Below, piece after piece: positions 1-64,000 of a stretch of DNA of 64,000 nt. Below the pieces are notes generated by a model. The model searched no databases and had not been told where the DNA came from. It saw only the letters and a program-made list of their open reading frames with translations. The translations under genes and the position numbers were made by a program. The DNA is taken from positions 2,604,001 through 2,668,000 of the forward strand of contig CAWUHX010000004.1 of NCBI GenBank assembly GCA_963922205.1, given 5' to 3'. The DNA is from Romanomermis culicivorax (lineage: Eukaryota; Nematoda; Enoplea; Mermithida; Mermithidae). Each line of letters begins with the position of its first letter. The stretch's first letter is position 1.

Positions 1-1129
1 TCATCTCAAAAAAACAGGCTATAGATGCATAAATATTTAATTACAGTGTTAAAAACTGAACTAATTTTCTCTAAAGCATTGCTTTTTAAGCCATTTTTGT
101 GTGATTATTCTAGATTATGCTGTGAAAATTTGTGTCAGTAATGGACTTTTTAAGTTAATAGGTGCATGATATAATGGAACGTTTTTAGGAAATTATGCCA
201 TTTTTCAGCAAAGGTGTTTTGATTTTCCTATAAGGCATTTGGTTTCCAGTTAACTACTTTATTCTCTGAAATTGTAATTCCTGAAAATGTTTTTGTTATA
301 CTGTTCAATTTTATTGTTCGCACAAGCAATAACCGTATCTGGCCAACGAAGATCCAAATATATGTGTTACTGTAATGGCGATATGATCCCAGCTCGGAAA
401 TTTTCCTTGGTAAGAATTGGAGTGCAAGTTTGATCCACTCACCCAATTAATTTTCTATGAAATTATAGGATTTAAAGTGCACAACAAATGTTCCAAATAT
501 TTGGCATTTGGTATCAGGAGAGTATCAAATCTTGAAATACTGATTGAATCAATCAAAATTTACCTAAAATATTTGACTAAAATGCAGTGAGGAAGACATT
601 TTTGTCATAGGCGATTTACTGGTGTCCTACCACAGGTAAAAATATGCAGGACATAGTTCTGTCCTGAAACATGAATGCATAGTAAAGCTATGTCTTAAGA
701 CACTGTTCAGAATTGAGCTTCTAAACCAATGTACTCCAAACTTTTATAGAAAATTGATAATTCTGAGCATAGCAGTAAGAATCAATCTCATCATAATCAT
801 TGAAAGACGTAGTTTTGAATGGAACTAAACTACAAACCCTGAGTCTACTTTACCAGGCTAAATTTACCAGCTATGCCAGATGCTTTCAGGATGCAACGGG
901 GACACGTCCAGGACGTGTCCAACAGGTCCTGTACATATGTCAGACAAAGCCAAGGAATTAAGCTGGTGCTTCCTCCTTACATTTCTATAGAAAGCACACA
1001 TTATTTGACAACTGTTTTCATACTGTAGGTCAGAACAAAGTGCATCTCTTTTATCTATTCCGAAACAATACATGATTGACAGTTATTGCATAAAGGTCAA
1101 TTACCAAGAATGATCAAATTTTTATTCGT
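1..1129. other. No feature recognised
   Basis: A+T-rich sequence with only short scattered frames and no convincing exon, tRNA or repeat end. Confidence 0.5.
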
Positions 1130-2378
1130 GCTGTTCTCATGTGAGTGATTTCCATGTGAGTGATTCCCAAGTGAGCGATTCTCAAGTGAGCGATTCCCAA
1201 GTGAGCGATTCCCATGTCAGTGATTCCCAAGTGAGTGATTCCCAAGTGAGTGATTCCCAAGTGAGTGATTCCCAAGTGATTGATTCCCACATGAGCGAAT
1301 TCTCAAATAAGCGAATTCTCAATTGAGTGATTCCCAAGTGAACGATTCCCAATTGAGCGCATTCCCAAATGGGCGATTCCCATCGGGCGATCGAGAATGT
1401 AATAACACTTCTGCAAATTTTCTTCCGTTACCTTTTACTTTTCTTTGCACGTATTTTTCTTTCTTTCGTTTTCTGTGTGTATTACTCATGTTTTCGTTTT
1501 TGTATATTTTTACATTTTCATCTTTTGCCTGTGCTCTCTTTCATTTTATTCCTTCTCGTCATCTAAGTTTCGGCATGCTTGCTTCTTTCATCGTTGTAAG
1601 AGTGGAAATCTTCATGAAAAATATAAACAAAACAATGCAAGAAGAAAGAAAACATCAAGGGAAAACAAATGTAAACAAAAATGGGGACATCAAAAATATG
1701 TGAAAATAACTGGAAAAGCATTGGAAAAAGAAAAAAAAACGTGAACAAAGTGGCAATAAAGAAGAAGTACGACAGAGAAAGCAGCAAGGAAGAAATAAAA
1801 AATAACGTGAAAAAGAACAAGAAAAAGAAAGAATTTGGCGAATAGAAAGAGACGAGTAAAAGCAAAAAACAGATGAAAGTAGATAAGAATGAAGAAAAAT
1901 AAATTAATAGGATAAAGAGCATGCTAAATTCTATAAAAATTACATCGAAAACAATGCTTATTAAAAATGACAACTAGAAATGAAAAAAAGGAAAAAGTAC
2001 ATGACAAGAAAAAAGAAAACGAAAGGAACATGAACAAAAACATAATTGCAACACATAGAACGGAATAAAAAAGAAAAATATACAAAGAAAAATATAAAGT
2101 AAAGAAGGAAAATGTGAAGAAAACGTTATTGCATTCTTTATTGCGCGTTTGGAATCGCTCATTTGAGACTATGCTCATTTGGTGATTCGCTAAATCGGGA
2201 GTTGCTCACATGGGAATCGCTCAATTGTGAATTCAGTCAATGTGGAATCGCTCACATGGGAATAACTCAATTGGGAATTCTCTCACTTGGGAGTTCGCTC
2301 AATGGGGAATCCCTCACATGAGAATCGCTCAATTGAGAATCGTTCACTGGGAAATCGCTCACTTGGGAATATAGCCCT
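1130..2378. mobile_element. Foldback element A, copy 1
   Basis: The left arm (1139-1395) is a run of about 15-bp units, consensus GTGAGCGATTCCCAA; the right arm (2147-2378) has the inverted units. The inverted homology continues inward: the left inner region is pyrimidine-rich and the right inner region is its purine-rich reverse complement (TTTCTTTGTATATTTTTC-type blocks). The whole could fold into one long hairpin. No transposase; the F/L-rich frames are by-products of the pyrimidine bias. No target duplication found. Confidence 0.85.
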
Positions 2379-2570
2379 GTGCATTACTTTAAGTTTCTTT
2401 TATAGTATAAAAAACGAATTTGTTAAAAGCCTGGCGGACTATGTGAGGATTCTTGAATATCATTATGTGTTTGGGTTCGTGCATTTGTAGCTTCCAAGAG
2501 AAATAACACGAAAGTCTGGGATTTCATGGTGAAAAACCAAATATTTTTCGTTTATTTTTCAAATAATCTT

Positions 2571-2635
2571 GGTGGCTGTAGGGAGACAGTAGCCATAATA
2601 GGACGATGGCTATTGTGGGACGGACACAATCGGTA
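2571..2635. repeat. Isolated arm fragment of family D
   Basis: GGTGGCTGTAGGGAGACAGT followed by GGCTATTGTGGGACGG and ending GGACACAATC, the same terminus as D copy 2. No partner arm nearby. Confidence 0.6.
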
Positions 2636-2639
2636 GCAA

Positions 2640-3403
2640 CTGTGTACTAGATGTTGCTCGGGCACTGCTAAAGGCATGCAGGCTGCTACCACTTTAAGGC
2701 TCACTTGAAAAAAAAAACTGTGGTCTTGTTTTCTATAAAATACTTTCAAATTGGTCAGAAAACCTAGCAAATACTGCTCTTGCGCTTTTTTCTTCTTTTA
2801 AAATGGTAACGATCAACAGTGTGGTCTCACAAATATCCAGTAACATACGATTTGGCGAGAAATCGTGATAATATCAAGTAGTACAAAATATCAGGTGTCA
2901 AGTGGTACAAAATACATCGCCTAGTAGTGCACTATATATCAGGTGTAAAAAGATGTTATGACGCCTTATCTATAGTGCTTCAGACTGAATTCAGATTCAT
3001 AAACTGAATCATTATGTGAAACTGCCTCCTGCAACTGCATTTCCCATTGAGAGACTGAATATCTTCTTTAACATGATTCTGTGATTCGAAGCATCTTGCT
3101 GTTAAGATTCGTGTTTTTAGCTCATTTTGATTTTTACCAAGGTTTTCAACTAATCGCATCAAAAGACTTATTCTCTACATATTGTAGGATTTTGTATTTC
3201 GTTTATTTTCACACAAAAAATCCACAATGAACCTGGGAATCTAATTCTCTCAATTTCGACAGCAGTTCAGTCATTTTACGAAAAAATGGTGCATTATAAG
3301 TTGTTTTTTCTTTCCCTAAGCACCATTCCCTGTTTCAAAGCGCGCTTTAAAAAACCGAGTATTGAATCATCTTTGTCAAAAAACTACTTCATTGAAAATT
3401 TAG
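2640..3403. other. No feature recognised
   Basis: A+T-rich sequence leading to the acceptor of the possible exon at 3404; a short direct repeat around GTACAAAATA occurs near 2880-2910. Confidence 0.4.
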
Positions 3404-3526
3404 GTCCAAGGCCGCAATGGAAAGAGGTTCGTTCAAGCTTCCAGGCAACGCGGCAATGCTGAGATCATCAATGACATCAATCAAACGAACCTGACCGTAA
3501 TTAAAGATTTGTATGATGAGGGCTAA
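3404..3526 (+). CDS. Probable terminal coding exon of an unidentified gene
   Basis: After a plausible acceptor (AATTTAG) an open frame encodes VQGRNGKRFVQASRQRGNAE followed by IINDINQTNLTVIKDLYDEG and TAA, 40 residues. The codons (GGC CGC, ACC GTA, CTG) are much less A+T-biased than the flanks, which is why I read it as real coding sequence. I do not recognise the family. No upstream exon was found in 1-3400, so the rest may lie left of the window or be missed. No AATAAA lies close downstream. An old TE fragment is an alternative. Confidence 0.4.
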   Translation, partial: VQGRNGKRFVQASRQRGNAEIINDINQTNLTVIKDLYDEG

Positions 3527-4565
3527 GTGAATATATTTGAAGTTCGACTTTATAGTTCATGTGATCAAATGTTAAAGTGAATCAGTTATTGTTCTTTATG
3601 GCAATGTCAATAATGACAAAGATTTGAAACAAATTTTAACCATTTTTTAATCAGTCTTGTGATCAAAACACTATCATGATGTGGTTATAATTGCAGAAAC
3701 ATAATCATTGCTCTCAAAATGAGCTGATTTCGATGTGAATCAATTCGGTAAGTCTCTGGCACAGTTGTGTATGATGAAAGTTGAGAAGCAGTTGCTGAGG
3801 AGTTCAACCTTGACTATGATTAATTAAAAATTAACCATACTGGCAGGTTGATGTGGTGTTGGACAAAACTGACATTTGAGCTTATACAAAGGGAGACGCA
3901 AAAGTTCTACCACACCCCAACAATAAATAAACTCACATTTCTCCAAAGAGGCTAAATCTGTTAACTCCCTAAGCCATCAAAACACATTGAAATTAGCAAG
4001 GAGTTTTCTATCCAAGTATCCAATAACCTGACCTTAAAAATACCTTCCCTTCTGCTCACAAAACAATACAGGTTACCACATGAAATGTATATTTGGACGT
4101 CCAATCGTATAGACAATGGAAATACAAAAACAAAGTAGGGATGGACAGGAGCTTGTCATAAGTCGGAAAATTATGAAGAAGGAAGAATACATAAATGCAC
4201 AGAACTTGGGCATATGGAAAAGGTGTGATGCAAATTTATCATTTATTCACTTCTGTTCTCTTGTTCGCCCCACGTGCGCACCAATCCCAGAAGAAAAATT
4301 GATCATGATACAGTATCCCCAACAAAACCTAAAAATCAGGTATATTGTATAATTTTACTTGCTGAGTATTGTTCGAAATTTATTTTCCATGAAAGTCAAA
4401 TTCCAAGAAGACTCCAGTATGATAAATAATGTGTTATACACACCTAATTTAAAATACCAAAGCACAGGAAAGACATAGCAAAGCATTCATTGCAGCATAA
4501 TTTCTTTAATTTGGTATGAAACAATTTCCTCAATCTGAAGGGTCATTCATTTTATTTCATTTTGA

Positions 4566-4690
4566 CAGAACGGAACGGAATGGATTACCAACAGCCTGAA
4601 ATGTTGCACCTGAGAATCGATGTTCGATCTGAAAGGATAACTTTAATTCTTTGGAAAATGACCTCCAACCAAACAACTTTTTCGGAGTAT
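4566..4690. mobile_element. Partial H-family MITE
   Basis: Contains GAACGGAACGGAATGGATTA and GGAAAATGACCTCCAACC, the inner left half of the H family in inverted orientation; outer ends missing. Confidence 0.55.
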
Positions 4691-4694
4691 CTTC

Positions 4695-4830
4695 CTTTAT
4701 GTCGGGGATGGACATAGTCTATCTCCAGGTTATGCAAATTAGCTTGAAAGTCGAGGCCAATTGGACTAATGATCAATGAGTTAAAGTTACAACCCAATTC
4801 GCTAACCATCTTGTGAGCTGTAGAGATTTG
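4695..4830. repeat. Dispersed repeat I with inverted partner
   Basis: GGGGATGGACATAGTCTATC, AGGTTATGCAAATTAGC and GGCCAATTGG recur in inverted order at 5990-6110. Confidence 0.5.
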
Positions 4831-4934
4831 AATGACAGTGCCATGTGTGCGATGCGAAAAGCGAGATTTGCACACACTGCACTGTCATTCAAATCTGTTT
4901 TCGAATCTGAAGAAATCCCCAATCAATAAAATTC

Positions 4935-5145
4935 AGTCAAAAACCCAATACCTAATTCAGAAATTAAAATCCCAGGATTTTTGTCGCTGACAATCGGCCA
5001 CAGTCGGTGACAGTCTGTGATTCTAAAGAATAGATAGAATGAATAGGGAATTTGCAGAAATCCCAAGTCAGAAGTAAAAAGAAAGCCCAGGATTTTTGTT
5101 GCCAACAATCGGCAACAATCGGCGACTGCATTTCTGAATTGGGCT
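4935..5145. repeat. N-family repeat with TTCTGAATT ends
   Basis: CCTAATTCAGAAAT at the left and ATTTCTGAATTGGG at the right, with repeated CAGGATTTTTGTCG and CAATCGGC units between. Related units flank the insertion at 16026 (15780-16022). Confidence 0.5.
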
Positions 5146-5984
5146 CAAAGGAAAAAATGTAGCTGGAAGTGCTGATAAATTATCACAGATCCAGCTTCAA
5201 TGTTTGCTGAACATTTTTATTATATTTCAAATATCGAGTAATTGTTTCAACTCTGTTTAAAATGCTTTCTGCTGTTTTTGAAAGGCACCATAATTGACTA
5301 TCATTTGATTCATTTTCATTTGGCCGTGTCACAATATGTGAAACAGGGTGCCTCGAACTACAGAGCACTGTCTTAGCTTATGCCATGGATGGAAGTTGAA
5401 CTAAAAAGAGAACATGATATTCTCCATGTGATGAACATTTGATTAAAGAATAACATTTTTCTTGAGCTGTGCTATTTTGAAACATATATAAAGACTTTAG
5501 TATGCCAAAAATTGTTATAAATTCAAACTGATAAGTACTTGTTGAAATGCAAGTTGGGTTAACTTTAGAGAATGAAAGGATTTAATCAGCTCCTCCGCTA
5601 CTCGAGCTAATCAGGACGAATCCTCAGGTAGAAATAGTGTGCAACACATCAGTCTGTCCCAATTTCAACACTTGGTCACTTGCTTTCATTCACTTGAACC
5701 GGAGCTTGAAGAACCTCCAATCAACAGCAGTATGGAGAATTCAGGAAGAGAATTGAGTTGTAAATTTAAACTTGCACTCCGGGTGGTACTCCTGAAATCT
5801 GGGTTCTAACCTGCATTCCCTCCACTGCAAGATGATCAATAATTGTCCAAATGACGGGGGATATTGTATTTGGGGGCTAATTACTACACAAAATACGATA
5901 AAAATTAAAAAATGGCTAGTCAGGCTGACATTTCTTCTTTCACAATATAAACACAATGATTAATCAAAAATATGAGCACACGGG

Positions 5985-6112
5985 CCTTTTATGTGGGCTG
6001 CCCATTCAAATTGGCCTGAGCATAATTCGTGTCGAATTTCAGGCTAATTTGCATAACCTGGATATAGACTATGTCCATCCCCGAAATACTGTGAATCTAT
6101 ACTGCTATGCGC
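5985..6112. repeat. Dispersed repeat I, inverted copy
   Basis: AAATTGGCCTGAGC, GCTAATTTGCATAACCTGG and AGACTATGTCCATCCCC mirror 4695-4830. Confidence 0.5.
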
Positions 6113-6578
6113 AATGAATGCTGCCATGATACGCAGCATTTAAAGTTACTTGAAATATCTTATTTTCAGATATTACTAATTTTTAACTTATCATATGTCA
6201 ATTGAAAATGAAGTTGAAATTGTGTCTTATTTTATTCTCGACTGTGGTCTCAACTCGAAAATATGTTCCACTATTGTGTGCACATTCTGTACATGTTGTA
6301 CTGTCTCTTTCTATATTTTAATGTCTGTTTAGAACTTTTTGCAATTTACATTCAACTATAGGCATGTTGTACCATTGTATCTATGGCGGTCAACACTGGA
6401 TCAGCCAGAATTACTGTAGCTTAATTCTGGTGGTGTGTTTATCGAGTGGTCTGCAGCATGTGATGATTGTTTGTTTAAATTTTTGTCCACTTCTCTGGCG
6501 ACTAAGCCACAGGGGCTGATCATCGACATCTCACACATTGCAAATAAACCACTCTACATGAGAGCTAGTGCATTGTTC

Positions 6579-6828
6579 TATAGTCCGTTTTTCCTGAAAT
6601 GCTTCTAAATAATGGAAGTGGAAAGCAATCAGTATTTCATATTTTCACGATTGTCTTGCAAACAATATATCATATAGGACCGGAAATTTGTAAGCATACT
6701 GACCTAACCTTTAACAATTTTTCAAGTGAAAAATTTTGTAGTAAAAGCTGCATGTTAATGATTTTAACCACAGAACTGATTTGCGTAACTTTTCTATTTG
6801 GGACCATTTTATAAAAAACAGATTATAG
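6579..6828. mobile_element. J-family MITE
   Basis: About 250 bp; ends CTATAGTCCGTTTTTCC and AAAAAACAGATTATAG are inverted, and the inner sequence is a weak palindrome (GAAATGCTTCTAAAT at one side, inverse at the other). Shares GACCTAACCTTTAACAATTT with other copies. Confidence 0.75.
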
Positions 6829-9308
6829 CTCTTTGTAACTCAGCTTGTGCAATATGGAATTTAGCAACCTGGGTTACCTTGTATTGCATATTTCCGATTT
6901 CCACTCAACTTTCGTGTGTTTCCTGCTTTTGATGTTGGCCAGATTTTGGCACCCAATTTTGACGGCACAACACCAAATAAGATTCCACTTATTGAGGCTC
7001 AAACTTTTTGGAACCAAAGCCTACTCATCAACTCATTGTTTTAAATCATGTATTTTTATTTGATGGTAAACTGACCAGAGTCTCAAAATATAACATACAG
7101 TGTTGAAATCTATGAAAAAATCTCCGTGTAGCCCGTTTTGTCGAATCAATACCAGAAAGTTTCAATGGAATTAGTGTAAAGATAATAAACCTGCATCTTA
7201 TACCACCAAAATCTATTCTTTCGAGTTGTTCTCTTAAATGCTTTAGTTGACTAAAAGGAAAAAATGTTTATTTGTACTCAGGTTGTTTATATAATTTATC
7301 CAAACATTTTTTTACATTCACCGGTTCATTTGGAAAAAACTAACTATGCAGCATTTTCGTTTCTTATATTTCACTGCCCCCGCATCTCAAATTCGTTTCG
7401 CCATCATGTTGTGTGATATATGTCACATTTCAAGAAACAGAACGTCATTTTTCATTAAAAATTTAAAGAAGACTTTTGCTTTTTTGGGGCATTAATTAGC
7501 AATCAAAAATAATGGAATATTTGACACATTCTATTGGGAGGGAAAAGGTGTATGACATTTTTTGTACTATCCTGAAAGACGAACTATTTGGCAACGAAAC
7601 ATGACAAAACGTTGAAATGCTATCACATTTCGTCCCTCGGCTCTGAAATTCAAGTAAAACTAGCACATGGATCATTTATAGGAGCTTTTTTCACATTTGA
7701 ACCGAATATCTATGTATGGGTATAGTCTGTTTTTCTTGGAATGCTATCCAATACTAAAACTGCGAAAAATATTTTCATCATTTTCTGTTGAACGCTAAGG
7801 ACTCAATGACGAAAGGCGGACTAAGGACAAATGGAGGGCTAAAGTGTAGGGCGTTGTCTATTTTGAGGGCTTAACTTGGAGCGAAATGCCGGCCAAATCT
7901 AGATGCAAATCTGAGGCCAAATTATGAGCCCAAATGCGAACAAAAATTGGGGACCAAAATGCGGGGCTGAATGGCAGGCTAAATCTAGAGCCAAAATGTG
8001 GGACAAGCTGCGGCTAACTGGCAAAGTAAATGAAGAATAGCCCAGCCCGGTATGACGAAGGGTGGGCTTAGCTAAATTGTGGATAGCCCTACATGGTGGT
8101 GGGCCTAAGATACAAGGAAAAAATTGTTTCAAAAACGAAAAACTGGATTTCCTGGAATATGTAGATCTTCTAGAGACGAGGTGGTGGATGAAGATTGATG
8201 AAAAAATCAAGTTGAGAGCCTTTGATTAGAAATATAATGTATCTATTCGAAATGTACGACGATAGAGTTCAAATTAGGATATGAATTTGGAAAATAATGT
8301 TTTCACGAAATGATTGATATGGTTTCCCATATACTAGCAAACCAGACCGACAGAGACAATGGTGGTCTAAATCTAGAGCTATATTACGGTTGTCCAACTC
8401 TTGAGATAAATTGAAGGCTAAATTGCAGGCTGAATAACGATATAGTTAGCCCACTATTATAGCCCCAACCTGAATCTAGCCTATCCTCCTTTCCGTTATT
8501 TGGACCTAAGTCAAATACATGACTGAAATTTTTTCAGATATCCAACTAACCATGGACGATTTTTTGCATGAAAAAATTATGATTAGCTTTGTCTAAAAGA
8601 TTTCGATGAAATTGAAGATTTTCAAGTTTCAAAAAAGATTGACTCTAATTTATCCTTGTACAGCTCCGAAAGGATGTTAATTTACTCAATATGCTTACTG
8701 TATACATTATCGTTGGCAACATTTTGCTTTGAACGATTAGACAGGAACCTCGTCTACCCATGGAGGTAAGTAAATATTGAGGTGAAGTGACACGACCTAT
8801 CATATTTATTCCACTCAAATAAAACTGTTTTTCTTATACATTCCTCATCAAAGAGCTAGAATAGAAGACTCGCTGATTCTATATGAATCAGCGGTCATGA
8901 AAAAACAGTGCTTGTTCTCAAAATTCGTAACAAGAATCAACAGTACTTATTTTGATTATTTCTCAATTTACAGTTAGAAGTTTTTTATGATAAAAAACAT
9001 GCTTTAGTTAGAAAAACTAGAAATAGCGATGAAAATTTTATGTTGAGAGTGCGGATTCACAAGACAACGAGGTAGTGTTAATTGATTTATTCTCAAAATT
9101 TTCCAGGTGACCCATCCGGACGAAAAAAATTGATTTTCTCAGCTTAAAACCCACCTACAGCCTTTTTTCCTGAGAAACAGACACAGTCATTTTTTGGCAT
9201 GATGACATGGTAGATCTCGAAATTTTTATCAATCTGAAGACTATATCCAACATGTTTAACAATATGTCTACAAATTTAGCTTCAGGTCAGGAAACGCAAG
9301 AAACCCAA
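6829..9308. other. Mostly unassigned sequence
   Basis: Apart from a partial J end near 7722 and the G repeat blocks (7795-8475), nothing recognisable. Confidence 0.4.
7795..8475. repeat. G-family repeat: GGCTAAAT-type tandem units in two blocks
   Basis: Blocks at 7795-8105 and 8340-8475 consist of degenerate 15-22-bp units around AGGGCTAAATCTAGAGC and GGCCAAAT. A second copy at 23120-23325 ends in the same AGTTAGCCCAC motif. This is probably an eroded foldback whose arms are less clearly inverted. Confidence 0.5.
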
Positions 9309-9309
9309 A

Positions 9310-9505
9310 ATGCTTACGAAACAGTTATACACCACTCATTTTGAAATTATCCATGCTCTGATCCCATGAGAGTTAGTTCAATGCAGAAAAAATTAATAAG
9401 CTTATTACTGTAATCAAAGAATGGAATTTTTACGACCGCAAGCCACAAACGGATCAGCTGAAAAATTTTTCCCATAATTTGGTTAAGTATTCACTGAGTT
9501 ATCGA
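9310..9505. repeat. Dispersed repeat M
   Basis: Shares CAGTTATACACCACTCATTT, AATAAGCTTATTACT and GGATCAGCTGAAAA with 24895-25085 in the same order; a weaker relative occurs at 57975-58140. Confidence 0.55.
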
Positions 9506-9608
9506 CGCAGCTCTGTTCAAATCGAGATTCGATGAATATACCGGTTTTTCAATGAGTTTGATCTTTCCCATTCTCCTGGAGAAATTCCGAATTTTTTCAC
9601 AATACTAA

Positions 9609-9838
9609 ATTCTCATTTATACGTGCCTTTCCCGACGGAACGGAACGGATCATCAACAGCTTGAAACGTTCAGCCAGAAAATCTAGTTTCGGTCGGAAAA
9701 AATAACTGCAATTTTGCGGAAAACGACGAAGGATAAGCTCCAACCGAACCGAATCGAACGAAAGTTTCCCTTTCGTTCGGTTACGTTCCATTAGTTGAAT
9801 TCCGTTCCGTTCTATTCCGTCGGAAAAGGCAAGTATAA
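9609..9838. mobile_element. H-family MITE abutting the next copy
   Basis: Starts ATTCTCATTTATACGTGCC and ends GGCAAGTATAA, with GACGGAACGGAACGG and inverse CCGTTCCGTTCTATTCC inside. Same family as 9839-10078, in opposite orientation and directly adjoining it. Confidence 0.75.
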
Positions 9839-10078
9839 AGGCTTATTTATACTAACTTTTCCCGAAGGTACGGAACGGAATGGAACGCAATGCAATCGAT
9901 CGAACGTAACCCAACGAAAGGGAAATTTTCGTTCCGTTTCGGATTGGAGGTTACTGCTGGTCATTTTCCGAAAAATTGCACTATTCCGACCGAAAAAAGA
10001 TTTTCAGGCTGAACATTTCACGCTGTTGGCGATCGGTTCCGTTTCATTCCATCGAAAAAAGGCAATATAAATAAGCAT
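9839..10078. mobile_element. H-family MITE with TAA duplication
   Basis: 240 bp, ends AGGCTTATTTATACT and AATATAAATAAGCAT, flanked by TAA (9836-9838 and 10079-10081). Subterminal GGAACGGAATGG repeats. The 3-bp TAA suggests the PIF/Harbinger superfamily. Confidence 0.8.
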
Positions 10079-10085
10079 TAAATGA

Positions 10086-10548
10086 CACTCGAGTTTTCGA
10101 CATACATGTAACGGAGCCCCGAGGTCTGGGGGGGAGGGTTGGGACACTTTTTTGGGCCGGGGGTCAGTAATTCCCAAAATTTTGGGGAGAGGGGTCTCTG
10201 AAAAAAAAATTCGATTTTTTCACAAAAAAAGCCGAAAAACAGTTCAAAAAATAGTAATTTTTGTCTGAAAAATGATAAAAATGTATTTATAGCGCTAAGC
10301 GCTGAGAAAATTGACGTTTTTGACCATTTTTTGTTCAAAAATTGACATTTTTCATCAAAAAATTGACATTTTTCCGACCAAAAGTATGGGGGTCCCTAGG
10401 GCTACCCTATGGCTAGCCATAGGATTGGAAAATGCTGGAGGGCGGTCGCCCAATGGCTAGCCATATGGTCGAAGATTTCTGGAGGGGTTCCCATAGCACT
10501 TCCCCCCGCCCCAATTACATGTATGGTTTTCGACCGAGAGAAATGCGT
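10086..10548. mobile_element. Unclassified element with ACATACATGTAA inverted ends
   Basis: GTTTTCGACATACATGTAAC near the left end and TTACATGTATGGTTTTCGAC near the right end are inverted. Inside are G-rich stretches (GGGGGGGAGGG), repeated AAAAATTGACATTTTT units and CCCTATGGCTAGCCATAGG-type palindromes. No gene seen. Confidence 0.5.
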
Positions 10549-10655
10549 AGCAGATAGAATCTATTTTTGTTCATTGCTGCTTAGGCTATCGTCTGGAATA
10601 CTATGCAAATATATCTTGCGAAATATATTTCATTGGGTAGAGCTCGTCGATATCA

Positions 10656-11658
10656 GGGCCAGTTGCACTAGCAACTACTGAACTACTGAAAGACTACTTA
10701 AGTTCAGTAGTCGAAAAATTCGGTTGCACCAACGCGTTTTCTACTGAGCTATTCTAGTGGAAGTTCAGTCGTCCAGTAAGCCTTTCTAATAGTCGAAAAA
10801 CGACTACTAGAAAAGCTCCGGTTGCACCAAAAATCTAGATGTTCAGTAGTTTAGTAGTTTCATAATCGTTAACATTAGGTTTTGTAATAGTCAAAAAAGA
10901 CTTTTGATGAACGGTAGTTACAGTCATTTTTGTCAATTTGAATAATTTATTTCGGGTTAATAATGTTGTGGAGTAGCAGAAAGGATGAAGATAATGATAA
11001 CTTGGAAATTCCGCCTAAAAAACGGCTTATTCGACCGCATATTAATTTTTATTTGGATGATTTCGTGTCTAGATTTAGAATAAATCGCGCTACTATGGAT
11101 GGTATACTTAATAAGATAAGACTTGAACTATAGCTATGACACAGATCGAAATTCTCCGCTGAGTCCTAAAGAACAGTTACTGCTGGCTATTCGATTTTTT
11201 GCTATCGGTGCGTTTATGCAAATTGTGGATGACGCTCATGGACCTCGTAAGTCGACAGTTTCCAGGAAAGTTGAAAATATTACACAATTAATTGACCACT
11301 ATTTTGACTCTGTCATTCGATGGCCAGATAATAATATAAAACTAGCAATTTGTTTTTATGCAAAAGGAAAAATGCCATGCGTCATCGGCTGTATGGATGG
11401 AACCCATATTCCCATTAAGGCCTCCGTCAAAAATGAACCCCAATTCGTTAATAGGTTTGTTAGTGCGATTTCTCTGAATTGTATGATGGTATGCGGTTTG
11501 TTTTTGCGATTTCTACTGAACTACTGAACTACAACTAGAAGTGACTACTGAACAACTTTTGACCTATTATTCCGTTAATTGTTGGTGCAACTGGAAAATA
11601 CTGCACTAGTGAACTGCTACTGGTTCACTGAACTACTGAACATTCGTGCAACTGGCCC
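10656..11658 (+). mobile_element. Harbinger-type element F with ACTACTGAA-repeat arms
   Basis: The ends are inverted copies of GGGCCAGTTGCAC. Both subterminal regions consist of imperfect short repeats of the CTACTGAA/AGTTCAGTAG type in opposite orientation. Between them lies a broken HARBI1-like transposase. A CA dinucleotide flanks each end; a clear 3-bp Harbinger duplication is not visible. The catalytic domain is truncated, so the copy is non-autonomous. Confidence 0.85.
10963..11527 (+). pseudogene. HARBI1-like (PIF/Harbinger) transposase, frameshifted and truncated
   Basis: A first frame from ATG at 10963 gives 56 residues ending RFRINRATMDGILNKIRLEL and TAG. The family homology continues in another frame from about 11123: RNSPLSPKEQLLLAIRFFAI, STVSRKVENITQLID, then MPCVIGCMDGTHIPIKA, containing the first catalytic aspartate (GCMDGTH), then EPQFVNRFVSAISLNCMMVCG. 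This order is that of the DDE_Tnp_4 nuclease. The frame then runs into arm repeats, losing the remaining catalytic residues. One frameshift plus truncation make it inactive. Confidence 0.88.
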
Positions 11659-12255
11659 CAGGTGTTATAATCATTACATCTGATATTCGACGAAAAAAAT
11701 ATAAATGGACCTAATCCCATATGCAAGATGGTGAAGTAGAATACTCCACGGAGTAGTCTAATCCAAGGACTAGCCACTCCCCGGAGTAAGCTAATCCACG
11801 GACTAGCTACTCCTCGGATTAGGCTACTCCATGGATTTTATCTTTTGGCATTCCAGAAAGTGGAGTAGTGGTGGAGCTCGTAATACCTGGATTGAACAGT
11901 GGAGTAGTAGCAAAAAGACAAGAAAAAAGTCGTCACATTTTCCACAATGGATTTCTGTTGTTCAGTTCATTATGAGTTCATCGATTTTATTACTTTTATC
12001 TACAAGGCCACTATATCAACTCATAGTCTGCAACACCACACTTTGTCAACTTTATCGGTTCTTTCTGCATTCGTTGTATTGCTTTTTGCTAATTTACATA
12101 ATTTGAAACTTGTGAAATGAGAAACAAAAAACGGGTTGATAATTTTACGGAGCTTAAAATTAATTTTCTAATTGAATCCGCCAAAAGTCGAAAGAATGTT
12201 ATCGAAAATAAAAACACCGACAGTTTGTTTAATAGTATTAAAATATCGGCATAGG

Positions 12256-12513
12256 TCAGCATTGAGAAAGATTTCTGAGAAAATCCAGTGTCAGGCTTCC
12301 ATGCCACTTTGTTGAATTTTCTAGTTCATTATGCAGAATTCCTATCAATTCATGCACTGTTGATTTATTAAATCGATATCGTAGCATGAAGCCAAAATCA
12401 CTATAGATTTCGAATGGATCTGAACTGCGAAAGGGAACTCGTGGAATGTCGTTTGCATGCTCGTTTTCCTCGTCCAGATTTCTTAAAAAATTAATGAAAT
12501 CAATAACTTCCAC
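12256..12513 (-). pseudogene. Harbinger transposase N-terminal remnant
   Basis: Minus-strand frame containing NDIPRVPFRSSDPFEIYSDF, then GFMLRYRFNKSTVHELIGIL and HNELENS. The RYRFNKSTVHELIGIL stretch matches the helical region (F-R-RF-LSK-TV--L) that precedes the nuclease in HARBI1-like proteins; compare RFRINRATMDGILNKI in element F. The nuclease core is missing, probably by internal deletion, and downstream sequence is arm repeat. Confidence 0.65.
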
Positions 12514-12824
12514 ACATATTTATAGTGCTATAAATGAGTCTTTCTCCATCGAATACACCTGCCCTGTACAGGTTTCGAAAAAGACAAGAAAAACGCTTTT
12601 TTTGGTGTGTGTGTGGTCTTGCGAGAAAAGTAATAAAATCGATGAATCAATGATGAACAGCAGAAATCCATTGTGAAAAATGTGACAATTTTTTTGTCTT
12701 TTTGCCATTACTCCATTGTCTAATCCACAGATTACAAACTCAGCCTCTACTCCACTTTTTGGAATGCTGAAAAAGAAAATCCGTGCAGTAGACTAATCCA
12801 GGGAGTAGCTAGTTGGTGGATTAC

Positions 12825-13288
12825 CTTACTGTCGTATGCCCAAATGCACATGGCCAGTGCATTAGAAAAATAATGCTCGATGAGGGGCTCGAACCTTCGA
12901 CCTTCTGCATACAAGGCAGACACGTTATCCAACTGCGCTAACAAACCCATGCGGATTGTTCCGAAACTGTGGTTGTAGAGGTGGTGGTGAGTGCAGGGCA
13001 TGCCGCATAATGAATAGCCAGGTGCGCCACTACAACAACCGTCGTACCTTTGAGGAGGAAAACCCTTGGTATGGTAACCAGTGTTGTATGTCCAAATCCA
13101 TGTGGCCGGCACTTCAGAAAAATAATGCTCAGTGAGGGGCTCGAACCCTCAACCTTCTGAATACAAGGCAGATGTGCTATTCAACTGCGCTAGCAGGGCA
13201 ACATGGACGGTTCCGAAATTGTGGTTGTAGTGGTGGTGGTGAGTGTGGGGCATGCGGCATGATGAATAGTCAGCTGCACCACTACAAC
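12825..13288 (-). mobile_element. Two head-to-tail copies of a tRNA-derived SINE (S2)
   Basis: On the minus strand each unit has tRNA-like promoter boxes: A-box-like TTAGCGCAGTTGGAT and B-box GGTTCGAGCCCCTCA. The units are roughly 230-250 bp and share the tail with CTCACCACCACC. ATTAC lies on both sides (12820-12824 and 13289-13293), and removing the block restores continuity of the E right arm, so the pair inserted as one event. Transcription would be by RNA polymerase III. Confidence 0.8.
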
Positions 13289-13350
13289 ATTACTCCATGG
13301 AGTGGCTACTCCTCGAATTAGACTACTCTTTGCAGTATTCTACTCCAGCT

Positions 13351-14612
13351 TCTGTCATACAAGCCTTAGTGACTCTTTTATACAACAAAAAACAAAATTA
13401 CGTTGCACAGAAATAGCAAAACATAATTTTTGTTCAGCACGTGTTGATTGTTTTCACATGTACACTAGAATTTTTTAATGATCTTTGCAAACATAAATTC
13501 ACTAAGCCAAGCTGAAAATACACTTGTGATGCCTCCAGCAACCTTGAATTCTCAAGGCCCTGTCATACTTTGCCGCAACATACATCATGGCACTGCACCG
13601 GTTGTCCTATTCATACTAAAAAGCCTATAACATACTGATGCATACTATAACATATGTATATGCAGTTCAATCATATTTTTTACATGAATTGTGAATTATG
13701 ACACTTTTTAAGTATTATTTTATCATGCCTCTTAGTAATACATGCAAAACATAGAAATTCTGTGGGGAGTCAGCCAGTACAACCGGCATGTTTTTCCAAC
13801 TTCCAAGCAGCATGTTTTCCAACCTATATTAGCCAAATATGTGAAATTTTTTGCTTGGACAGCATTTTTTAAGGTTTCAATGCTACCCCTTTGAATCAAG
13901 TATGCTTCGTTTGGAGAGATCGTTCTACTACAGTATCATTTTCTTCTGACTTTCTCTTCTCTCTTGATAATTTTTTCGTTCATCATCTTCTGAATCATTG
14001 CAGGGGTTCAGATCTGCTGTGGGGTCAATAGCCCCAAACCCCCCTCTACGTGCATGTATGCTACATTCGGAAAAAAATCATCCTACCTTCTAAAAAATCC
14101 ATGATTGACAAGTTTTGGCCATGCACTCAGAAAATTTCCCAGTAAAATAATTCCTGTAATTCTATCCCAGAGGTATTATTTGACGTTTTCGGAAATATAT
14201 TTTCAGGAGGATTGGAAATATGCGTAGTTCGTTTTTATAAAATATTTGTAAATTGAAAATTCATAAAAAAAATCCACCCTCAACATCGTTTACACAAATC
14301 GTTTACTGTAGAATTTGTGGAGTAAAAAAATTGTGAGGATCACACTATAAGTTATAGAAATATAAAATGATACTTGCTTATCACTTTTTTATTCCCAAGC
14401 AATTTCAGGAAAAGGGACTATAGGTTCTTGTGATTACAAAATTTACAATGGAGATATGAATGTGGAAAATTATATTATTGTTATATTTGTAAAATAGAAG
14501 GAGGGTTGAGAATCCCTCTGGTCATTACCTGTCATAGTCTGTGAGTTGGAGGAGAAGAAGATAGTCGCCAGGAGAGACAGCCAGAGACTGTCCTTAATGC
14601 ACGTGTTTCTTA
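13351..14612. other. No feature recognised
   Basis: Unassigned A+T-rich sequence between element E and the TTA-flanked element. No gene or repeat end seen. Confidence 0.4.
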
Positions 14613-15424
14613 AGGTGAATTCATACTTCATCTGGCATCCGGTGTCCCGCAAGTTTTTTTTAGCTTCCGGCTTTCAGTGTCTGGCATCCGGCAATTTGGC
14701 TTCCGGCAAGTTGCCAGATGGAATAGCAATTCATACTTCTTCCGGCGCCGGAAAGACTGGATGACAATTTATTCTTGCTTTTACTATGTTAAAATACTTT
14801 TAAATCTGTGCAATATTTTGTTTCAGGAGAAATCGCGTACAGAAAATATATATAATATTATTTATATTTTATATATATATGTTTGTTTACTGGTAGATTC
14901 AAGTGACGTACAAATTCGAATCCATTCAACTTCGCAAAGTTTGGCATTTTTGTATTCATGAGATCCTTTGTCCCACAAACACGGACATTCAACTTCTTCT
15001 ATCAACAGCTCTGTTTTGCTATTGTCGAAGTCTTTCATAGGCGTATAATAATATATGACCAAACTATAATTACCTAGAAAAAAGTCTTTAAAAGACTACC
15101 CTGCACACATATATATGCTTTCAAGAACGAAAAAAACATACAAAATACTCTGCAATCAAAAATTAAACGAACGCCATGATTAAAAACACAAGATTTTGCC
15201 TCAACTAAAAAAATTGATATCTCTCACATACATTGTATATGCAAAAACCAATCAAACACGCGCTTCAATTGAAATTATATACAAAATATGCTTTCTGGCA
15301 TCCGAAAAGTACAAACTGTTTCTACTCTTCCCATCGGGCAAAATTCCAGTCTTTGGGCAAAAAAATGAGACATGGGAAAAGGAAAAAATGACCGGATGCC
15401 TCCCAATGAAGTATGAATCCCCCT
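14613..15424. mobile_element. Harbinger-like element with TTA duplication
   Basis: 812 bp, ends AGGTGAATTCATACTTCAT and ATGAAGTATGAATCCCCCT, flanked by TTA (14610-14612 and 15425-15427). Repeated CTGGCATCCGG motifs near both ends. No transposase frame recognised. Confidence 0.8.
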
Positions 15425-16025
15425 TTACGCCCAGGCTTACCCAAAGTAAACTTAACTTAAAGTAGCTAAACCCCACAAATAAATAGTCCAAATTAGGGAA
15501 CCTTCAGTTTCCTAATTTGAATTCCCACTGCTAAACTGAAAAGAGGAGACGTTTCTCCTATCTAATTTTACCTGGTGAAGAAACTATACACTTACGAAAA
15601 TCCTATGGTAAATAGTATAAAACAACACAGGGGCGGAGTTAGGCAACGATTCCCACGCGCCAGGTACCGAGTCCATGCTACAGTAAGACGCTTTGAGATA
15701 GTCCGCTTTGGCCGATCCGAATTGTACCTGCGGCGTCTTCTTGCAAAATGACAAGCTATCACGAATTCTTAAAAATCGGCGAAAACACAATCAGTGAATG
15801 TCAGCGAAAAAAATTCAAGGATTTTTTCCATTCTGAATTGATAAATTCAGGAAAAGTCGCCAATGAAATTCCCACAGAGACACCAACAATCAGCGATGGT
15901 CGGCGACAAAAATCCTAGGAGTTTTTCAATTCTGAATTGGTAAAATCGGGAACAGTTGCCCGAAAAACGTCCATGTAATTGGTGACTCAGCAACAATCGG
16001 CCACTGGCACTTCACTTCTGAATTA

Positions 16026-17267
16026 AGGTGCATTTATACTTCAATGGATCTCCATTATGGATGCCTGACGGATGCCCAACTAGCCGATCACCATTCATCA
16101 TCTAACCACGCCTCTTTTTAACGGATGTTTAGACCTTCCGTTTATCACGTGAATTCTCCGTATAATGATTTGAAATGGATATTGTTATTGATTTTTGAGT
16201 ACTTTTTTAAACTTTGTTTTTTAGCCGCCATTCCACTCCTGTTTACAAAAAGTAATTTATTTTTAATCAAATTTTAACTAATCTATTAAATTAGCCTTCT
16301 TTTCTAATTAAATAAAGTGGGGCATGATAAATTGTCCGTTCTTGTTTTAATCGATTCAATTTGTTAATCATATTTAACATAACCAGCAGTTTTATTCTAC
16401 GTTTTAAATTTTTTTAACGTTCATTTTTATTTTATCAATTTAATTCAAAGTTTAAAAAAAAATTTGAAAATTTAAATTTACTCTTTTAAATTCAAACTTC
16501 TATTTAAAATTTAAGTTTAAAAAATTTTGAATTTAAAAAAATTTGAATGTAAAAAAATTTAATTTAAAAAACTTAAACTTGAAAAAATTTTAATTCAAAA
16601 AAAATTTTAATTTAAAAAAATTTTAATTAAATTTAGATTTTAATCTTAAATTTAAAAAATTAAAAAAAAAACTTTTAACAATAAATCAAAAATTTTAAAA
16701 TTTAAAAAATTTAGGAATTTAAAACTCAAAACTTAAAAATTTAAAATTCAAAAGTTAAAATTTGAAATTTAAAATTTAAAAATTAAAAATTTAAAAATTT
16801 AAAAATTTAAAAATTTAAAATTCAAAAATTGAAAAATTAAAAATTTAATTCACAAGGAAAAAAATAAATAATTTAATCGAAATTTAAATCGCCAGAAATA
16901 ATTCTATGCGACAATGAATGACATTAGTTTAGACAAACTGATTTAATAAAATCAGAATCTAAAAAACAAAAAATATATTTCAGGACTGCCTTTCACACAA
17001 TAATTACATATCGTGGTATTTAAAACGAGTTTCAATCGAATTTGGGGCAGATATCCGTTCAAAAATGGAAATAAACTGACTAAACCGTCATGGACGAAAA
17101 ATGACGGATGTTTAGAAAATTTTCTAAATATCCGGGATATACTTTCCGTCACGTAACCGTGACGCATCCGGAAAATTTTCTGCCTTTTTACTTTGAGGGA
17201 ATCACGTGACTATTTTGATTGGTTCCGGACATCCGTGACGGATATCGGTCAAAGTATAAACGCACCT
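16026..17267. mobile_element. Harbinger-like element with TTA duplication and an A/T core
   Basis: 1242 bp, ends AGGTGCATTTATACTT and AAGTATAAACGCACCT, flanked by TTA (16023-16025 and 17268-17270). The paralogous segment at about 25340-25355 lacks it, so that locus shows the empty site. The middle is an A/T-only block; GACGGATGTTTAGA-type subterminal repeats lie near both ends. Confidence 0.85.
16430..16860. repeat. A/T-only low-complexity core
   Basis: About 430 bases made almost only of A and T, mostly AAATTTAAAA permutations, with scattered C and hardly any G. It forms the centre of the element at 16026-17267. Confidence 0.9.
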
Positions 17268-17606
17268 TTAGGGTTAACAGTTGAAAATTCTTTGAAATGC
17301 GTTCAATCCTTTTAAAATTATAAATTTGACTGTCATGTGGAGCTTGTACCAAATATTTTTCTAGGTTGAATTTTATGGCTCAAACGACGAAGCAGCGTTT
17401 CTTAGGGAATCAGCAAGACTTGCAACATTCGTTCGTCATATTTCGAAATTGCTTTTTCACACCAGTTCAATGCATCGTGATTAAGTACGACAGGCGAAGA
17501 GTCCCTCGTTTTGGCCAATAGCTATCGAGCATCTTATAGTTTTATGACCTTGATCATATTCATGTTTTTTCTGGTGAAATAAAATTATCAAAAATATAGA
17601 CTTATT

Positions 17607-17854
17607 ATTGCTTGTTTTTTATAAAATGCTTCCAAATAGAAAAGTGACACAAATCCGTACTGTCGTCAAAATCGTCTACATGGAGCTCTTACTGTAAAAT
17701 TTTTCACTCGAAAAATTGTTAAAGGTTAGGTCCATGTGGTTACAAATTTCCAGTCCAACATGATATATTGTCTATCAGCAAATCTTGAAAATCTGAAATT
17801 CTACTTGCTTTCTACTTTCATTATTTAGAAGCATTTCGAAAAAACAGACTATAG
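17607..17854. mobile_element. J-family MITE inside the duplicated segment
   Basis: Inverted ends TTTTTTATAAAATGCTTCC and inverse, last bases CAGACTATAG. The paralogous segment near 25685 lacks it, reading straight from GACTTATTA into GAGAAACAATATTG, which fits insertion at a TA dinucleotide. Confidence 0.75.
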
Positions 17855-18779
17855 TGAAGTGTAGAAATATTGCGAGAAACACGAATTCGATTTTAATTAG
17901 CTGAAGGACATATACCATTAATGTTCTACTACTAAATAAAATTGCATGCAAATAAAATTAAAATTGAATGCAGAGCTAATTAAAACATGACGAATTGGAG
18001 CTGCACAGTTGATGTCATGTCATGTCTGTATTTCGCAGATGATTAAACGTGTTGCCTTCTTTTTACCATAGTTTCTTTGTTAAAGCTTGATTTGGCACTG
18101 AAAAAAAGTATTAATGGTCATATCGACCTTAATGTTCAGAGTCTCCACCGAAGTTAGGTTCATTATACCAGACGTCATAGCTTTGGTAATTCTAGCATAG
18201 AAGATTAGCACAAAATTTTCGAATAATTTATTTGGATCTAAACCCAGTTTGCTGAATCTTAAGTTTCTCAATTTCAGTTGGTACTTAATCGAGAGTAATA
18301 TTCCATTTAATTTGGAAATGGTCGACGCAGCGAGATTGAAATCAAACTTTTATTTAAAATTATGGAGTGCTCGTTGACTCTATTCGTTACATTTTTCTTT
18401 TACAATACTGACCAGTTGATGATCACTTTTCTCAACAGTTTCATGATTATCGAAATTGACTTCCTGATCTCTAATAATAAGGCTCCATTTAGCAAAACTA
18501 TGAACGGATTTCAAACTAAATGGAATATGGTAAGCTTTGATTTGTTTCAGAAAAAACTTACTAGAGCTTTCTGGTCATTCAGAAATTTAGATTTTAATTA
18601 CAGACAGACGAACGCAACTAGTGGAGACATATTAAAACCGACCCAAACGAACACAACAATTGAAAACAAGTTAAAAACCACCAACGCACCAGACAACTTC
18701 ATGATCAACTTTTTTATTAATACTCTTGTCACATTAACTGAAATTGGGGAGCCATGTCACATTAAGTAGATTGGTGATC

Positions 18780-19655
18780 AGTCACATTGACGGGCAAACC
18801 CGTACCATATCCCATAGGAAACATGGCCATGACAGGGTAGGTGACATGCTGTGACCCCGCGGGGTGGCTCCGTTTATGGTTTCAGTTCAGGAACCCAACC
18901 CAGCTGGTACTACCACAGGTAAACCTATGGTGTACCTCGGCCTTGTCCTAGGGTTAATGCTGTAGAATAATGGACAATGCGGCCGGGTCGGGAGTGCCAA
19001 TCCCTAGTCCTCATTCACCCGAATGGGGGACGGTGCCATTCGAAGAATGGCGTACTGTAGGGGACCCGATTGTTAACCTAAATCCCCTTATTGGCCCTGA
19101 CCTTAAGGGTCTGAGGGCTTTCTTAACTGAGGGTACTTCGGGGGGAAAACCAGCTTAGGGGAGACTCCCACAAATATACCCTCAACAACAATAACCCCTG
19201 AGAAGACTTACGACACCTCTTCTCAAATTACTCGGCGCTGGGCGATGGGTCCGGGGTCAAGTTGGGGTCCTACGGATGGCGATGTACGGGAACGAGAATC
19301 CGGGCGATTCGGCATGGGGTTCGGTGGCTGCTAATCGGCAGGCGGCGGTAACGGACGTTTCCTCGGCGAGGGCGACGGGGTTCTACGATTAACGGCGATG
19401 GGGACGGGTTTCTACGGTCGGGTTACTGTAGGGTAACGAGTATGTGTAGGTCGGGGCGCAAATATGCTAATTTTATTCGACGTGCGGCAAGACGCAGTTG
19501 ACAATACAAAATATAATAAAATATCCATGACGGCGAACGCGGACGTAAAGGCTAAACGAAAAACCAGTTAGGCCCAATAATGAGTGACAAAAAGACAAAA
19601 CATGCCCTTTTAAAGGGCTCCATAAACTACAGTATGCCTTGGGTGGAGTTAACAC
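18780..19655. mobile_element. G+C-richer island, possible LTR-retroelement relic on the minus strand
   Basis: This stretch is clearly richer in G and C than its flanks (for example CGGGTCGGG, GGCGATGGGGACGGG). On the minus strand AGCTTGGGGGAG, like a polypurine tract, precedes TGTTAACTCCACCC, an LTR-like start, and AATAAAA occurs downstream. The opposite LTR and any pol coding sequence are not found. A 62-codon plus-strand frame at 18970-19155 is unrecognised. Confidence 0.35.
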
Positions 19656-20557
19656 TCCCCCAAGCTAACTTCTGCAGCGGAAATCGTTGCAGAAGATGCC
19701 TATGATCATATAGACATTTTCCAGTTCACAACGTTAAGCATTGGGGCAAGTTTTCACTCTCCATGCTTAACATAGGAACGTCACTAGTGAGAATTTCCAA
19801 CTAGCTGTTTTCACGTTGCGAAACTTCGCTAGTTTTTACTGATAAGAAGTGCACATTGTGCTCTAATTACAGCGATGAGCTCGGAGAGCTTATCTCTAAC
19901 GGAAATTCTTGACCAGCAGGCACATACCATAGTCTACGTGTGCGATTGAAAATAATAAATCAAAATGGAAATAAAAGTGCGCAAAAGCAACAGAAATAAA
20001 CATAAAAAGTACACACATAAATTGCATGTAAAAAGTATAAAAACGAAACGCAAAATTGATGTAAATTACTGTAACACAAAACATAACGAAAAACATAATG
20101 GAAAATTGTGATGTGAATCACGTGACGTTCGACGAAATCCATCGGCACGTGACACTCTCAATGTTCTTACATGAAATTTCTGAGTATCTATATCATCAAG
20201 TTTTCAAAGAGCATTTTAAGATCATATTTATTTTAGGTTTGATAAAAATTGTTTGTGACATTAATTTGGAGGATATTTACTCCAACATTCCATGATATAA
20301 AATCCTTAGTTGGCCCTTTTTAGCAGCCGCGGGTCAGTTGTAGCTCTCACAATAGCATACTTTTGCGTGGTTCCGGAAAAATGAGGAACCAGAAAACCGC
20401 AATGGCAAGAAAAGTTAATCACAATTTCAAACCAGAAATTATTCAAGGGATCGACGGTTGTTCATAATGGGTGATGACAAAAAACTTTAAAATTTTTGAA
20501 GTGTCATACCTTCAGTCCCAAGGCTGGTAAAAACCATTGAAATGCAGTACGATCAAA

Positions 20558-20808
20558 CTATAGTCTGTTTTTTATAAAATGCTTCCAAATATAAAACTGA
20601 CACAAATCATTACTGTCATCAAAATCGTTTACATAGAGCTCTTACCGTAAAATTTTTTGCTCTAAAAATTGTTAAAGGTTAGGCTGGTAATCTCAAAAAT
20701 TTCCAGTCCTATATGATATACTGTTAATCAGAAAATCGTAAAATTTTAAAATACTACTTGCTTTCCACTTTCATTACTTAGAAGCATTTCAAGAAAAACA
20801 AACTATAG
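20558..20808. mobile_element. J-family MITE
   Basis: 251 bp, ends CTATAGTCTGTTTTTTATAA and its inverse AAGAAAAACAAACTATAG, with GTTAAAGGTTAGGCTGG in the middle. The best-preserved pair of J ends in the window. Confidence 0.8.
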
Positions 20809-20892
20809 GCACTGACTTATGGCACTAAAGCTACTTCTTTTTTTAGAAATGAAAATTATATGGAATTTTTTGGAGTGAAAATTAATCTGAAA

Positions 20893-21075
20893 TATAGGGT
20901 CTAGCCAGTAGTCGAACCTGGGTTACCAGCATTCCGTGCTGATGTCCTCACCACTAGACCACCACACCATGAGGTGAACCCAGATTAATGTGCTTCTCTT
21001 GGCTAAGATTTTCAGCATACAACTCCAATGGTTGGTGGCCATGAACCTACGACCTTTGGCAAGTAGCAGCGTACC
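20893..21075 (-). repeat. tRNA-like SINE heads in tandem
   Basis: On the minus strand TGGTCTAGTGGTGAGGAC and CCCAGGTTCGACTACTGG look like tRNA A and B boxes. A second tRNA-like region follows near 21040-21075 (plus: CATGAACCTACGACC). The T stem does not pair properly, arguing against an active tRNA gene. Confidence 0.45.
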
Positions 21076-21699
21076 TGCTGCTTTCAACTGGATACCAATG
21101 AAGTTGCTCTTCCTCGAACTGCATCCAATGTCCTGGATGTGACAGGAACCTTAACTTGTACAACGAAATTGCTACCCACACCAACAGCTTCTTCTTAAAT
21201 TTGGCTTTGGTTTTGTACTAGATGTCATGGGACACATTGCTGACATTGCTTGACTAATATCCGATGCTCTCTTGTTGGAGTGTGAGAACATGAAGTACAA
21301 TTCATCATCTAAAATGAACTCGCAGCCTCAAAACTTGCTGACTATGTGACTACAGTGTGGTTGGATCTGAACCATTTGCTGCCCTGATTAGACTGGAATC
21401 TCAGTCCTTTTTTAGTATCTGATCTCAGTCTTCTTGATTGTTTTGACAATGTTGGATTGGGTGCACCCAAAATTTGCAGTCAATTTTCATGCTGAAATTC
21501 ATGATTGATTTTCGATCACCTTTTGAAACCTCTGTCCTCTGTGGAACACCCCCAGTCATAAATTCATCAATGATCGATTTTCTGTCCTCATCCCAGTGTG
21601 CTTCACAGAAGTTGTATGATTTAGGGTTTCATTATGCAAGAACTGATCAAGTTGAGATATTCAGGTGAAACTTCGTGTTCGTAGAGAGGACATGTATAC

Positions 21700-21800
21700 T
21701 GTGGGAGCGCTTCCTGGGTGGCGCAGGAGCTGTCCCACCACTGGCCAATGTCGGGTTTAGCGTGACCATCCCGACCAGGGCTCAACAAAAATGGCTGGGT
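21700..21800. repeat. Dispersed repeat module
   Basis: CTTCCTGGGTGGCGCAGGAG and GTGACCATCCCGACCAGGG modules match 59130-59210 and 60580-60620. Related CCCACATTGGTCAGTGG modules lie at 30560-30790. Confidence 0.5.
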
Positions 21801-22134
21801 TCGGAACCCATGGATTGGCAAATTAAACTTCTTAATTGTTGAAACGTGTCTTTATAGATGAACATCGATTTATTTTAAAAATTGTATTAACCAGATATCA
21901 GACTTTTGGATATGTATTCTTCTTCTATATAGGTACTTGAAGGCGATAGGAAAGTTTTCAAAAAGAAATATGAAATGGTAAATCGCAAAATACTGTGAAT
22001 CCTAATCTATAAGTCGCTTTCGAGTATAATTCACATCAAAATACTGTTATAGTTCTTTCTAGAAAATTACACCAACCATATCTAAATTCTTAAATGCTTC
22101 TATCGTGTCGATTTTGTACATTGTGTTGTTATAG

Positions 22135-22229
22135 CTGTACATTTAACTGAAGTCGTTGATGATGAGCAAGATCTGCACAATGCAGGTTTCGAACCTGAGG
22201 AGTCATCCAGTGGTGAATACGAAATTTAA
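22135..22229 (+). CDS. Possible short terminal exon with acidic C-terminus
   Basis: Following TTGTTATAG, a frame opened after two bases reads VHLTEVVDDEQDLHNAGFEP then EESSSGEYEI and TAA. An AATAAA lies about 30 bases beyond the stop. An acidic tail followed by a polyadenylation signal would fit either a host last exon or the end of a transposase. A 45-base exon-like segment at about 21932-21977 (acceptor CTATATAG, donor ATG|GTAAAT) does not join it in frame, so the model is weak. Confidence 0.25.
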
Positions 22230-22259
22230 AGCAATTCTTTGTTTTTTGTTATTGATCTG

Positions 22260-22265
22260 AATAAA
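22260..22265 (+). promoter_or_regulatory. Candidate polyadenylation signal AATAAA
   Basis: AATAAA about 30 bases after the stop of the possible terminal exon ending at 22229. The hexamer is common in A+T-rich DNA, so it supports the exon only weakly. Confidence 0.25.
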
Positions 22266-22755
22266 GTTGATCTGATTGGAGTGGTATTTTATTTATAATT
22301 TGCCCTCTTGTATAAGTCACACAGTTTTAGACCTTGTGTTGCGAGTATAAGTCACGACTTTTACAGTGCAATGAATTTTAGACAGAGCCTGTTTTAAAAA
22401 AATGTGGGTATCTAATTCATGACACAATCGCAGAACTATACTGTTCCCACTAATTCAGGTATATGGAGTTATTCAGACCAGAATTGCATATACTGTATCA
22501 ATTGCAGATGTGGTGGACCCAGTGGACCCTTGTTTAATGGCATCAGTTTAGCATATTTGAAAATTATATAGTACATATGACAATAATTATCCATATCCTA
22601 CTGTAGAAATGTTTTGTAGCAAATTAATGTTTATTCTTCAAGGCATTCAACAGTTGAGCAATGTTTTGCACAAGAAAAAATGTTTCTCCAATAGGAACGT
22701 TGGTATCTTACTTCCATGAGCTCATCATAAATAGAATTACTATCCATCACTGTAA

Positions 22756-22991
22756 AGCGTTATTTATACTAGCCTTTTCGGATAACGGAATGGAATGCAA
22801 TCGACACTACATTACCAATTGAAGGGGAAATTTTTGTTCCATTTGGTTCGGTTTGAGGTGACTGTTGGCCATTTTCCACAAAATTGCAGTTATCTTATGC
22901 AATCGGAAGTGGGTTTTCAGGCTCAACATCCCATGCTGCTTATGATCCATTCCCTCCCATTCCGTCAAAAAAAGTGAGTATAAATGAGCCT
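22756..22991. mobile_element. H-family MITE with TAA duplication
   Basis: 236 bp, ends AGCGTTATTTATACT and AGTATAAATGAGCCT, TAA at 22753-22755 and 22992-22994. Shares CATTTTCCACAAAATTGCAG and ACGGAATGGAATGCAATCG with the copies at 9.6-10.1 kb. Confidence 0.8.
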
Positions 22992-23119
22992 TAACACTAT
23001 TCATACCATGTATATTCTGCCAACACTGCGAAAAACACTTTAATACAGCATTTGAACACATATTTTGTTTGGCTGGTTTACTCTGCCCTGCCACACTTTC
23101 TGTCCAATGGCAATGGGGC

Positions 23120-23325
23120 AATTATAGGGCCATTGCAGGACCAAATGGCGAAATTGTCAAATGACAGGCTAAACCATAGGGCAAAAGTGGGCTAAGGTCT
23201 GGAGCGAATTTAGGGGCAGTTGGAGGGCTAAAACTACAGCTAAATGGTGGTTCAACATTCGAGGCAAGTCGAAGACCAAGTCGCAGGATAAATGACGAGG
23301 TAGTTAGCCCACAATTTACTTTTTT
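23120..23325. repeat. G-family repeat, second copy
   Basis: Degenerate units such as AGGGCTAAAACTACAGC and GGCTAAACCATAGGGC, ending GTAGTTAGCCCACAA like the block near 8450. It directly abuts the tail of a SINE. Confidence 0.5.
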
Positions 23326-24625
23326 AACTTTTGCGGGTACACTTACCCATTTTCCTATACCTGAAAAGGCAAGCTTTATAGGACTATACACCTTATATGA
23401 GAGGCGCTCTTCGGGTCCTTTCACCACCTAGTAGAGGCCACATTCCACAGTCTGGCCTCTGCTTGACAAGCAGGACATATTCGGCTACCTGCATCATTAT
23501 GGAGTAGGCCCACCTCCTCATTCTGTCAGAGGGTCAATTCCTCTGACCTTTGGTCCTCTATTTATTATATTTTTATTTTCTAGAGCTCTTTGTTGTTAAA
23601 GTAGCTCCAATTTTTATTAAGTAAACAAACCGACAAAACGGTTTGTGTCACACATATTTTTGGTCCAAAATAAATAAATGGTGGGCGCGAATGTTTTGCA
23701 TGCAACTAGCAAGTTGATGTTAGGCGCGTTGCAGTATGTTTTTTCATTCTTATAATTCGTTTTATTATCGCCTGGTCGTTTTTATTTTGTCGTCCGAGAA
23801 GCGTCTCCATTTGCATATTGTGGTCGTCCTATCCGAAGGATCGGACGTTTTTGTGAAGACCTGCGGTGACTCAGGAAGGAGCGAGGGCGTATTCGCCGTT
23901 TTCGTTTATTGTGTGTTTTGGGTTACGCATCGTGGATCAATCTTGAGGATTTACGCAGCCTGAGGAGGTTTCGACATTCACTTTTGGATCAAGGATAGCC
24001 GTGAGTTGTTGTTCTGGAGTTCAGGTTCATCTATTTTGTCTTTAGACAAGTTTCAGCTTGGGCCCTGGTTTAAGATATCCGGGAATCCCTGTGGCTCTGC
24101 GCACAGGGACGCGTAGAAGGATCAGCGAAGCAGGGAGGAGTTAGTCGATTGTGTTCACGTATTTTGGCACTCTACTTGTTTGTTTTCTCACTTACTTTCA
24201 TTGTTATATTTACCACACTTGTCATTTACCCAAAATAAATATCTTCGTACAGCAAGTCTCAGTTATCTGCAGTAGGATCGTAATTAGTACCGGGTTAGCG
24301 TCAGAGGCCGTACCAGATTGGATCTCCCAAGAACTGCAGGTAGGTAGCCGAGGGCATACGAGCACTTTAATACAACAATTCGCTGCAGTCAAAATGCAAA
24401 CTGGGCTGAGTAGACAGTAGCAAACAGTGTTCCAAGCTTATCTGCACAATTCCTTTAGCCCGAGACCAATTCATCTACCCAGATATATCTTTCTACTGAA
24501 AGGCTGTGTCAGCCTGGGCCAGCTACCAGGAATTCAACTTCGGGTTATACCCAGAATCGAATCTGGTTCTTCAGACTAGTAGTCAGAGGGGATAACCACT
24601 AGACCAAGACGGCCCTACCCCACAG
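23326..24625 (-). mobile_element. S1 SINE, split by the solo LTR
   Basis: The head at 24382-24625 (minus strand: GGGCCGTCTTGGTCTAGTGG, B box GATTCGATTCTGG) and the tail at 23326-23523 (GCTTGACAAGCAGGAC and TATATGAGAGGCGC on the plus strand) are the two parts of an S1 copy, by comparison with 38937-39392. Confidence 0.8.
23524..24377 (+). mobile_element. Solo LTR inserted in a SINE
   Basis: 854 bp from TGTCAGAGGGTC to TTTAATACAACA, thus TG...CA. ATTC lies on both sides (23520-23523 and 24378-24381). Removing the block rejoins a minus-strand S1 SINE. An AATAAA lies near the 3' end (about 24234), as expected for an LTR read on the plus strand. No internal retroelement genes flank it, so it is a solo LTR, with size and 4-bp duplication typical of Gypsy or BEL types. 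Confidence 0.85.
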
Positions 24626-24894
24626 TTTAGCCGCAGCTGGTATTAGGGTAGTAAGTAGCACGTCCATGGGACCGGACTTTTTCGAACTTGTTTTTCCACC
24701 AATTTACTCATTTCCAGCGGGTTTTGAACTGCAGACTGCTGATTACGATGCTGACTGAGCTAAACCTTACAACCCAACTAAGTAATAACTTATTATTTAT
24801 ACCATGGATAGAAATTCGTATAATAAATATACAAATTTTAGAATAAAATATTCATCGAACAAATAGAGGATAAATAAATCTAAAACATAGTCGC

Positions 24895-25085
24895 TCAAAC
24901 AGTTATACTCCACTCATTTTGAAATGGTCGATGCTCCGATCATATGGGAGTAAGTTCAATACAGAAAAACTAATAAGCTTATTACTCTAATCGGAGAAAA
25001 AATTCACCACTGCTACTGTCAATGGATCAGCTGAAAATTTTCTTTGATAATTTGGTTCAATGGTCATAATTTCTCAAGTTAAACT
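24895..25085. repeat. Dispersed repeat M, second copy
   Basis: CAGTTATACTCCACTCATTT, ATAATAAG-like TAATAAGCTTATTACTC and GGATCAGCTGAAAA as in 9310-9505. Confidence 0.55.
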
Positions 25086-25995
25086 CAGCTATCGATACCC
25101 ACATATAGAACATAGGCATCAAATTATACCACCTTAAGTGTGCAGGTTGATACAGGGGGTGCAGAAAGTGCAGCCAATGATCAAAATTTGTATAACCTGT
25201 GAGACAATACAGTAGTCTAGGTAGTATAGTTGATGCTGTAATATGATCCGAATTTCATTAAACATGCAGGATGATACAGGTGCCGTAGAAAAAAAGTGAC
25301 AATACAAGTTTGTAGAAAAATCCTAGAATTTTTTCACTTCTGAATTGGGGTTAACAGTTGAAAAATCTTGAAGAACGTTCAATACTTTCAAGAGTATAAA
25401 TTCGATTTTGTTGCTGATCTTTTACCATATAATTTTTCTAGGTTAAATTTTCTGACTCGAACGATGAAGCAGCGTTTTATTGAGAAGCCCCGAAATTTGC
25501 AGCAGTCGCTTATCAAATTTCAAAATTGCTTTTTCTCACTGGCTCAATGCATAGTGATTAAATACGACAGGCCCAGAATCCCTCGTCTTCGCCAATATGT
25601 ATAGAACATCTTATAGTTTCATGATTTTGATCATATTCGTCTTTTTTGGTGGAATAAAATTACGAAAAATATAGACTTATTAGAGAAACAATATTGCAAA
25701 AAACCCAAATTCGATTTTAATTAGCTGTAGGACACCCACTGGTTGTGTCCTATAGCTAATTGAAACTGCAGTCAATTAAAATTAAATTGAGAGCTAATTA
25801 AAACCTGATGAATTGAGCACGTCATCTCATGTGAGTAATTTGCAGATGAGTAAATGTCTTGTCGTCATCCTTTTACTATAGTTTCTTTGCTAAAGCTTGA
25901 CTTTGCACTATGAATATTCTAGCTCTAAAAAACATATTATGTATTATATTTTAAACGTAAAGGTGGGTTTAAAAACTCAACTAAAAAGAAAATCG

Positions 25996-27479
25996 GGTAC
26001 CGAGACATTAGAGCACAGGACAATAGAGAGCGGACGTTCAGGTCAAAGCATTTTTCCACCAAGGTGTACTTTTTCTAAAGTTGCGAAAGACACAAAAAAT
26101 CACAAATATTTGACCTTTGAACCTTTTAATAAAATTGTTTCATTTTGTCATTTTTGAATTTATCTTCAATTTCTAACTGGCAGTCAGAATCATACACACG
26201 GTTTTTTGTCAGCTTTTAAAAACTTTGTCAGCTTTTGAAATAAAGCTGCTTGCCTAGTATTCTTTTTTTATAGTTCAAAAACAATATAAAATTCACATTC
26301 ATTGCAGATCACGAAAAGTTGGTCAAAATTGGATGAGCTCTAATGTCCCTGTGCTCTATTGTCCTGCATCCTAATGTTCATGCTCTATTGTCCTGCGGTC
26401 TATTGTCCTGCGCTCTAATGTCTCTGTACTCTATTGTCCTGGGGCCGGTTTCATCAAAGCGACTTAAGCTCCAGCTGAGCTGCAGCTTAACTCTATATGT
26501 TATACCATTGTCTTTAAGCTGCAGCTCAGCTGTAGCTTAACTCGTACACAAAACATCTCGAGAAAGTTAAACTACAGCTGAGCTGCAGCTGAGCGGCACT
26601 TTAACGGCAATGCTATAACATATAGAGTTAAGCTAAAGCTTAAGCTGCAGCTTAACTTTCTCGATATGTTTCGTGTAGGAGTTAAGCTGCAGCTTAACTG
26701 CACCTTAACTTTTCGTGTGAAGAAAATGTTTCCATGGCGCATTAGGTGTGTTTTATCCGAAAACTTTTCGTTCGATTATCGATTTTTTGCACAGTCATTA
26801 GTAGTGGTTTATCGACTATTTCGCTTTGTTGGAACTTTGCCAGTAGCTTGTGCAGGCAGTTCTGGAAGTTTGTTAAACTATTATTTATGTTTATATGTCA
26901 AAATGGACCAAAAAACGAACGAACTAACAAGTGCCAAAACGCTCATCCCCGAGTTTCCAGTACCAGTGAAGTTCCAACCAAAAGCGAAATTTTTTCTAGT
27001 GGATTGAAAAAATCGATAATCGAACGAAAAGTTTTCGGGTAAAGTCCGCGCAATGCGCCATGGAAGCATTTCTTTATACGAAAAGTTAAGGTCAGCTCAG
27101 CTGCAGCTTAACTAGTACACAAAACATATCGAGAAAGTTAAGCTGCAGCTTAAGCTTTAGCTTAACTCTATATGTTATAGCATTGCCGTTAAGGTGCAGC
27201 TCAGCTGTAGCTTAACTTTCTCGACATGTTTTGTGCACGAGTTAAGCTACAGCTGAGCTGCAGCTTAACGACAATGGTATAACATATTTAGTTATGCTGC
27301 AGCTTAAGCTGCAGCTCAGCCGGAGCTTAAGTCGCTTTGATGTAACCAGCCTCTGCCATCTATTGTCGTGCGCTCTAATGTCCGCACTCTGTTATCCTGT
27401 GGTCTATTGTCCTGCGCTCTAATGTACCTGCACTCAATTGGCCTGTGCTCTATTGTCCTGCACTCTATGTCCAGTTACC
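25996..27479. mobile_element. Foldback element B, copy 1 (carries nested element C)
   Basis: The ends are inverted versions of GGTACCGAGACATTAGAGC. Arms consist of units such as GAGCGCAGGACAATAGA and their inverse TCTATTGTCCTGCGCTC. AAAATCGG appears at both borders (about 25989-25996 and 27486-27493), consistent with an 8-9-bp target duplication if the right end extends slightly further. The inner segment is inverted relative to copy 2. Element C occupies 26442-27351. Confidence 0.8.
26442..27351. mobile_element. Palindromic element C, copy 1
   Basis: Terminal inverted repeats begin GGGCCGGTTTCATCAAAG and match the right end. Each arm of about 270 bp repeats AGCTGAGCTGCAGCTTAAC modules separated by AACATATCGAGAAAG and ATATGTTATACCATTG spacers. 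A second inverted pair (about 26700-26780 and 27000-27090, ATCGATTATCGAACGAAAAG) encloses about 200 bp of unique sequence. It interrupts the B right arm. Confidence 0.85.
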
Positions 27480-28689
27480 ACGACAAAATCGGCAATTAGT
27501 TCCATGATGACAGAAGAATTAGCCAAAAATGGTAAGATGAGAGATAGCCGGGCATAGGCTTTCAACCAAGGTTAGCTTCATTACAACAGACGTCATGGCT
27601 TTGGTAACCCTATTTGGATCTAGATCCAATTCGCTAAACTGTTGGTTTCTCCATTTGAGTTGATACTCAGTCAAGACTTCTGCTCCATTGATTTTGAAAC
27701 GGTCGCAGTCAATATTTTATTCGAAATTATGGGGGAGCTCGTCTAATATATTGAATAAACTAATATTTTATGATACAAACTACTTGTTGATCACTCTTTT
27801 CAACAGTTTCAATATAGTCCAAATTCATCTGCTGATTTCTAGTAAGGCTTTTTTACTATAACTCCCACTGCTGCATTTCAAAATGATTGGAGTATAGTAA
27901 GTCTTGAGTTGTCTCGAAATTTAATAAGGAAACCTTACTAGAGCTTTCTAATCGTTCAAAAGATTATTCTAAGATTATATTCATTTTATGCTTAATATAT
28001 TTTTTGCAACATTTATTTGGGAACCATTTTTTTCTGCATTTGTTGGTATAAAAATCTTTTAAAAAGATGATCTGGGGGGAGGAGGTCAGCCAGGATTTCA
28101 CTGGAGATCAGCCAGAGGCCTGCGAGGGTCGGTAGCCCACTAAATCCCCACAAAATATTGAAACAACGATTTCCTGCTATAACTGGATATTTGTGAGCCT
28201 ACTCAGTTGATCATTACCAAACTTAAGGAATTTACGTTAAATGCATCCTGTCAAACAACATCAAGTGCATTACTTGCTAGCTTTTGTGACATATTGAGGA
28301 TATACATACAATAGCAGTCATCCCACACCTATGTAAAATTGAGCAATTGAGCAAAGCCACAATTTGACGAAGAAATACACATTTATTCATTCTTACAATT
28401 TCTTGGTGTCGAATGTGTGTCACGTCCATCAATATTTTTCTTATTGTTTTTTATCACACCAAAAACATCAACGCTATATACCATTCGTATTTACGTAAAC
28501 ATTTATTTATATTTTATTATCACTTGCACAATAATCAGAAGTGGGCGTCAGACATTGGAATCTCGACAGTACCAAGTAAGCCTGCACTTCACCTGGATAT
28601 TATTGTAATGAGTTCTCACTGTCTTACGTAGTAGCTTACATGAAATATCTGGGACAACTCTGATTGCTTTTTCGGTTACAAGTTAGCTT

Positions 28690-28895
28690 CAATTCCGGTG
28701 TCATCAAAGTTAGGTTGCACTGCGACTGAAGGTTGTGTTTAGTCTGCTATAGAACTTTTGCACTGTAGTAGCCAACACTTATATGAAAATCTATTGAGTG
28801 ACCCATGGTAATCAGCCATACACATAGCCCCTTTAATTATATATTGTTGACGTCTTTTGACCAAGGCAGAGATCTAAACCTAACAGACTCCAATT
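28690..28895. repeat. Dispersed repeat P
   Basis: Matches 59905-60090: CGACTGAAGGTTGTGTTTAG, GAACTTTTGCACTG, GAGTGACC and AGAGATCTAAACCTAACAGAC in the same order. No tRNA head is visible. Confidence 0.55.
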
Positions 28896-28899
28896 TAAA

Positions 28900-31800
28900 A
28901 GTTTGTTATATAAAACAGAACATACTTTTTTCAAATGAGCCTCAAAGTGCTAGCAGCCTGCAAGGTCTTCGGGTATGGTGATTGAGCCCTGCATGAGCCC
29001 TATGTAGTACACGAGCACTGCACAAGCACTATCCAATACACATTGCTATCAAATTGAAAAAATGTCCTATTTGTGTGTTGAAAAAAGAATTTTTGCGGCC
29101 ACATTCATTACCAAACGTGGTGACAATATGGATATATTTTTTTCATATTATATGTTACAAGTTGTCATCGTGAAACACGATAGGCGACTTTTTGCGTTCT
29201 AATTGACACACATAACGGAAAAAATGATGAATTTCAAGCATAAAGAATTTATGATTGGGATTCAAAAGTGCGAATGGCTCATAAGCATGAAAACAGTACA
29301 TACTCAACTGTGCTCCATCTTTTCTACTGTAAATGCGCCATTAATAAAAATGGTTCATTAATGTCAAAGGCTCATAAGCGTGAAAGATACCAAAATGTGA
29401 AAGCCAATAGTTATCGTTATTTTCATGGTTTTTCTAATGTAATTTAAAGCAGCAAAATGTATGCTTCACTGACTCTAATTTGGGTTAAAATTATGCAAAT
29501 TGGAAAATGTTCAGAATCGGAAATTTCAATGTGAACGCAGTTTTGCCTTAGAATTATGCGAATTGGTTGAAAATTATTTATCGATATTTGAGTAAAAATG
29601 ACATCCTATTATGTATAAGGTTATTTGATGAACTCAAATTCTCATACAATAATTATGCAAATAATGATCAAAATCTCTGAAAGCATTATTTGGAGTCGGG
29701 AATTTTCCATGATTGAAGCACTGAGAGTGAACGTCCTAGAAAAATTTGATACTTTTCGGGCATTGGATATTCAGGCGAGGAATGGGGACACCATTCGACA
29801 TACTGATGTTTAGCTTTTAATTCATTCACCTGTACTCGTCGTTCAAGTTGAATGGGTCTTCGACCTGAATATATCCTTTTTCGAACAATCCTTTGAGCTC
29901 CTATTTTGTTGATTTATATTCTGGTGAATCGATTCCTACTTCTTGTAATTCTTGATCATTTTCGAAACGCCAAATTACTTCCGTGCACAAACTTAGGCCA
30001 GGTTAAGGATTTCGACATATATGTGACATTTTGTAACAATTATATCGTACAGAATATATAAGTGGTTTTGATCCGTTGGTCCATCTTCTCTTAATTGCTT
30101 TCTCTTAAATTGTCACTATTTTTAACCCAAAAAGCCTGGGATTCATTTACATATTTTACACCTTTTCTGACAGGCAGCTTTAATCAAGTCATGTGGTAAT
30201 ATAGAAAATAATTTTTTACTCTCTTAGCCCTTTTGGCTTCTGAACTTCTACAAACCATTTTGGCTTTTGGCACCCTTGAGCTCTCCATGCAAACAGGCTC
30301 ATTTTTCATGGTCTCATCCTTAAACAGACCGATTCATGCCTATGGACTAAATCCAATGTATAATGCCTTGAAAGCATTGATACCAAAATTATCGATGATG
30401 CCATTAAATTTGTGAAATTCAAATTAATATAGCAAAACTGTATTTAAATCGGCCAGAAATTGATAAAGCTGACCCAACGAGAGCGGAGTACAGTATGGTA
30501 ACATACAACATTCGACCCCTAGGATTCATGTTTCATTTACAAGTTCCAAACCGAACAATTTTTATCAAAACCTGGACAGCATGGACACACCTACCCCGAC
30601 ATTGATCAATAATGGGACAGCTCCAGCATGCACTATCCAAGAAGCACCTTCAGCTCAGGTCAGGATGGTCACACCAACCCCCACATTGGTCAGTGGTGAG
30701 ACAGCCTCAGTGCCACCCAGGCAGCCCTTCGCTCCATGTGACATGTTGGCCAGGGATGGGGCAGCCCTAGTTCCATCTAGGAACTTCTCTAAATGCCAGT
30801 GCTAGTTTAAAAAATTTTCTATCCTGGAGGGCAGAGTATATTACTTCACAGTTAGCATTTGAATCTGATGGGTCAATTTTGCCTGCAGTTGTCCTGCTGC
30901 AGAAGAGGAGGTGCAGTCCACCTTTAGGATACAAAAAACATCATCCAGGTGGTGTTCAATAAGAACTACAATATCAGAAAGATTATTGGTGTATGTTGCA
31001 ATTTTATTATCAGTCCAACTTGTTAATTTGAAAATAAATAAACTATCTGTTGTCGGAATTGAGCATAAAATCACACAGTATAGACAATTACCACTTCAAA
31101 TAATGATCTTTTCATCATTCTGACTATTTCATCATCGCTTCAAGTTCGTGATTCTGCAACCAAATGGCGTGTAGAAACAACTACTAAACCTAGCGATTGA
31201 TCGCATTGGCCCCATAAAACTAGTTAGCTTTAGCTGTTTTGATGCTTTTGGAGTTCGATTCAATCTTTAAAACAAAAAATAATTGTGAATACAAACTTAA
31301 GAAAAGTTCATGCAAATGCCAAATTATTTAACTTAGCATTCCTTGCTTATTTATATTCCTTATGGCATTTCCATAAACACAGAACTTATAGCCCATTTCG
31401 TCTGGAAATATCGAGAACAGCAACAACCAAAAAGTCAGGTTTATTTCAAACATAAATTTTCAAGGAGAGAAAAACTATATACTGTAGGAAATAGAAGAGA
31501 ATTTCATTCATGAAAATTGGTAAGCCAGAGTCATAGATTCAATGTGCCTACACACATTTTTAATTAGGTTAAAACTGTGTTGACATCTATACTATACTAC
31601 ACACAATATTTTTTGACGATTTTGTCATGTTAGCTTTGCTGAGTGTGAATGAAACTTTTTCATCAATTACAAATGAGCTAACAGGTTCGAAATTGATTTC
31701 GTAGGTTAGATTCATATTTTGAAACAAATATGTTTCATATTGAACGTCTGGTTGTGAAAAAGTAAATTGATCAGTATTTATGATGCATGGATTTATGATG

Positions 31801-34339
31801 AATCTGTTATTTTACTTCAAAAACTGCAAATTCGATACATAATCAATACAAAGAGTAGAGTAAATTTGAGGATTTTCCAATTTCTTAATTCTGTCATAAA
31901 TATGGGGTGGAAAAGTTACTTTTTTTGGAGCATTTTTCAAACTTTTCAGGTAAAAAGACCAAATTTTAGTCTATTCATACAGATATAATGAATGTTGTAA
32001 CCTCAGGAAAGTGAGTTCAAAATGGAAAGACTAACAAACTTACACAAATCAATGTTTTTGCAAAGAAAAATTGTAAGAAAGTCAGCAATTTTGCAGCTTA
32101 TGACCAGAAAAATAATTGTTTATCGAAAACACTGATGTGATTTGTTCTGATTTAGTATGAATTGGAAATTTTGACAAATTTCAACTTTCTGGAGATAACC
32201 ATGGAAAGAATGAAAATGTGATCAATTTAATGAAAAATATGGTATTCTAATATTCGACATGCATAATGCATATAAAATACGAATTTTTTACTTACATCCA
32301 TGGAAAGGCCAAAAAAGATTGCAATGGTCTTGTGTCTAAAACCAATGCAAAAGAAAACATCAGAATGATTAATAGCGACAACATCATCAAAAATAATGAA
32401 ACCCTCGCTTTACGTCGATTATTTTAATAGAGATTTTTCATCATGCATTAGCTCATTAAAAAGCACACTAGGTGTGAGAAAATTGAGATGTTAATTAGCG
32501 CATACTTGAAATCGGTTCTTTGTTCTTGTAAATAAGCAGAACACCTGTGACCGAATTGATTAGCATCACGTAAACGTTGAGTAGTTTGGGAACAAAGAAA
32601 TAAACGATATGATGAAGTATTATTTTTTGAAGGATGTGGTGTAGCCAATAATGTGTTATTTTTATATGTCTGGTTATGTCAAAAGACGTCAGGAATATAA
32701 CTTAAAAAAAGCTATTAACTTTCATATGAATTATTGTAAGTTACTCAAAGGAGCTTCCTATAAGTAAAGGTCAATACAGTGCAACAGTTCTGCAGCAGAA
32801 TAAATACAACCTTCAGCCATTGTATAACCTAAATTACAGTAGCAGCTTGCAATAAAAAAAGTGTACGGGATTTCCCCAAGCTGCTTCCACAAGCCCTACA
32901 AGCTGTCTCCACAGGCCCTACAAAACTCATTATATTTAACGTCCATGAAGGATAGGACCCTCCAAGGGTAAAGCCAATTGCCAACATCTGCTCCCACTCC
33001 TACTTATAAGGCGATGTATAAATAATAAAATATGTAAATAATATGTGGCGTTCCTAATCACCAAAATAACAAAATACAGAGGGCGGACGTGCACACTATA
33101 ATACTAAAACTATGAAAGAAGAATTAATCTAGTTATCTCAAACTTTTTTTCAATATTGCATCCGTCCATCCACCCAATTTTGCATGGATGCGATGACTGC
33201 TACCCTATGTGCATCCACAACAAACAAATGTTAGAGTGCTTCCACATCTCGATAAACTTGGAGAATATGACATTTTAGAAATTCGAATGTGAGTAGTCCT
33301 ACACTCATAAGTGAGGCCTTCTTTCTTGCGCCTGCTCATCTCAACATAGACAATATTTATAGAATCTAAAATCACATTGCAACATATAGTTTTTACACCT
33401 GCCATTGTGTGGTCTGCAGGATTCTGTATAAATTTCCACAGATGTCTCGGTCTATTTACTAGCTAACAACTGATCATCTGGCAGATATTTTTTATGCATG
33501 ATGATTGGATAATATTCTTGTGTAGTCAATTACGAAAACGTATCCCTCAGGAAAGAATGTCATCAATTAAACTGGTAATATCATGTAGTCCATTCATTTC
33601 AAAATGACACCCATGGTGACAATCAAAAAAATTAGTTTTAATTTGATACAGAAAACTTAATACTGTAGAAAAATGTTGAATTTATTCATTACAACATGGA
33701 AGTCAAAAGCAACTGCATACTTTCTAACTTTCAATCTGGATGAAGCTATAATACTCTAAAGATTTGGCCATTAACCAAGTTATCAAAAAAAGTTTAACGT
33801 TATTCTGTTTTCCACATATGGATGAAGTTTCAAACACAGTCTCCAAATCAAAACTGAAGATGCATATGATATTTTGGATGATTTCTCTCTTCCTATTGTC
33901 TTATCAAAAGCATTTTTTTAAGTTATAAAGCTTTCCACTCTGTGAAAATTGTATACAAAAGTGAATCTGATTGTTTCTGCATCAATCATTTGATAATAAA
34001 TGGAGTGTAATAGTATTAAATTGTGGAACTAACCTTCTTATCCTCGCTGTATCTGTCATTTCAAAACAAATACAAAATAGTATCTTTGTAGCAGTTTGAC
34101 GTAATGTAAACACGGTTCATTTTATGCAAATTGATCTGGTTAATCCGATTCTCTGAAAACCAAACGACCGTTTTTTGCATGTTTTCGGCGCTCCACCGAG
34201 CACCATTTGAATATAGACCCCCAATGAACTTTGTCACCCCAAGGTTTGCCCATATGGTGGATATTATGCAAAAAACCTTATGTCTCTATCTGTAACCGTT
34301 TTTGCTGAAGGGAGAGGCTTAGTCCGATTTTAGAGGGCC
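28900..34339. other. Long stretch with little recognisable
   Basis: Only repeat-like modules at 30560-30790 stand out. Short frames here have A+T-driven composition and no family resemblance; no splice-site-bounded exon was seen. Confidence 0.4.
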
Positions 34340-34790
34340 AAGTATATTATAGGTTGATGCTAGTGCGCCACCTATGATTGTAATGGTCAAAATAGTCATC
34401 TGAATGAAAAACAGACTCATCTGATCATAAAACTATGTCCTCTAAATCTGGTTCATAGTCAAGCTTTTCAAGCCATTATTCGCAAAACTCCTTACAATGA
34501 TCATTTTCTCCTTCCAATAGACCATGAACCAGTATAGGACAAAAAGCCTTTAATCAGTGTTCCTTCACAATTCTTTGAATAACCTTTTGATCAATATGCA
34601 AATGAGTGGCTTCTTTTCGAATGGACGTTCCTTTTCAATTAACTAATCAATAGCCAATTCAAATTTTGCTGTGAAACGTAAATTGATGATCAACCACTGC
34701 ACTGTATGTTTACCATACTTCCTGTTTTGTCTGATGCTCAGAGCAAGATTTTGCGCGGTTTTCTCATATGAAACCATTATAGCAGCAGAA
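34340..34790 (-). pseudogene. Second Tc1/mariner-like transposase relic
   Basis: Minus-strand translation gives KEATHLHIDQKVIQRIVKEH, VHGLLEGENDHCKEFCE, WLEKLDYEPDLEDIVL and SDESVFHSDDYFDHYNHRW. This order (HTH end, hinge with FC-WL, then SDES-F with the first catalytic D) is that of IS630-Tc1-mariner transposases. It contains several stops; the C-terminal half is not recognisable. Confidence 0.6.
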
Positions 34791-34962
34791 TTTTAATTAA
34801 GAAAATTTTCTATAATAATTAAACAACAGAATCATGATCAAACCTAAATTACTTATGAAACACTCGATACACAATTGATTCATTTTATTTTAACCTTATG
34901 TATGTGTCATAATATGAAATCACTGATTCGTCACTTTATGTATTAAATCTTCATTAACCAGA

Positions 34963-35314
34963 GCCCGGTTTCTCGAAAAAACTTAAGCTCCAGCTGAGCT
35001 ACACCCTAAGCTATAGTCTAACTTTATATCATGTACCATTGTTGTTAAGGTCCAGCTCAGCAGCAACTTAACTGGTGTACACAAAACATATCGAGAAAGC
35101 TAAGCTGCAGCTGAGATGCAGCATAACTCTTTATGTTAATACATCATTGTTAAGTTGCAGCTGAGCCACAGCTTGATCTTCTTGATATGTTTTGCATGCA
35201 TGAGTTAAGCTACTGCATAGCTGCACCATAGCGACAATGGTGAATTATATGGGGTTAAGCTACAGCTTAAGCTGCTGCTCAGATAGAGCTTATGTCTCTA
35301 AGATGAAACTGGGC
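34963..35314. mobile_element. Palindromic element C, copy 2 (MITE)
   Basis: 352 bp with ends GCCCGGTTTCTCG and GATGAAACTGGGC and the same AGCTGAGCTGCAGCTTAA modules and AACATATCGAGAAAG spacer as copy 1, but more diverged and without the unique centre. No target duplication is evident. Confidence 0.8.
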
Positions 35315-35888
35315 TGATGTCTGGAAAAGACAATCAGTTGTGGATTGTAGAATTTTCTTCTGAAACTATTTCAATGCTTTACGCGACACAAATAAAAATT
35401 TTGTATTTAGTGACTTTAGGAAGGCCAAAATGATCTGCTGCCAACCTTCCAAACTCAGTTAAAAACTTGTGTTTCTATTCTGCTAAATTTGTTTATTACT
35501 TTTTACGAGTGTATGATGAAAAATAAATGGGCTCATGAATTAGCATTGCGTAAGTTTCACATACATGAAATTAGAAAAAGGATGTTGAGCTATGTGTTAG
35601 ACAGATAATTTTCACAGTGCACCCTACGAAATATAGAGTTTTGAAATTGATGAAGAGCTCAAATATTAAAAGTGGTGCGAGGTCAGATTGTCTTTCTGTC
35701 AGGTACTTTTTTTCAGCGAGCTTCCTTGAACTTGATTTTTCACTAGTCAATGGCTGTTATACATATTCAAATAAGGTTAAGGTAAACTTTCGATTGGTCA
35801 GCTTATTTATGTTAATTTCAGTGTATGATGATAGTCTATGGTTGAAAATTGTCATTGTAACATTACTGCTGTTGCTGTAGGTTCAGAG

Positions 35889-36917
35889 GATTGTGCATCA
35901 CTATAGCCACCATCACACTAGAGCCACCGTCTCACTATAGCCACCATATCACTACAACCACCACCTCACTATAGCTAATGTATCAAAATAGCCACCAAAA
36001 TCTCACTAGAGCCACCATGACGCATAATAATGATCTCTCTACAGCCACCTGTGTCGCATATTTAAAGGTACCATTACAGCTAATGTCTCAATACAGCCAC
36101 TAGGAACAACCCATAAATTGCAGTATTATAAACAACTTGTACGTGATACTTGCATTGGCATTACATAATGGGCTTTTAAGTATGAGTGTGCGGCAATGAG
36201 TACAGATGCAGCACATTTCATGCCATTTAGAAAAATATCATTGTTGCACGGGGGAGAGCCTCGTCACCTCATTTGCATAAGCTTCGTGCTAAACATAAGG
36301 AGGTCATGTTAACTGCTAAGTGTTGAATAAAAACTTGAAGACCCCAAAATTTTGTACAAGCATTACAAAGACAAAAAGAATTTTTGGGCGGCTGTTTTCG
36401 TATTAACTCAGTTCATGGAACCAAAAATGTTAGTTTGTTCCACAAATGTTGATGGTGACTTGCACTATCTGTTTCACAAAAATCTCAAAAACGACTTGAT
36501 GATAATTCTTTGAGCGAATATTAACTAATGTGTCCCAAAAGGAAGATTCGAAAATGTTCACTGTGCTATAATAAATGACCAAGATAATGATCAAATGGTT
36601 CGAAATCGGTCACTTTTTGCGTCATGTAGCGCATTTGATGGGTTAACAGTTATTTTTGCGAAAATAAACGGATAATTTCGCACAAAATATTTAGTGTGCA
36701 GAAAAACAAGTAATTTCCTGCATTATCTCTTGAGTGGCTCTTCAGAGACATTGGCTATAGTGACACTTTTGGTATGTGACATTGGTGGCTGTAGCGAGAT
36801 CATTATTATGCATCGTGCTGGCTCTAGTGAGATTTTGGTGGCTATTAGCTGTAGTGAAATGGTAGCTGTAGTGATATGGTGGCTATAGTGATACAGTGGC
36901 TATAGTGAGACGGGCCT
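35889..36917. mobile_element. Foldback element D, copy 1, with 8-bp duplication
   Basis: GTTCAGAG lies on both sides (35881-35888 and 36918-36925). The left arm (to about 36105) consists of TCACTATAGCCACCA-type units, the right arm (36720-36915) of the inverse TGGTGGCTATAGTGA. The roughly 600-bp core has no recognised gene. Confidence 0.85.
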
Positions 36918-36925
36918 GTTCAGAG

Positions 36926-38597
36926 TATACAGTTGGAGACCCTCTTTCATTAGTAAGACTTGGAATGTTACAGACCCTTATGAATTTTTCACAGCAATGT
37001 TTCACTCTTGAAAATCCTCAAAATGATTCACCTTATCGATAATGTTTTCACTATGTATTCCAAATTATGCAGTTTTGTTTCCATCACACCCGTCCATCAT
37101 TTATTATGAACAATTAGTCATTTCCATTATGTGCCGACATTCAATGAAACCAGGAACTTTTCCATAAGCGCCTTATTAGAACTGCAAAGAAGCATAGTTT
37201 TGTCTAATTAGCAATATAAATGTAGATTTTCATTCTGACATCATTTAATTATCCAACTATTCTTCGTCGCACATTACAGGTTTCGAGAGGAAGACGTGAA
37301 AAATTGGAGCACTCATTCAACTTTACCGGATAAATAATGCATTTTTTTATCATATTGGCTCTTGGTTCTGCACTGCTCATGGATGAAAAGTGCCCAAGCG
37401 CTTTTTTAATGCTACCTAACAGGTGAGGAAGCTAGATTTTAGGGATGGGACGGATATCTAGCCCAATAATGTAAATAACCCGGATATCCCGTCTGATGAG
37501 TACAATTTTCCAGTTCCGCATACGGATACGATAAAACAAATTGCCTAGATCCGAATCCAAATCCAATATTGTCTGAGCTTGAGGTTTAGTAAATGAAATT
37601 AAATTCGCCTGACGCATTATTCAAATTTCCGCAAAAAAAATAAATACAACTAAAATGCAAATTATACCTGAGAAACAAGAGTTTTTCAATTCTCACTATG
37701 CATAGAAATCTTAGCTGCGAAAATTAAAATTTTGTGAATTGACTAGCATCTAAATAAATTTTAAAATATTTTAGAAAATTCTTTTCGTATGGAACACAAT
37801 TTCAATTTAATATTATATAGCATATTGAATGGGTGATGGAATCATGAAATATCAAAACCAATAATGGAAGTTTAAATGCGATAAGTTTAGATGAGATATA
37901 TAAAGTTAGAATCCGATTAAAAAATCTTCTTGAAAAGTCACTTTTCGATTGTCTGATAGAGATAGCTCTACGATTATCAGATTTATCATGAGATAATGAA
38001 ATCCAACAGTTTCTAAAAATTAAAATAGCAACTTGCTAATGGCTAATATTTTCTATAGTCTAGGTGAATCGTTTCTGAATCTTTTTATGCAAATTTTTTT
38101 GTGGAAATGACATCCTGACTGCATTTTTATTATCAACTGGAATGAATGAATTTTTACCAACTTGAAGGGAAAACAAATTTTTCAATCATGTTTACGTTCC
38201 GTAATCTTACTTCATTTCCATTTTTGGATAGTCTGAGCTACTTTTCTTAGCACCTTTAACTGAAGATAGTTATAAACTGAATGTTGTTTTTTCTAAAATT
38301 GCCTTTTCTGGTTATAATATTGTTGTTTTTTTTTAACTCCACTTCAAGTATTTCAACGCACGACTTGATTACCTTTTGGTTACAAGAATCTAGAGCAATG
38401 TTCCTCATTCGTTTTTATTTTGGCTTTGTTCTCCCACTAGCAGATGTGGCATCAATTGTTACTTAAGTGCAATATTTTCAATAAGACAAAAATATATTGA
38501 GTCCTAATATTAAAAAATTTGTTCTTATAAAGAAAATGCGAATTTTAAACAATTTACTTTAGAATCTGTACATTAAATATCAGGATTATGTATATGC
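36926..38597. other. No feature recognised
   Basis: A+T-rich, with only small frames and no visible inverted repeats of note. Confidence 0.4.
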
Positions 38598-38800
38598 TAT
38601 AGGCTGTTTTTTCATATATGTACCATTTCCTGCTAATCCGTGTGTGTCACCCAGGACTGGAAATGTATAAACCTACTCAACTAACCCTTACTATTTTTTT
38701 GAGAAGAATATCCTCAGTAAAAAGTCATATATACATATGTGTATGAGCAGGATTCTAAGTTCATTGTGATTTTGAAGAAGCAAATTTCCGGCATCCAGAT
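38598..38800. mobile_element. Degenerate J-family MITE fragment
   Basis: Starts CTATAGGCTGTTTTTTCAT and shares the CTACTCAACTAACCC block with J copies, but the right end is not recognisable. A shorter J end occurs at about 7722-7790 (TATAGTCTGTTTTTCTTGG). Confidence 0.4.
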
Positions 38801-38936
38801 CAGATATATCCAAAAAAATGTATCAGTTCTAGTTTAGTGTACTGAACGTTTAGAAAACTGCGAATAATCCTGCCCTTTTGCACAATCAGACTAGATTGTT
38901 GGAAAAATTTCACCTTTCATCAAAAAATTCTATTGT

Positions 38937-39392
38937 AAGGGCCGTCTTGGTCTTGTGGTTATCGCCTCTGACTGCTAGTCTCAAGAACCAGGTTCAATTC
39001 CTGGTGTAACCTGAAATTTGAATTTCTGGTAGCTGGCCCAGGCAGATACAGCCTTTCATCCTCTCGGGGTAGATAAATTGTGTTGGTGAGCTTGGAACAG
39101 TAGATAAATTGTGTTGGTGAGCTTGGAACTTGGTCTACTCAGCCCAGTTAGCATGTTGGCGATAGTGCGGCAAATGAGAAGGTGGGCCTATTCCATTATG
39201 AGATAGGTAGCAGATCAAGTCCTGCTTGTCAGGCAGATACCACCCTGTGGGATGTGGCCTCAAAAAGGCGGTAAAAAGCACCCGAAGAGTATCTCTCATA
39301 TATAGGATGGGCACTTATATGACCAAACAGTCCTGTGAAGCCTCCTTTCTGGCTGTAGGAAAATGTGTACGTGTACCCGCAAAAATTAAAAG
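38937..39392 (+). mobile_element. Near-complete S1 SINE with 13-bp flanking duplication
   Basis: About 456 bp with tRNA-like head: A box TGGTCTTGTGGTTATCG, B box GGTTCAATTCC. Tail ends in an A-rich stretch. The flanks AAAATTCTATTGT (38924-38936) and AAAATTCCATTGT (39393-39405) differ at one base, as expected for LINE-mediated insertion. An approximately 31-bp unit (GTAGATAAATTGTGTTGG...) is tandemly doubled at 39069-39129. Confidence 0.85.
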
Positions 39393-39714
39393 AAAATTCC
39401 ATTGTCCCATATTTTATGTTTAGATTCAATCGCAAATTTGATTCGGCTATTGTTCAGAAACATCGAAAAATTAAAAACACAAACTCTACTAACAAATCGT
39501 ACAAGCACTATCGAGATTGCTTCTATCCGTACATACCTTGCCCAGTGATTAAACCGCTCGGTTAAAACTGATGATTGTTGATTACAGTACTGGCTTTTGC
39601 TTTATCACAATAAATTTGCTGATCATCAGAGTGGTAGTTCAGTCATACATATTTTACTTGGTACTAGTATGTTATTCTCCCACACCATTTTTTGAATATT
39701 TTACACTTTTTGCC

Positions 39715-40174
39715 TTAGGCTCAGGCTCAGGCTAAGGCTAATGCTTAGGCATAGGCTTATGCTTAGGCTAAGGGTTGGGCTTAGGCTAGGATTAGGCTTA
39801 GACTTAGGCTTAGGCCTACACTTAGGCTTAGGCTTAGGCTTAGGCTTAGGCTTAGGCTTAGGCTTAAGCTTAGGCTTAGGCTTAAGCTTAGGCTTAGGCT
39901 TAGCCTTAGGCTTAGGCTTAGGCTTAGGCTTTGGCTTTGGCTTTGGTTAAGGCTTAGGCTTAGGCTTTGGCTTTGGCTTTGGCTTTGGCTTTGGCTTTCG
40001 CTTTCACTTTCGCTTTGGCTTTGGCTTTGGCTTTGGCTTTGGCTTTGGCTTTGGCTTTGGCTTTGGCTTTGGCTTTGGCTTTGGCTTTGGCTTAGGCTTA
40101 GGTTTAGGCTTAGGCTTAGGCTTAGGCTTAGGCTTTGGCTAAGGCTTTGGCTTAGACTTAGGCTTAGGTTTGGG
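39715..40174 (+). repeat. TTAGGC/TTTGGC hexamer array 1
   Basis: TTAGGC units flank a central block of TTTGGC units (about 39925-40095) with TTTCGC variants. All are in the same strand sense as the arrays at 46.1 and 54.1 kb. The long Leu/Gly and Ser/Gln frames are by-products of the hexamer. Confidence 0.97.
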
Positions 40175-43100
40175 GAAAAAATAAAAAAACAGGGAGTATA
40201 AAACAGGAGTAAAAAACCTAGAAAAAATAAAAAAACTGCGAGTATAGCATACAAGTACCATTTACTTTTAGTGTCAGATGCTTTAGTTCGTGTGGCGGAT
40301 TCAGTGAAATAGACTTTATGCGGTGTGTTTGACTCTGATCGCATACCGATTTTTCAAGCTGGACGAAATTTTTTGTGCTTCAAAATCCAGCAAATTGGCA
40401 TTACTCGATCAGGTTGACATCTGTCCAAAAAAGGTACCTCCTTATTTTTTTCTAAAAATTTATGTGGGTAGTTCTTGGATGCTTTTCATCCCGCTGCTTG
40501 TCCACTTTCCTGGTCTTTCAAGTTGTCATGGTATTGCCATGCAGATTTCTTCGCCTGTTTATAAGTTTTGTATAGATCAGAAAGTTGATGTTGGGAGTAG
40601 TCTTTGGTGTTTTGGTCATTTTTTCCCTCTCTTGTCATGTTCTTGTCGTGTATTGGCCGTGGGTCGGATTTGTTTTCGTTTGTCGTGGCTGGTAGCCTAC
40701 ACTCGCCATCTGTACATTATTCGATCTTCAAGTTGTGATGTATTATTCGGTCATCTCGTTAAATAAATATTAGAATTATCTATTGTCTTTTTTACTTGAC
40801 CTCACCAACAATGATTATCATTCGAGCCATGCATTAGGATTTGATCAATCTCTCTTCGACTATAAAACAATTTTGTATCTAAAAGCATGAGCTTGTCGAG
40901 GTTTGTAGCCATATGCACTGATTTCATTTGCGATTTCCCATTTGCACCGAATTCCAAATGCTTTAGTGTTGCAAGCGATTATGCTTTTGGGCTATGTATA
41001 TAATACAACATGATTATTATGGAATGTAACGGACTCATAAAAAGTTTCGAGACGGTCCTTATAGTCTCAAATCCTCAGTCCATGTGTCCTACTGTAACGA
41101 CCAGTTTTAGAAGTACTTTACTTTATCCTAAAAATGGAGGGTGGTTACCATGGGCAATGGCGCAGTGTACAGTAACAACGGCAATACGAGAAGACAATCG
41201 ACAGCTGCTTCGGTCATTGACAACAAAAAGGGGCAACATGCCTTCGGCTTGTGAATAAAAATGGACTCGGTTTAATTGCTTTGGTATAAAACAGATCCCT
41301 CACAAATAAAAACGGCACAACGCTAGCAAATAAAACGGATTTTAAAAATCTAAATTTGGCATGAACTAACTAAATCATGCTTTGCTTTTCTTTAAATACA
41401 GCTTCTTTGGCCACTCCCTGGGCGTCGCAGGAGGTCTTGCTTCTGTCCATCTTCTTCGGCCAATTGCTGCTTCTTGCTTCATTATTCTTGCTAATTTGGT
41501 CACGCCTTCCAACACTTCCCTGGTACTGTATGCTTTTCATGTCTTTCCTATGCTTGCTTCCTAGGGTGGGCTTAGCCACACCTCTGTGCTTCTGTGCATG
41601 CCTCCGTATCTATTTCTTCTGTGTACACATGTTTTGTGGGACCATCGCTACTGTCCCACTTGAGACTACTGTCTGGCGGGGCTCTTACTTTTTACTGTGT
41701 ACAGGTGTTGTTTACGATTTTTATGAGGAATTTGGGTAGCCGTGGAATGTGTATTTTAGTGTAGGTTCTAGGGGACCAGCTGTCCTTGTGCAAATTAATT
41801 GGGGCGTCTTAATTGGGTCAATAGCGGCTACTGGGGTGTGGAAGGATCAAAATAAGGTACTTCACATAATTTTACAGTAATGTTTGGCTGTGAATCCCGG
41901 ACACCCTTGAGACGATAAATTATGAAATGAAATAATATTTTTAATAAATGAATATCACATACTGTATGCTATATATTTACAGTACTGCATTAGCAGGTAC
42001 ATTACACTACCTATAAAACCAGCCTCACACATACAATTTCTATTATAATCTAGAATATTCATTAATTCTCAAACCTTACCGTTCTTGTGATATTCTCATA
42101 CATAGTCAAGGACATAATGTCTTGATAAACTCTTACAATTTATGATCTCACAAAAAGACTTTTTTCCATGATTCATGCATCCTCGTAGCACATTGATTTG
42201 ATGTTAAATATATTATTTTCCACAGGTTGTGATTTTGAAGAAAAAGCTATCACTCTTTTGAACACAAATGGTTTTACGTATTTCACATTTTAAAACTAGA
42301 GTGTCATAAAGTCTAAACTGCACAGACGAATTCATGGTTCCTACATGCATCACAGTATAATAACTTAATGTCCAACTGCAGCCCCCTGCCTCACGAACGA
42401 TTTGACAAATGTTCGACTCCGTTTCACACCAAATTTTACTCCAGATGTGAAAAGAATTATTTGGTGTAAAAGACTCAGTATCGGTAATGATAGTGAACCT
42501 TTGGTGGCGAAAATTTTCCAACAGTAAGAGTGACTATTGTACTTGAGTGACGAGACGTTATTTCGTGAGTATCTTATCTTTTGTTTCTTCTATGATGTCA
42601 TAGCATGTTCAAAGCTGAGATGTATGAGACTTTGTAACCTTTTATATATTGTTTCTATATTTTTGCTTGCATCCTAGATTTTTTGAAAATCCTAGTAGCA
42701 TTCATTCTGCATAAAATTCAAAATTCACAAAGCTAAAGCATCCCGAAGTCTGGAATTTTATACAACCATAAACTTCCTTGAGGTGGTTTCTAATGATCCT
42801 AACCAGGACAAAAACTTGGCTGACCCCGCAGGCCGAATTGTTTATTTTTATGATTTTAATACCTCGGAATGTAGCGGTAAATTTTTTCCTAAATAAATGT
42901 TGCAAACAAAAGCATAGAGTATGTTTGGTTAATAGTTCAGTGCTCTTTGGAGGTTGATACAGGAAGTATAAAGACTTGGCAGTTTCGTGTAAAAATGTTA
43001 AATTATAAGGAAAAAATTTAATTGTTTTTGTTGCAACTAAAAAAACACTCTGAGAAACTTCTAGAAGCGAAGTTTTGAAGTATTTTGATCCGAATTCTGA

Positions 43101-43626
43101 GCACTTTAATAGAAAAAATTGTGGCTCTGACTCCCTCCCCAAAAATTTCTATACTGTACGCGTATGGACACAATATCCACCTGTGGAACTGGTGGTAATT
43201 ACAATATGATTTAATAATCGACATCAAAAGTTGTTGATATGAATAACCGTAACTAAGTATAAGTCTAATCATCATAAGTAGGACTATAAAGGCATGTTCA
43301 ATTGTCTGGTATAAAAATCAGCTTGGCGGAATTTCCAACGTATTCGCTGGAAGAGTGTCTCTATCCTTGTGACCATGCAACGAAAGATTCAAATTCGATC
43401 TAAGTGATCTACTGAATGTTTGCTGAATACGAAAAAAAATTATACAGTAAAACATGGGTAAAGTTGTGTTTTCTATAAATTAGATTTGTCCATGTGCAGC
43501 ACAAAATAAGGCACCTGAAAAAACGCAGTAAATTGTGAATATAATAGTAAGAAATTGATGCCGATTCGGACGAAAATTTTACAAACACTGCTGAACAACA
43601 ACTTTTTAGGATAACAAAAAGCTTAC
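40175..43626. other. Region expected to hold the receptor tail exon; unassigned
   Basis: Sequence of 40.3-41.9 kb is less A+T-biased and may be an unclassified retroelement relic (AATAAATA at about 40760). A minus-strand frame at 41370-41579 is rich in K, R and S, but neither possible acceptor makes a convincing join to exon i. Confidence 0.35.
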
Positions 43627-43761
43627 ATTAGTTTTTCTAGCTTCTAATCTCGATCGGTAAATGAATTCTCCGAGTGAAATGATGACCGCAACGATGACTC
43701 CGGCAATGAGGATATAAAAAATACCGGCCACTTTACCTTGTGTCAATGAGCTCTGGCCATC
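43627..43761 (-). CDS. Glutamate receptor exon i: M4 helix
   Basis: Forty-five codons in phase 0, acceptor TTCTTCAAG, donor AAT|GTAAGC. It encodes [20 protein letters not shown] and continues through the rest of M4 to [15 protein letters not shown]. No stop precedes the donor, so at least one further exon encodes the cytoplasmic tail; none was identified with confidence at lower coordinates. Confidence 0.94.
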
Positions 43762-46700
43762 CTTGAAGAAAAAAATGAAGTCAAAATTCGGTAATTTTTC
43801 ACATTTATGTGCAATGCTGTACAATCAGATAAAAATCAATTTGATGATTTCCCAAATTTTAATTGTTTGATTTTGGATCAAAATTGATATTTTTTTTTAA
43901 TCTGAATTTGGAATCTTTGTAATTGCTCATTTTTCCACGTTTGACAATGAAGATGTATATTAGGATGATATTCATATGAAGTATCGTTCATATTACATAG
44001 CTGAATGGAAGAATGATTTTTAATGCCATGGAGATGAACAAAGATACAAGCTTATTGCTCATATTTTTCACTCTTTAACTACCCTATTTCTTACTGTAAC
44101 TTAATGTGGGTAGTAATTGAACGCTTTTCATTTGCTGTTATTTTTCTACATTTTTGGTTTTTCTAATTGATGTCGCAGAAAGAATGAGCTCTTCAAAACC
44201 TACCACTAAAAATTAAAAAAATTCTGGGTCAAAATTTTTCATTAAAATGATCCGCATAACTCTTCTTTAATGTCATGCTATTAAATTAAGCCAAATATTT
44301 GTCGTTCATTTGCCTCCAAGCCTTGAAACTTTCTAAAACTTTTCCACCTCTTATGTGTTTCACAGCCACTTTTAATTCCTTTTGCAATGTTGATTGTGAC
44401 ATAACTTTGTTCCAATTCATAGCATGGACAAACTCAATCCATACAAAAATAATCCAATGGATTCGGGTAAGGCGAGTTTTCTGGCCACCTGTCCTTTTCA
44501 ATCAGCCATAGAAAATTGTTGCGACACCATGTCATGGATGCTGCGAAAATGTGACAACTGGCACCATCTTGCTGATAAATTCAATCATTGCCAAAGACTT
44601 TGTTACCAATTGTTTTGGCTACAGGCAAGATTTCCTTGATGTAGACATTGCTTGTTACAGTTTCTTTCTTGATGATGACCAATAGACTGAGGACTTTGGA
44701 ACATGCACCCAACCAAACCATAATGCCGGGTCAAAATTTTCTTTTTTGGTAAATGCCATGTTAGCTTTGGCACGGTCAACTGCCCATATTCAAATATTCT
44801 GTGTTTTTAAATGCCATCCAGCCTGAACCACTTTTCGCCAGGAAACAGAATCTGTTCGGTTTCTGTTTTTGTGAAATTGTTCTTTACCCAGTGGTAAAAT
44901 GTTGAGTATTCTTCGGGCAGAATCCTTTGAAATTATCAGTTTGGGGCCCAACAATCGAGTGGTCACTTTTTTCTTTCCATTCAAAAGTCGTGTTGTCATT
45001 TGCACATTTCTCTTGCATCGAGCAACTCTTTTCCGGCCAGATGATATCTTCAGAATAATAACCCTTTTTCCCTATTGATCATTTTCATCAATTGAAATAG
45101 CACATTCCAATTCATCGACAATTGCCAACACTTCCTTCCCATTATTATGCTTAGAAAGTACCAAATCACGCAGACTTTCGGCTTTCAAGTTCGAATAGTA
45201 ACTTTTTGGATGTCTGGTAACTGTCATACGCAGACACAGCCTTTTATCCTTTCAGGGTGTAGGGGGACCTGTGAGGTGAATAGCTGAACAAGTCCTGCTT
45301 GTCAGGCAGATTTTAGTCTGTGGAATGTGCCTCCACTAAGCAGCAAAAAGGATCCAGAGTGTACCTTTCATGTGGGACTTATACGACCATATAGTCCCGT
45401 AAAGCCTGGCTCTTCAGCTACAGGAACAATGGGTACAGGCATAACTTGCTGTATGGTGATGTCTCAAACTACAAAACATATGGACATTTCCAAAAATTCC
45501 TCAAAAACTGTTTCTATGATTCTCCAATAACTTGACTATTGAATAGCTCTCGAAAATGCTACAAACGTATCAGAACACTTTTTTCCGAATTTTCTTCCAA
45601 AAAAACTTTGAGAAGGAAAATTAGAATGTTGTACAGGAAATATAGGCAAATCGTCCATCGCCTTATTCGATTTTGACCTAACAGAAGTCCTATTGAATCA
45701 ATTTTTCCTTCAAATTCTTGATGCAGCTATTCTATATCGATCGATACCAATTTCATGGTCATCGCTCAATTTTTGAATTTATAAGCAGCAAGCACTGTTC
45801 TCAAAACTCTGGAATCGATATTCCACAGAAAGTGGAACCATTACACATCTGTCTAGTTGTAAACATACTTTTGATGCAACCGCCAGTTTATCGCACTGCT
45901 TTCCACCTTTTTCGTACCACCACTTCTTTTCCAATTTATTTAGTTCGCCAGTTTCTTGTAATTCCAGAATAGCCAAATTGATCCTCGCTCTAAAAAAGGA
46001 GCCTAGAAAATGTGCTAAAAAATTAACGCTTATGAATAGAATCCGGCATTTTTCTGCAATTTTAATACCACGATTCTCGAAATAGGCTTAGACATGGGCT
46101 TAGGCTTTGGTTAAGGTTTACGTTTAGGCTTAGGCTCAGGCCTAGGCTTAGGCTTAGGCTTGGACTTAGGCTTGGGCTTAGGCTTGGCCTTAGGCTTGGG
46201 CTTAGGCATAGGCTCAGGCTCAGGCTTAGGCTTAGGCTTAGGCTTAGGCTTAGGCTTAGGCTTAGGCTTAGGCTTAGGCTTAGGCTTAGGCTTAGGCTTA
46301 GGCTTAGGCTTAGGCTTAGGCTTAGGCTTAGGCTTAGGCTTAGGCTTAGGCTCAGGCTTAGGCTTAGGCTTAGGCTTAGGCTTAGGCTCAGGCTCAGGCT
46401 TAGGCTTAGGCTTAGGCTTAGGCTTAGGCTCAGGCTTAGGCTTAGGCTAAGGCTTAGGCTTAGGCTTAGGCTAAGGCTCAGGCTTAGGCTTAGGCTTAGG
46501 CTTAGGCTTAGGCTAAGGCTCAGGCTTAGGCTTAGGCTCAGGCTCAGGCTTAGGCTTAGGCTAAGGCTTAAGCTTAGGCTTAGGCTTAGGCTTAGGCTTA
46601 GGCTTAGGCCTAGGTTTAGGCTTAGGCCTAGGTTTAGGCTTAGGCCTAGGTTTAGGCTTAGGTCTAGGCTTAGGCTCAGCGTTTGTGATGTAAAATTAAT

Positions 46701-49700
46701 AAAATGTTGTCGTGTAAAATTGTGTCGTCGTGTAAAATTGTACAAAAGGTCCAAAAATTAACCTCAAATCCGATCCGAACGGCGTGGCTACGCCGAAGCC
46801 GACGGAATTCAAATTTTGCGATCCGACTTTCATCGTATTGCAAGGCGGTCGACTGTTAATATAGTCGTTGGTCGTCGCCTCCAATATGAAAGCGTATCGA
46901 CCGCTTTTCGACGCCCGAACTTTTTCGATGCCGTCATCGTAGGTAGAAACCATAACCGGTTGCGGTTGCGAGGTCATGAATAGATACATGCGTTCGTGCA
47001 ATTGGACGGTGGACTCCTGCGCTATTAATTATGCAAATTTTCTGACGAGGCAACGTTTCCAAGAGTGTAGATTTTGAGAATGCAAATGCAATAGTGCATT
47101 TGATAGCCCAAATCAATTGGAGTAGTATTACATCAACTGTTTATCCTTGTGTACATTCTTTAAACAGAAATTTGCATAAATGTGCAAAGCTATAGAAAAT
47201 TAACCTTTACTCGATTAGAAGCGTCAATGGTGGAGGAAAACCTGTAACTAATCACACTTGATACAGCCAGCTAGAAAATGTTTTATGTGGCGGCAATAGA
47301 TTAGAGTAATTATAACTTTTCAAACTCCCCAAAAATCAAAAGTGCGTATTTCAGATGGTTTTATATACGGAATCCGCGAACGACTTTTTGATTTTTTCGT
47401 CGAAACTTAAAAAACAAGTGTAATACTGGAAAAAACGTGTCTGAAATTCCTTATGACTCACCAACAAAATTTTGCATCAGAGTGTTATAAATGGTGACGA
47501 AAAAATCAACTTGACGCGGCCTGAAGATTAATACACGAGAGATCGTCTGGATAACAAAAGAAAAGAAGTCATTAAGATTACAATAAAGGAATCAAGTTAA
47601 TCTTGATTACAAAAGACGTGATCGTCTCGATTACAAAAAAAATAATCATCTCGATGACTAGAAACAAAATTAATCATCTTGTACAAAAAAAGGTAATCGT
47701 CTTGATCTTTTTTCGAAATCAAGATGATAATAATCAGAAAAATCGACCAATCAGAATCGAGGAAGTTAGTATATTTTTGAGGTCAGGGGGCCTTGCGGGG
47801 AACGGGGTCGGGAGGTCTGGATCCTCGGCGGGTTTTCATAGACGCCCAGCTGATTCTCGCTGAACCCCAGCAATTTCTGCTCCCCAGCATTGACCAAAAT
47901 GATGGAGGGAAAATCAAAAAGAAGAAAGTGAAAGATGTCATAAGAATGAAAATGACGTTGCTATTCAAGGAGTAACATTAAAAATTTAGAAAAGCAGGCC
48001 AAGCGAATATTTTCACACATTCGACTAATTTAGATTAAGAACTTGCTGGTTGGATGTTAGAAAACCGTGCTTTTGGTAATCTAGGGAAAAAATTCAATCC
48101 GACTCCCTATCCTGGATGACCCCCAAGAGAAATAATATGCTGTGCATGTATGGTCAGGACTTGCTGGAAGAAGGTACCCTTGTTTTTTATGAGCTATGTA
48201 ATGAAGGAGAAGTCATTTTGCAAAGGGAATCTGATGGAAATGTTGGTCAACCTGCTCAGGAACTTGACAAAAAACGAAAATTCTGATCATTTTTCTAGCA
48301 TACTGCATTTATGTGCAAAAACAAGCATTTTTGATGCATTTCTGAGAAATCTAAATAAATAGAAGTTTTTATAAAAAACGAAGATGTTCATCGGATTTTC
48401 GGTGCGAGATATCCGCTCTTTGCTACACCCTCTGTGAAAATCCTCCAGCAAGACCTGACCTTGAAAATCCACTTGGAAGAATAATCCAGTATGCATAGGC
48501 GTAGGAGGAGGCGTAACGCCTTTAGTTACTCTCAAAAATTTTCACCTGCAAGGATACGCGGAGCTGAACGTTCTCGATTCTGATTGGCCGGTAATCTTGA
48601 TTTTTCTCATCTTGATTTCAAACAAAGTAATCGTGATAAAATAATCAAAATTATTCAAGTCGAAAGATATCGATTTTTCCAAGTCATAATAAATCAGCTA
48701 GCATTGATTTTATTTTCTAATGCCTCCCTATGGAACAAAAATTTGTTCTAAAAAAGTAAATTTTGAGCAATAAATCAAAAATGTTGTGAAAAAACACATA
48801 ATTTAAATAAGATCCGGCTCAAATGAAGCAGTTATCTTAAATTCACGATTATCCAAATATGCACGTTTTTATACTTGGATTTTATGACAAATTCGTTTTC
48901 CATATTTTCAAGTAGGAAAAGTTATTTAGTTGACACTGTTTCAAGATTCGATTTTCTATTTTTATAGTTTTTTAATTGTCTTCGAGCTTGGAAAAAGTCG
49001 GATGATGGGAACTGAAACATGAAAATAGGACGTTTTTCCAAGACTTGGAACCTGGAACTTGAAATTCCAAGCATACATGAGTATGGAGAATTTGGTGAAT
49101 ATTGACCCCCAGCAGATCTTAACTGATCCTCAACAGATTGTTGTTGACCCCAAGCAGGTTAAACCGACCAGTAATTATCGAAAAGTTGCCAAAAGAAAAT
49201 GAGTGAGAGATAAGAACAGAAAGTCGTCGATAACTTTTTAAAGATTTTTCTAAACAAAGCATGTCCTGATTCAAAGCCAAAATCTCAAAATTTTGATCAA
49301 GCAACTAGTTTCACTTATTTGACTATAGCTTATTTAATTTAAAATTTTAGACGCGGGAAAAACTAAAAAAGTAGGTTCGACTTGATACACAATTTTCGAT
49401 CAGTAGAAAACTTATTACTGTGGGGAAATGCTAAGGTTTTTCATTTCAACGAGCAAAAAATGTCTGCTATACCTTGAAAAACAGTTCAGTCGATCCATTA
49501 GCCTGTATACCGTATTTGATTTTGGTTTGCTTCGCCAAATCTTCCGCCGATTCTATCGGCGTGCTCATTTTCTCCAACGTCAAAAATGCAGCCAAATTTG
49601 CGGTGTAAGACGAAACGATGATCATCGTAAAAAACCACCATGCACTGCTGGCTATACGTCCGGATACCGATCTGTGAATTTCCCATTACTTTACAATTAA

Positions 49701-52700
49701 CAGGGCACAACCAAGGAGTTTATTTTGGGGTATTCACATGTGAGCGATTTCCCAAGTGAACGATTCTAAAGTGAGCGATCCTCAAGCGAGCGATTCTCAA
49801 GTGAGGGATTCCCGATTGAGCGAATTCACAAATGAGCAAATTCCCAATTCAGCGATTCCAAACAAGCGATGGGAAATGTAATGTTTTCTTCACATTTGCC
49901 TGTTTTACCTCATATTTTTCTTTCTATGTATTTTTTTTCTTTCGTTTTCTGTGTGTATTGTTTATTATTTTCGTTTATGCATGTTTTTACGTTTTCATCT
50001 TTTGTCTATGCTCTCTTTCATTTTTTCTTTTTCGTCACCTCAGTTTTTCTTTTTTTGCTCATGACACAATACATTACAAGTTATCATTTTAGATAAGCGC
50101 AGTCTCCCGTATAATTGTTGAACATTTTGGCATGCTTGAGTCCTTCATCCTTGTAAGTGTGAAAATCTTGATAAAAAATATAAACAAAAGAATACAGAAA
50201 GAAAGAAAGCATCAGCAAAAAGAAAACGTCAACAAAGATGAAGACATTAAGAATGTGTGAAAATAGGTAGGAAAGCATTGGAAAAAGAAAAAACATGAAA
50301 AAAGTGATAAGAAAGAAGAAGCAAGATAGAGAAAGCAGCAAGGAAGAAATAAAAAATAATGTGAAAAAGAACAAAAAAGAAAGAATCGGGAGAATAGAAA
50401 AAAGATAAAGATAGAAAAGTAAAGTAAAAGCAAAAAACTAAGATGAAAATCAGATAAGAATGATGAAAAATCACGAAAGATAGAATTAAATAGGAAATAC
50501 GGCGTTCCAAATTGTATAACAATTACATGGAGATAATGCTTATTAAAAATGACAACTTGTAATGTATTGTTTCATGAGCAAAAAAAGAAAAAAGTAGATG
50601 ACAAGAGAAAAGAAAATGAAACAGAGAAGAAACAGAAGACAAAAATGCCAAAACATACATAAACAAAAACATAATTGCAACACACAGAACGGAATAAAAA
50701 ATAAATATATACAAAGAAAAATATAAGGTAAAGAAGGAAATGTGAAGAAAATGTTATTGCATTCTCTATTGCTCGTTTGGAATCGCCCAATTGGGAATTT
50801 GCTCATTTGTGAATTTGCTCACTTGAGAATCGCTGACTTGGGAATGGACCGTTTTTTTTCTTACCTGGGCAAAATATCTATGCCCTGCTGCATAAACGCT
50901 GATAATGTGAACCACAAACAATTATAGACGGAAAAATCGTTGGAAATTGTGAACGTGCCTTGGCACGCTTCTTCGACTCGCCATTCGTAGGGCGAAAATC
51001 TCGAAACCAAAAATAGAACGACCGAAATGCCGATATAAGCGAAAATGATATACATCCACACTTCGTTGCTCAACGGATGCATGAAAGAAAAAATGGTAAA
51101 TTCCGAAGCGGCCGGTTTACGGATCATGATGCTCAATCCTGTACTCAAAAATGGTTTGCTAAAATCGACGACTTGTTGCCTAGCCCGGGTGATTGTCAAA
51201 GAAGCCACGGCCATGTCCGCTCTCTGTGAAGAAACGCGAGTATATGAAGTCATCTGCACAAAAGTTTGCATGAATAGATTCCATGAGCTTCAGGAGTGAA
51301 AAGCTAAACTCATAAAGACGGATGTACGATAGCATTTGATAGTGTCAGAGGGTCGATTTAGCGATCATACTCTCATTGACACCCATAATCTGTTTTTCTT
51401 GAAATAATGTTAAAAGTAAAATTTGGAAGCAAGTACTTTTTCGCTTTTTTACAATTTCCTGCTGAATCTATGACGCATGCGAATCGAAACTTGTAAGCCT
51501 AACCGACTAACCATTATTGTCAAGCAGAGCCGTGCCTTGGGGGGTGCGAAGGGTACAGCCGCACCGGGCTGCAAAGAATTAGGGGCTGCAAAAACTTAAC
51601 TGACCTAAGTTTGTACTTTGTATACATATATTGTACACTATATGTATGCTAGACAATGCGAACACGAATAAAAATAATAATGTGCACTTCTGTGTAACAG
51701 AAAATTTGATGTTTCATCATTCACTAGGGGCCGCAAGAACTTGAGCTGAACTAGCTTACATACGTGTCATACTGTACTGTACGTGTATGCTCGACAAGGC
51801 AGGAGCACGCCTTTGTGTTTCACTGTGTAAAGTCTGTATCAATAGTTTTACACATTTGTCTGTATGTATCTCAGCACGTATTTAACTGTTTCCTATAATG
51901 TTATCATACTCGCCAGCTTCACGTTGTATTGTATGTAGATTACTGCTGTTTTTTACTAATCTTTGCGGCCTTCCATTTTGCCTTACTTGTGATTTTTAAA
52001 AGTTTTTCACGCATAACTTTTTTGCTAATGTACAAACGCTTGTTACTTTTGTCCCCTTAAGCGATATCAAATCGAGCTCCAGCTTATGAAAGTTCATGTT
52101 ATGATCTTTTGAATAACATACATATTGGTTCTTCGCAACATACACAGTCTTATTCTTTTGCTTTTAAAATCAAACAATTTTGGCATCTGAATTCTGAAAC
52201 ATGGTAAATTCTTAACGAGTTGAATGATTGCTAATCGTTGTTCATTTTTCATTACATAAACGCAGTTATCATGGCAGTATTTTGACTATTTCAAGTTTAA
52301 AAATTATGTTGCTTCTACATAGTAGCTGCATAATGAATTTTCAGCCCAAAAGGCTCGAAAAATATTGCTGTGAATATGTTATTTGTTCGTTTTTAAAATT
52401 TTTTTGTATACTTGTATACGTAGCCACAGTATCGTTCAGTAATGTGTGAATTCAGTTGGACGTAATACACATAGAAAATTTCGTTGCCTCGCCTATGCTA
52501 TTCTTTATGTATCCTGATTCGTGATGCAAGAAAAAAACTTTTTTCTGCAATATGAGATGTGCAACACCAATAATTTCCCATTTAAGACTTATTTCACGTG
52601 AAAATGACTGCATAGACGTTTAGGACTGTATAGATGTATATACCTACTAATTTTAAAAAATAGGGCCGCAAAAATCTACTTCGCACCGGGCCGCAAAAAT

Positions 52701-55700
52701 CCTTGGCACGGCCCTGTTGTCAAGTATTCAATTAAAAATCGTCCAGTAAAAGTTTCATGTGAACCACTTGGAGAAAGGTATTTGTTTTTGTCATTCTTGA
52801 ATTTGAAGCATTTTATAAAAAAGACTATAGATTATGACGCGTCACCCGGAGACTAGACATTAGGACGCAGGACATTAGGATGCAGAACTAAGACCAGAGG
52901 GCACGATGTTGCTAAAAGGCTTCTCAAAAATAACTGAATTTATGGTTTTCTATATAATCAATCATTGAGAAGGTCATGCTGACGGGTATTATGAACTATT
53001 CTGGAGACTAGTCACATGGAAGTGGAATGGGAACTGAAGAATCTTGAACGTCTCCGGGTCAGTAAATATGTGTGACCGGACATTAGAGCGCGGACATCAG
53101 AGCGCAGGCACATTAGAGCGCAGGACAATAGAGCACAGGGACAATAGGCCGCATCTATTGGTTCGAAAAAATTTTAACCAACTTTCCGTGATCTGCCATG
53201 AACGCGAATTTTAAATTGCTTTTGAACATAAAAAAAGAATACTGAGCGAGTAGCTTTATTTCAAAAGCTGACAAAAAATTCTGTGTGTGTGATTCTGAAT
53301 GCGAGTTAGCAACTCAAGATGAATTCGAAAATAAAAAAATGAAACAATTTTATTCGAAGCTTCAAAGGTCAAATATCTGCGATTTTTTTGCAACCTTTGA
53401 CAAATACTCCATGGTGGAAAAATGTTTTGGCTTTGACCTGAACTTCTTCAGAGACACGAAAAAATTAAACAAAGCATTTTTGGCCTGAAATGTACTTATT
53501 TTTCAATGTTTTTATTTTCATTTCTTTATTTTGCTCTGATCTAATTTTTCTGTGCTCTACTGTCCATGCTCTGTCGTCCAGTGCTCCAATGTCCTTGCGC
53601 TCTATTGCGCCTATCTGTTAATGTCCTGCGCTGCATTGTCTCAGTGGCAGACGCAAAAAAAATTTCGGGGGAGGGGCGGAAATTTTTTATTTACAATTTT
53701 TATATTTTTGTTAAATTGTTCGCTTCGACATGCAAACGATTTTTTCTTTTTTTTCTTAAAATTTTTCCTAACTAAGACAAAAGAAAAAAAGAACGAAACA
53801 ACGGGGCCACTGGTGAGAAAATAGAGGATAGATGAAACCAAAAAAATTCGAAAAAAAGTTAATTTTGGCCAAAGTATTTAATTAAGTTTTGTAGATTTCT
53901 GATAATTTGCGTTTAATCATTATCTTGATAATTTTTATTTTTAGACCATGAGTTTAGGAGGCGTGGCTGCTCCCGCCCCTGCATCCGCTACTGTATTTTC
54001 TCTAACGTCCGTGCTCTATTGTCCTGTGCTCTATTGTCCTGCGCTCTTATGTCTCCGCGCTCTAATGTCCGTGCTCTACTGCCCCGCGCTCTAATGTCTC
54101 GGTACCGTAAATATGATGGTTCAGTAAGGCTTGGATTTAGGTTGGCATCAGGCTTAGGCTTAGTCTTTTTTAGGCTTAGGCTTAGGCTTAGGCTTAGGCT
54201 TACGCTTAGGCTTAGGCTTAGGCTTAGGCTTAGGCTTAGGCTTAGGCTTAGGCTTAGGCTTAGGCTTAGGCTTAGGCTTAGGCTCAGGCTTAGGCTTAGG
54301 CTTAGACTTAGGCTTAGGCTTAGGCTTAGGCTTAGGCTTACACTTTTACATTGTGCTAAAAACTTGCATTGCGCAACATATTATTTCAACTTGGTTATGA
54401 GACGTTAGAGTTAATGGGACATTGATGCTAACAGGAAAGTGTCCATGCGACCTAATATCTTGCATCGCAATGTCCTGCATCCTAATATCTCACAGCCGTA
54501 ATGTCCTGTTCATCCTAATGTTCAAACGGTTTTGTACCATTATAGACTGCTTTCTGCAGAAGAGACTGCCGGCTCACCCCAAAGGAGTCTATCGTGTAGC
54601 ATATGCTAAGTCTCCTTTGAGTAAACCTGTATCCTGTTAGAGGAAGTAATTCGGAACTGCCTATAATTTATTAAGTCTATGAAATTCACAGATTTTCCGG
54701 AACCCAAATCGTACCTCTGGGATCGATCACATTCTGGTGTAGCTTCTAAGTTCCATGGTAATGTATTCTACATATTATATGATTCCCGGAATCACTATAG
54801 CCACTGTCTCACTTCAGCCATTAAGATATCAATAGGCATCCCACAATAGCCGACTGTCTCAGTACAGCCATCATCTCGCAACACCCACTAACGATTTACG
54901 AGTGTTTATATGTCATGGAATATACCACCAGTATATTTGACCAGAGATCCCATAGTCATTTCAGGCAACTTTTTAGTATTACCAATTAAGTAGTACTACC
55001 AATCGGTAATCAGCATTCGTAAGAATATCGAAAAAGCGGATATTAGCCTTTTATTGTTCAATATTGGTGGCTGTTGTGAGACAGTGGCTATAGTAGAACA
55101 TTCCCATGTTGTTTGACTGGTGGCCATAGTGGGATATCAACTGATACTTCGGTGGCTAAGGTGAGACAGTGGCTACAGTGGTGCGGTAGTTATTGTGGAG
55201 AGTGGCTGTAGCGAGACACAATCACGTTAACCACCCATAACTCCACCAAAAACGACGGTACACCATTTTAAATCAAGATTTTGAATACATCTCATCGGGA
55301 TCAATCGATCGAAATCAAATTAGCAGCGATACAGACGAAAAAAAAGTCCTGCTGGTTTTGAAAAAAATGGGGTCAACACCGCCAATGTATGCTTAAAATC
55401 CCTAATTGAAACTCTGCTATTATTTGAATCAGCTGATTGGATCTTCAAATTCAAAGAAAAAGCCGCCAAAAAATATTAACCCCGGCCATTAGCTCGCCGA
55501 TCATGCCGTCCCACGTGCCATCTTTTTTCTCGCTGCCAAACTTTCCATCTGGGCTGAGGACTATGTCGTAGTCGAAATTTTCTATTTTCTTCGACAATAA
55601 ATTGATCAAATCCATGGCGTATCCTTCGTATTTGTCTTTGGGGGGCAATTTTTCGTGATTTTCTTTCAGCATCACAAAAGGTCGGCCCTGAAAACGGATC

Positions 55701-58700
55701 AAAAAAGGAAAGAAGGAAAATAATGTATGAAATAGTGCTTGCTTTCGAGTTTCAGTATTTATAAGAAATGCAAAATGTTGTGTATTTAGTAATTATATTA
55801 TGACTATAGGAACTAAATTTCGGGGAACTCTTCATAGTTTGTAACTAGAAAATTCAAAATTTTCATATTTTTCGTACAAGTTTTATTGAATTCCGAGAAT
55901 TATATGCTATAAAAGATAGATTTTTATTAAGATCAGATTGTCCATCATCAGATAATGGCAACCATTTTATGAATGCTTCAAGTCTTATGATGGCCCATTT
56001 AACGCAAGAACTATTGAACTTGAAAGTTCACTCATCACGATTTTCGTAACCCATCAAATGTGGTCCTAAAGAACAGTACATCATGAGGCGTGCTCATCCA
56101 CAGTGAACCACTGCTTTTTCAAATCATTTCACTTTTATTTTAACTGGGTGATCATAAGTCTTCAGCTACAAAGCACGGAATATAAGAAGGACCATTTGAA
56201 AAAATCGAGATATCTTGAAAAAAATCGAGGTGGCATCTTGAAAAAATCAACATGGCATCTTGAAAAAAATCAAGATGGCATCTGGGCAAAAAAATCGAAA
56301 CGTAAGACTTTTTTGATGATTTACCTTTTTTTAAGAGCATCGCAATTTTTTCAAGTGCAACGCATTTCTTCCAGATAATCTTGAAGAAAAATCAAGATGA
56401 CAGCGAAAAAATCGAGATGTCATCTTGAAAAAAAACGAGATGGTATCTTAAAAAGATCAAGATGGTATCCTGACAAAAAATAAAAATCTCATCTTGAAAA
56501 AAATCAAGTCATTAGAGAATGGAAATCAACCAATCAAACGTATTGCTCCGTCCTATATGTTCATATATACGGGTACCATGAATTTGAGGTGACAGCCTGT
56601 TGGCGGAGGGCGGCCTTGGTTTTTGTGGCGGGTGACAGATTCGGGAGGTTATTATTTCGCACAGGGAATCCGATCGACACATTGGTTTTTCATACAAACT
56701 ATTTGTCGAGATTTTCTAGAGAAATGTCAAAAGTGCTTGTTTTTAACCCAAAATGGAGTTATTTCGGACAAGGATTCAAATCTTCGTTTTTGTGTCGACT
56801 TCCTGAGCAGGTAGGGATTGGCTTTGGAACAGCCGAAAAAGTTTAAAATTTTGACTATTTTCCATAATTACTGCATTTTGGCTGAAAACGACTTTTTTTG
56901 ACGTTTTCATGGAAAACATCAAAAATTTGAAAATGTTTGTGATAAATCATAATATTCATCGAATTCCTTGTGCAAAAAAACCCGCCTGCGCCAACCCCTG
57001 TTCAAACCAAGAGCGTCCTCTGCTTGCGTGACCTCAAAAATCATCTTTGATGGATTCTGGTTTATTATAAAAACATAGGAGGTGAAGCAACGCCTTTGAT
57101 TGGCTAGTCTCGGAAATTTTCATCCACTGATATGCCGTCCATGTTAATTTTTTTCAAGATGACATCACGGTTTTTTTATAGGATGCCATCTTGAACTTTT
57201 CCGGGATCTTGATTTTTTCATGATTATCTTGAAAAAACGCGGGGAAAATGAAAAAATTTGCTTGCAAAAAAAATTGTGATGCACATGAAAAAATTTGAAC
57301 CTCAAAAATCTACTACACCTTCATTTTTTTGCGATGGATCTTGAAAAAATGTTGTGCATCGTGTTCGAATTTTTTTCAAGTGATAACAAATTTTTCCAAG
57401 AGGCTTTTCTTGTATTCCGTAACAGAGACTTAAGCATAATGTAAAATATCAATAAAAGTCTTTACCATCAATGAAAATGGGATGAACTAACATCGGAATT
57501 CTTAGCTCCAATAATCCTGAGAAAATCACAGTTCTAGGATTTTTGGAACTTTTCCGAATTTTCAATATTTCCTTAACTGAAGACTGCCGAATAATCCAAA
57601 ATTGATCCAACATTGATTTAAATCATAAAAAAATCATCTCTCTTAGCGTTTTTAATTCAGAACCCAATCGTTCACCAGTATTTTCTCAGAAATTATAAAT
57701 CTTTCGAGAATCTGTCCAAAAATAAACAGCAGAAACCAGTGATTTCACTGCAAGCTATATCAGTGTGAATTTTGAAGTTGTACGAAACTCTGGAATACAA
57801 TATTAAGCAAATTTTTCTATATAATGAAAAATGCTGAACCTTGGATGCATTCTGTTTGATGTGTAGTAGCCGCTTATGGGCCACGTTTTGCAATGTTCAA
57901 GTGATGTTATAATAACCCAACTAATTTAAAAACTTAAAAAATAAAATATTACAGTAAAAGTTTTACGTGAACAACTTTTACGACACTACTAGTCTACTCT
58001 CTTTGAAATGGCAGATACAGCGAACCGATGACAGCAAGTTCAAATCCGAACATGTAGTATGTTACTGTAATCAATGTGAAAGATTTTCACGTCCATAGGC
58101 GGAAAATTTCTTCCAATAATCTGTTCAAATGACCTTACGTATCGGAACAATTACACCAAAATCGAAAATTGATAAGCACAATGATTTCGTCCGATTTTGA
58201 TTTCTTCTTTTTCATGCAGAAATTTACATATTTCCTATAGTAAAAAGCTTTTCACTCAATGAAAATTGCGGGTCAAATTGAACTTACTTTTTTTTGTTGT
58301 TGTATGTGTCATGTAAGAGTAAATGGAATGTGTTTTTTTTCATTCCTGCAATCATTTTATATTAAAAAACGGATGACAGGGTTTTGAATCAAGAGCATTT
58401 CATGAGCCTCACATGGATGTAAGTTACTTGAGTATCTTCAATTGTCTATGAAAAACATAATTTATACTTTCCACTCATAAACATGATCCAAACGTTCAAG
58501 AACTCACCAGCGCAGTTGTTATATTCAACTTTCTGTTAAACGATCGCATAACTTTCGCTCTAGTCCTTTCATAGCTGACCCTAGCTTTGCTTGTCAATAG
58601 TCCAATTTGATCTTTCCAAACGAAGTTCTATAAAAGGTTAGTAAAATGTCAAAATACTTACATTTGCATAGAATCCATTGAAAATTGAGAATCTTATTCA

Positions 58701-61700
58701 TATTTCATTTTGAAATATAATGCTAGTAAAGATCTGCACATGGCATGAGGATGAAATTATACCCCATGTTATAAGCGTGGTCAAACTTTCGGCTGTTAGA
58801 ATTGTTGAAAACGATAATCATCAAAGAATCTGTATAATCAAACAGAAGATTCCTTAAATACTTCTGAATTCAAGTTATGCTTCGATCTCGCTGCATAATG
58901 AAATATAATCAGAATTCATGAACTGCACGAGGACACTTGTTGAAGAGTTTCCTGTGTGCAATCGAAAATGACCTACCAGAGGTCAATGACGAGGAAGATA
59001 TGACAAAAATATGGCTAGATTCCACACTCATGGACTCTGCTATGGGACGTTGTATTAAAACATGACTATCCCTTGGAACAATAATGGTCGGCTGGAGCAG
59101 TCATCAGCGTTGGATAACTTCCTGGGTGGTGACAAAACCGTCCCACTAGTGGTCACTGATGTGATCGTTGTGACCTTTACTACCAGGGCACAAAAAAATG
59201 GTCAGGTTCGGAACTCGTGAACTGACTTAAGACTGGCTGCAGCAGCCACCTCAACTGTGGTGTGTTGCAAATGGACAGCACCTTTCACTTGGATTGGTGG
59301 GCTGTGATGGTTAGAGCTTCCGGATGGTAGCCGCAAGGTCCCCGGTTCAAATCCCAGAGTGAACCTAACTTTTACTGAATACCTGAGCAACAGGAATAGG
59401 TTGCCTCAATACTGGTGGCAGCTAACAAGAATGATCTGTTGACCTTGGCGTTATCAGCACCAAAAAAAAATTGCAGACTTCTTCGAGCTGCAGCTGAAGT
59501 TGTGGTTGACTGAGCATAACTTTTACTTAGGACCTGTTGGGGATGCACTTACGGTAGCAGGCATCCCATCCATGCAAATTGTGAAAATGGTGAGAAAGCG
59601 TCATTACGTGGGCATGACTGCCTTTATAAGGCAATATGTGATACATGATGATCATTCTTATAATTTTATGTTTATTTTGTGCGAGCCGCCCGTCCGCCAG
59701 CCTTTGTTATTGTCCTTTTTCGCCAATAAAGTGGGACGGCCGATTGTTGTTTATTTATCGATTGTTTGGTGGCAATCGAGATTTATATTGGGCCCTATAT
59801 ATTTTTCTGCAGCAGCGTCTCACATCCCCGACTTTTACGAGAACTATTGGGTAAGGTTCTCTGGAGTATTCTGCTAGTTTTTCAGGTGCAAGCTGTTGGA
59901 TTCCAGTTGCTGTATAGCAACTGAAGGTTGTGTTTATTTCTGCTAGAGAACTGTTGCACTGTGTTTAGTTGATTACTAATAGGAAGCTCCTTTGAGTGAC
60001 CTACAGTAGTCGATTAGGTACAAGCCAATAGGACTTGAGTTATATTGCTGACATCCTCGGACTTCAGCAGAGATATAAACATAACAGACCCGAGCAACAG
60101 GAATATGTTGCCTCAAAACTAGTGACCCTTGACGCAAGGCCCCAGATTGATGTCCCAGACCGAGCCTAGCTTTTACTGAAGACCTCAGCAATGAGAACAG
60201 GTTGCCTCAACAACTGGGAGAAACATCAGTCCTACGGGCAAAGTATCGCATTGCAACGCCCTTCCCTTCTAGAGTGGCAGCGAACACCTAGTACAGTCAT
60301 GGTGTTGAAGAGCTTCCTGTGTGGCGCCAGAGCTGGTGTTGTAGTGATGCATCCGACTGTTCATCTTCATCACACCACATGTGTCGCACTCACCACCATC
60401 ACCACCACAATCACAGATTGCAAAACATGCATGTGGCTCGGTTAATGCAGTTGGGTAGGGCATCTCCCTTGTATGTGGAAGGTCGAGGATTCAAGCTCCT
60501 CACAGAATGTTATCTTCCTGACATTCTGGCCATGTGGATTTGGACGTTCAACACTGTTTCACCATTGGGTAGTGTCGAGCTAAGTGTGACCATTCCGAGC
60601 AGGACTCAACAAAAAGAACCGGATTTTGCACGAGTGGACTGGAAAAAGACATCTGTCCTATAGGAGAAACGTTTTTTTTTAATTTTTGAGAGTAAGCCAA
60701 CCCATTTTTGTATAGCCGGAAAGTCAGGCTTTACAGGACTATATGGTCATATAAGTGCCCACCTTATATGACAGGTGGTATTTGGGTGCTTTTTACCACC
60801 TAGTGGAGGCCGCATTCCACACTGACAAGCAGGACTTGTTCGGCTACCTACCTCATAATGGAATAGGGCCACCTCCTCATTCGCTGCACTATCGCCAAGA
60901 TGCTATCTGGGCCCAGTAGATCCCAGCAAGCAGCATTCCAAGCTCGTCTATGCAATTTGTCTACTTTAAAAGGATGAAAGGCCGTGTCTGCGGCCAGCTA
61001 CCAGAAATCCATTTTTAGGTTACATCGAAATCAAACGCTCAAGCAGCTATTAAAGGTCGTCCAGGATGGGTCAGACCTGACCCAGCACTGGTCACTGTCG
61101 AGCTCAAAAAGTAGGTAAGGTTCAGAACTTGTGGACTGGGAGAAACACCATTCCTACGGGAGACGCTTTGTATTACAAAATCCCTTCCATTCAAAGCAGT
61201 GGTGGGCACCTGGTAAAGTTAACAATCTTGGAGGGCTTCCAGGGTGGCATCAGAGTTAAACCACAGCTGACCAGTTCACAATCAGGTGTCACCATCTCGA
61301 CAAGGGCTCAACACACACTCAAAAAGTATCCCCTCTTACTGTAATACTTGACACTGCTCCGGATGTACCGGGTATTCCCATATACTCCAACTCTATCAAA
61401 TTCACGTAGAAATTTTTGCGAAACCCGTTGTCGTCGAACTCGATGTCGCCGGTTAAACCCCTAAATTGAACGTCGCGCAATCTGGCCGCGATTTTTTTCC
61501 CATTGACCAATGGTAAAAATGGTCGCTCTGGGTGTAGGACGTCATCGGATGGGATACAATAAACGCCCCTGTAACCTCCGTTGTACATTTTCTCTTTACG
61601 AAACATGCTTTTGGGGAAAATATCCTCGGCTAAATCTGGAAAAATTAAAAGTTACTGTATGTGAATTTTATGCAATAATAAGGACATTTCACCGTTATTG

Positions 61701-61783
61701 CTGATTCCAGATTTTTTAAACTTTTGTCCCGCTAATGCGGTGTTGATCACGAGTAATCCATCGTATGCAAATGCCGCCTCTGG
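43627..61783 (-). CDS. AMPA-type ionotropic glutamate receptor subunit, partial gene of nine exons
   Basis: Gene-level entry; exons are listed separately. The spliced exons give 594 in-frame codons: amino-terminal domain end (residues 1-~150), ligand-binding S1 (~165-285), M1 (~290-312), re-entrant pore loop (~340-358), M3 (~365-390), S2 (~395-550) and M4 (~560-585). Diagnostic stretches are RFSPYEW after M1, FMQQG in the pore loop, [11 protein letters not shown] in M3 and [12 protein letters not shown] after it; the last favours AMPA over kainate subunits. Such subunits form tetrameric glutamate-gated cation channels at the plasma membrane. Key ligand contacts R (S1), S-T (GST in S2) and E (ILEAT) are present, while the usual P of PLT is S. 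Splice phases match at all eight junctions. Start codon and signal peptide lie beyond the right edge; no stop codon was assigned. Confidence 0.95.
44286..45060 (-). pseudogene. Tc1/mariner-family transposase relic
   Basis: Minus-strand fragments in changing frames carry family landmarks in order: [31 protein letters not shown] (expected catalytic D replaced by G), [12 protein letters not shown] with the second catalytic D region, [12 protein letters not shown], then [12 protein letters not shown] and SFKAWRQMN. Several in-frame stops and frameshifts make it inactive. It lies in the receptor intron between exons h and i, in the same orientation as the receptor. Confidence 0.8.
45195..45450 (+). 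mobile_element. S1 SINE body fragment in a receptor intron
   Basis: Contains GACACAGCCTTTTATCCTTT, CAAGTCCTGCTTGTCAGGCAG and TATAGTCCCGTAAAGCC, the S1 body without the tRNA head. Lies between exons h and i, upstream of the mariner relic. Confidence 0.7.
45869..45989 (-). CDS. Glutamate receptor exon h: flip/flop-equivalent cassette
   Basis: One base plus 40 codons, acceptor TTTTTTAG, donor AAA|GTATGT. It encodes [20 protein letters not shown], then [20 protein letters not shown]. This is the position of the alternatively spliced flip/flop cassette in vertebrate AMPA subunits, with the second disulphide cysteine (KQC). Only one copy is seen: the introns on either side hold a TTAGGC array, a mariner relic and a SINE, not a second cassette. 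Confidence 0.94.
46083..46678 (+). repeat. TTAGGC array 2, occupying a receptor intron
   Basis: About 600 bases of TTAGGC with occasional TCAGGC, TAAGGC and CTAGGT variants. It fills most of the 773-nt intron between exons g and h; the sense of the receptor transcript is GCCTAA. Confidence 0.97.
46763..47016 (-). CDS. Glutamate receptor exon g: ligand-binding S2 middle
   Basis: Eighty-four codons plus two bases; acceptor GCGCAG (the nearer AATAG would break frame), donor GAG|GTTAAT. It encodes [30 protein letters not shown] with the glutamate-binding [11 protein letters not shown] and [13 protein letters not shown]. The CNTMKVG cysteine is one partner of the S2 disulphide. The following 773-nt intron is mostly a TTAGGC array. 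Confidence 0.95.
47525..48700. mobile_element. Foldback element L, core shared with K
   Basis: The left arm (47530-47760) has units of the TAATCATCTCGATTACAAAA type, with inverse units at 48590-48680. The core matches element K inverted, yet the arm units differ. Both sides read CCAATCAGAATCGA or its inverse where arm meets core. Lies in the intron between exons f and g. Ends are approximate. Confidence 0.65.
49473..49671 (-). CDS. Glutamate receptor exon f: M3 gate helix and start of S2
   Basis: One base completing an arginine codon, then 66 codons; acceptor AATTCACAG, donor AAG|GTATAG. It encodes [17 protein letters not shown], the invariant gate sequence [29 protein letters not shown] and [11 protein letters not shown], where S-T is the phosphate-like ligand contact of S2. 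The [12 protein letters not shown] run is typical of AMPA subunits. Confidence 0.97.
49727..50850. mobile_element. Foldback element A, copy 2, filling a receptor intron
   Basis: Same family as 1130-2378: left arm of GTGAGCGATTCCCAA-type units (49737-49870), pyrimidine-rich half, purine-rich half, inverted arm (50765-50845). GTTTATTTT before it (49718-49726) and GTTTTTTTT after it (50851-50859) match at eight of nine positions, consistent with a 9-bp target duplication. The left end is 56 bases from exon f and the right end is 14 bases from the donor of exon e. Confidence 0.85.
50865..51223 (-). CDS. Glutamate receptor exon e: S1 end, M1 and pore loop with Q/R site
   Basis: 119 codons plus two bases, acceptor TTCTTCACAG, donor AG|GTAAG. 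It starts [12 protein letters not shown] and includes VVDFSKPF, the M1 helix ([18 protein letters not shown]), RFSPYEW and the pore loop [18 protein letters not shown]. The Q/R-site codon is CAG at 50890-50888, so the genome encodes glutamine and predicts a calcium-permeable pore unless edited. The ligand-contact motif usually read PLT is SLT here; the conserved arginine (TRARQ) is kept. The exon ends 26 bases after the Q/R codon begins, next to an intron filled by a foldback repeat. Confidence 0.97.
51386..52830. mobile_element. J-family MITE split by hAT insertion
   Basis: The outer halves (51386-51524 and 52725-52830) join into a J element: ends ATAATCTGTTTTTCTTGAAAT and TTTTATAAAAAAGACTATAG, with the internal CTAACC...ATTGTCAAG block found in other J copies. 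Confidence 0.75.
51525..52716. mobile_element. Non-autonomous hAT element with perfect 8-bp duplication
   Basis: 1192 bp with ends CAGAGCCGTGCCTTGG and CCTTGGCACGGCCCTG, flanked on both sides by TTGTCAAG (51517-51524 and 52717-52724). Subterminal GGGCCGCAAAAA-type motifs recur at both sides. No convincing transposase frame was seen. It splits a J-family MITE and lies in the receptor intron between exons d and e. Confidence 0.9.
53071..54106. mobile_element. Foldback element B, copy 2, with 9-bp target duplication
   Basis: GTAAATATG is repeated exactly at 53062-53070 and 54107-54115. The ends resemble GGTACCGGACATTAGAGC. Arms are GAGCGCAGGACAATAGA units, inverted at the right (53550-53640 and 54000-54100). 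The central 200 bp (53285-53490) matches the inverted core of copy 1, including a block TTCAAAGGTCAAATAT. A 352-bp hAT-like element interrupts the right arm. Confidence 0.85.
53642..53993. mobile_element. hAT-like MITE inside element B
   Basis: 352 bp with imperfect terminal inverted repeats CAGTGGCAGACGCA and TGCATCCGCTACTG. The flanks CATTGTCT and TATTTTCT agree at six of eight positions, fitting a decayed 8-bp hAT duplication. Long A and T runs, no coding capacity. Confidence 0.65.
54140..54343 (+). repeat. TTAGGC array 3
   Basis: About 200 bases of fairly pure TTAGGC, just outside the right end of foldback B copy 2 and inside the outer B-like arms; within the receptor intron between exons d and e. 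Confidence 0.95.
54781..55223. mobile_element. Foldback element D, copy 2
   Basis: 443 bp, starts GATTCCCGGAATCACTATAG, ends GCGAGACACAATC; arms of TCACTATAGCCACTG units and inverse. Lies in the receptor intron just downstream of exon d. No target duplication visible. Confidence 0.8.
55481..55687 (-). CDS. Glutamate receptor exon d: ligand-binding S1, first half
   Basis: Sixty-nine codons, phase 0 at both ends, acceptor TTTTCAG, donor GGG|GTTAAT. It contains [21 protein letters not shown] and [10 protein letters not shown], all hallmarks of lobe 1 of the glutamate-binding domain. The donor GTTAAT departs from GTAAG; the same hexamer is used by exon g. Immediately downstream the intron carries a family-D foldback. 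Confidence 0.94.
56175..57420. mobile_element. Foldback element K
   Basis: Terminal inverted repeats ACGGAATATAAGAAGG and CTTTTCTTGTATTCCGT; arms of AAAAAATCAAGATGGCATCTTG units (56195-56520 and 57150-57380). The core (about 56520-57130) is homologous, in opposite orientation, to the core of element L, including AACGCCTTTGATTGG and CTTGTTTTTA blocks. Lies in the intron between exons c and d. Confidence 0.75.
58508..58627 (-). CDS. Glutamate receptor exon c: linker to ligand-binding domain
   Basis: Exactly 40 codons in phase 0, between acceptor CTTTTATAG and donor CTG|GTGAGT. It runs from [10 protein letters not shown] to LNITTAL, the linker plus the first beta strand of the ligand-binding core, where relatives read TVVVTTIL. 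The next exon continues with GRPFVML, replacing the usual E-PYVM. It is short and easily missed because no ATG-initiated frame marks it. Confidence 0.85.
59278..59360 (+). repeat. tRNA-like SINE head
   Basis: GTGATGGTTAGAGCTTCCGG and GGTCCCCGGTTCAAATCCC supply A-box- and B-box-like sequences at tRNA spacing. The arms do not pair fully, so this is a SINE head or tRNA pseudogene rather than a functional tRNA. Confidence 0.5.
60305..60660 (+). mobile_element. S2 SINE copy
   Basis: Same family as 12825-13288 but on the plus strand: CTCACCACCATCACCACCAC, then tRNA-like AATGCAGTTGGGTAGGGC and GGTCGAGGATTCAAGCTCC, then ATTCTGGCCATGTGGATTTG. It adjoins other SINE-like fragments. Confidence 0.7.
60690..61025 (-). 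mobile_element. S1 SINE fragment
   Basis: Minus-strand S1 body: CTGACAAGCAGGACTTGTTC, CCACCTCCTCATTCGCTGC and GGCCAGCTACCAGAAATCC on the plus strand. The tRNA head is missing. Confidence 0.75.
61340..61635 (-). CDS. Glutamate receptor exon b: end of amino-terminal domain
   Basis: This exon has 296 bases, acceptor TTTTCCAG and a strong donor ACA|GTAAGAG, leaving phase 0. It contains [21 protein letters not shown] and then NLIEL, the conserved end of the amino-terminal domain where the family has GL-G-I-FD-G-R-NY followed by I-EL. The last residues before the donor ([15 protein letters not shown]) do not resemble the usual family sequence there, so an earlier donor or lineage-specific linker cannot be excluded. 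Confidence 0.9.
61693..61783 (-). CDS. Glutamate receptor exon a: amino-terminal domain segment
   Basis: Ninety-one bases: 30 codons plus one base, beginning [20 protein letters not shown]. It lies between a T-rich acceptor ending TTTTTTAG and a donor G|GTGAAA. The split codon G|AT joins it to the next exon as D. The PE-AA-YDG pattern matches the periplasmic-binding-protein-like amino-terminal domain of glutamate receptors. The following intron is only 57 nt, far shorter than the others. Upstream exons were not found between here and the window edge. Confidence 0.88.
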
Positions 61784-62164
61784 CTAAAAAATTAATGAAG
61801 ATTAAACCAAATTCGTCCTCACGTGTGTTGTACTGGGAAAGTTTCCATGTGTAGATTCAGAAATTTGACATGCTATAGAGCATTCCATAGCACATAACAA
61901 ACGAAATAATGTTACAGTAATAGTTTTTTCGCTCTTCCTCACACTTTAGCTTGCACAAACATCGTAAAACATGAAAATTTTGCCTTTACCACTGAACCAG
62001 TGATGTTAATACATGGCTACCCCAGTTCCACATCTGGACATTGTACCCCTTAAAAAATAAACCCCAAAATGCTTGCTATCCCATCACAACATCATAACCC
62101 AGGAATAACATTCTTGATCAGCCGATGCCCATGTAGACGTTCACCAAGATTCGATACGCAAAAA
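61784..62164. other. Intron upstream of receptor exon a
   Basis: Sequence beyond the acceptor of exon a; no earlier receptor exon recognised. Confidence 0.4.
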
Positions 62165-62760
62165 AATCTTTTGAAGAAAGCAATTTATGCTCTTTACTTT
62201 TCTTTTATTTGCTTTGTTTTTTTGTTTCGCGTTTCCTTTCTTTTGCTTTTCAATTTACTTTACTTTAGTAGTTTTATTTTTCTTCATTTTACTTTTCTTC
62301 ATTTTTTTCATTCCGTTTTTTTCCATTTTACTGTGATTTACATCAGTTTTCTTCACTTGTTGCTACGTTTCTTAATTTTCTGTGGTTACTTCTATTTTTC
62401 TTTTCCTTTCCTTTCATTTTCTGTCCTTATCTTATTTTTCTTTGCCTCTATTTCTTTATTTCTCTTCATTTACTTTTCTATTTTCTTTCCGTTTTCTTCT
62501 CTTGTCTGATATTTATTTCTGTTCTTTATTTTTCTTTTCTTTACTTTTTTGTATCTTCCTTCTTTTCTTTAGTTTTCTTATTTTTACAATGTTTTGTGAT
62601 ACTCCATTCTTTTTCTTTTCAATTTTTTCTTTGTTTCATTTTTTTCTCTCCTTTCATTGTTTTCATTTTAGTTTCTGTTTCTTCAACTTTTATTTTTACA
62701 TTTCTTTTCTTTCCTGCACTTTAGTTTCTTTTCTTTACTTTTATATGCTTTAGGTTTTTC
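62165..62760. repeat. Polypyrimidine tract
   Basis: About 600 bases dominated by T and C (TTTTCTTTTC-type words) on the plus strand, producing long F/S/L frames. The style resembles the inner half of foldback A, but no arm units or inverse half are present nearby. Confidence 0.85.
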
Positions 62761-64000
62761 CGTTGGCCTTTAATAGTTTATGAAATACATAGTTATGAAT
62801 TTCGGTAAAGTTTGAAATGCTATGAATGTGTAGCAGTGTTAAGTCAATTTTCGCCGCATTGAAGTTTTCTTGATATTTAGCTGGCTATACTCCATTCATC
62901 TTGCGACTACACTTCATTCATCTTGGAATGATCGATGCAGCGAGGTCGCAGTCAAATTTTTATTCAGAATTATGGAAGGCGCGTTTACCCTACTTAATAA
63001 ATTTTTTCCTCGTGTTACAGACTCCTGGATTACCACTCTTTCCAATCATTTCAAGATTATTGGCATTGATTTTTCTATTTTCAGCAAGTCTGTGTTTGTT
63101 GAAATTCTGACCGCTGCACCGATTATTTTCAAATCAATGGAGTATAGTTACATGTGTATGTCTTTTGTGGGTTTTCAAATCAGGTATAGTCAAATTTCTA
63201 CAGTTTTACACATTCATTCTGGATAATGAAGACCCTTGGGGAAAAGGGGTTAGTGTAGCGTTATTCCAGCTGCTGTCAGCTATCTAATGCACTATAGCAT
63301 TGGAAATTACCAAATTCACACTTGGAAATGTTCTTCCGCGAGTGCTTATAAGTTGCAGGATCACTTTCTTGTTATATGATTTTTCCAAATATGTCCCGAA
63401 TTTCATGTAAAACATTGTCAAAAACTAAAAAAAATTCCAGATGGCATAAAACTGTAGTTGAAAAAAGTCCCTCAGTTAATACTTCTACAATTGTACTGTA
63501 CTATAACTGAGTTTATGCTCGTACATGAATTTTAGGTATTTTGATTAGATGAGCTTATGGAAGCTCATAAGACTGCTTGCGATATTAAACAAATTCATAA
63601 AATACGTTAATTAATCCACGCCAACAAATTTAGAAAACGTTGAATGTAAGATTCACAATTTTCTTGACAGCAAAGCATTACTTTCAAAAATCCTTGGATA
63701 TACAGTCTCGGGTGCTCCTATGAATTCTAATTTGATTTGGATTCGTGTCAGTAATTACAAAGATTAATTCATTAATTTTGTAAACATTGTTTTTTATGAC
63801 TGACTAAGAGAAACTGCCGTTTATAATCTTACTGAATTCTATGTACTGAAAAATTTTTGGTGTCTTATGATTAACTTAGCTTCCAATCCAAGTATGAAGA
63901 GATATTTCTTGTAAAAGACTTTTTCTAGATATTTAATTTCCGTGGAAGATGAGAAGTCGTAATAAATTTTGTAGGATACAAGACAAACCGTAGGCAGAAA
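62761..64000. other. Unassigned, probably receptor intron
   Basis: Contains a diverged relative of the dispersed segment (62935-63190: GCAGCGAGGTCGCAGTCAAA, TGGAGTATAGTTA). No receptor exon found, so the 5' part of the gene should lie beyond the window. Confidence 0.4.

Follow-up and report, generated by a model that had tools for sequence, protein, structure and literature searches.

The inverted arms of short repeated units found in the 64,000-nucleotide stretch of the Romanomermis culicivorax genome analyzed here (hereafter the window; C4:2604001-2668000, in an assembly of 359 Mb and 595 contigs) belong to at least two known kinds of transposon, Mutator/Foldback and PIF/Harbinger-type, and not to one new kind. 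In the whole picture, which we consider very probable, A, B and D represent non-autonomous Foldback-type MULEs of the Phantom/Tm1/Muta kind, C, F and E are PIF/Harbinger-type elements, and L and K form a further group (Table 1). An earlier note on this DNA had described at least seven groups with a common arm design; that observation is largely sound, but its stronger claim of one design, perhaps the work of one enzyme, is not.

Table 1. Repeated-arm elements and associated features in the window (window coordinates)
Feature	Position	Strand	Arms	Description
A copy 1	1134..2376		1141-1382 / 2149-2370	Inverted arms of 15-bp units GTGAGYGATTCCCAA, 13 + 10 units; about 0.8 kb between, no convincing gene
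F element	10657..11658	+		NuwaI/Harbinger type, flanked by CAG left and right; ends GGCCAGTTGCAC; irregular ACTACTGAA motifs
HARBI-type transposase relic in F	11120..11527	+		IGCMDGTHIPI; BLASTP 1e-6 to HARBI-type ORF in L099, single comparison
E element	11714..13365		11785-11931 / 12684-12830 and 11720-11789 / 13290-13359	Harbinger type with an eroded GGCCCGTATGCCAGAAGG end; inverted arms built of 17-bp units (GGAGTAG..CTAATCC) in tandem
B copy 1	25996..27482		Arrays 26337-26441 and 27359-27472, same orientation; opposite arm about 25996-26032	Unit GGACAWTAGAGCGCA; right arm split by C element
C element	26442..27352			CTG-flanked NuwaI/Harbinger-type element inside B arm; one end GGGCCGGTTTCATCAAAGCGACTTAAGC, the other a diverged copy of it
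D copy 1	35889..36916		35898-36018 / 36766-36908	17-bp unit TCACTATAGCCACCATC; ends GATTGTGC.. / ..GACGGGCC; flanks GGTTCAGAG / TGTTCAGAG, 8/9
K	47600..48660			Related to L but diverged (73% alike over an internal 165 bp)
A copy 2	49728..50850		49732-49859 / 50756-50854	Ends GGGTATTC... / ...GAATGGACC; T-rich duplication candidate only
Left 9-bp target duplication of B copy 2	53062..53070	+		GTAAATATG; flank reading
B copy 2	53071..54106		53078-53147 / 54000-54098	Ends TGTGACCGGACATTAG / GGTACCGAGACATT
Right 9-bp target duplication of B copy 2	54107..54115	+		GTAAATATG; flank reading
D copy 2	54783..55223			Short, decayed; no left end by motif search
L element	56176..57419		56212-56508 / 57139-57258	Ends CGGAATAYRAGAAGG, target probably TA; 23-bp units ATCTTGAAAAAAATCAAGATGGC, most of them in the left arm

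Scans of the window for tandem and inverted repeats recovered the arms that had been listed earlier. At up to two mismatches, the window contains 21 units of A, 20 of B and 14 of D against expected numbers of 0.05-0.09, and these counts were reached in none of 100 shuffles. Across the genome, exact units in the two orientations number 793 + 859 for A, 590 + 556 for B, 17 + 18 for D and 11 + 8 for L; reversed patterns, which served as the control, gave no matches except for a single one with D. True tandem arrays are present in E and L according to TRF, which reports none at C or F, where the arms consist of irregular modules in both orientations; those of the C element in the window are likewise modules and form no tandem array. 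The repeats are real and genome-wide, but an "identical layout" for all families was overstated, because the arms of C and F are irregular. The window also holds long arrays of the nematode telomere repeat, (TTAGGC)n, in keeping with a nematode host.

Families A, B and D share a recognizable anatomy, in which inverted arms of short units, variable in number, lie within two different terminal motifs, each followed by the first unit (GGGTATTC/GGTCTATTC in A, GGTACCGAGACATT/CGTGACCGGACATT in B and GATTGTGTATCAC/GGGCCCGTCTCAC in D). Forward units on the left were combined with reverse units on the right in 14 of 28 A loci read, a share that is not a genome-wide estimate, since many of the 20 A regions, like the seven B regions, had been picked for close forward/reverse matches; the D sample comprises nine regions of 35 places. 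An A arm consists of 2-37 units, with a difference of as many as 26 between the arms of a single element (14 loci and the two window copies); unit number varies little in D, at four to nine. In B copy 1, the two arrays near 26.3 and 27.4 kb have the same orientation because the C element was inserted inside one B arm; the 9-bp flanks of this copy, read by hand, are AGAAAATCG / ACAAAATCG, with one mismatch.

Target duplications of 9 bp (8-10), a feature of MULE/Phantom elements, flank copies of all three families. With a threshold of 9 bp and at most one mismatch, an automatic test was passed by 5 of 16 A copies, 5 of 6 B copies, 5 of 9 D copies and both complete copies of a further family, M, described below (both exact); combinations of left and right flanks from different copies passed in 3 of 240, 1 of 30, 0 of 72 and 0 of 2 cases, respectively. 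The test was failed by 11 of the 16 A copies and 4 of the 9 D copies. Its end finder misplaced ends in at least seven copies (A1, L008, L068, L087, L091, L093 and B1), and the hand-read cases are kept separate from its counts, as are D copy 2 (left end not found), L088 (one arm only found) and, for B, three loci with the same flanks as L079 (L080, L082 and L084). Among 20 pairs read by hand (5 A, 6 B, 7 D and 2 M), 15 match over 9 bp, a few of these with a mismatch inside the 9-mer; the other five match over 8 bp only. The hand-read pairs with misplaced automatic ends include L087 (exact) and L091 in D, L008 (exact) and L068 in A, and copy 1 of B in the window. The duplication signal is weakest in A: three of its five automatic matches (L060, L064 and L075) lie at clear ends, while the other two are weak, namely the T-rich candidate at copy 2 (GTTTATTTT/GTTTTTTTT) and L072, with its degenerate right end, so that the case for A rests on L060, L064 and L075 together with the hand-read L008 and L068. 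The 8- to 9-bp flanks reported earlier for A, B and D thus hold across the hand-read pairs, but not at A copy 1, where no target duplication is visible.

The best example of a duplication in the window belongs to B copy 2, whose GTAAATATG is absent elsewhere on the window's plus strand. Another B insertion, in L079, has an empty site: all 40 scored copies of the flanking repeat, which is a high-copy one (the best 40 of 728 candidates), cross the junction at 95-97% identity, 39 of them at the query's length and one shorter by one base. Given these defined duplications and the empty site, A, B and D are insertions and not satellites. The arms could be read as ordinary satellite arrays without defined ends, as their units are very numerous, but we give this reading practically no credence, since it is contradicted by the flank tests, the inverted pairing of the arms, the defined ends and the empty site. 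Inverted unit arms, defined ends and duplications together bear out the earlier comparison to transposons with Foldback-like arms.

The genome also encodes an enzyme that accompanies this arm design. The MULE domain PF10551 has 122 genome matches among the best 150 of 248 candidates, and at four of five such places that were fetched, tandem GACAATTGGGTGAAY units (family M) occur, with a spacing of mostly 15 or 17 bp. At two places, the coding region lies between a pair of inverted arms (L094, 1378-1556 and 3410-3644; L096, 301-474 and 2329-2484); of the other two, one has a left arm only and one a right arm only within the stretch, and the fifth (L095) shows no M-type arms within its stretch. 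The exact 9-bp duplications at the two complete copies are CACTTGATA and CCCCTCTGCC (10 bp shared). In L096, matches to the FLYWCH zinc finger (E 1.2e-12) and to the MULE domain (E 5.8e-16) lie in the coding part, so that M carries a FLYWCH finger and a MULE DDE domain within its arms. The Asp-Asp-Glu spacing in L096 is 62/129, close to that of 69/136 in Muta1 (from the residues given in the excerpted text of PMC5225508). As inverted arms of 15-bp units enclose FLYWCH-MULE domains in M, the arm design and a MULE enzyme co-occur in this genome.

The listed copies of A, B and D contain no MULE match. At 60 A clusters, 33 B clusters and 35 of 35 D places no such match lies closer than 6 kb, and at 100 of the 102 B ends none lies closer than 10 kb; these comparisons by coordinates extend to some of the A and B unit places and to the best 150 of the 248 MULE candidates. 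For the 100 A ends checked, out of 125, one match lies 5.3 kb outside an A end (C102), and that end points away from the match. We infer the MULE assignment of A, B and D from their anatomy, their duplication length and family M.

This assignment has close counterparts. Tm1 of Meloidogyne, as described in the excerpted text of PMC3169594, resembles A, B, D and M in its 9-bp duplications, asymmetric end motifs and inverted arms with a variable number of tandem units (about 14 bp, compared to 15-17 bp here), and its autonomous form encodes a FLYWCH-MULE transposase, as in M, accompanied by mostly non-coding derivatives. The letters of the units and ends differ, however, and the scale does as well: two Meloidogyne genomes are credited with 39 and 22 Tm1 elements, against more than 1000 exact units each for A and B here, in a genome that, unlike the Tm1 case, holds at least four unit families (PMC3169594). 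Muta1, Muta5 and other MULEs of Aedes aegypti are similar to A, B, D and M in their 8- to 9-bp duplications and in derivatives with variable unit number; Muta1 is active, and differs in its letters from the families here (PMC5225508, in excerpt). The same excerpts report subterminal tandem repeats of 9-15 bp in 10 of 12 long-arm Aedes families, and FLYWCH fingers in 13 of 14 MULE families; several array families in one genome are therefore a known pattern (PMC5225508). Phantom MULEs more generally have 8- to 10-bp duplications and FLYWCH or SWIM fingers (review, PMC6446971, from the portion cited).

The place of A, B and D among DNA transposons can also be considered from duplication length. 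The hAT, Merlin and P superfamilies give 8- to 9-bp duplications as well. Membership of A, B and D in such a superfamily would be consistent with the lack of a coding copy at the places checked, and five of the 20 hand-read pairs span only 8 bp, so that duplication length alone is not decisive. Against it, 15 of the 20 pairs span 9 bp (two of the 20 being those of M), and the layout of A, B and D corresponds feature by feature to that of M, Tm1 and Muta; we consider membership in another superfamily quite unlikely, and retain the MULE assignment.

It is further conceivable that a single transposase, either the one encoded by M or an enzyme closely related to it, mobilizes all of A, B, D and M despite their different units. 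Duplication length, asymmetric ends and period are common to all four, and GGTCTA is common to one end of A and of M, although this may be chance. The units themselves, however, are unrelated beyond chance, which makes a single enzyme for the four families unlikely. When best rotations were compared with shuffles, common ancestry found no support for A-B (p 0.39), A-D (0.86), A-M (0.42), B-D (0.30) or D-M (0.94); the value for B-M (0.03) is nominal only and fails correction for six pairs, and neither the E unit nor the published Tm1 unit gave any p below 0.1 against the family units.

Comparison of units within and among arms gives no sign of recent slippage or arm-to-arm conversion in A or B, where the likeness of units within an arm does not exceed that of units permuted among arms (A 0.754 versus 0.749, reached by 34 of 300 permutations; B 0.822 versus 0.819, reached by 99 of 300, over four elements). 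Units within an arm are even less alike than permuted ones in D (0.761 versus 0.778; 300 of 300) and M (0.881 versus 0.887; 293 of 300), a pattern that fits the copying of ordered arrays as blocks. Later decay may mask old events of slippage or conversion. This lack of any sign of recent local slippage or within-arm homogenization is of mild additional interest.

Groups C, F and E are PIF/Harbinger-type elements of the PHIS superfamily, separate from the superfamily of A, B and D. In excerpts of PMC4482050, PHIS groups are marked by their target duplications: CWG for NuwaI, TWA for PIF/Harbinger and C|TNA|G for NuwaII. Elements of C end in GGGCCGGTTTCATC, and identical CWG (CAG or CTG) lies on both sides of 10 of 17 two-ended copies; no HARBI-type match was found near 100 listed C places. 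Among F copies outside the window, L104 is flanked by CTG/CTA, while L102 and L103 have one flank in common and a left end only. In their CWG duplication, C and F are like NuwaI (PMC4482050). Elements of E end in GGCCCGTATGCC, and identical flanking 3-mers were read by hand in four of eight two-ended copies (two TTA, one CTA and one CAT, one of them with a one-base slip). Among 19 E loci, two enclose coding sequence of the HARBI type (L049, PF13359 at E 6.1e-24; L052, by tblastn). In the HARBI-type DDE protein of these copies E is like PIF/Harbinger and NuwaII, and in its duplication, often TNA, it may be so as well (PMC4482050). A tRNA-like repeat pair is also present inside the E element of the window.

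HARBI1-like relics had been reported in both E and F. The one in F resembles a HARBI-type ORF in its single protein comparison, but the E copy of the window shows no HARBI-type domain with an E-family probe, though other E copies have one. A Pfam search with the F relic gave no hit, even at E 10, and its one match among solved structures (E 0.18) is not useful. While C, F and E have modular or tandem arms here, the excerpted text of PMC4482050 does not mention arm arrays for PHIS groups. Subterminal arrays are known from the MtPH-A6-4 Harbinger elements of Medicago, but these are 60-bp repeats in a plant host (PMC2213677, in excerpt). C, F and E carry such arms independently of A, B and D; as MULE-type and Harbinger-type elements both have repeated arms, arm repetition arose in at least two superfamilies in this genome. 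The Tm1 authors, in the portion of their paper cited here, cite earlier work proposing separate origins of Foldback-like arms in different families of transposons (PMC3169594).

The remaining elements, L and K, form the further group. TA was read by hand at five of six readable L ends in four copies, and the target duplication of L is probably TA, the kind that marks Tc1/mariner elements. A HARBI match near one L copy (C146) lies outside that element. For K, ends were looked for and not found. The duplications of 8-9 bp, of 3 bp and probably of TA agree with one of the two possibilities raised earlier, that several transposase systems have repeated arms here. They run counter to the other, a single unusual enzyme behind all seven groups, which would account for the superficial likeness of the arms; with duplication lengths that differ and two types of transposase linked to the groups, this reading is hardly credible.

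The role of the arm units may be considered by analogy with Galileo of Drosophila, which has long, internally repeated arms whose repeated sites are bound by its THAP domain, but which belongs, unlike A, B and D, to the P-element superfamily (PMC3688188, in excerpt). By this analogy, the units in A, B, D and M most likely serve as binding sites for the MULE zinc finger. A FLYWCH-MULE transposase of the M sort would bind in many copies to the arm units, pair both ends of an element and cleave at its terminal motifs, which differ slightly from each other; insertion would follow by a cut staggered by 9 bp, or at times 8. M-like enzymes may in this way have mobilized A, B and D. The Galileo paper, from 2013, states that binding to array units was untested for Foldback and Phantom elements (PMC3688188, in the portion cited).

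A cause at the level of the host, such as a repair habit or a shared host DNA-binding protein that turns transposon ends into arrays across superfamilies, is very unlikely in our estimation; if it were true, MULE, Harbinger-type and TA elements would be converging on the same arm design. Under the preferred picture of separate MULE and Harbinger-type origins, this one genome holds, side by side, arrays of unrelated units, a matching FLYWCH-MULE gene and Harbinger-type elements with repeated arms. With these families together in one genome, a role of array units as binding sites for transposases becomes directly testable by comparing families.

Three exons of an ionotropic glutamate receptor gene lie among the elements, and the first of these exons adjoins the end of the second copy of A, a family with inverted tandem-unit arms. 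Between the exons are the second copies of B and D (families of the same layout), the element L and one interstitial TTAGGC array, all four apparently in introns of the receptor gene. The longest such array spans 594 bp, and at least some 0.5 Mb separates the arrays in the window from either end of the contig.

Features of the window
Feature	Position	Strand	Remarks
tRNA-Thr-like repeat pair	12830-13289		inside element E
Alternating AAAATTT runs	16506-16848		~340 bp; period 7 and 15
Interstitial TTAGGC hexamer arrays	39714-40168, 46083-46676, 54150-54340		
Ionotropic glutamate receptor exons	50861-51289, 55451-55792, 61319-61651	-	Lig_chan, Lig_chan-Glu_bd and ANF_receptor matches
Relative of the tRNA-Thr-like repeats	60337-60565 (~60.4 kb)		72% alike

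Elsewhere in the genome, B occupies the identical site of a very high-copy repeat at four loci (L079, L080, L082 and L084); this flanking repeat has 728 first-look candidates, and the 40 copies scored among them are 95-97% alike to the query.

Within the Harbinger-type element E, ARAGORN calls tRNA-Thr at 12874-12946 and 13125-13200. The two repeats are 81% alike, and together with their 60.4-kb relative they probably represent a tRNA-derived SINE. Nine matches to the HARBI-type transposase domain PF13359, on nine contigs, are equal in score, range and frame length (a 285-aa open frame); these three measures suggest a HARBI-type family that has recently multiplied.
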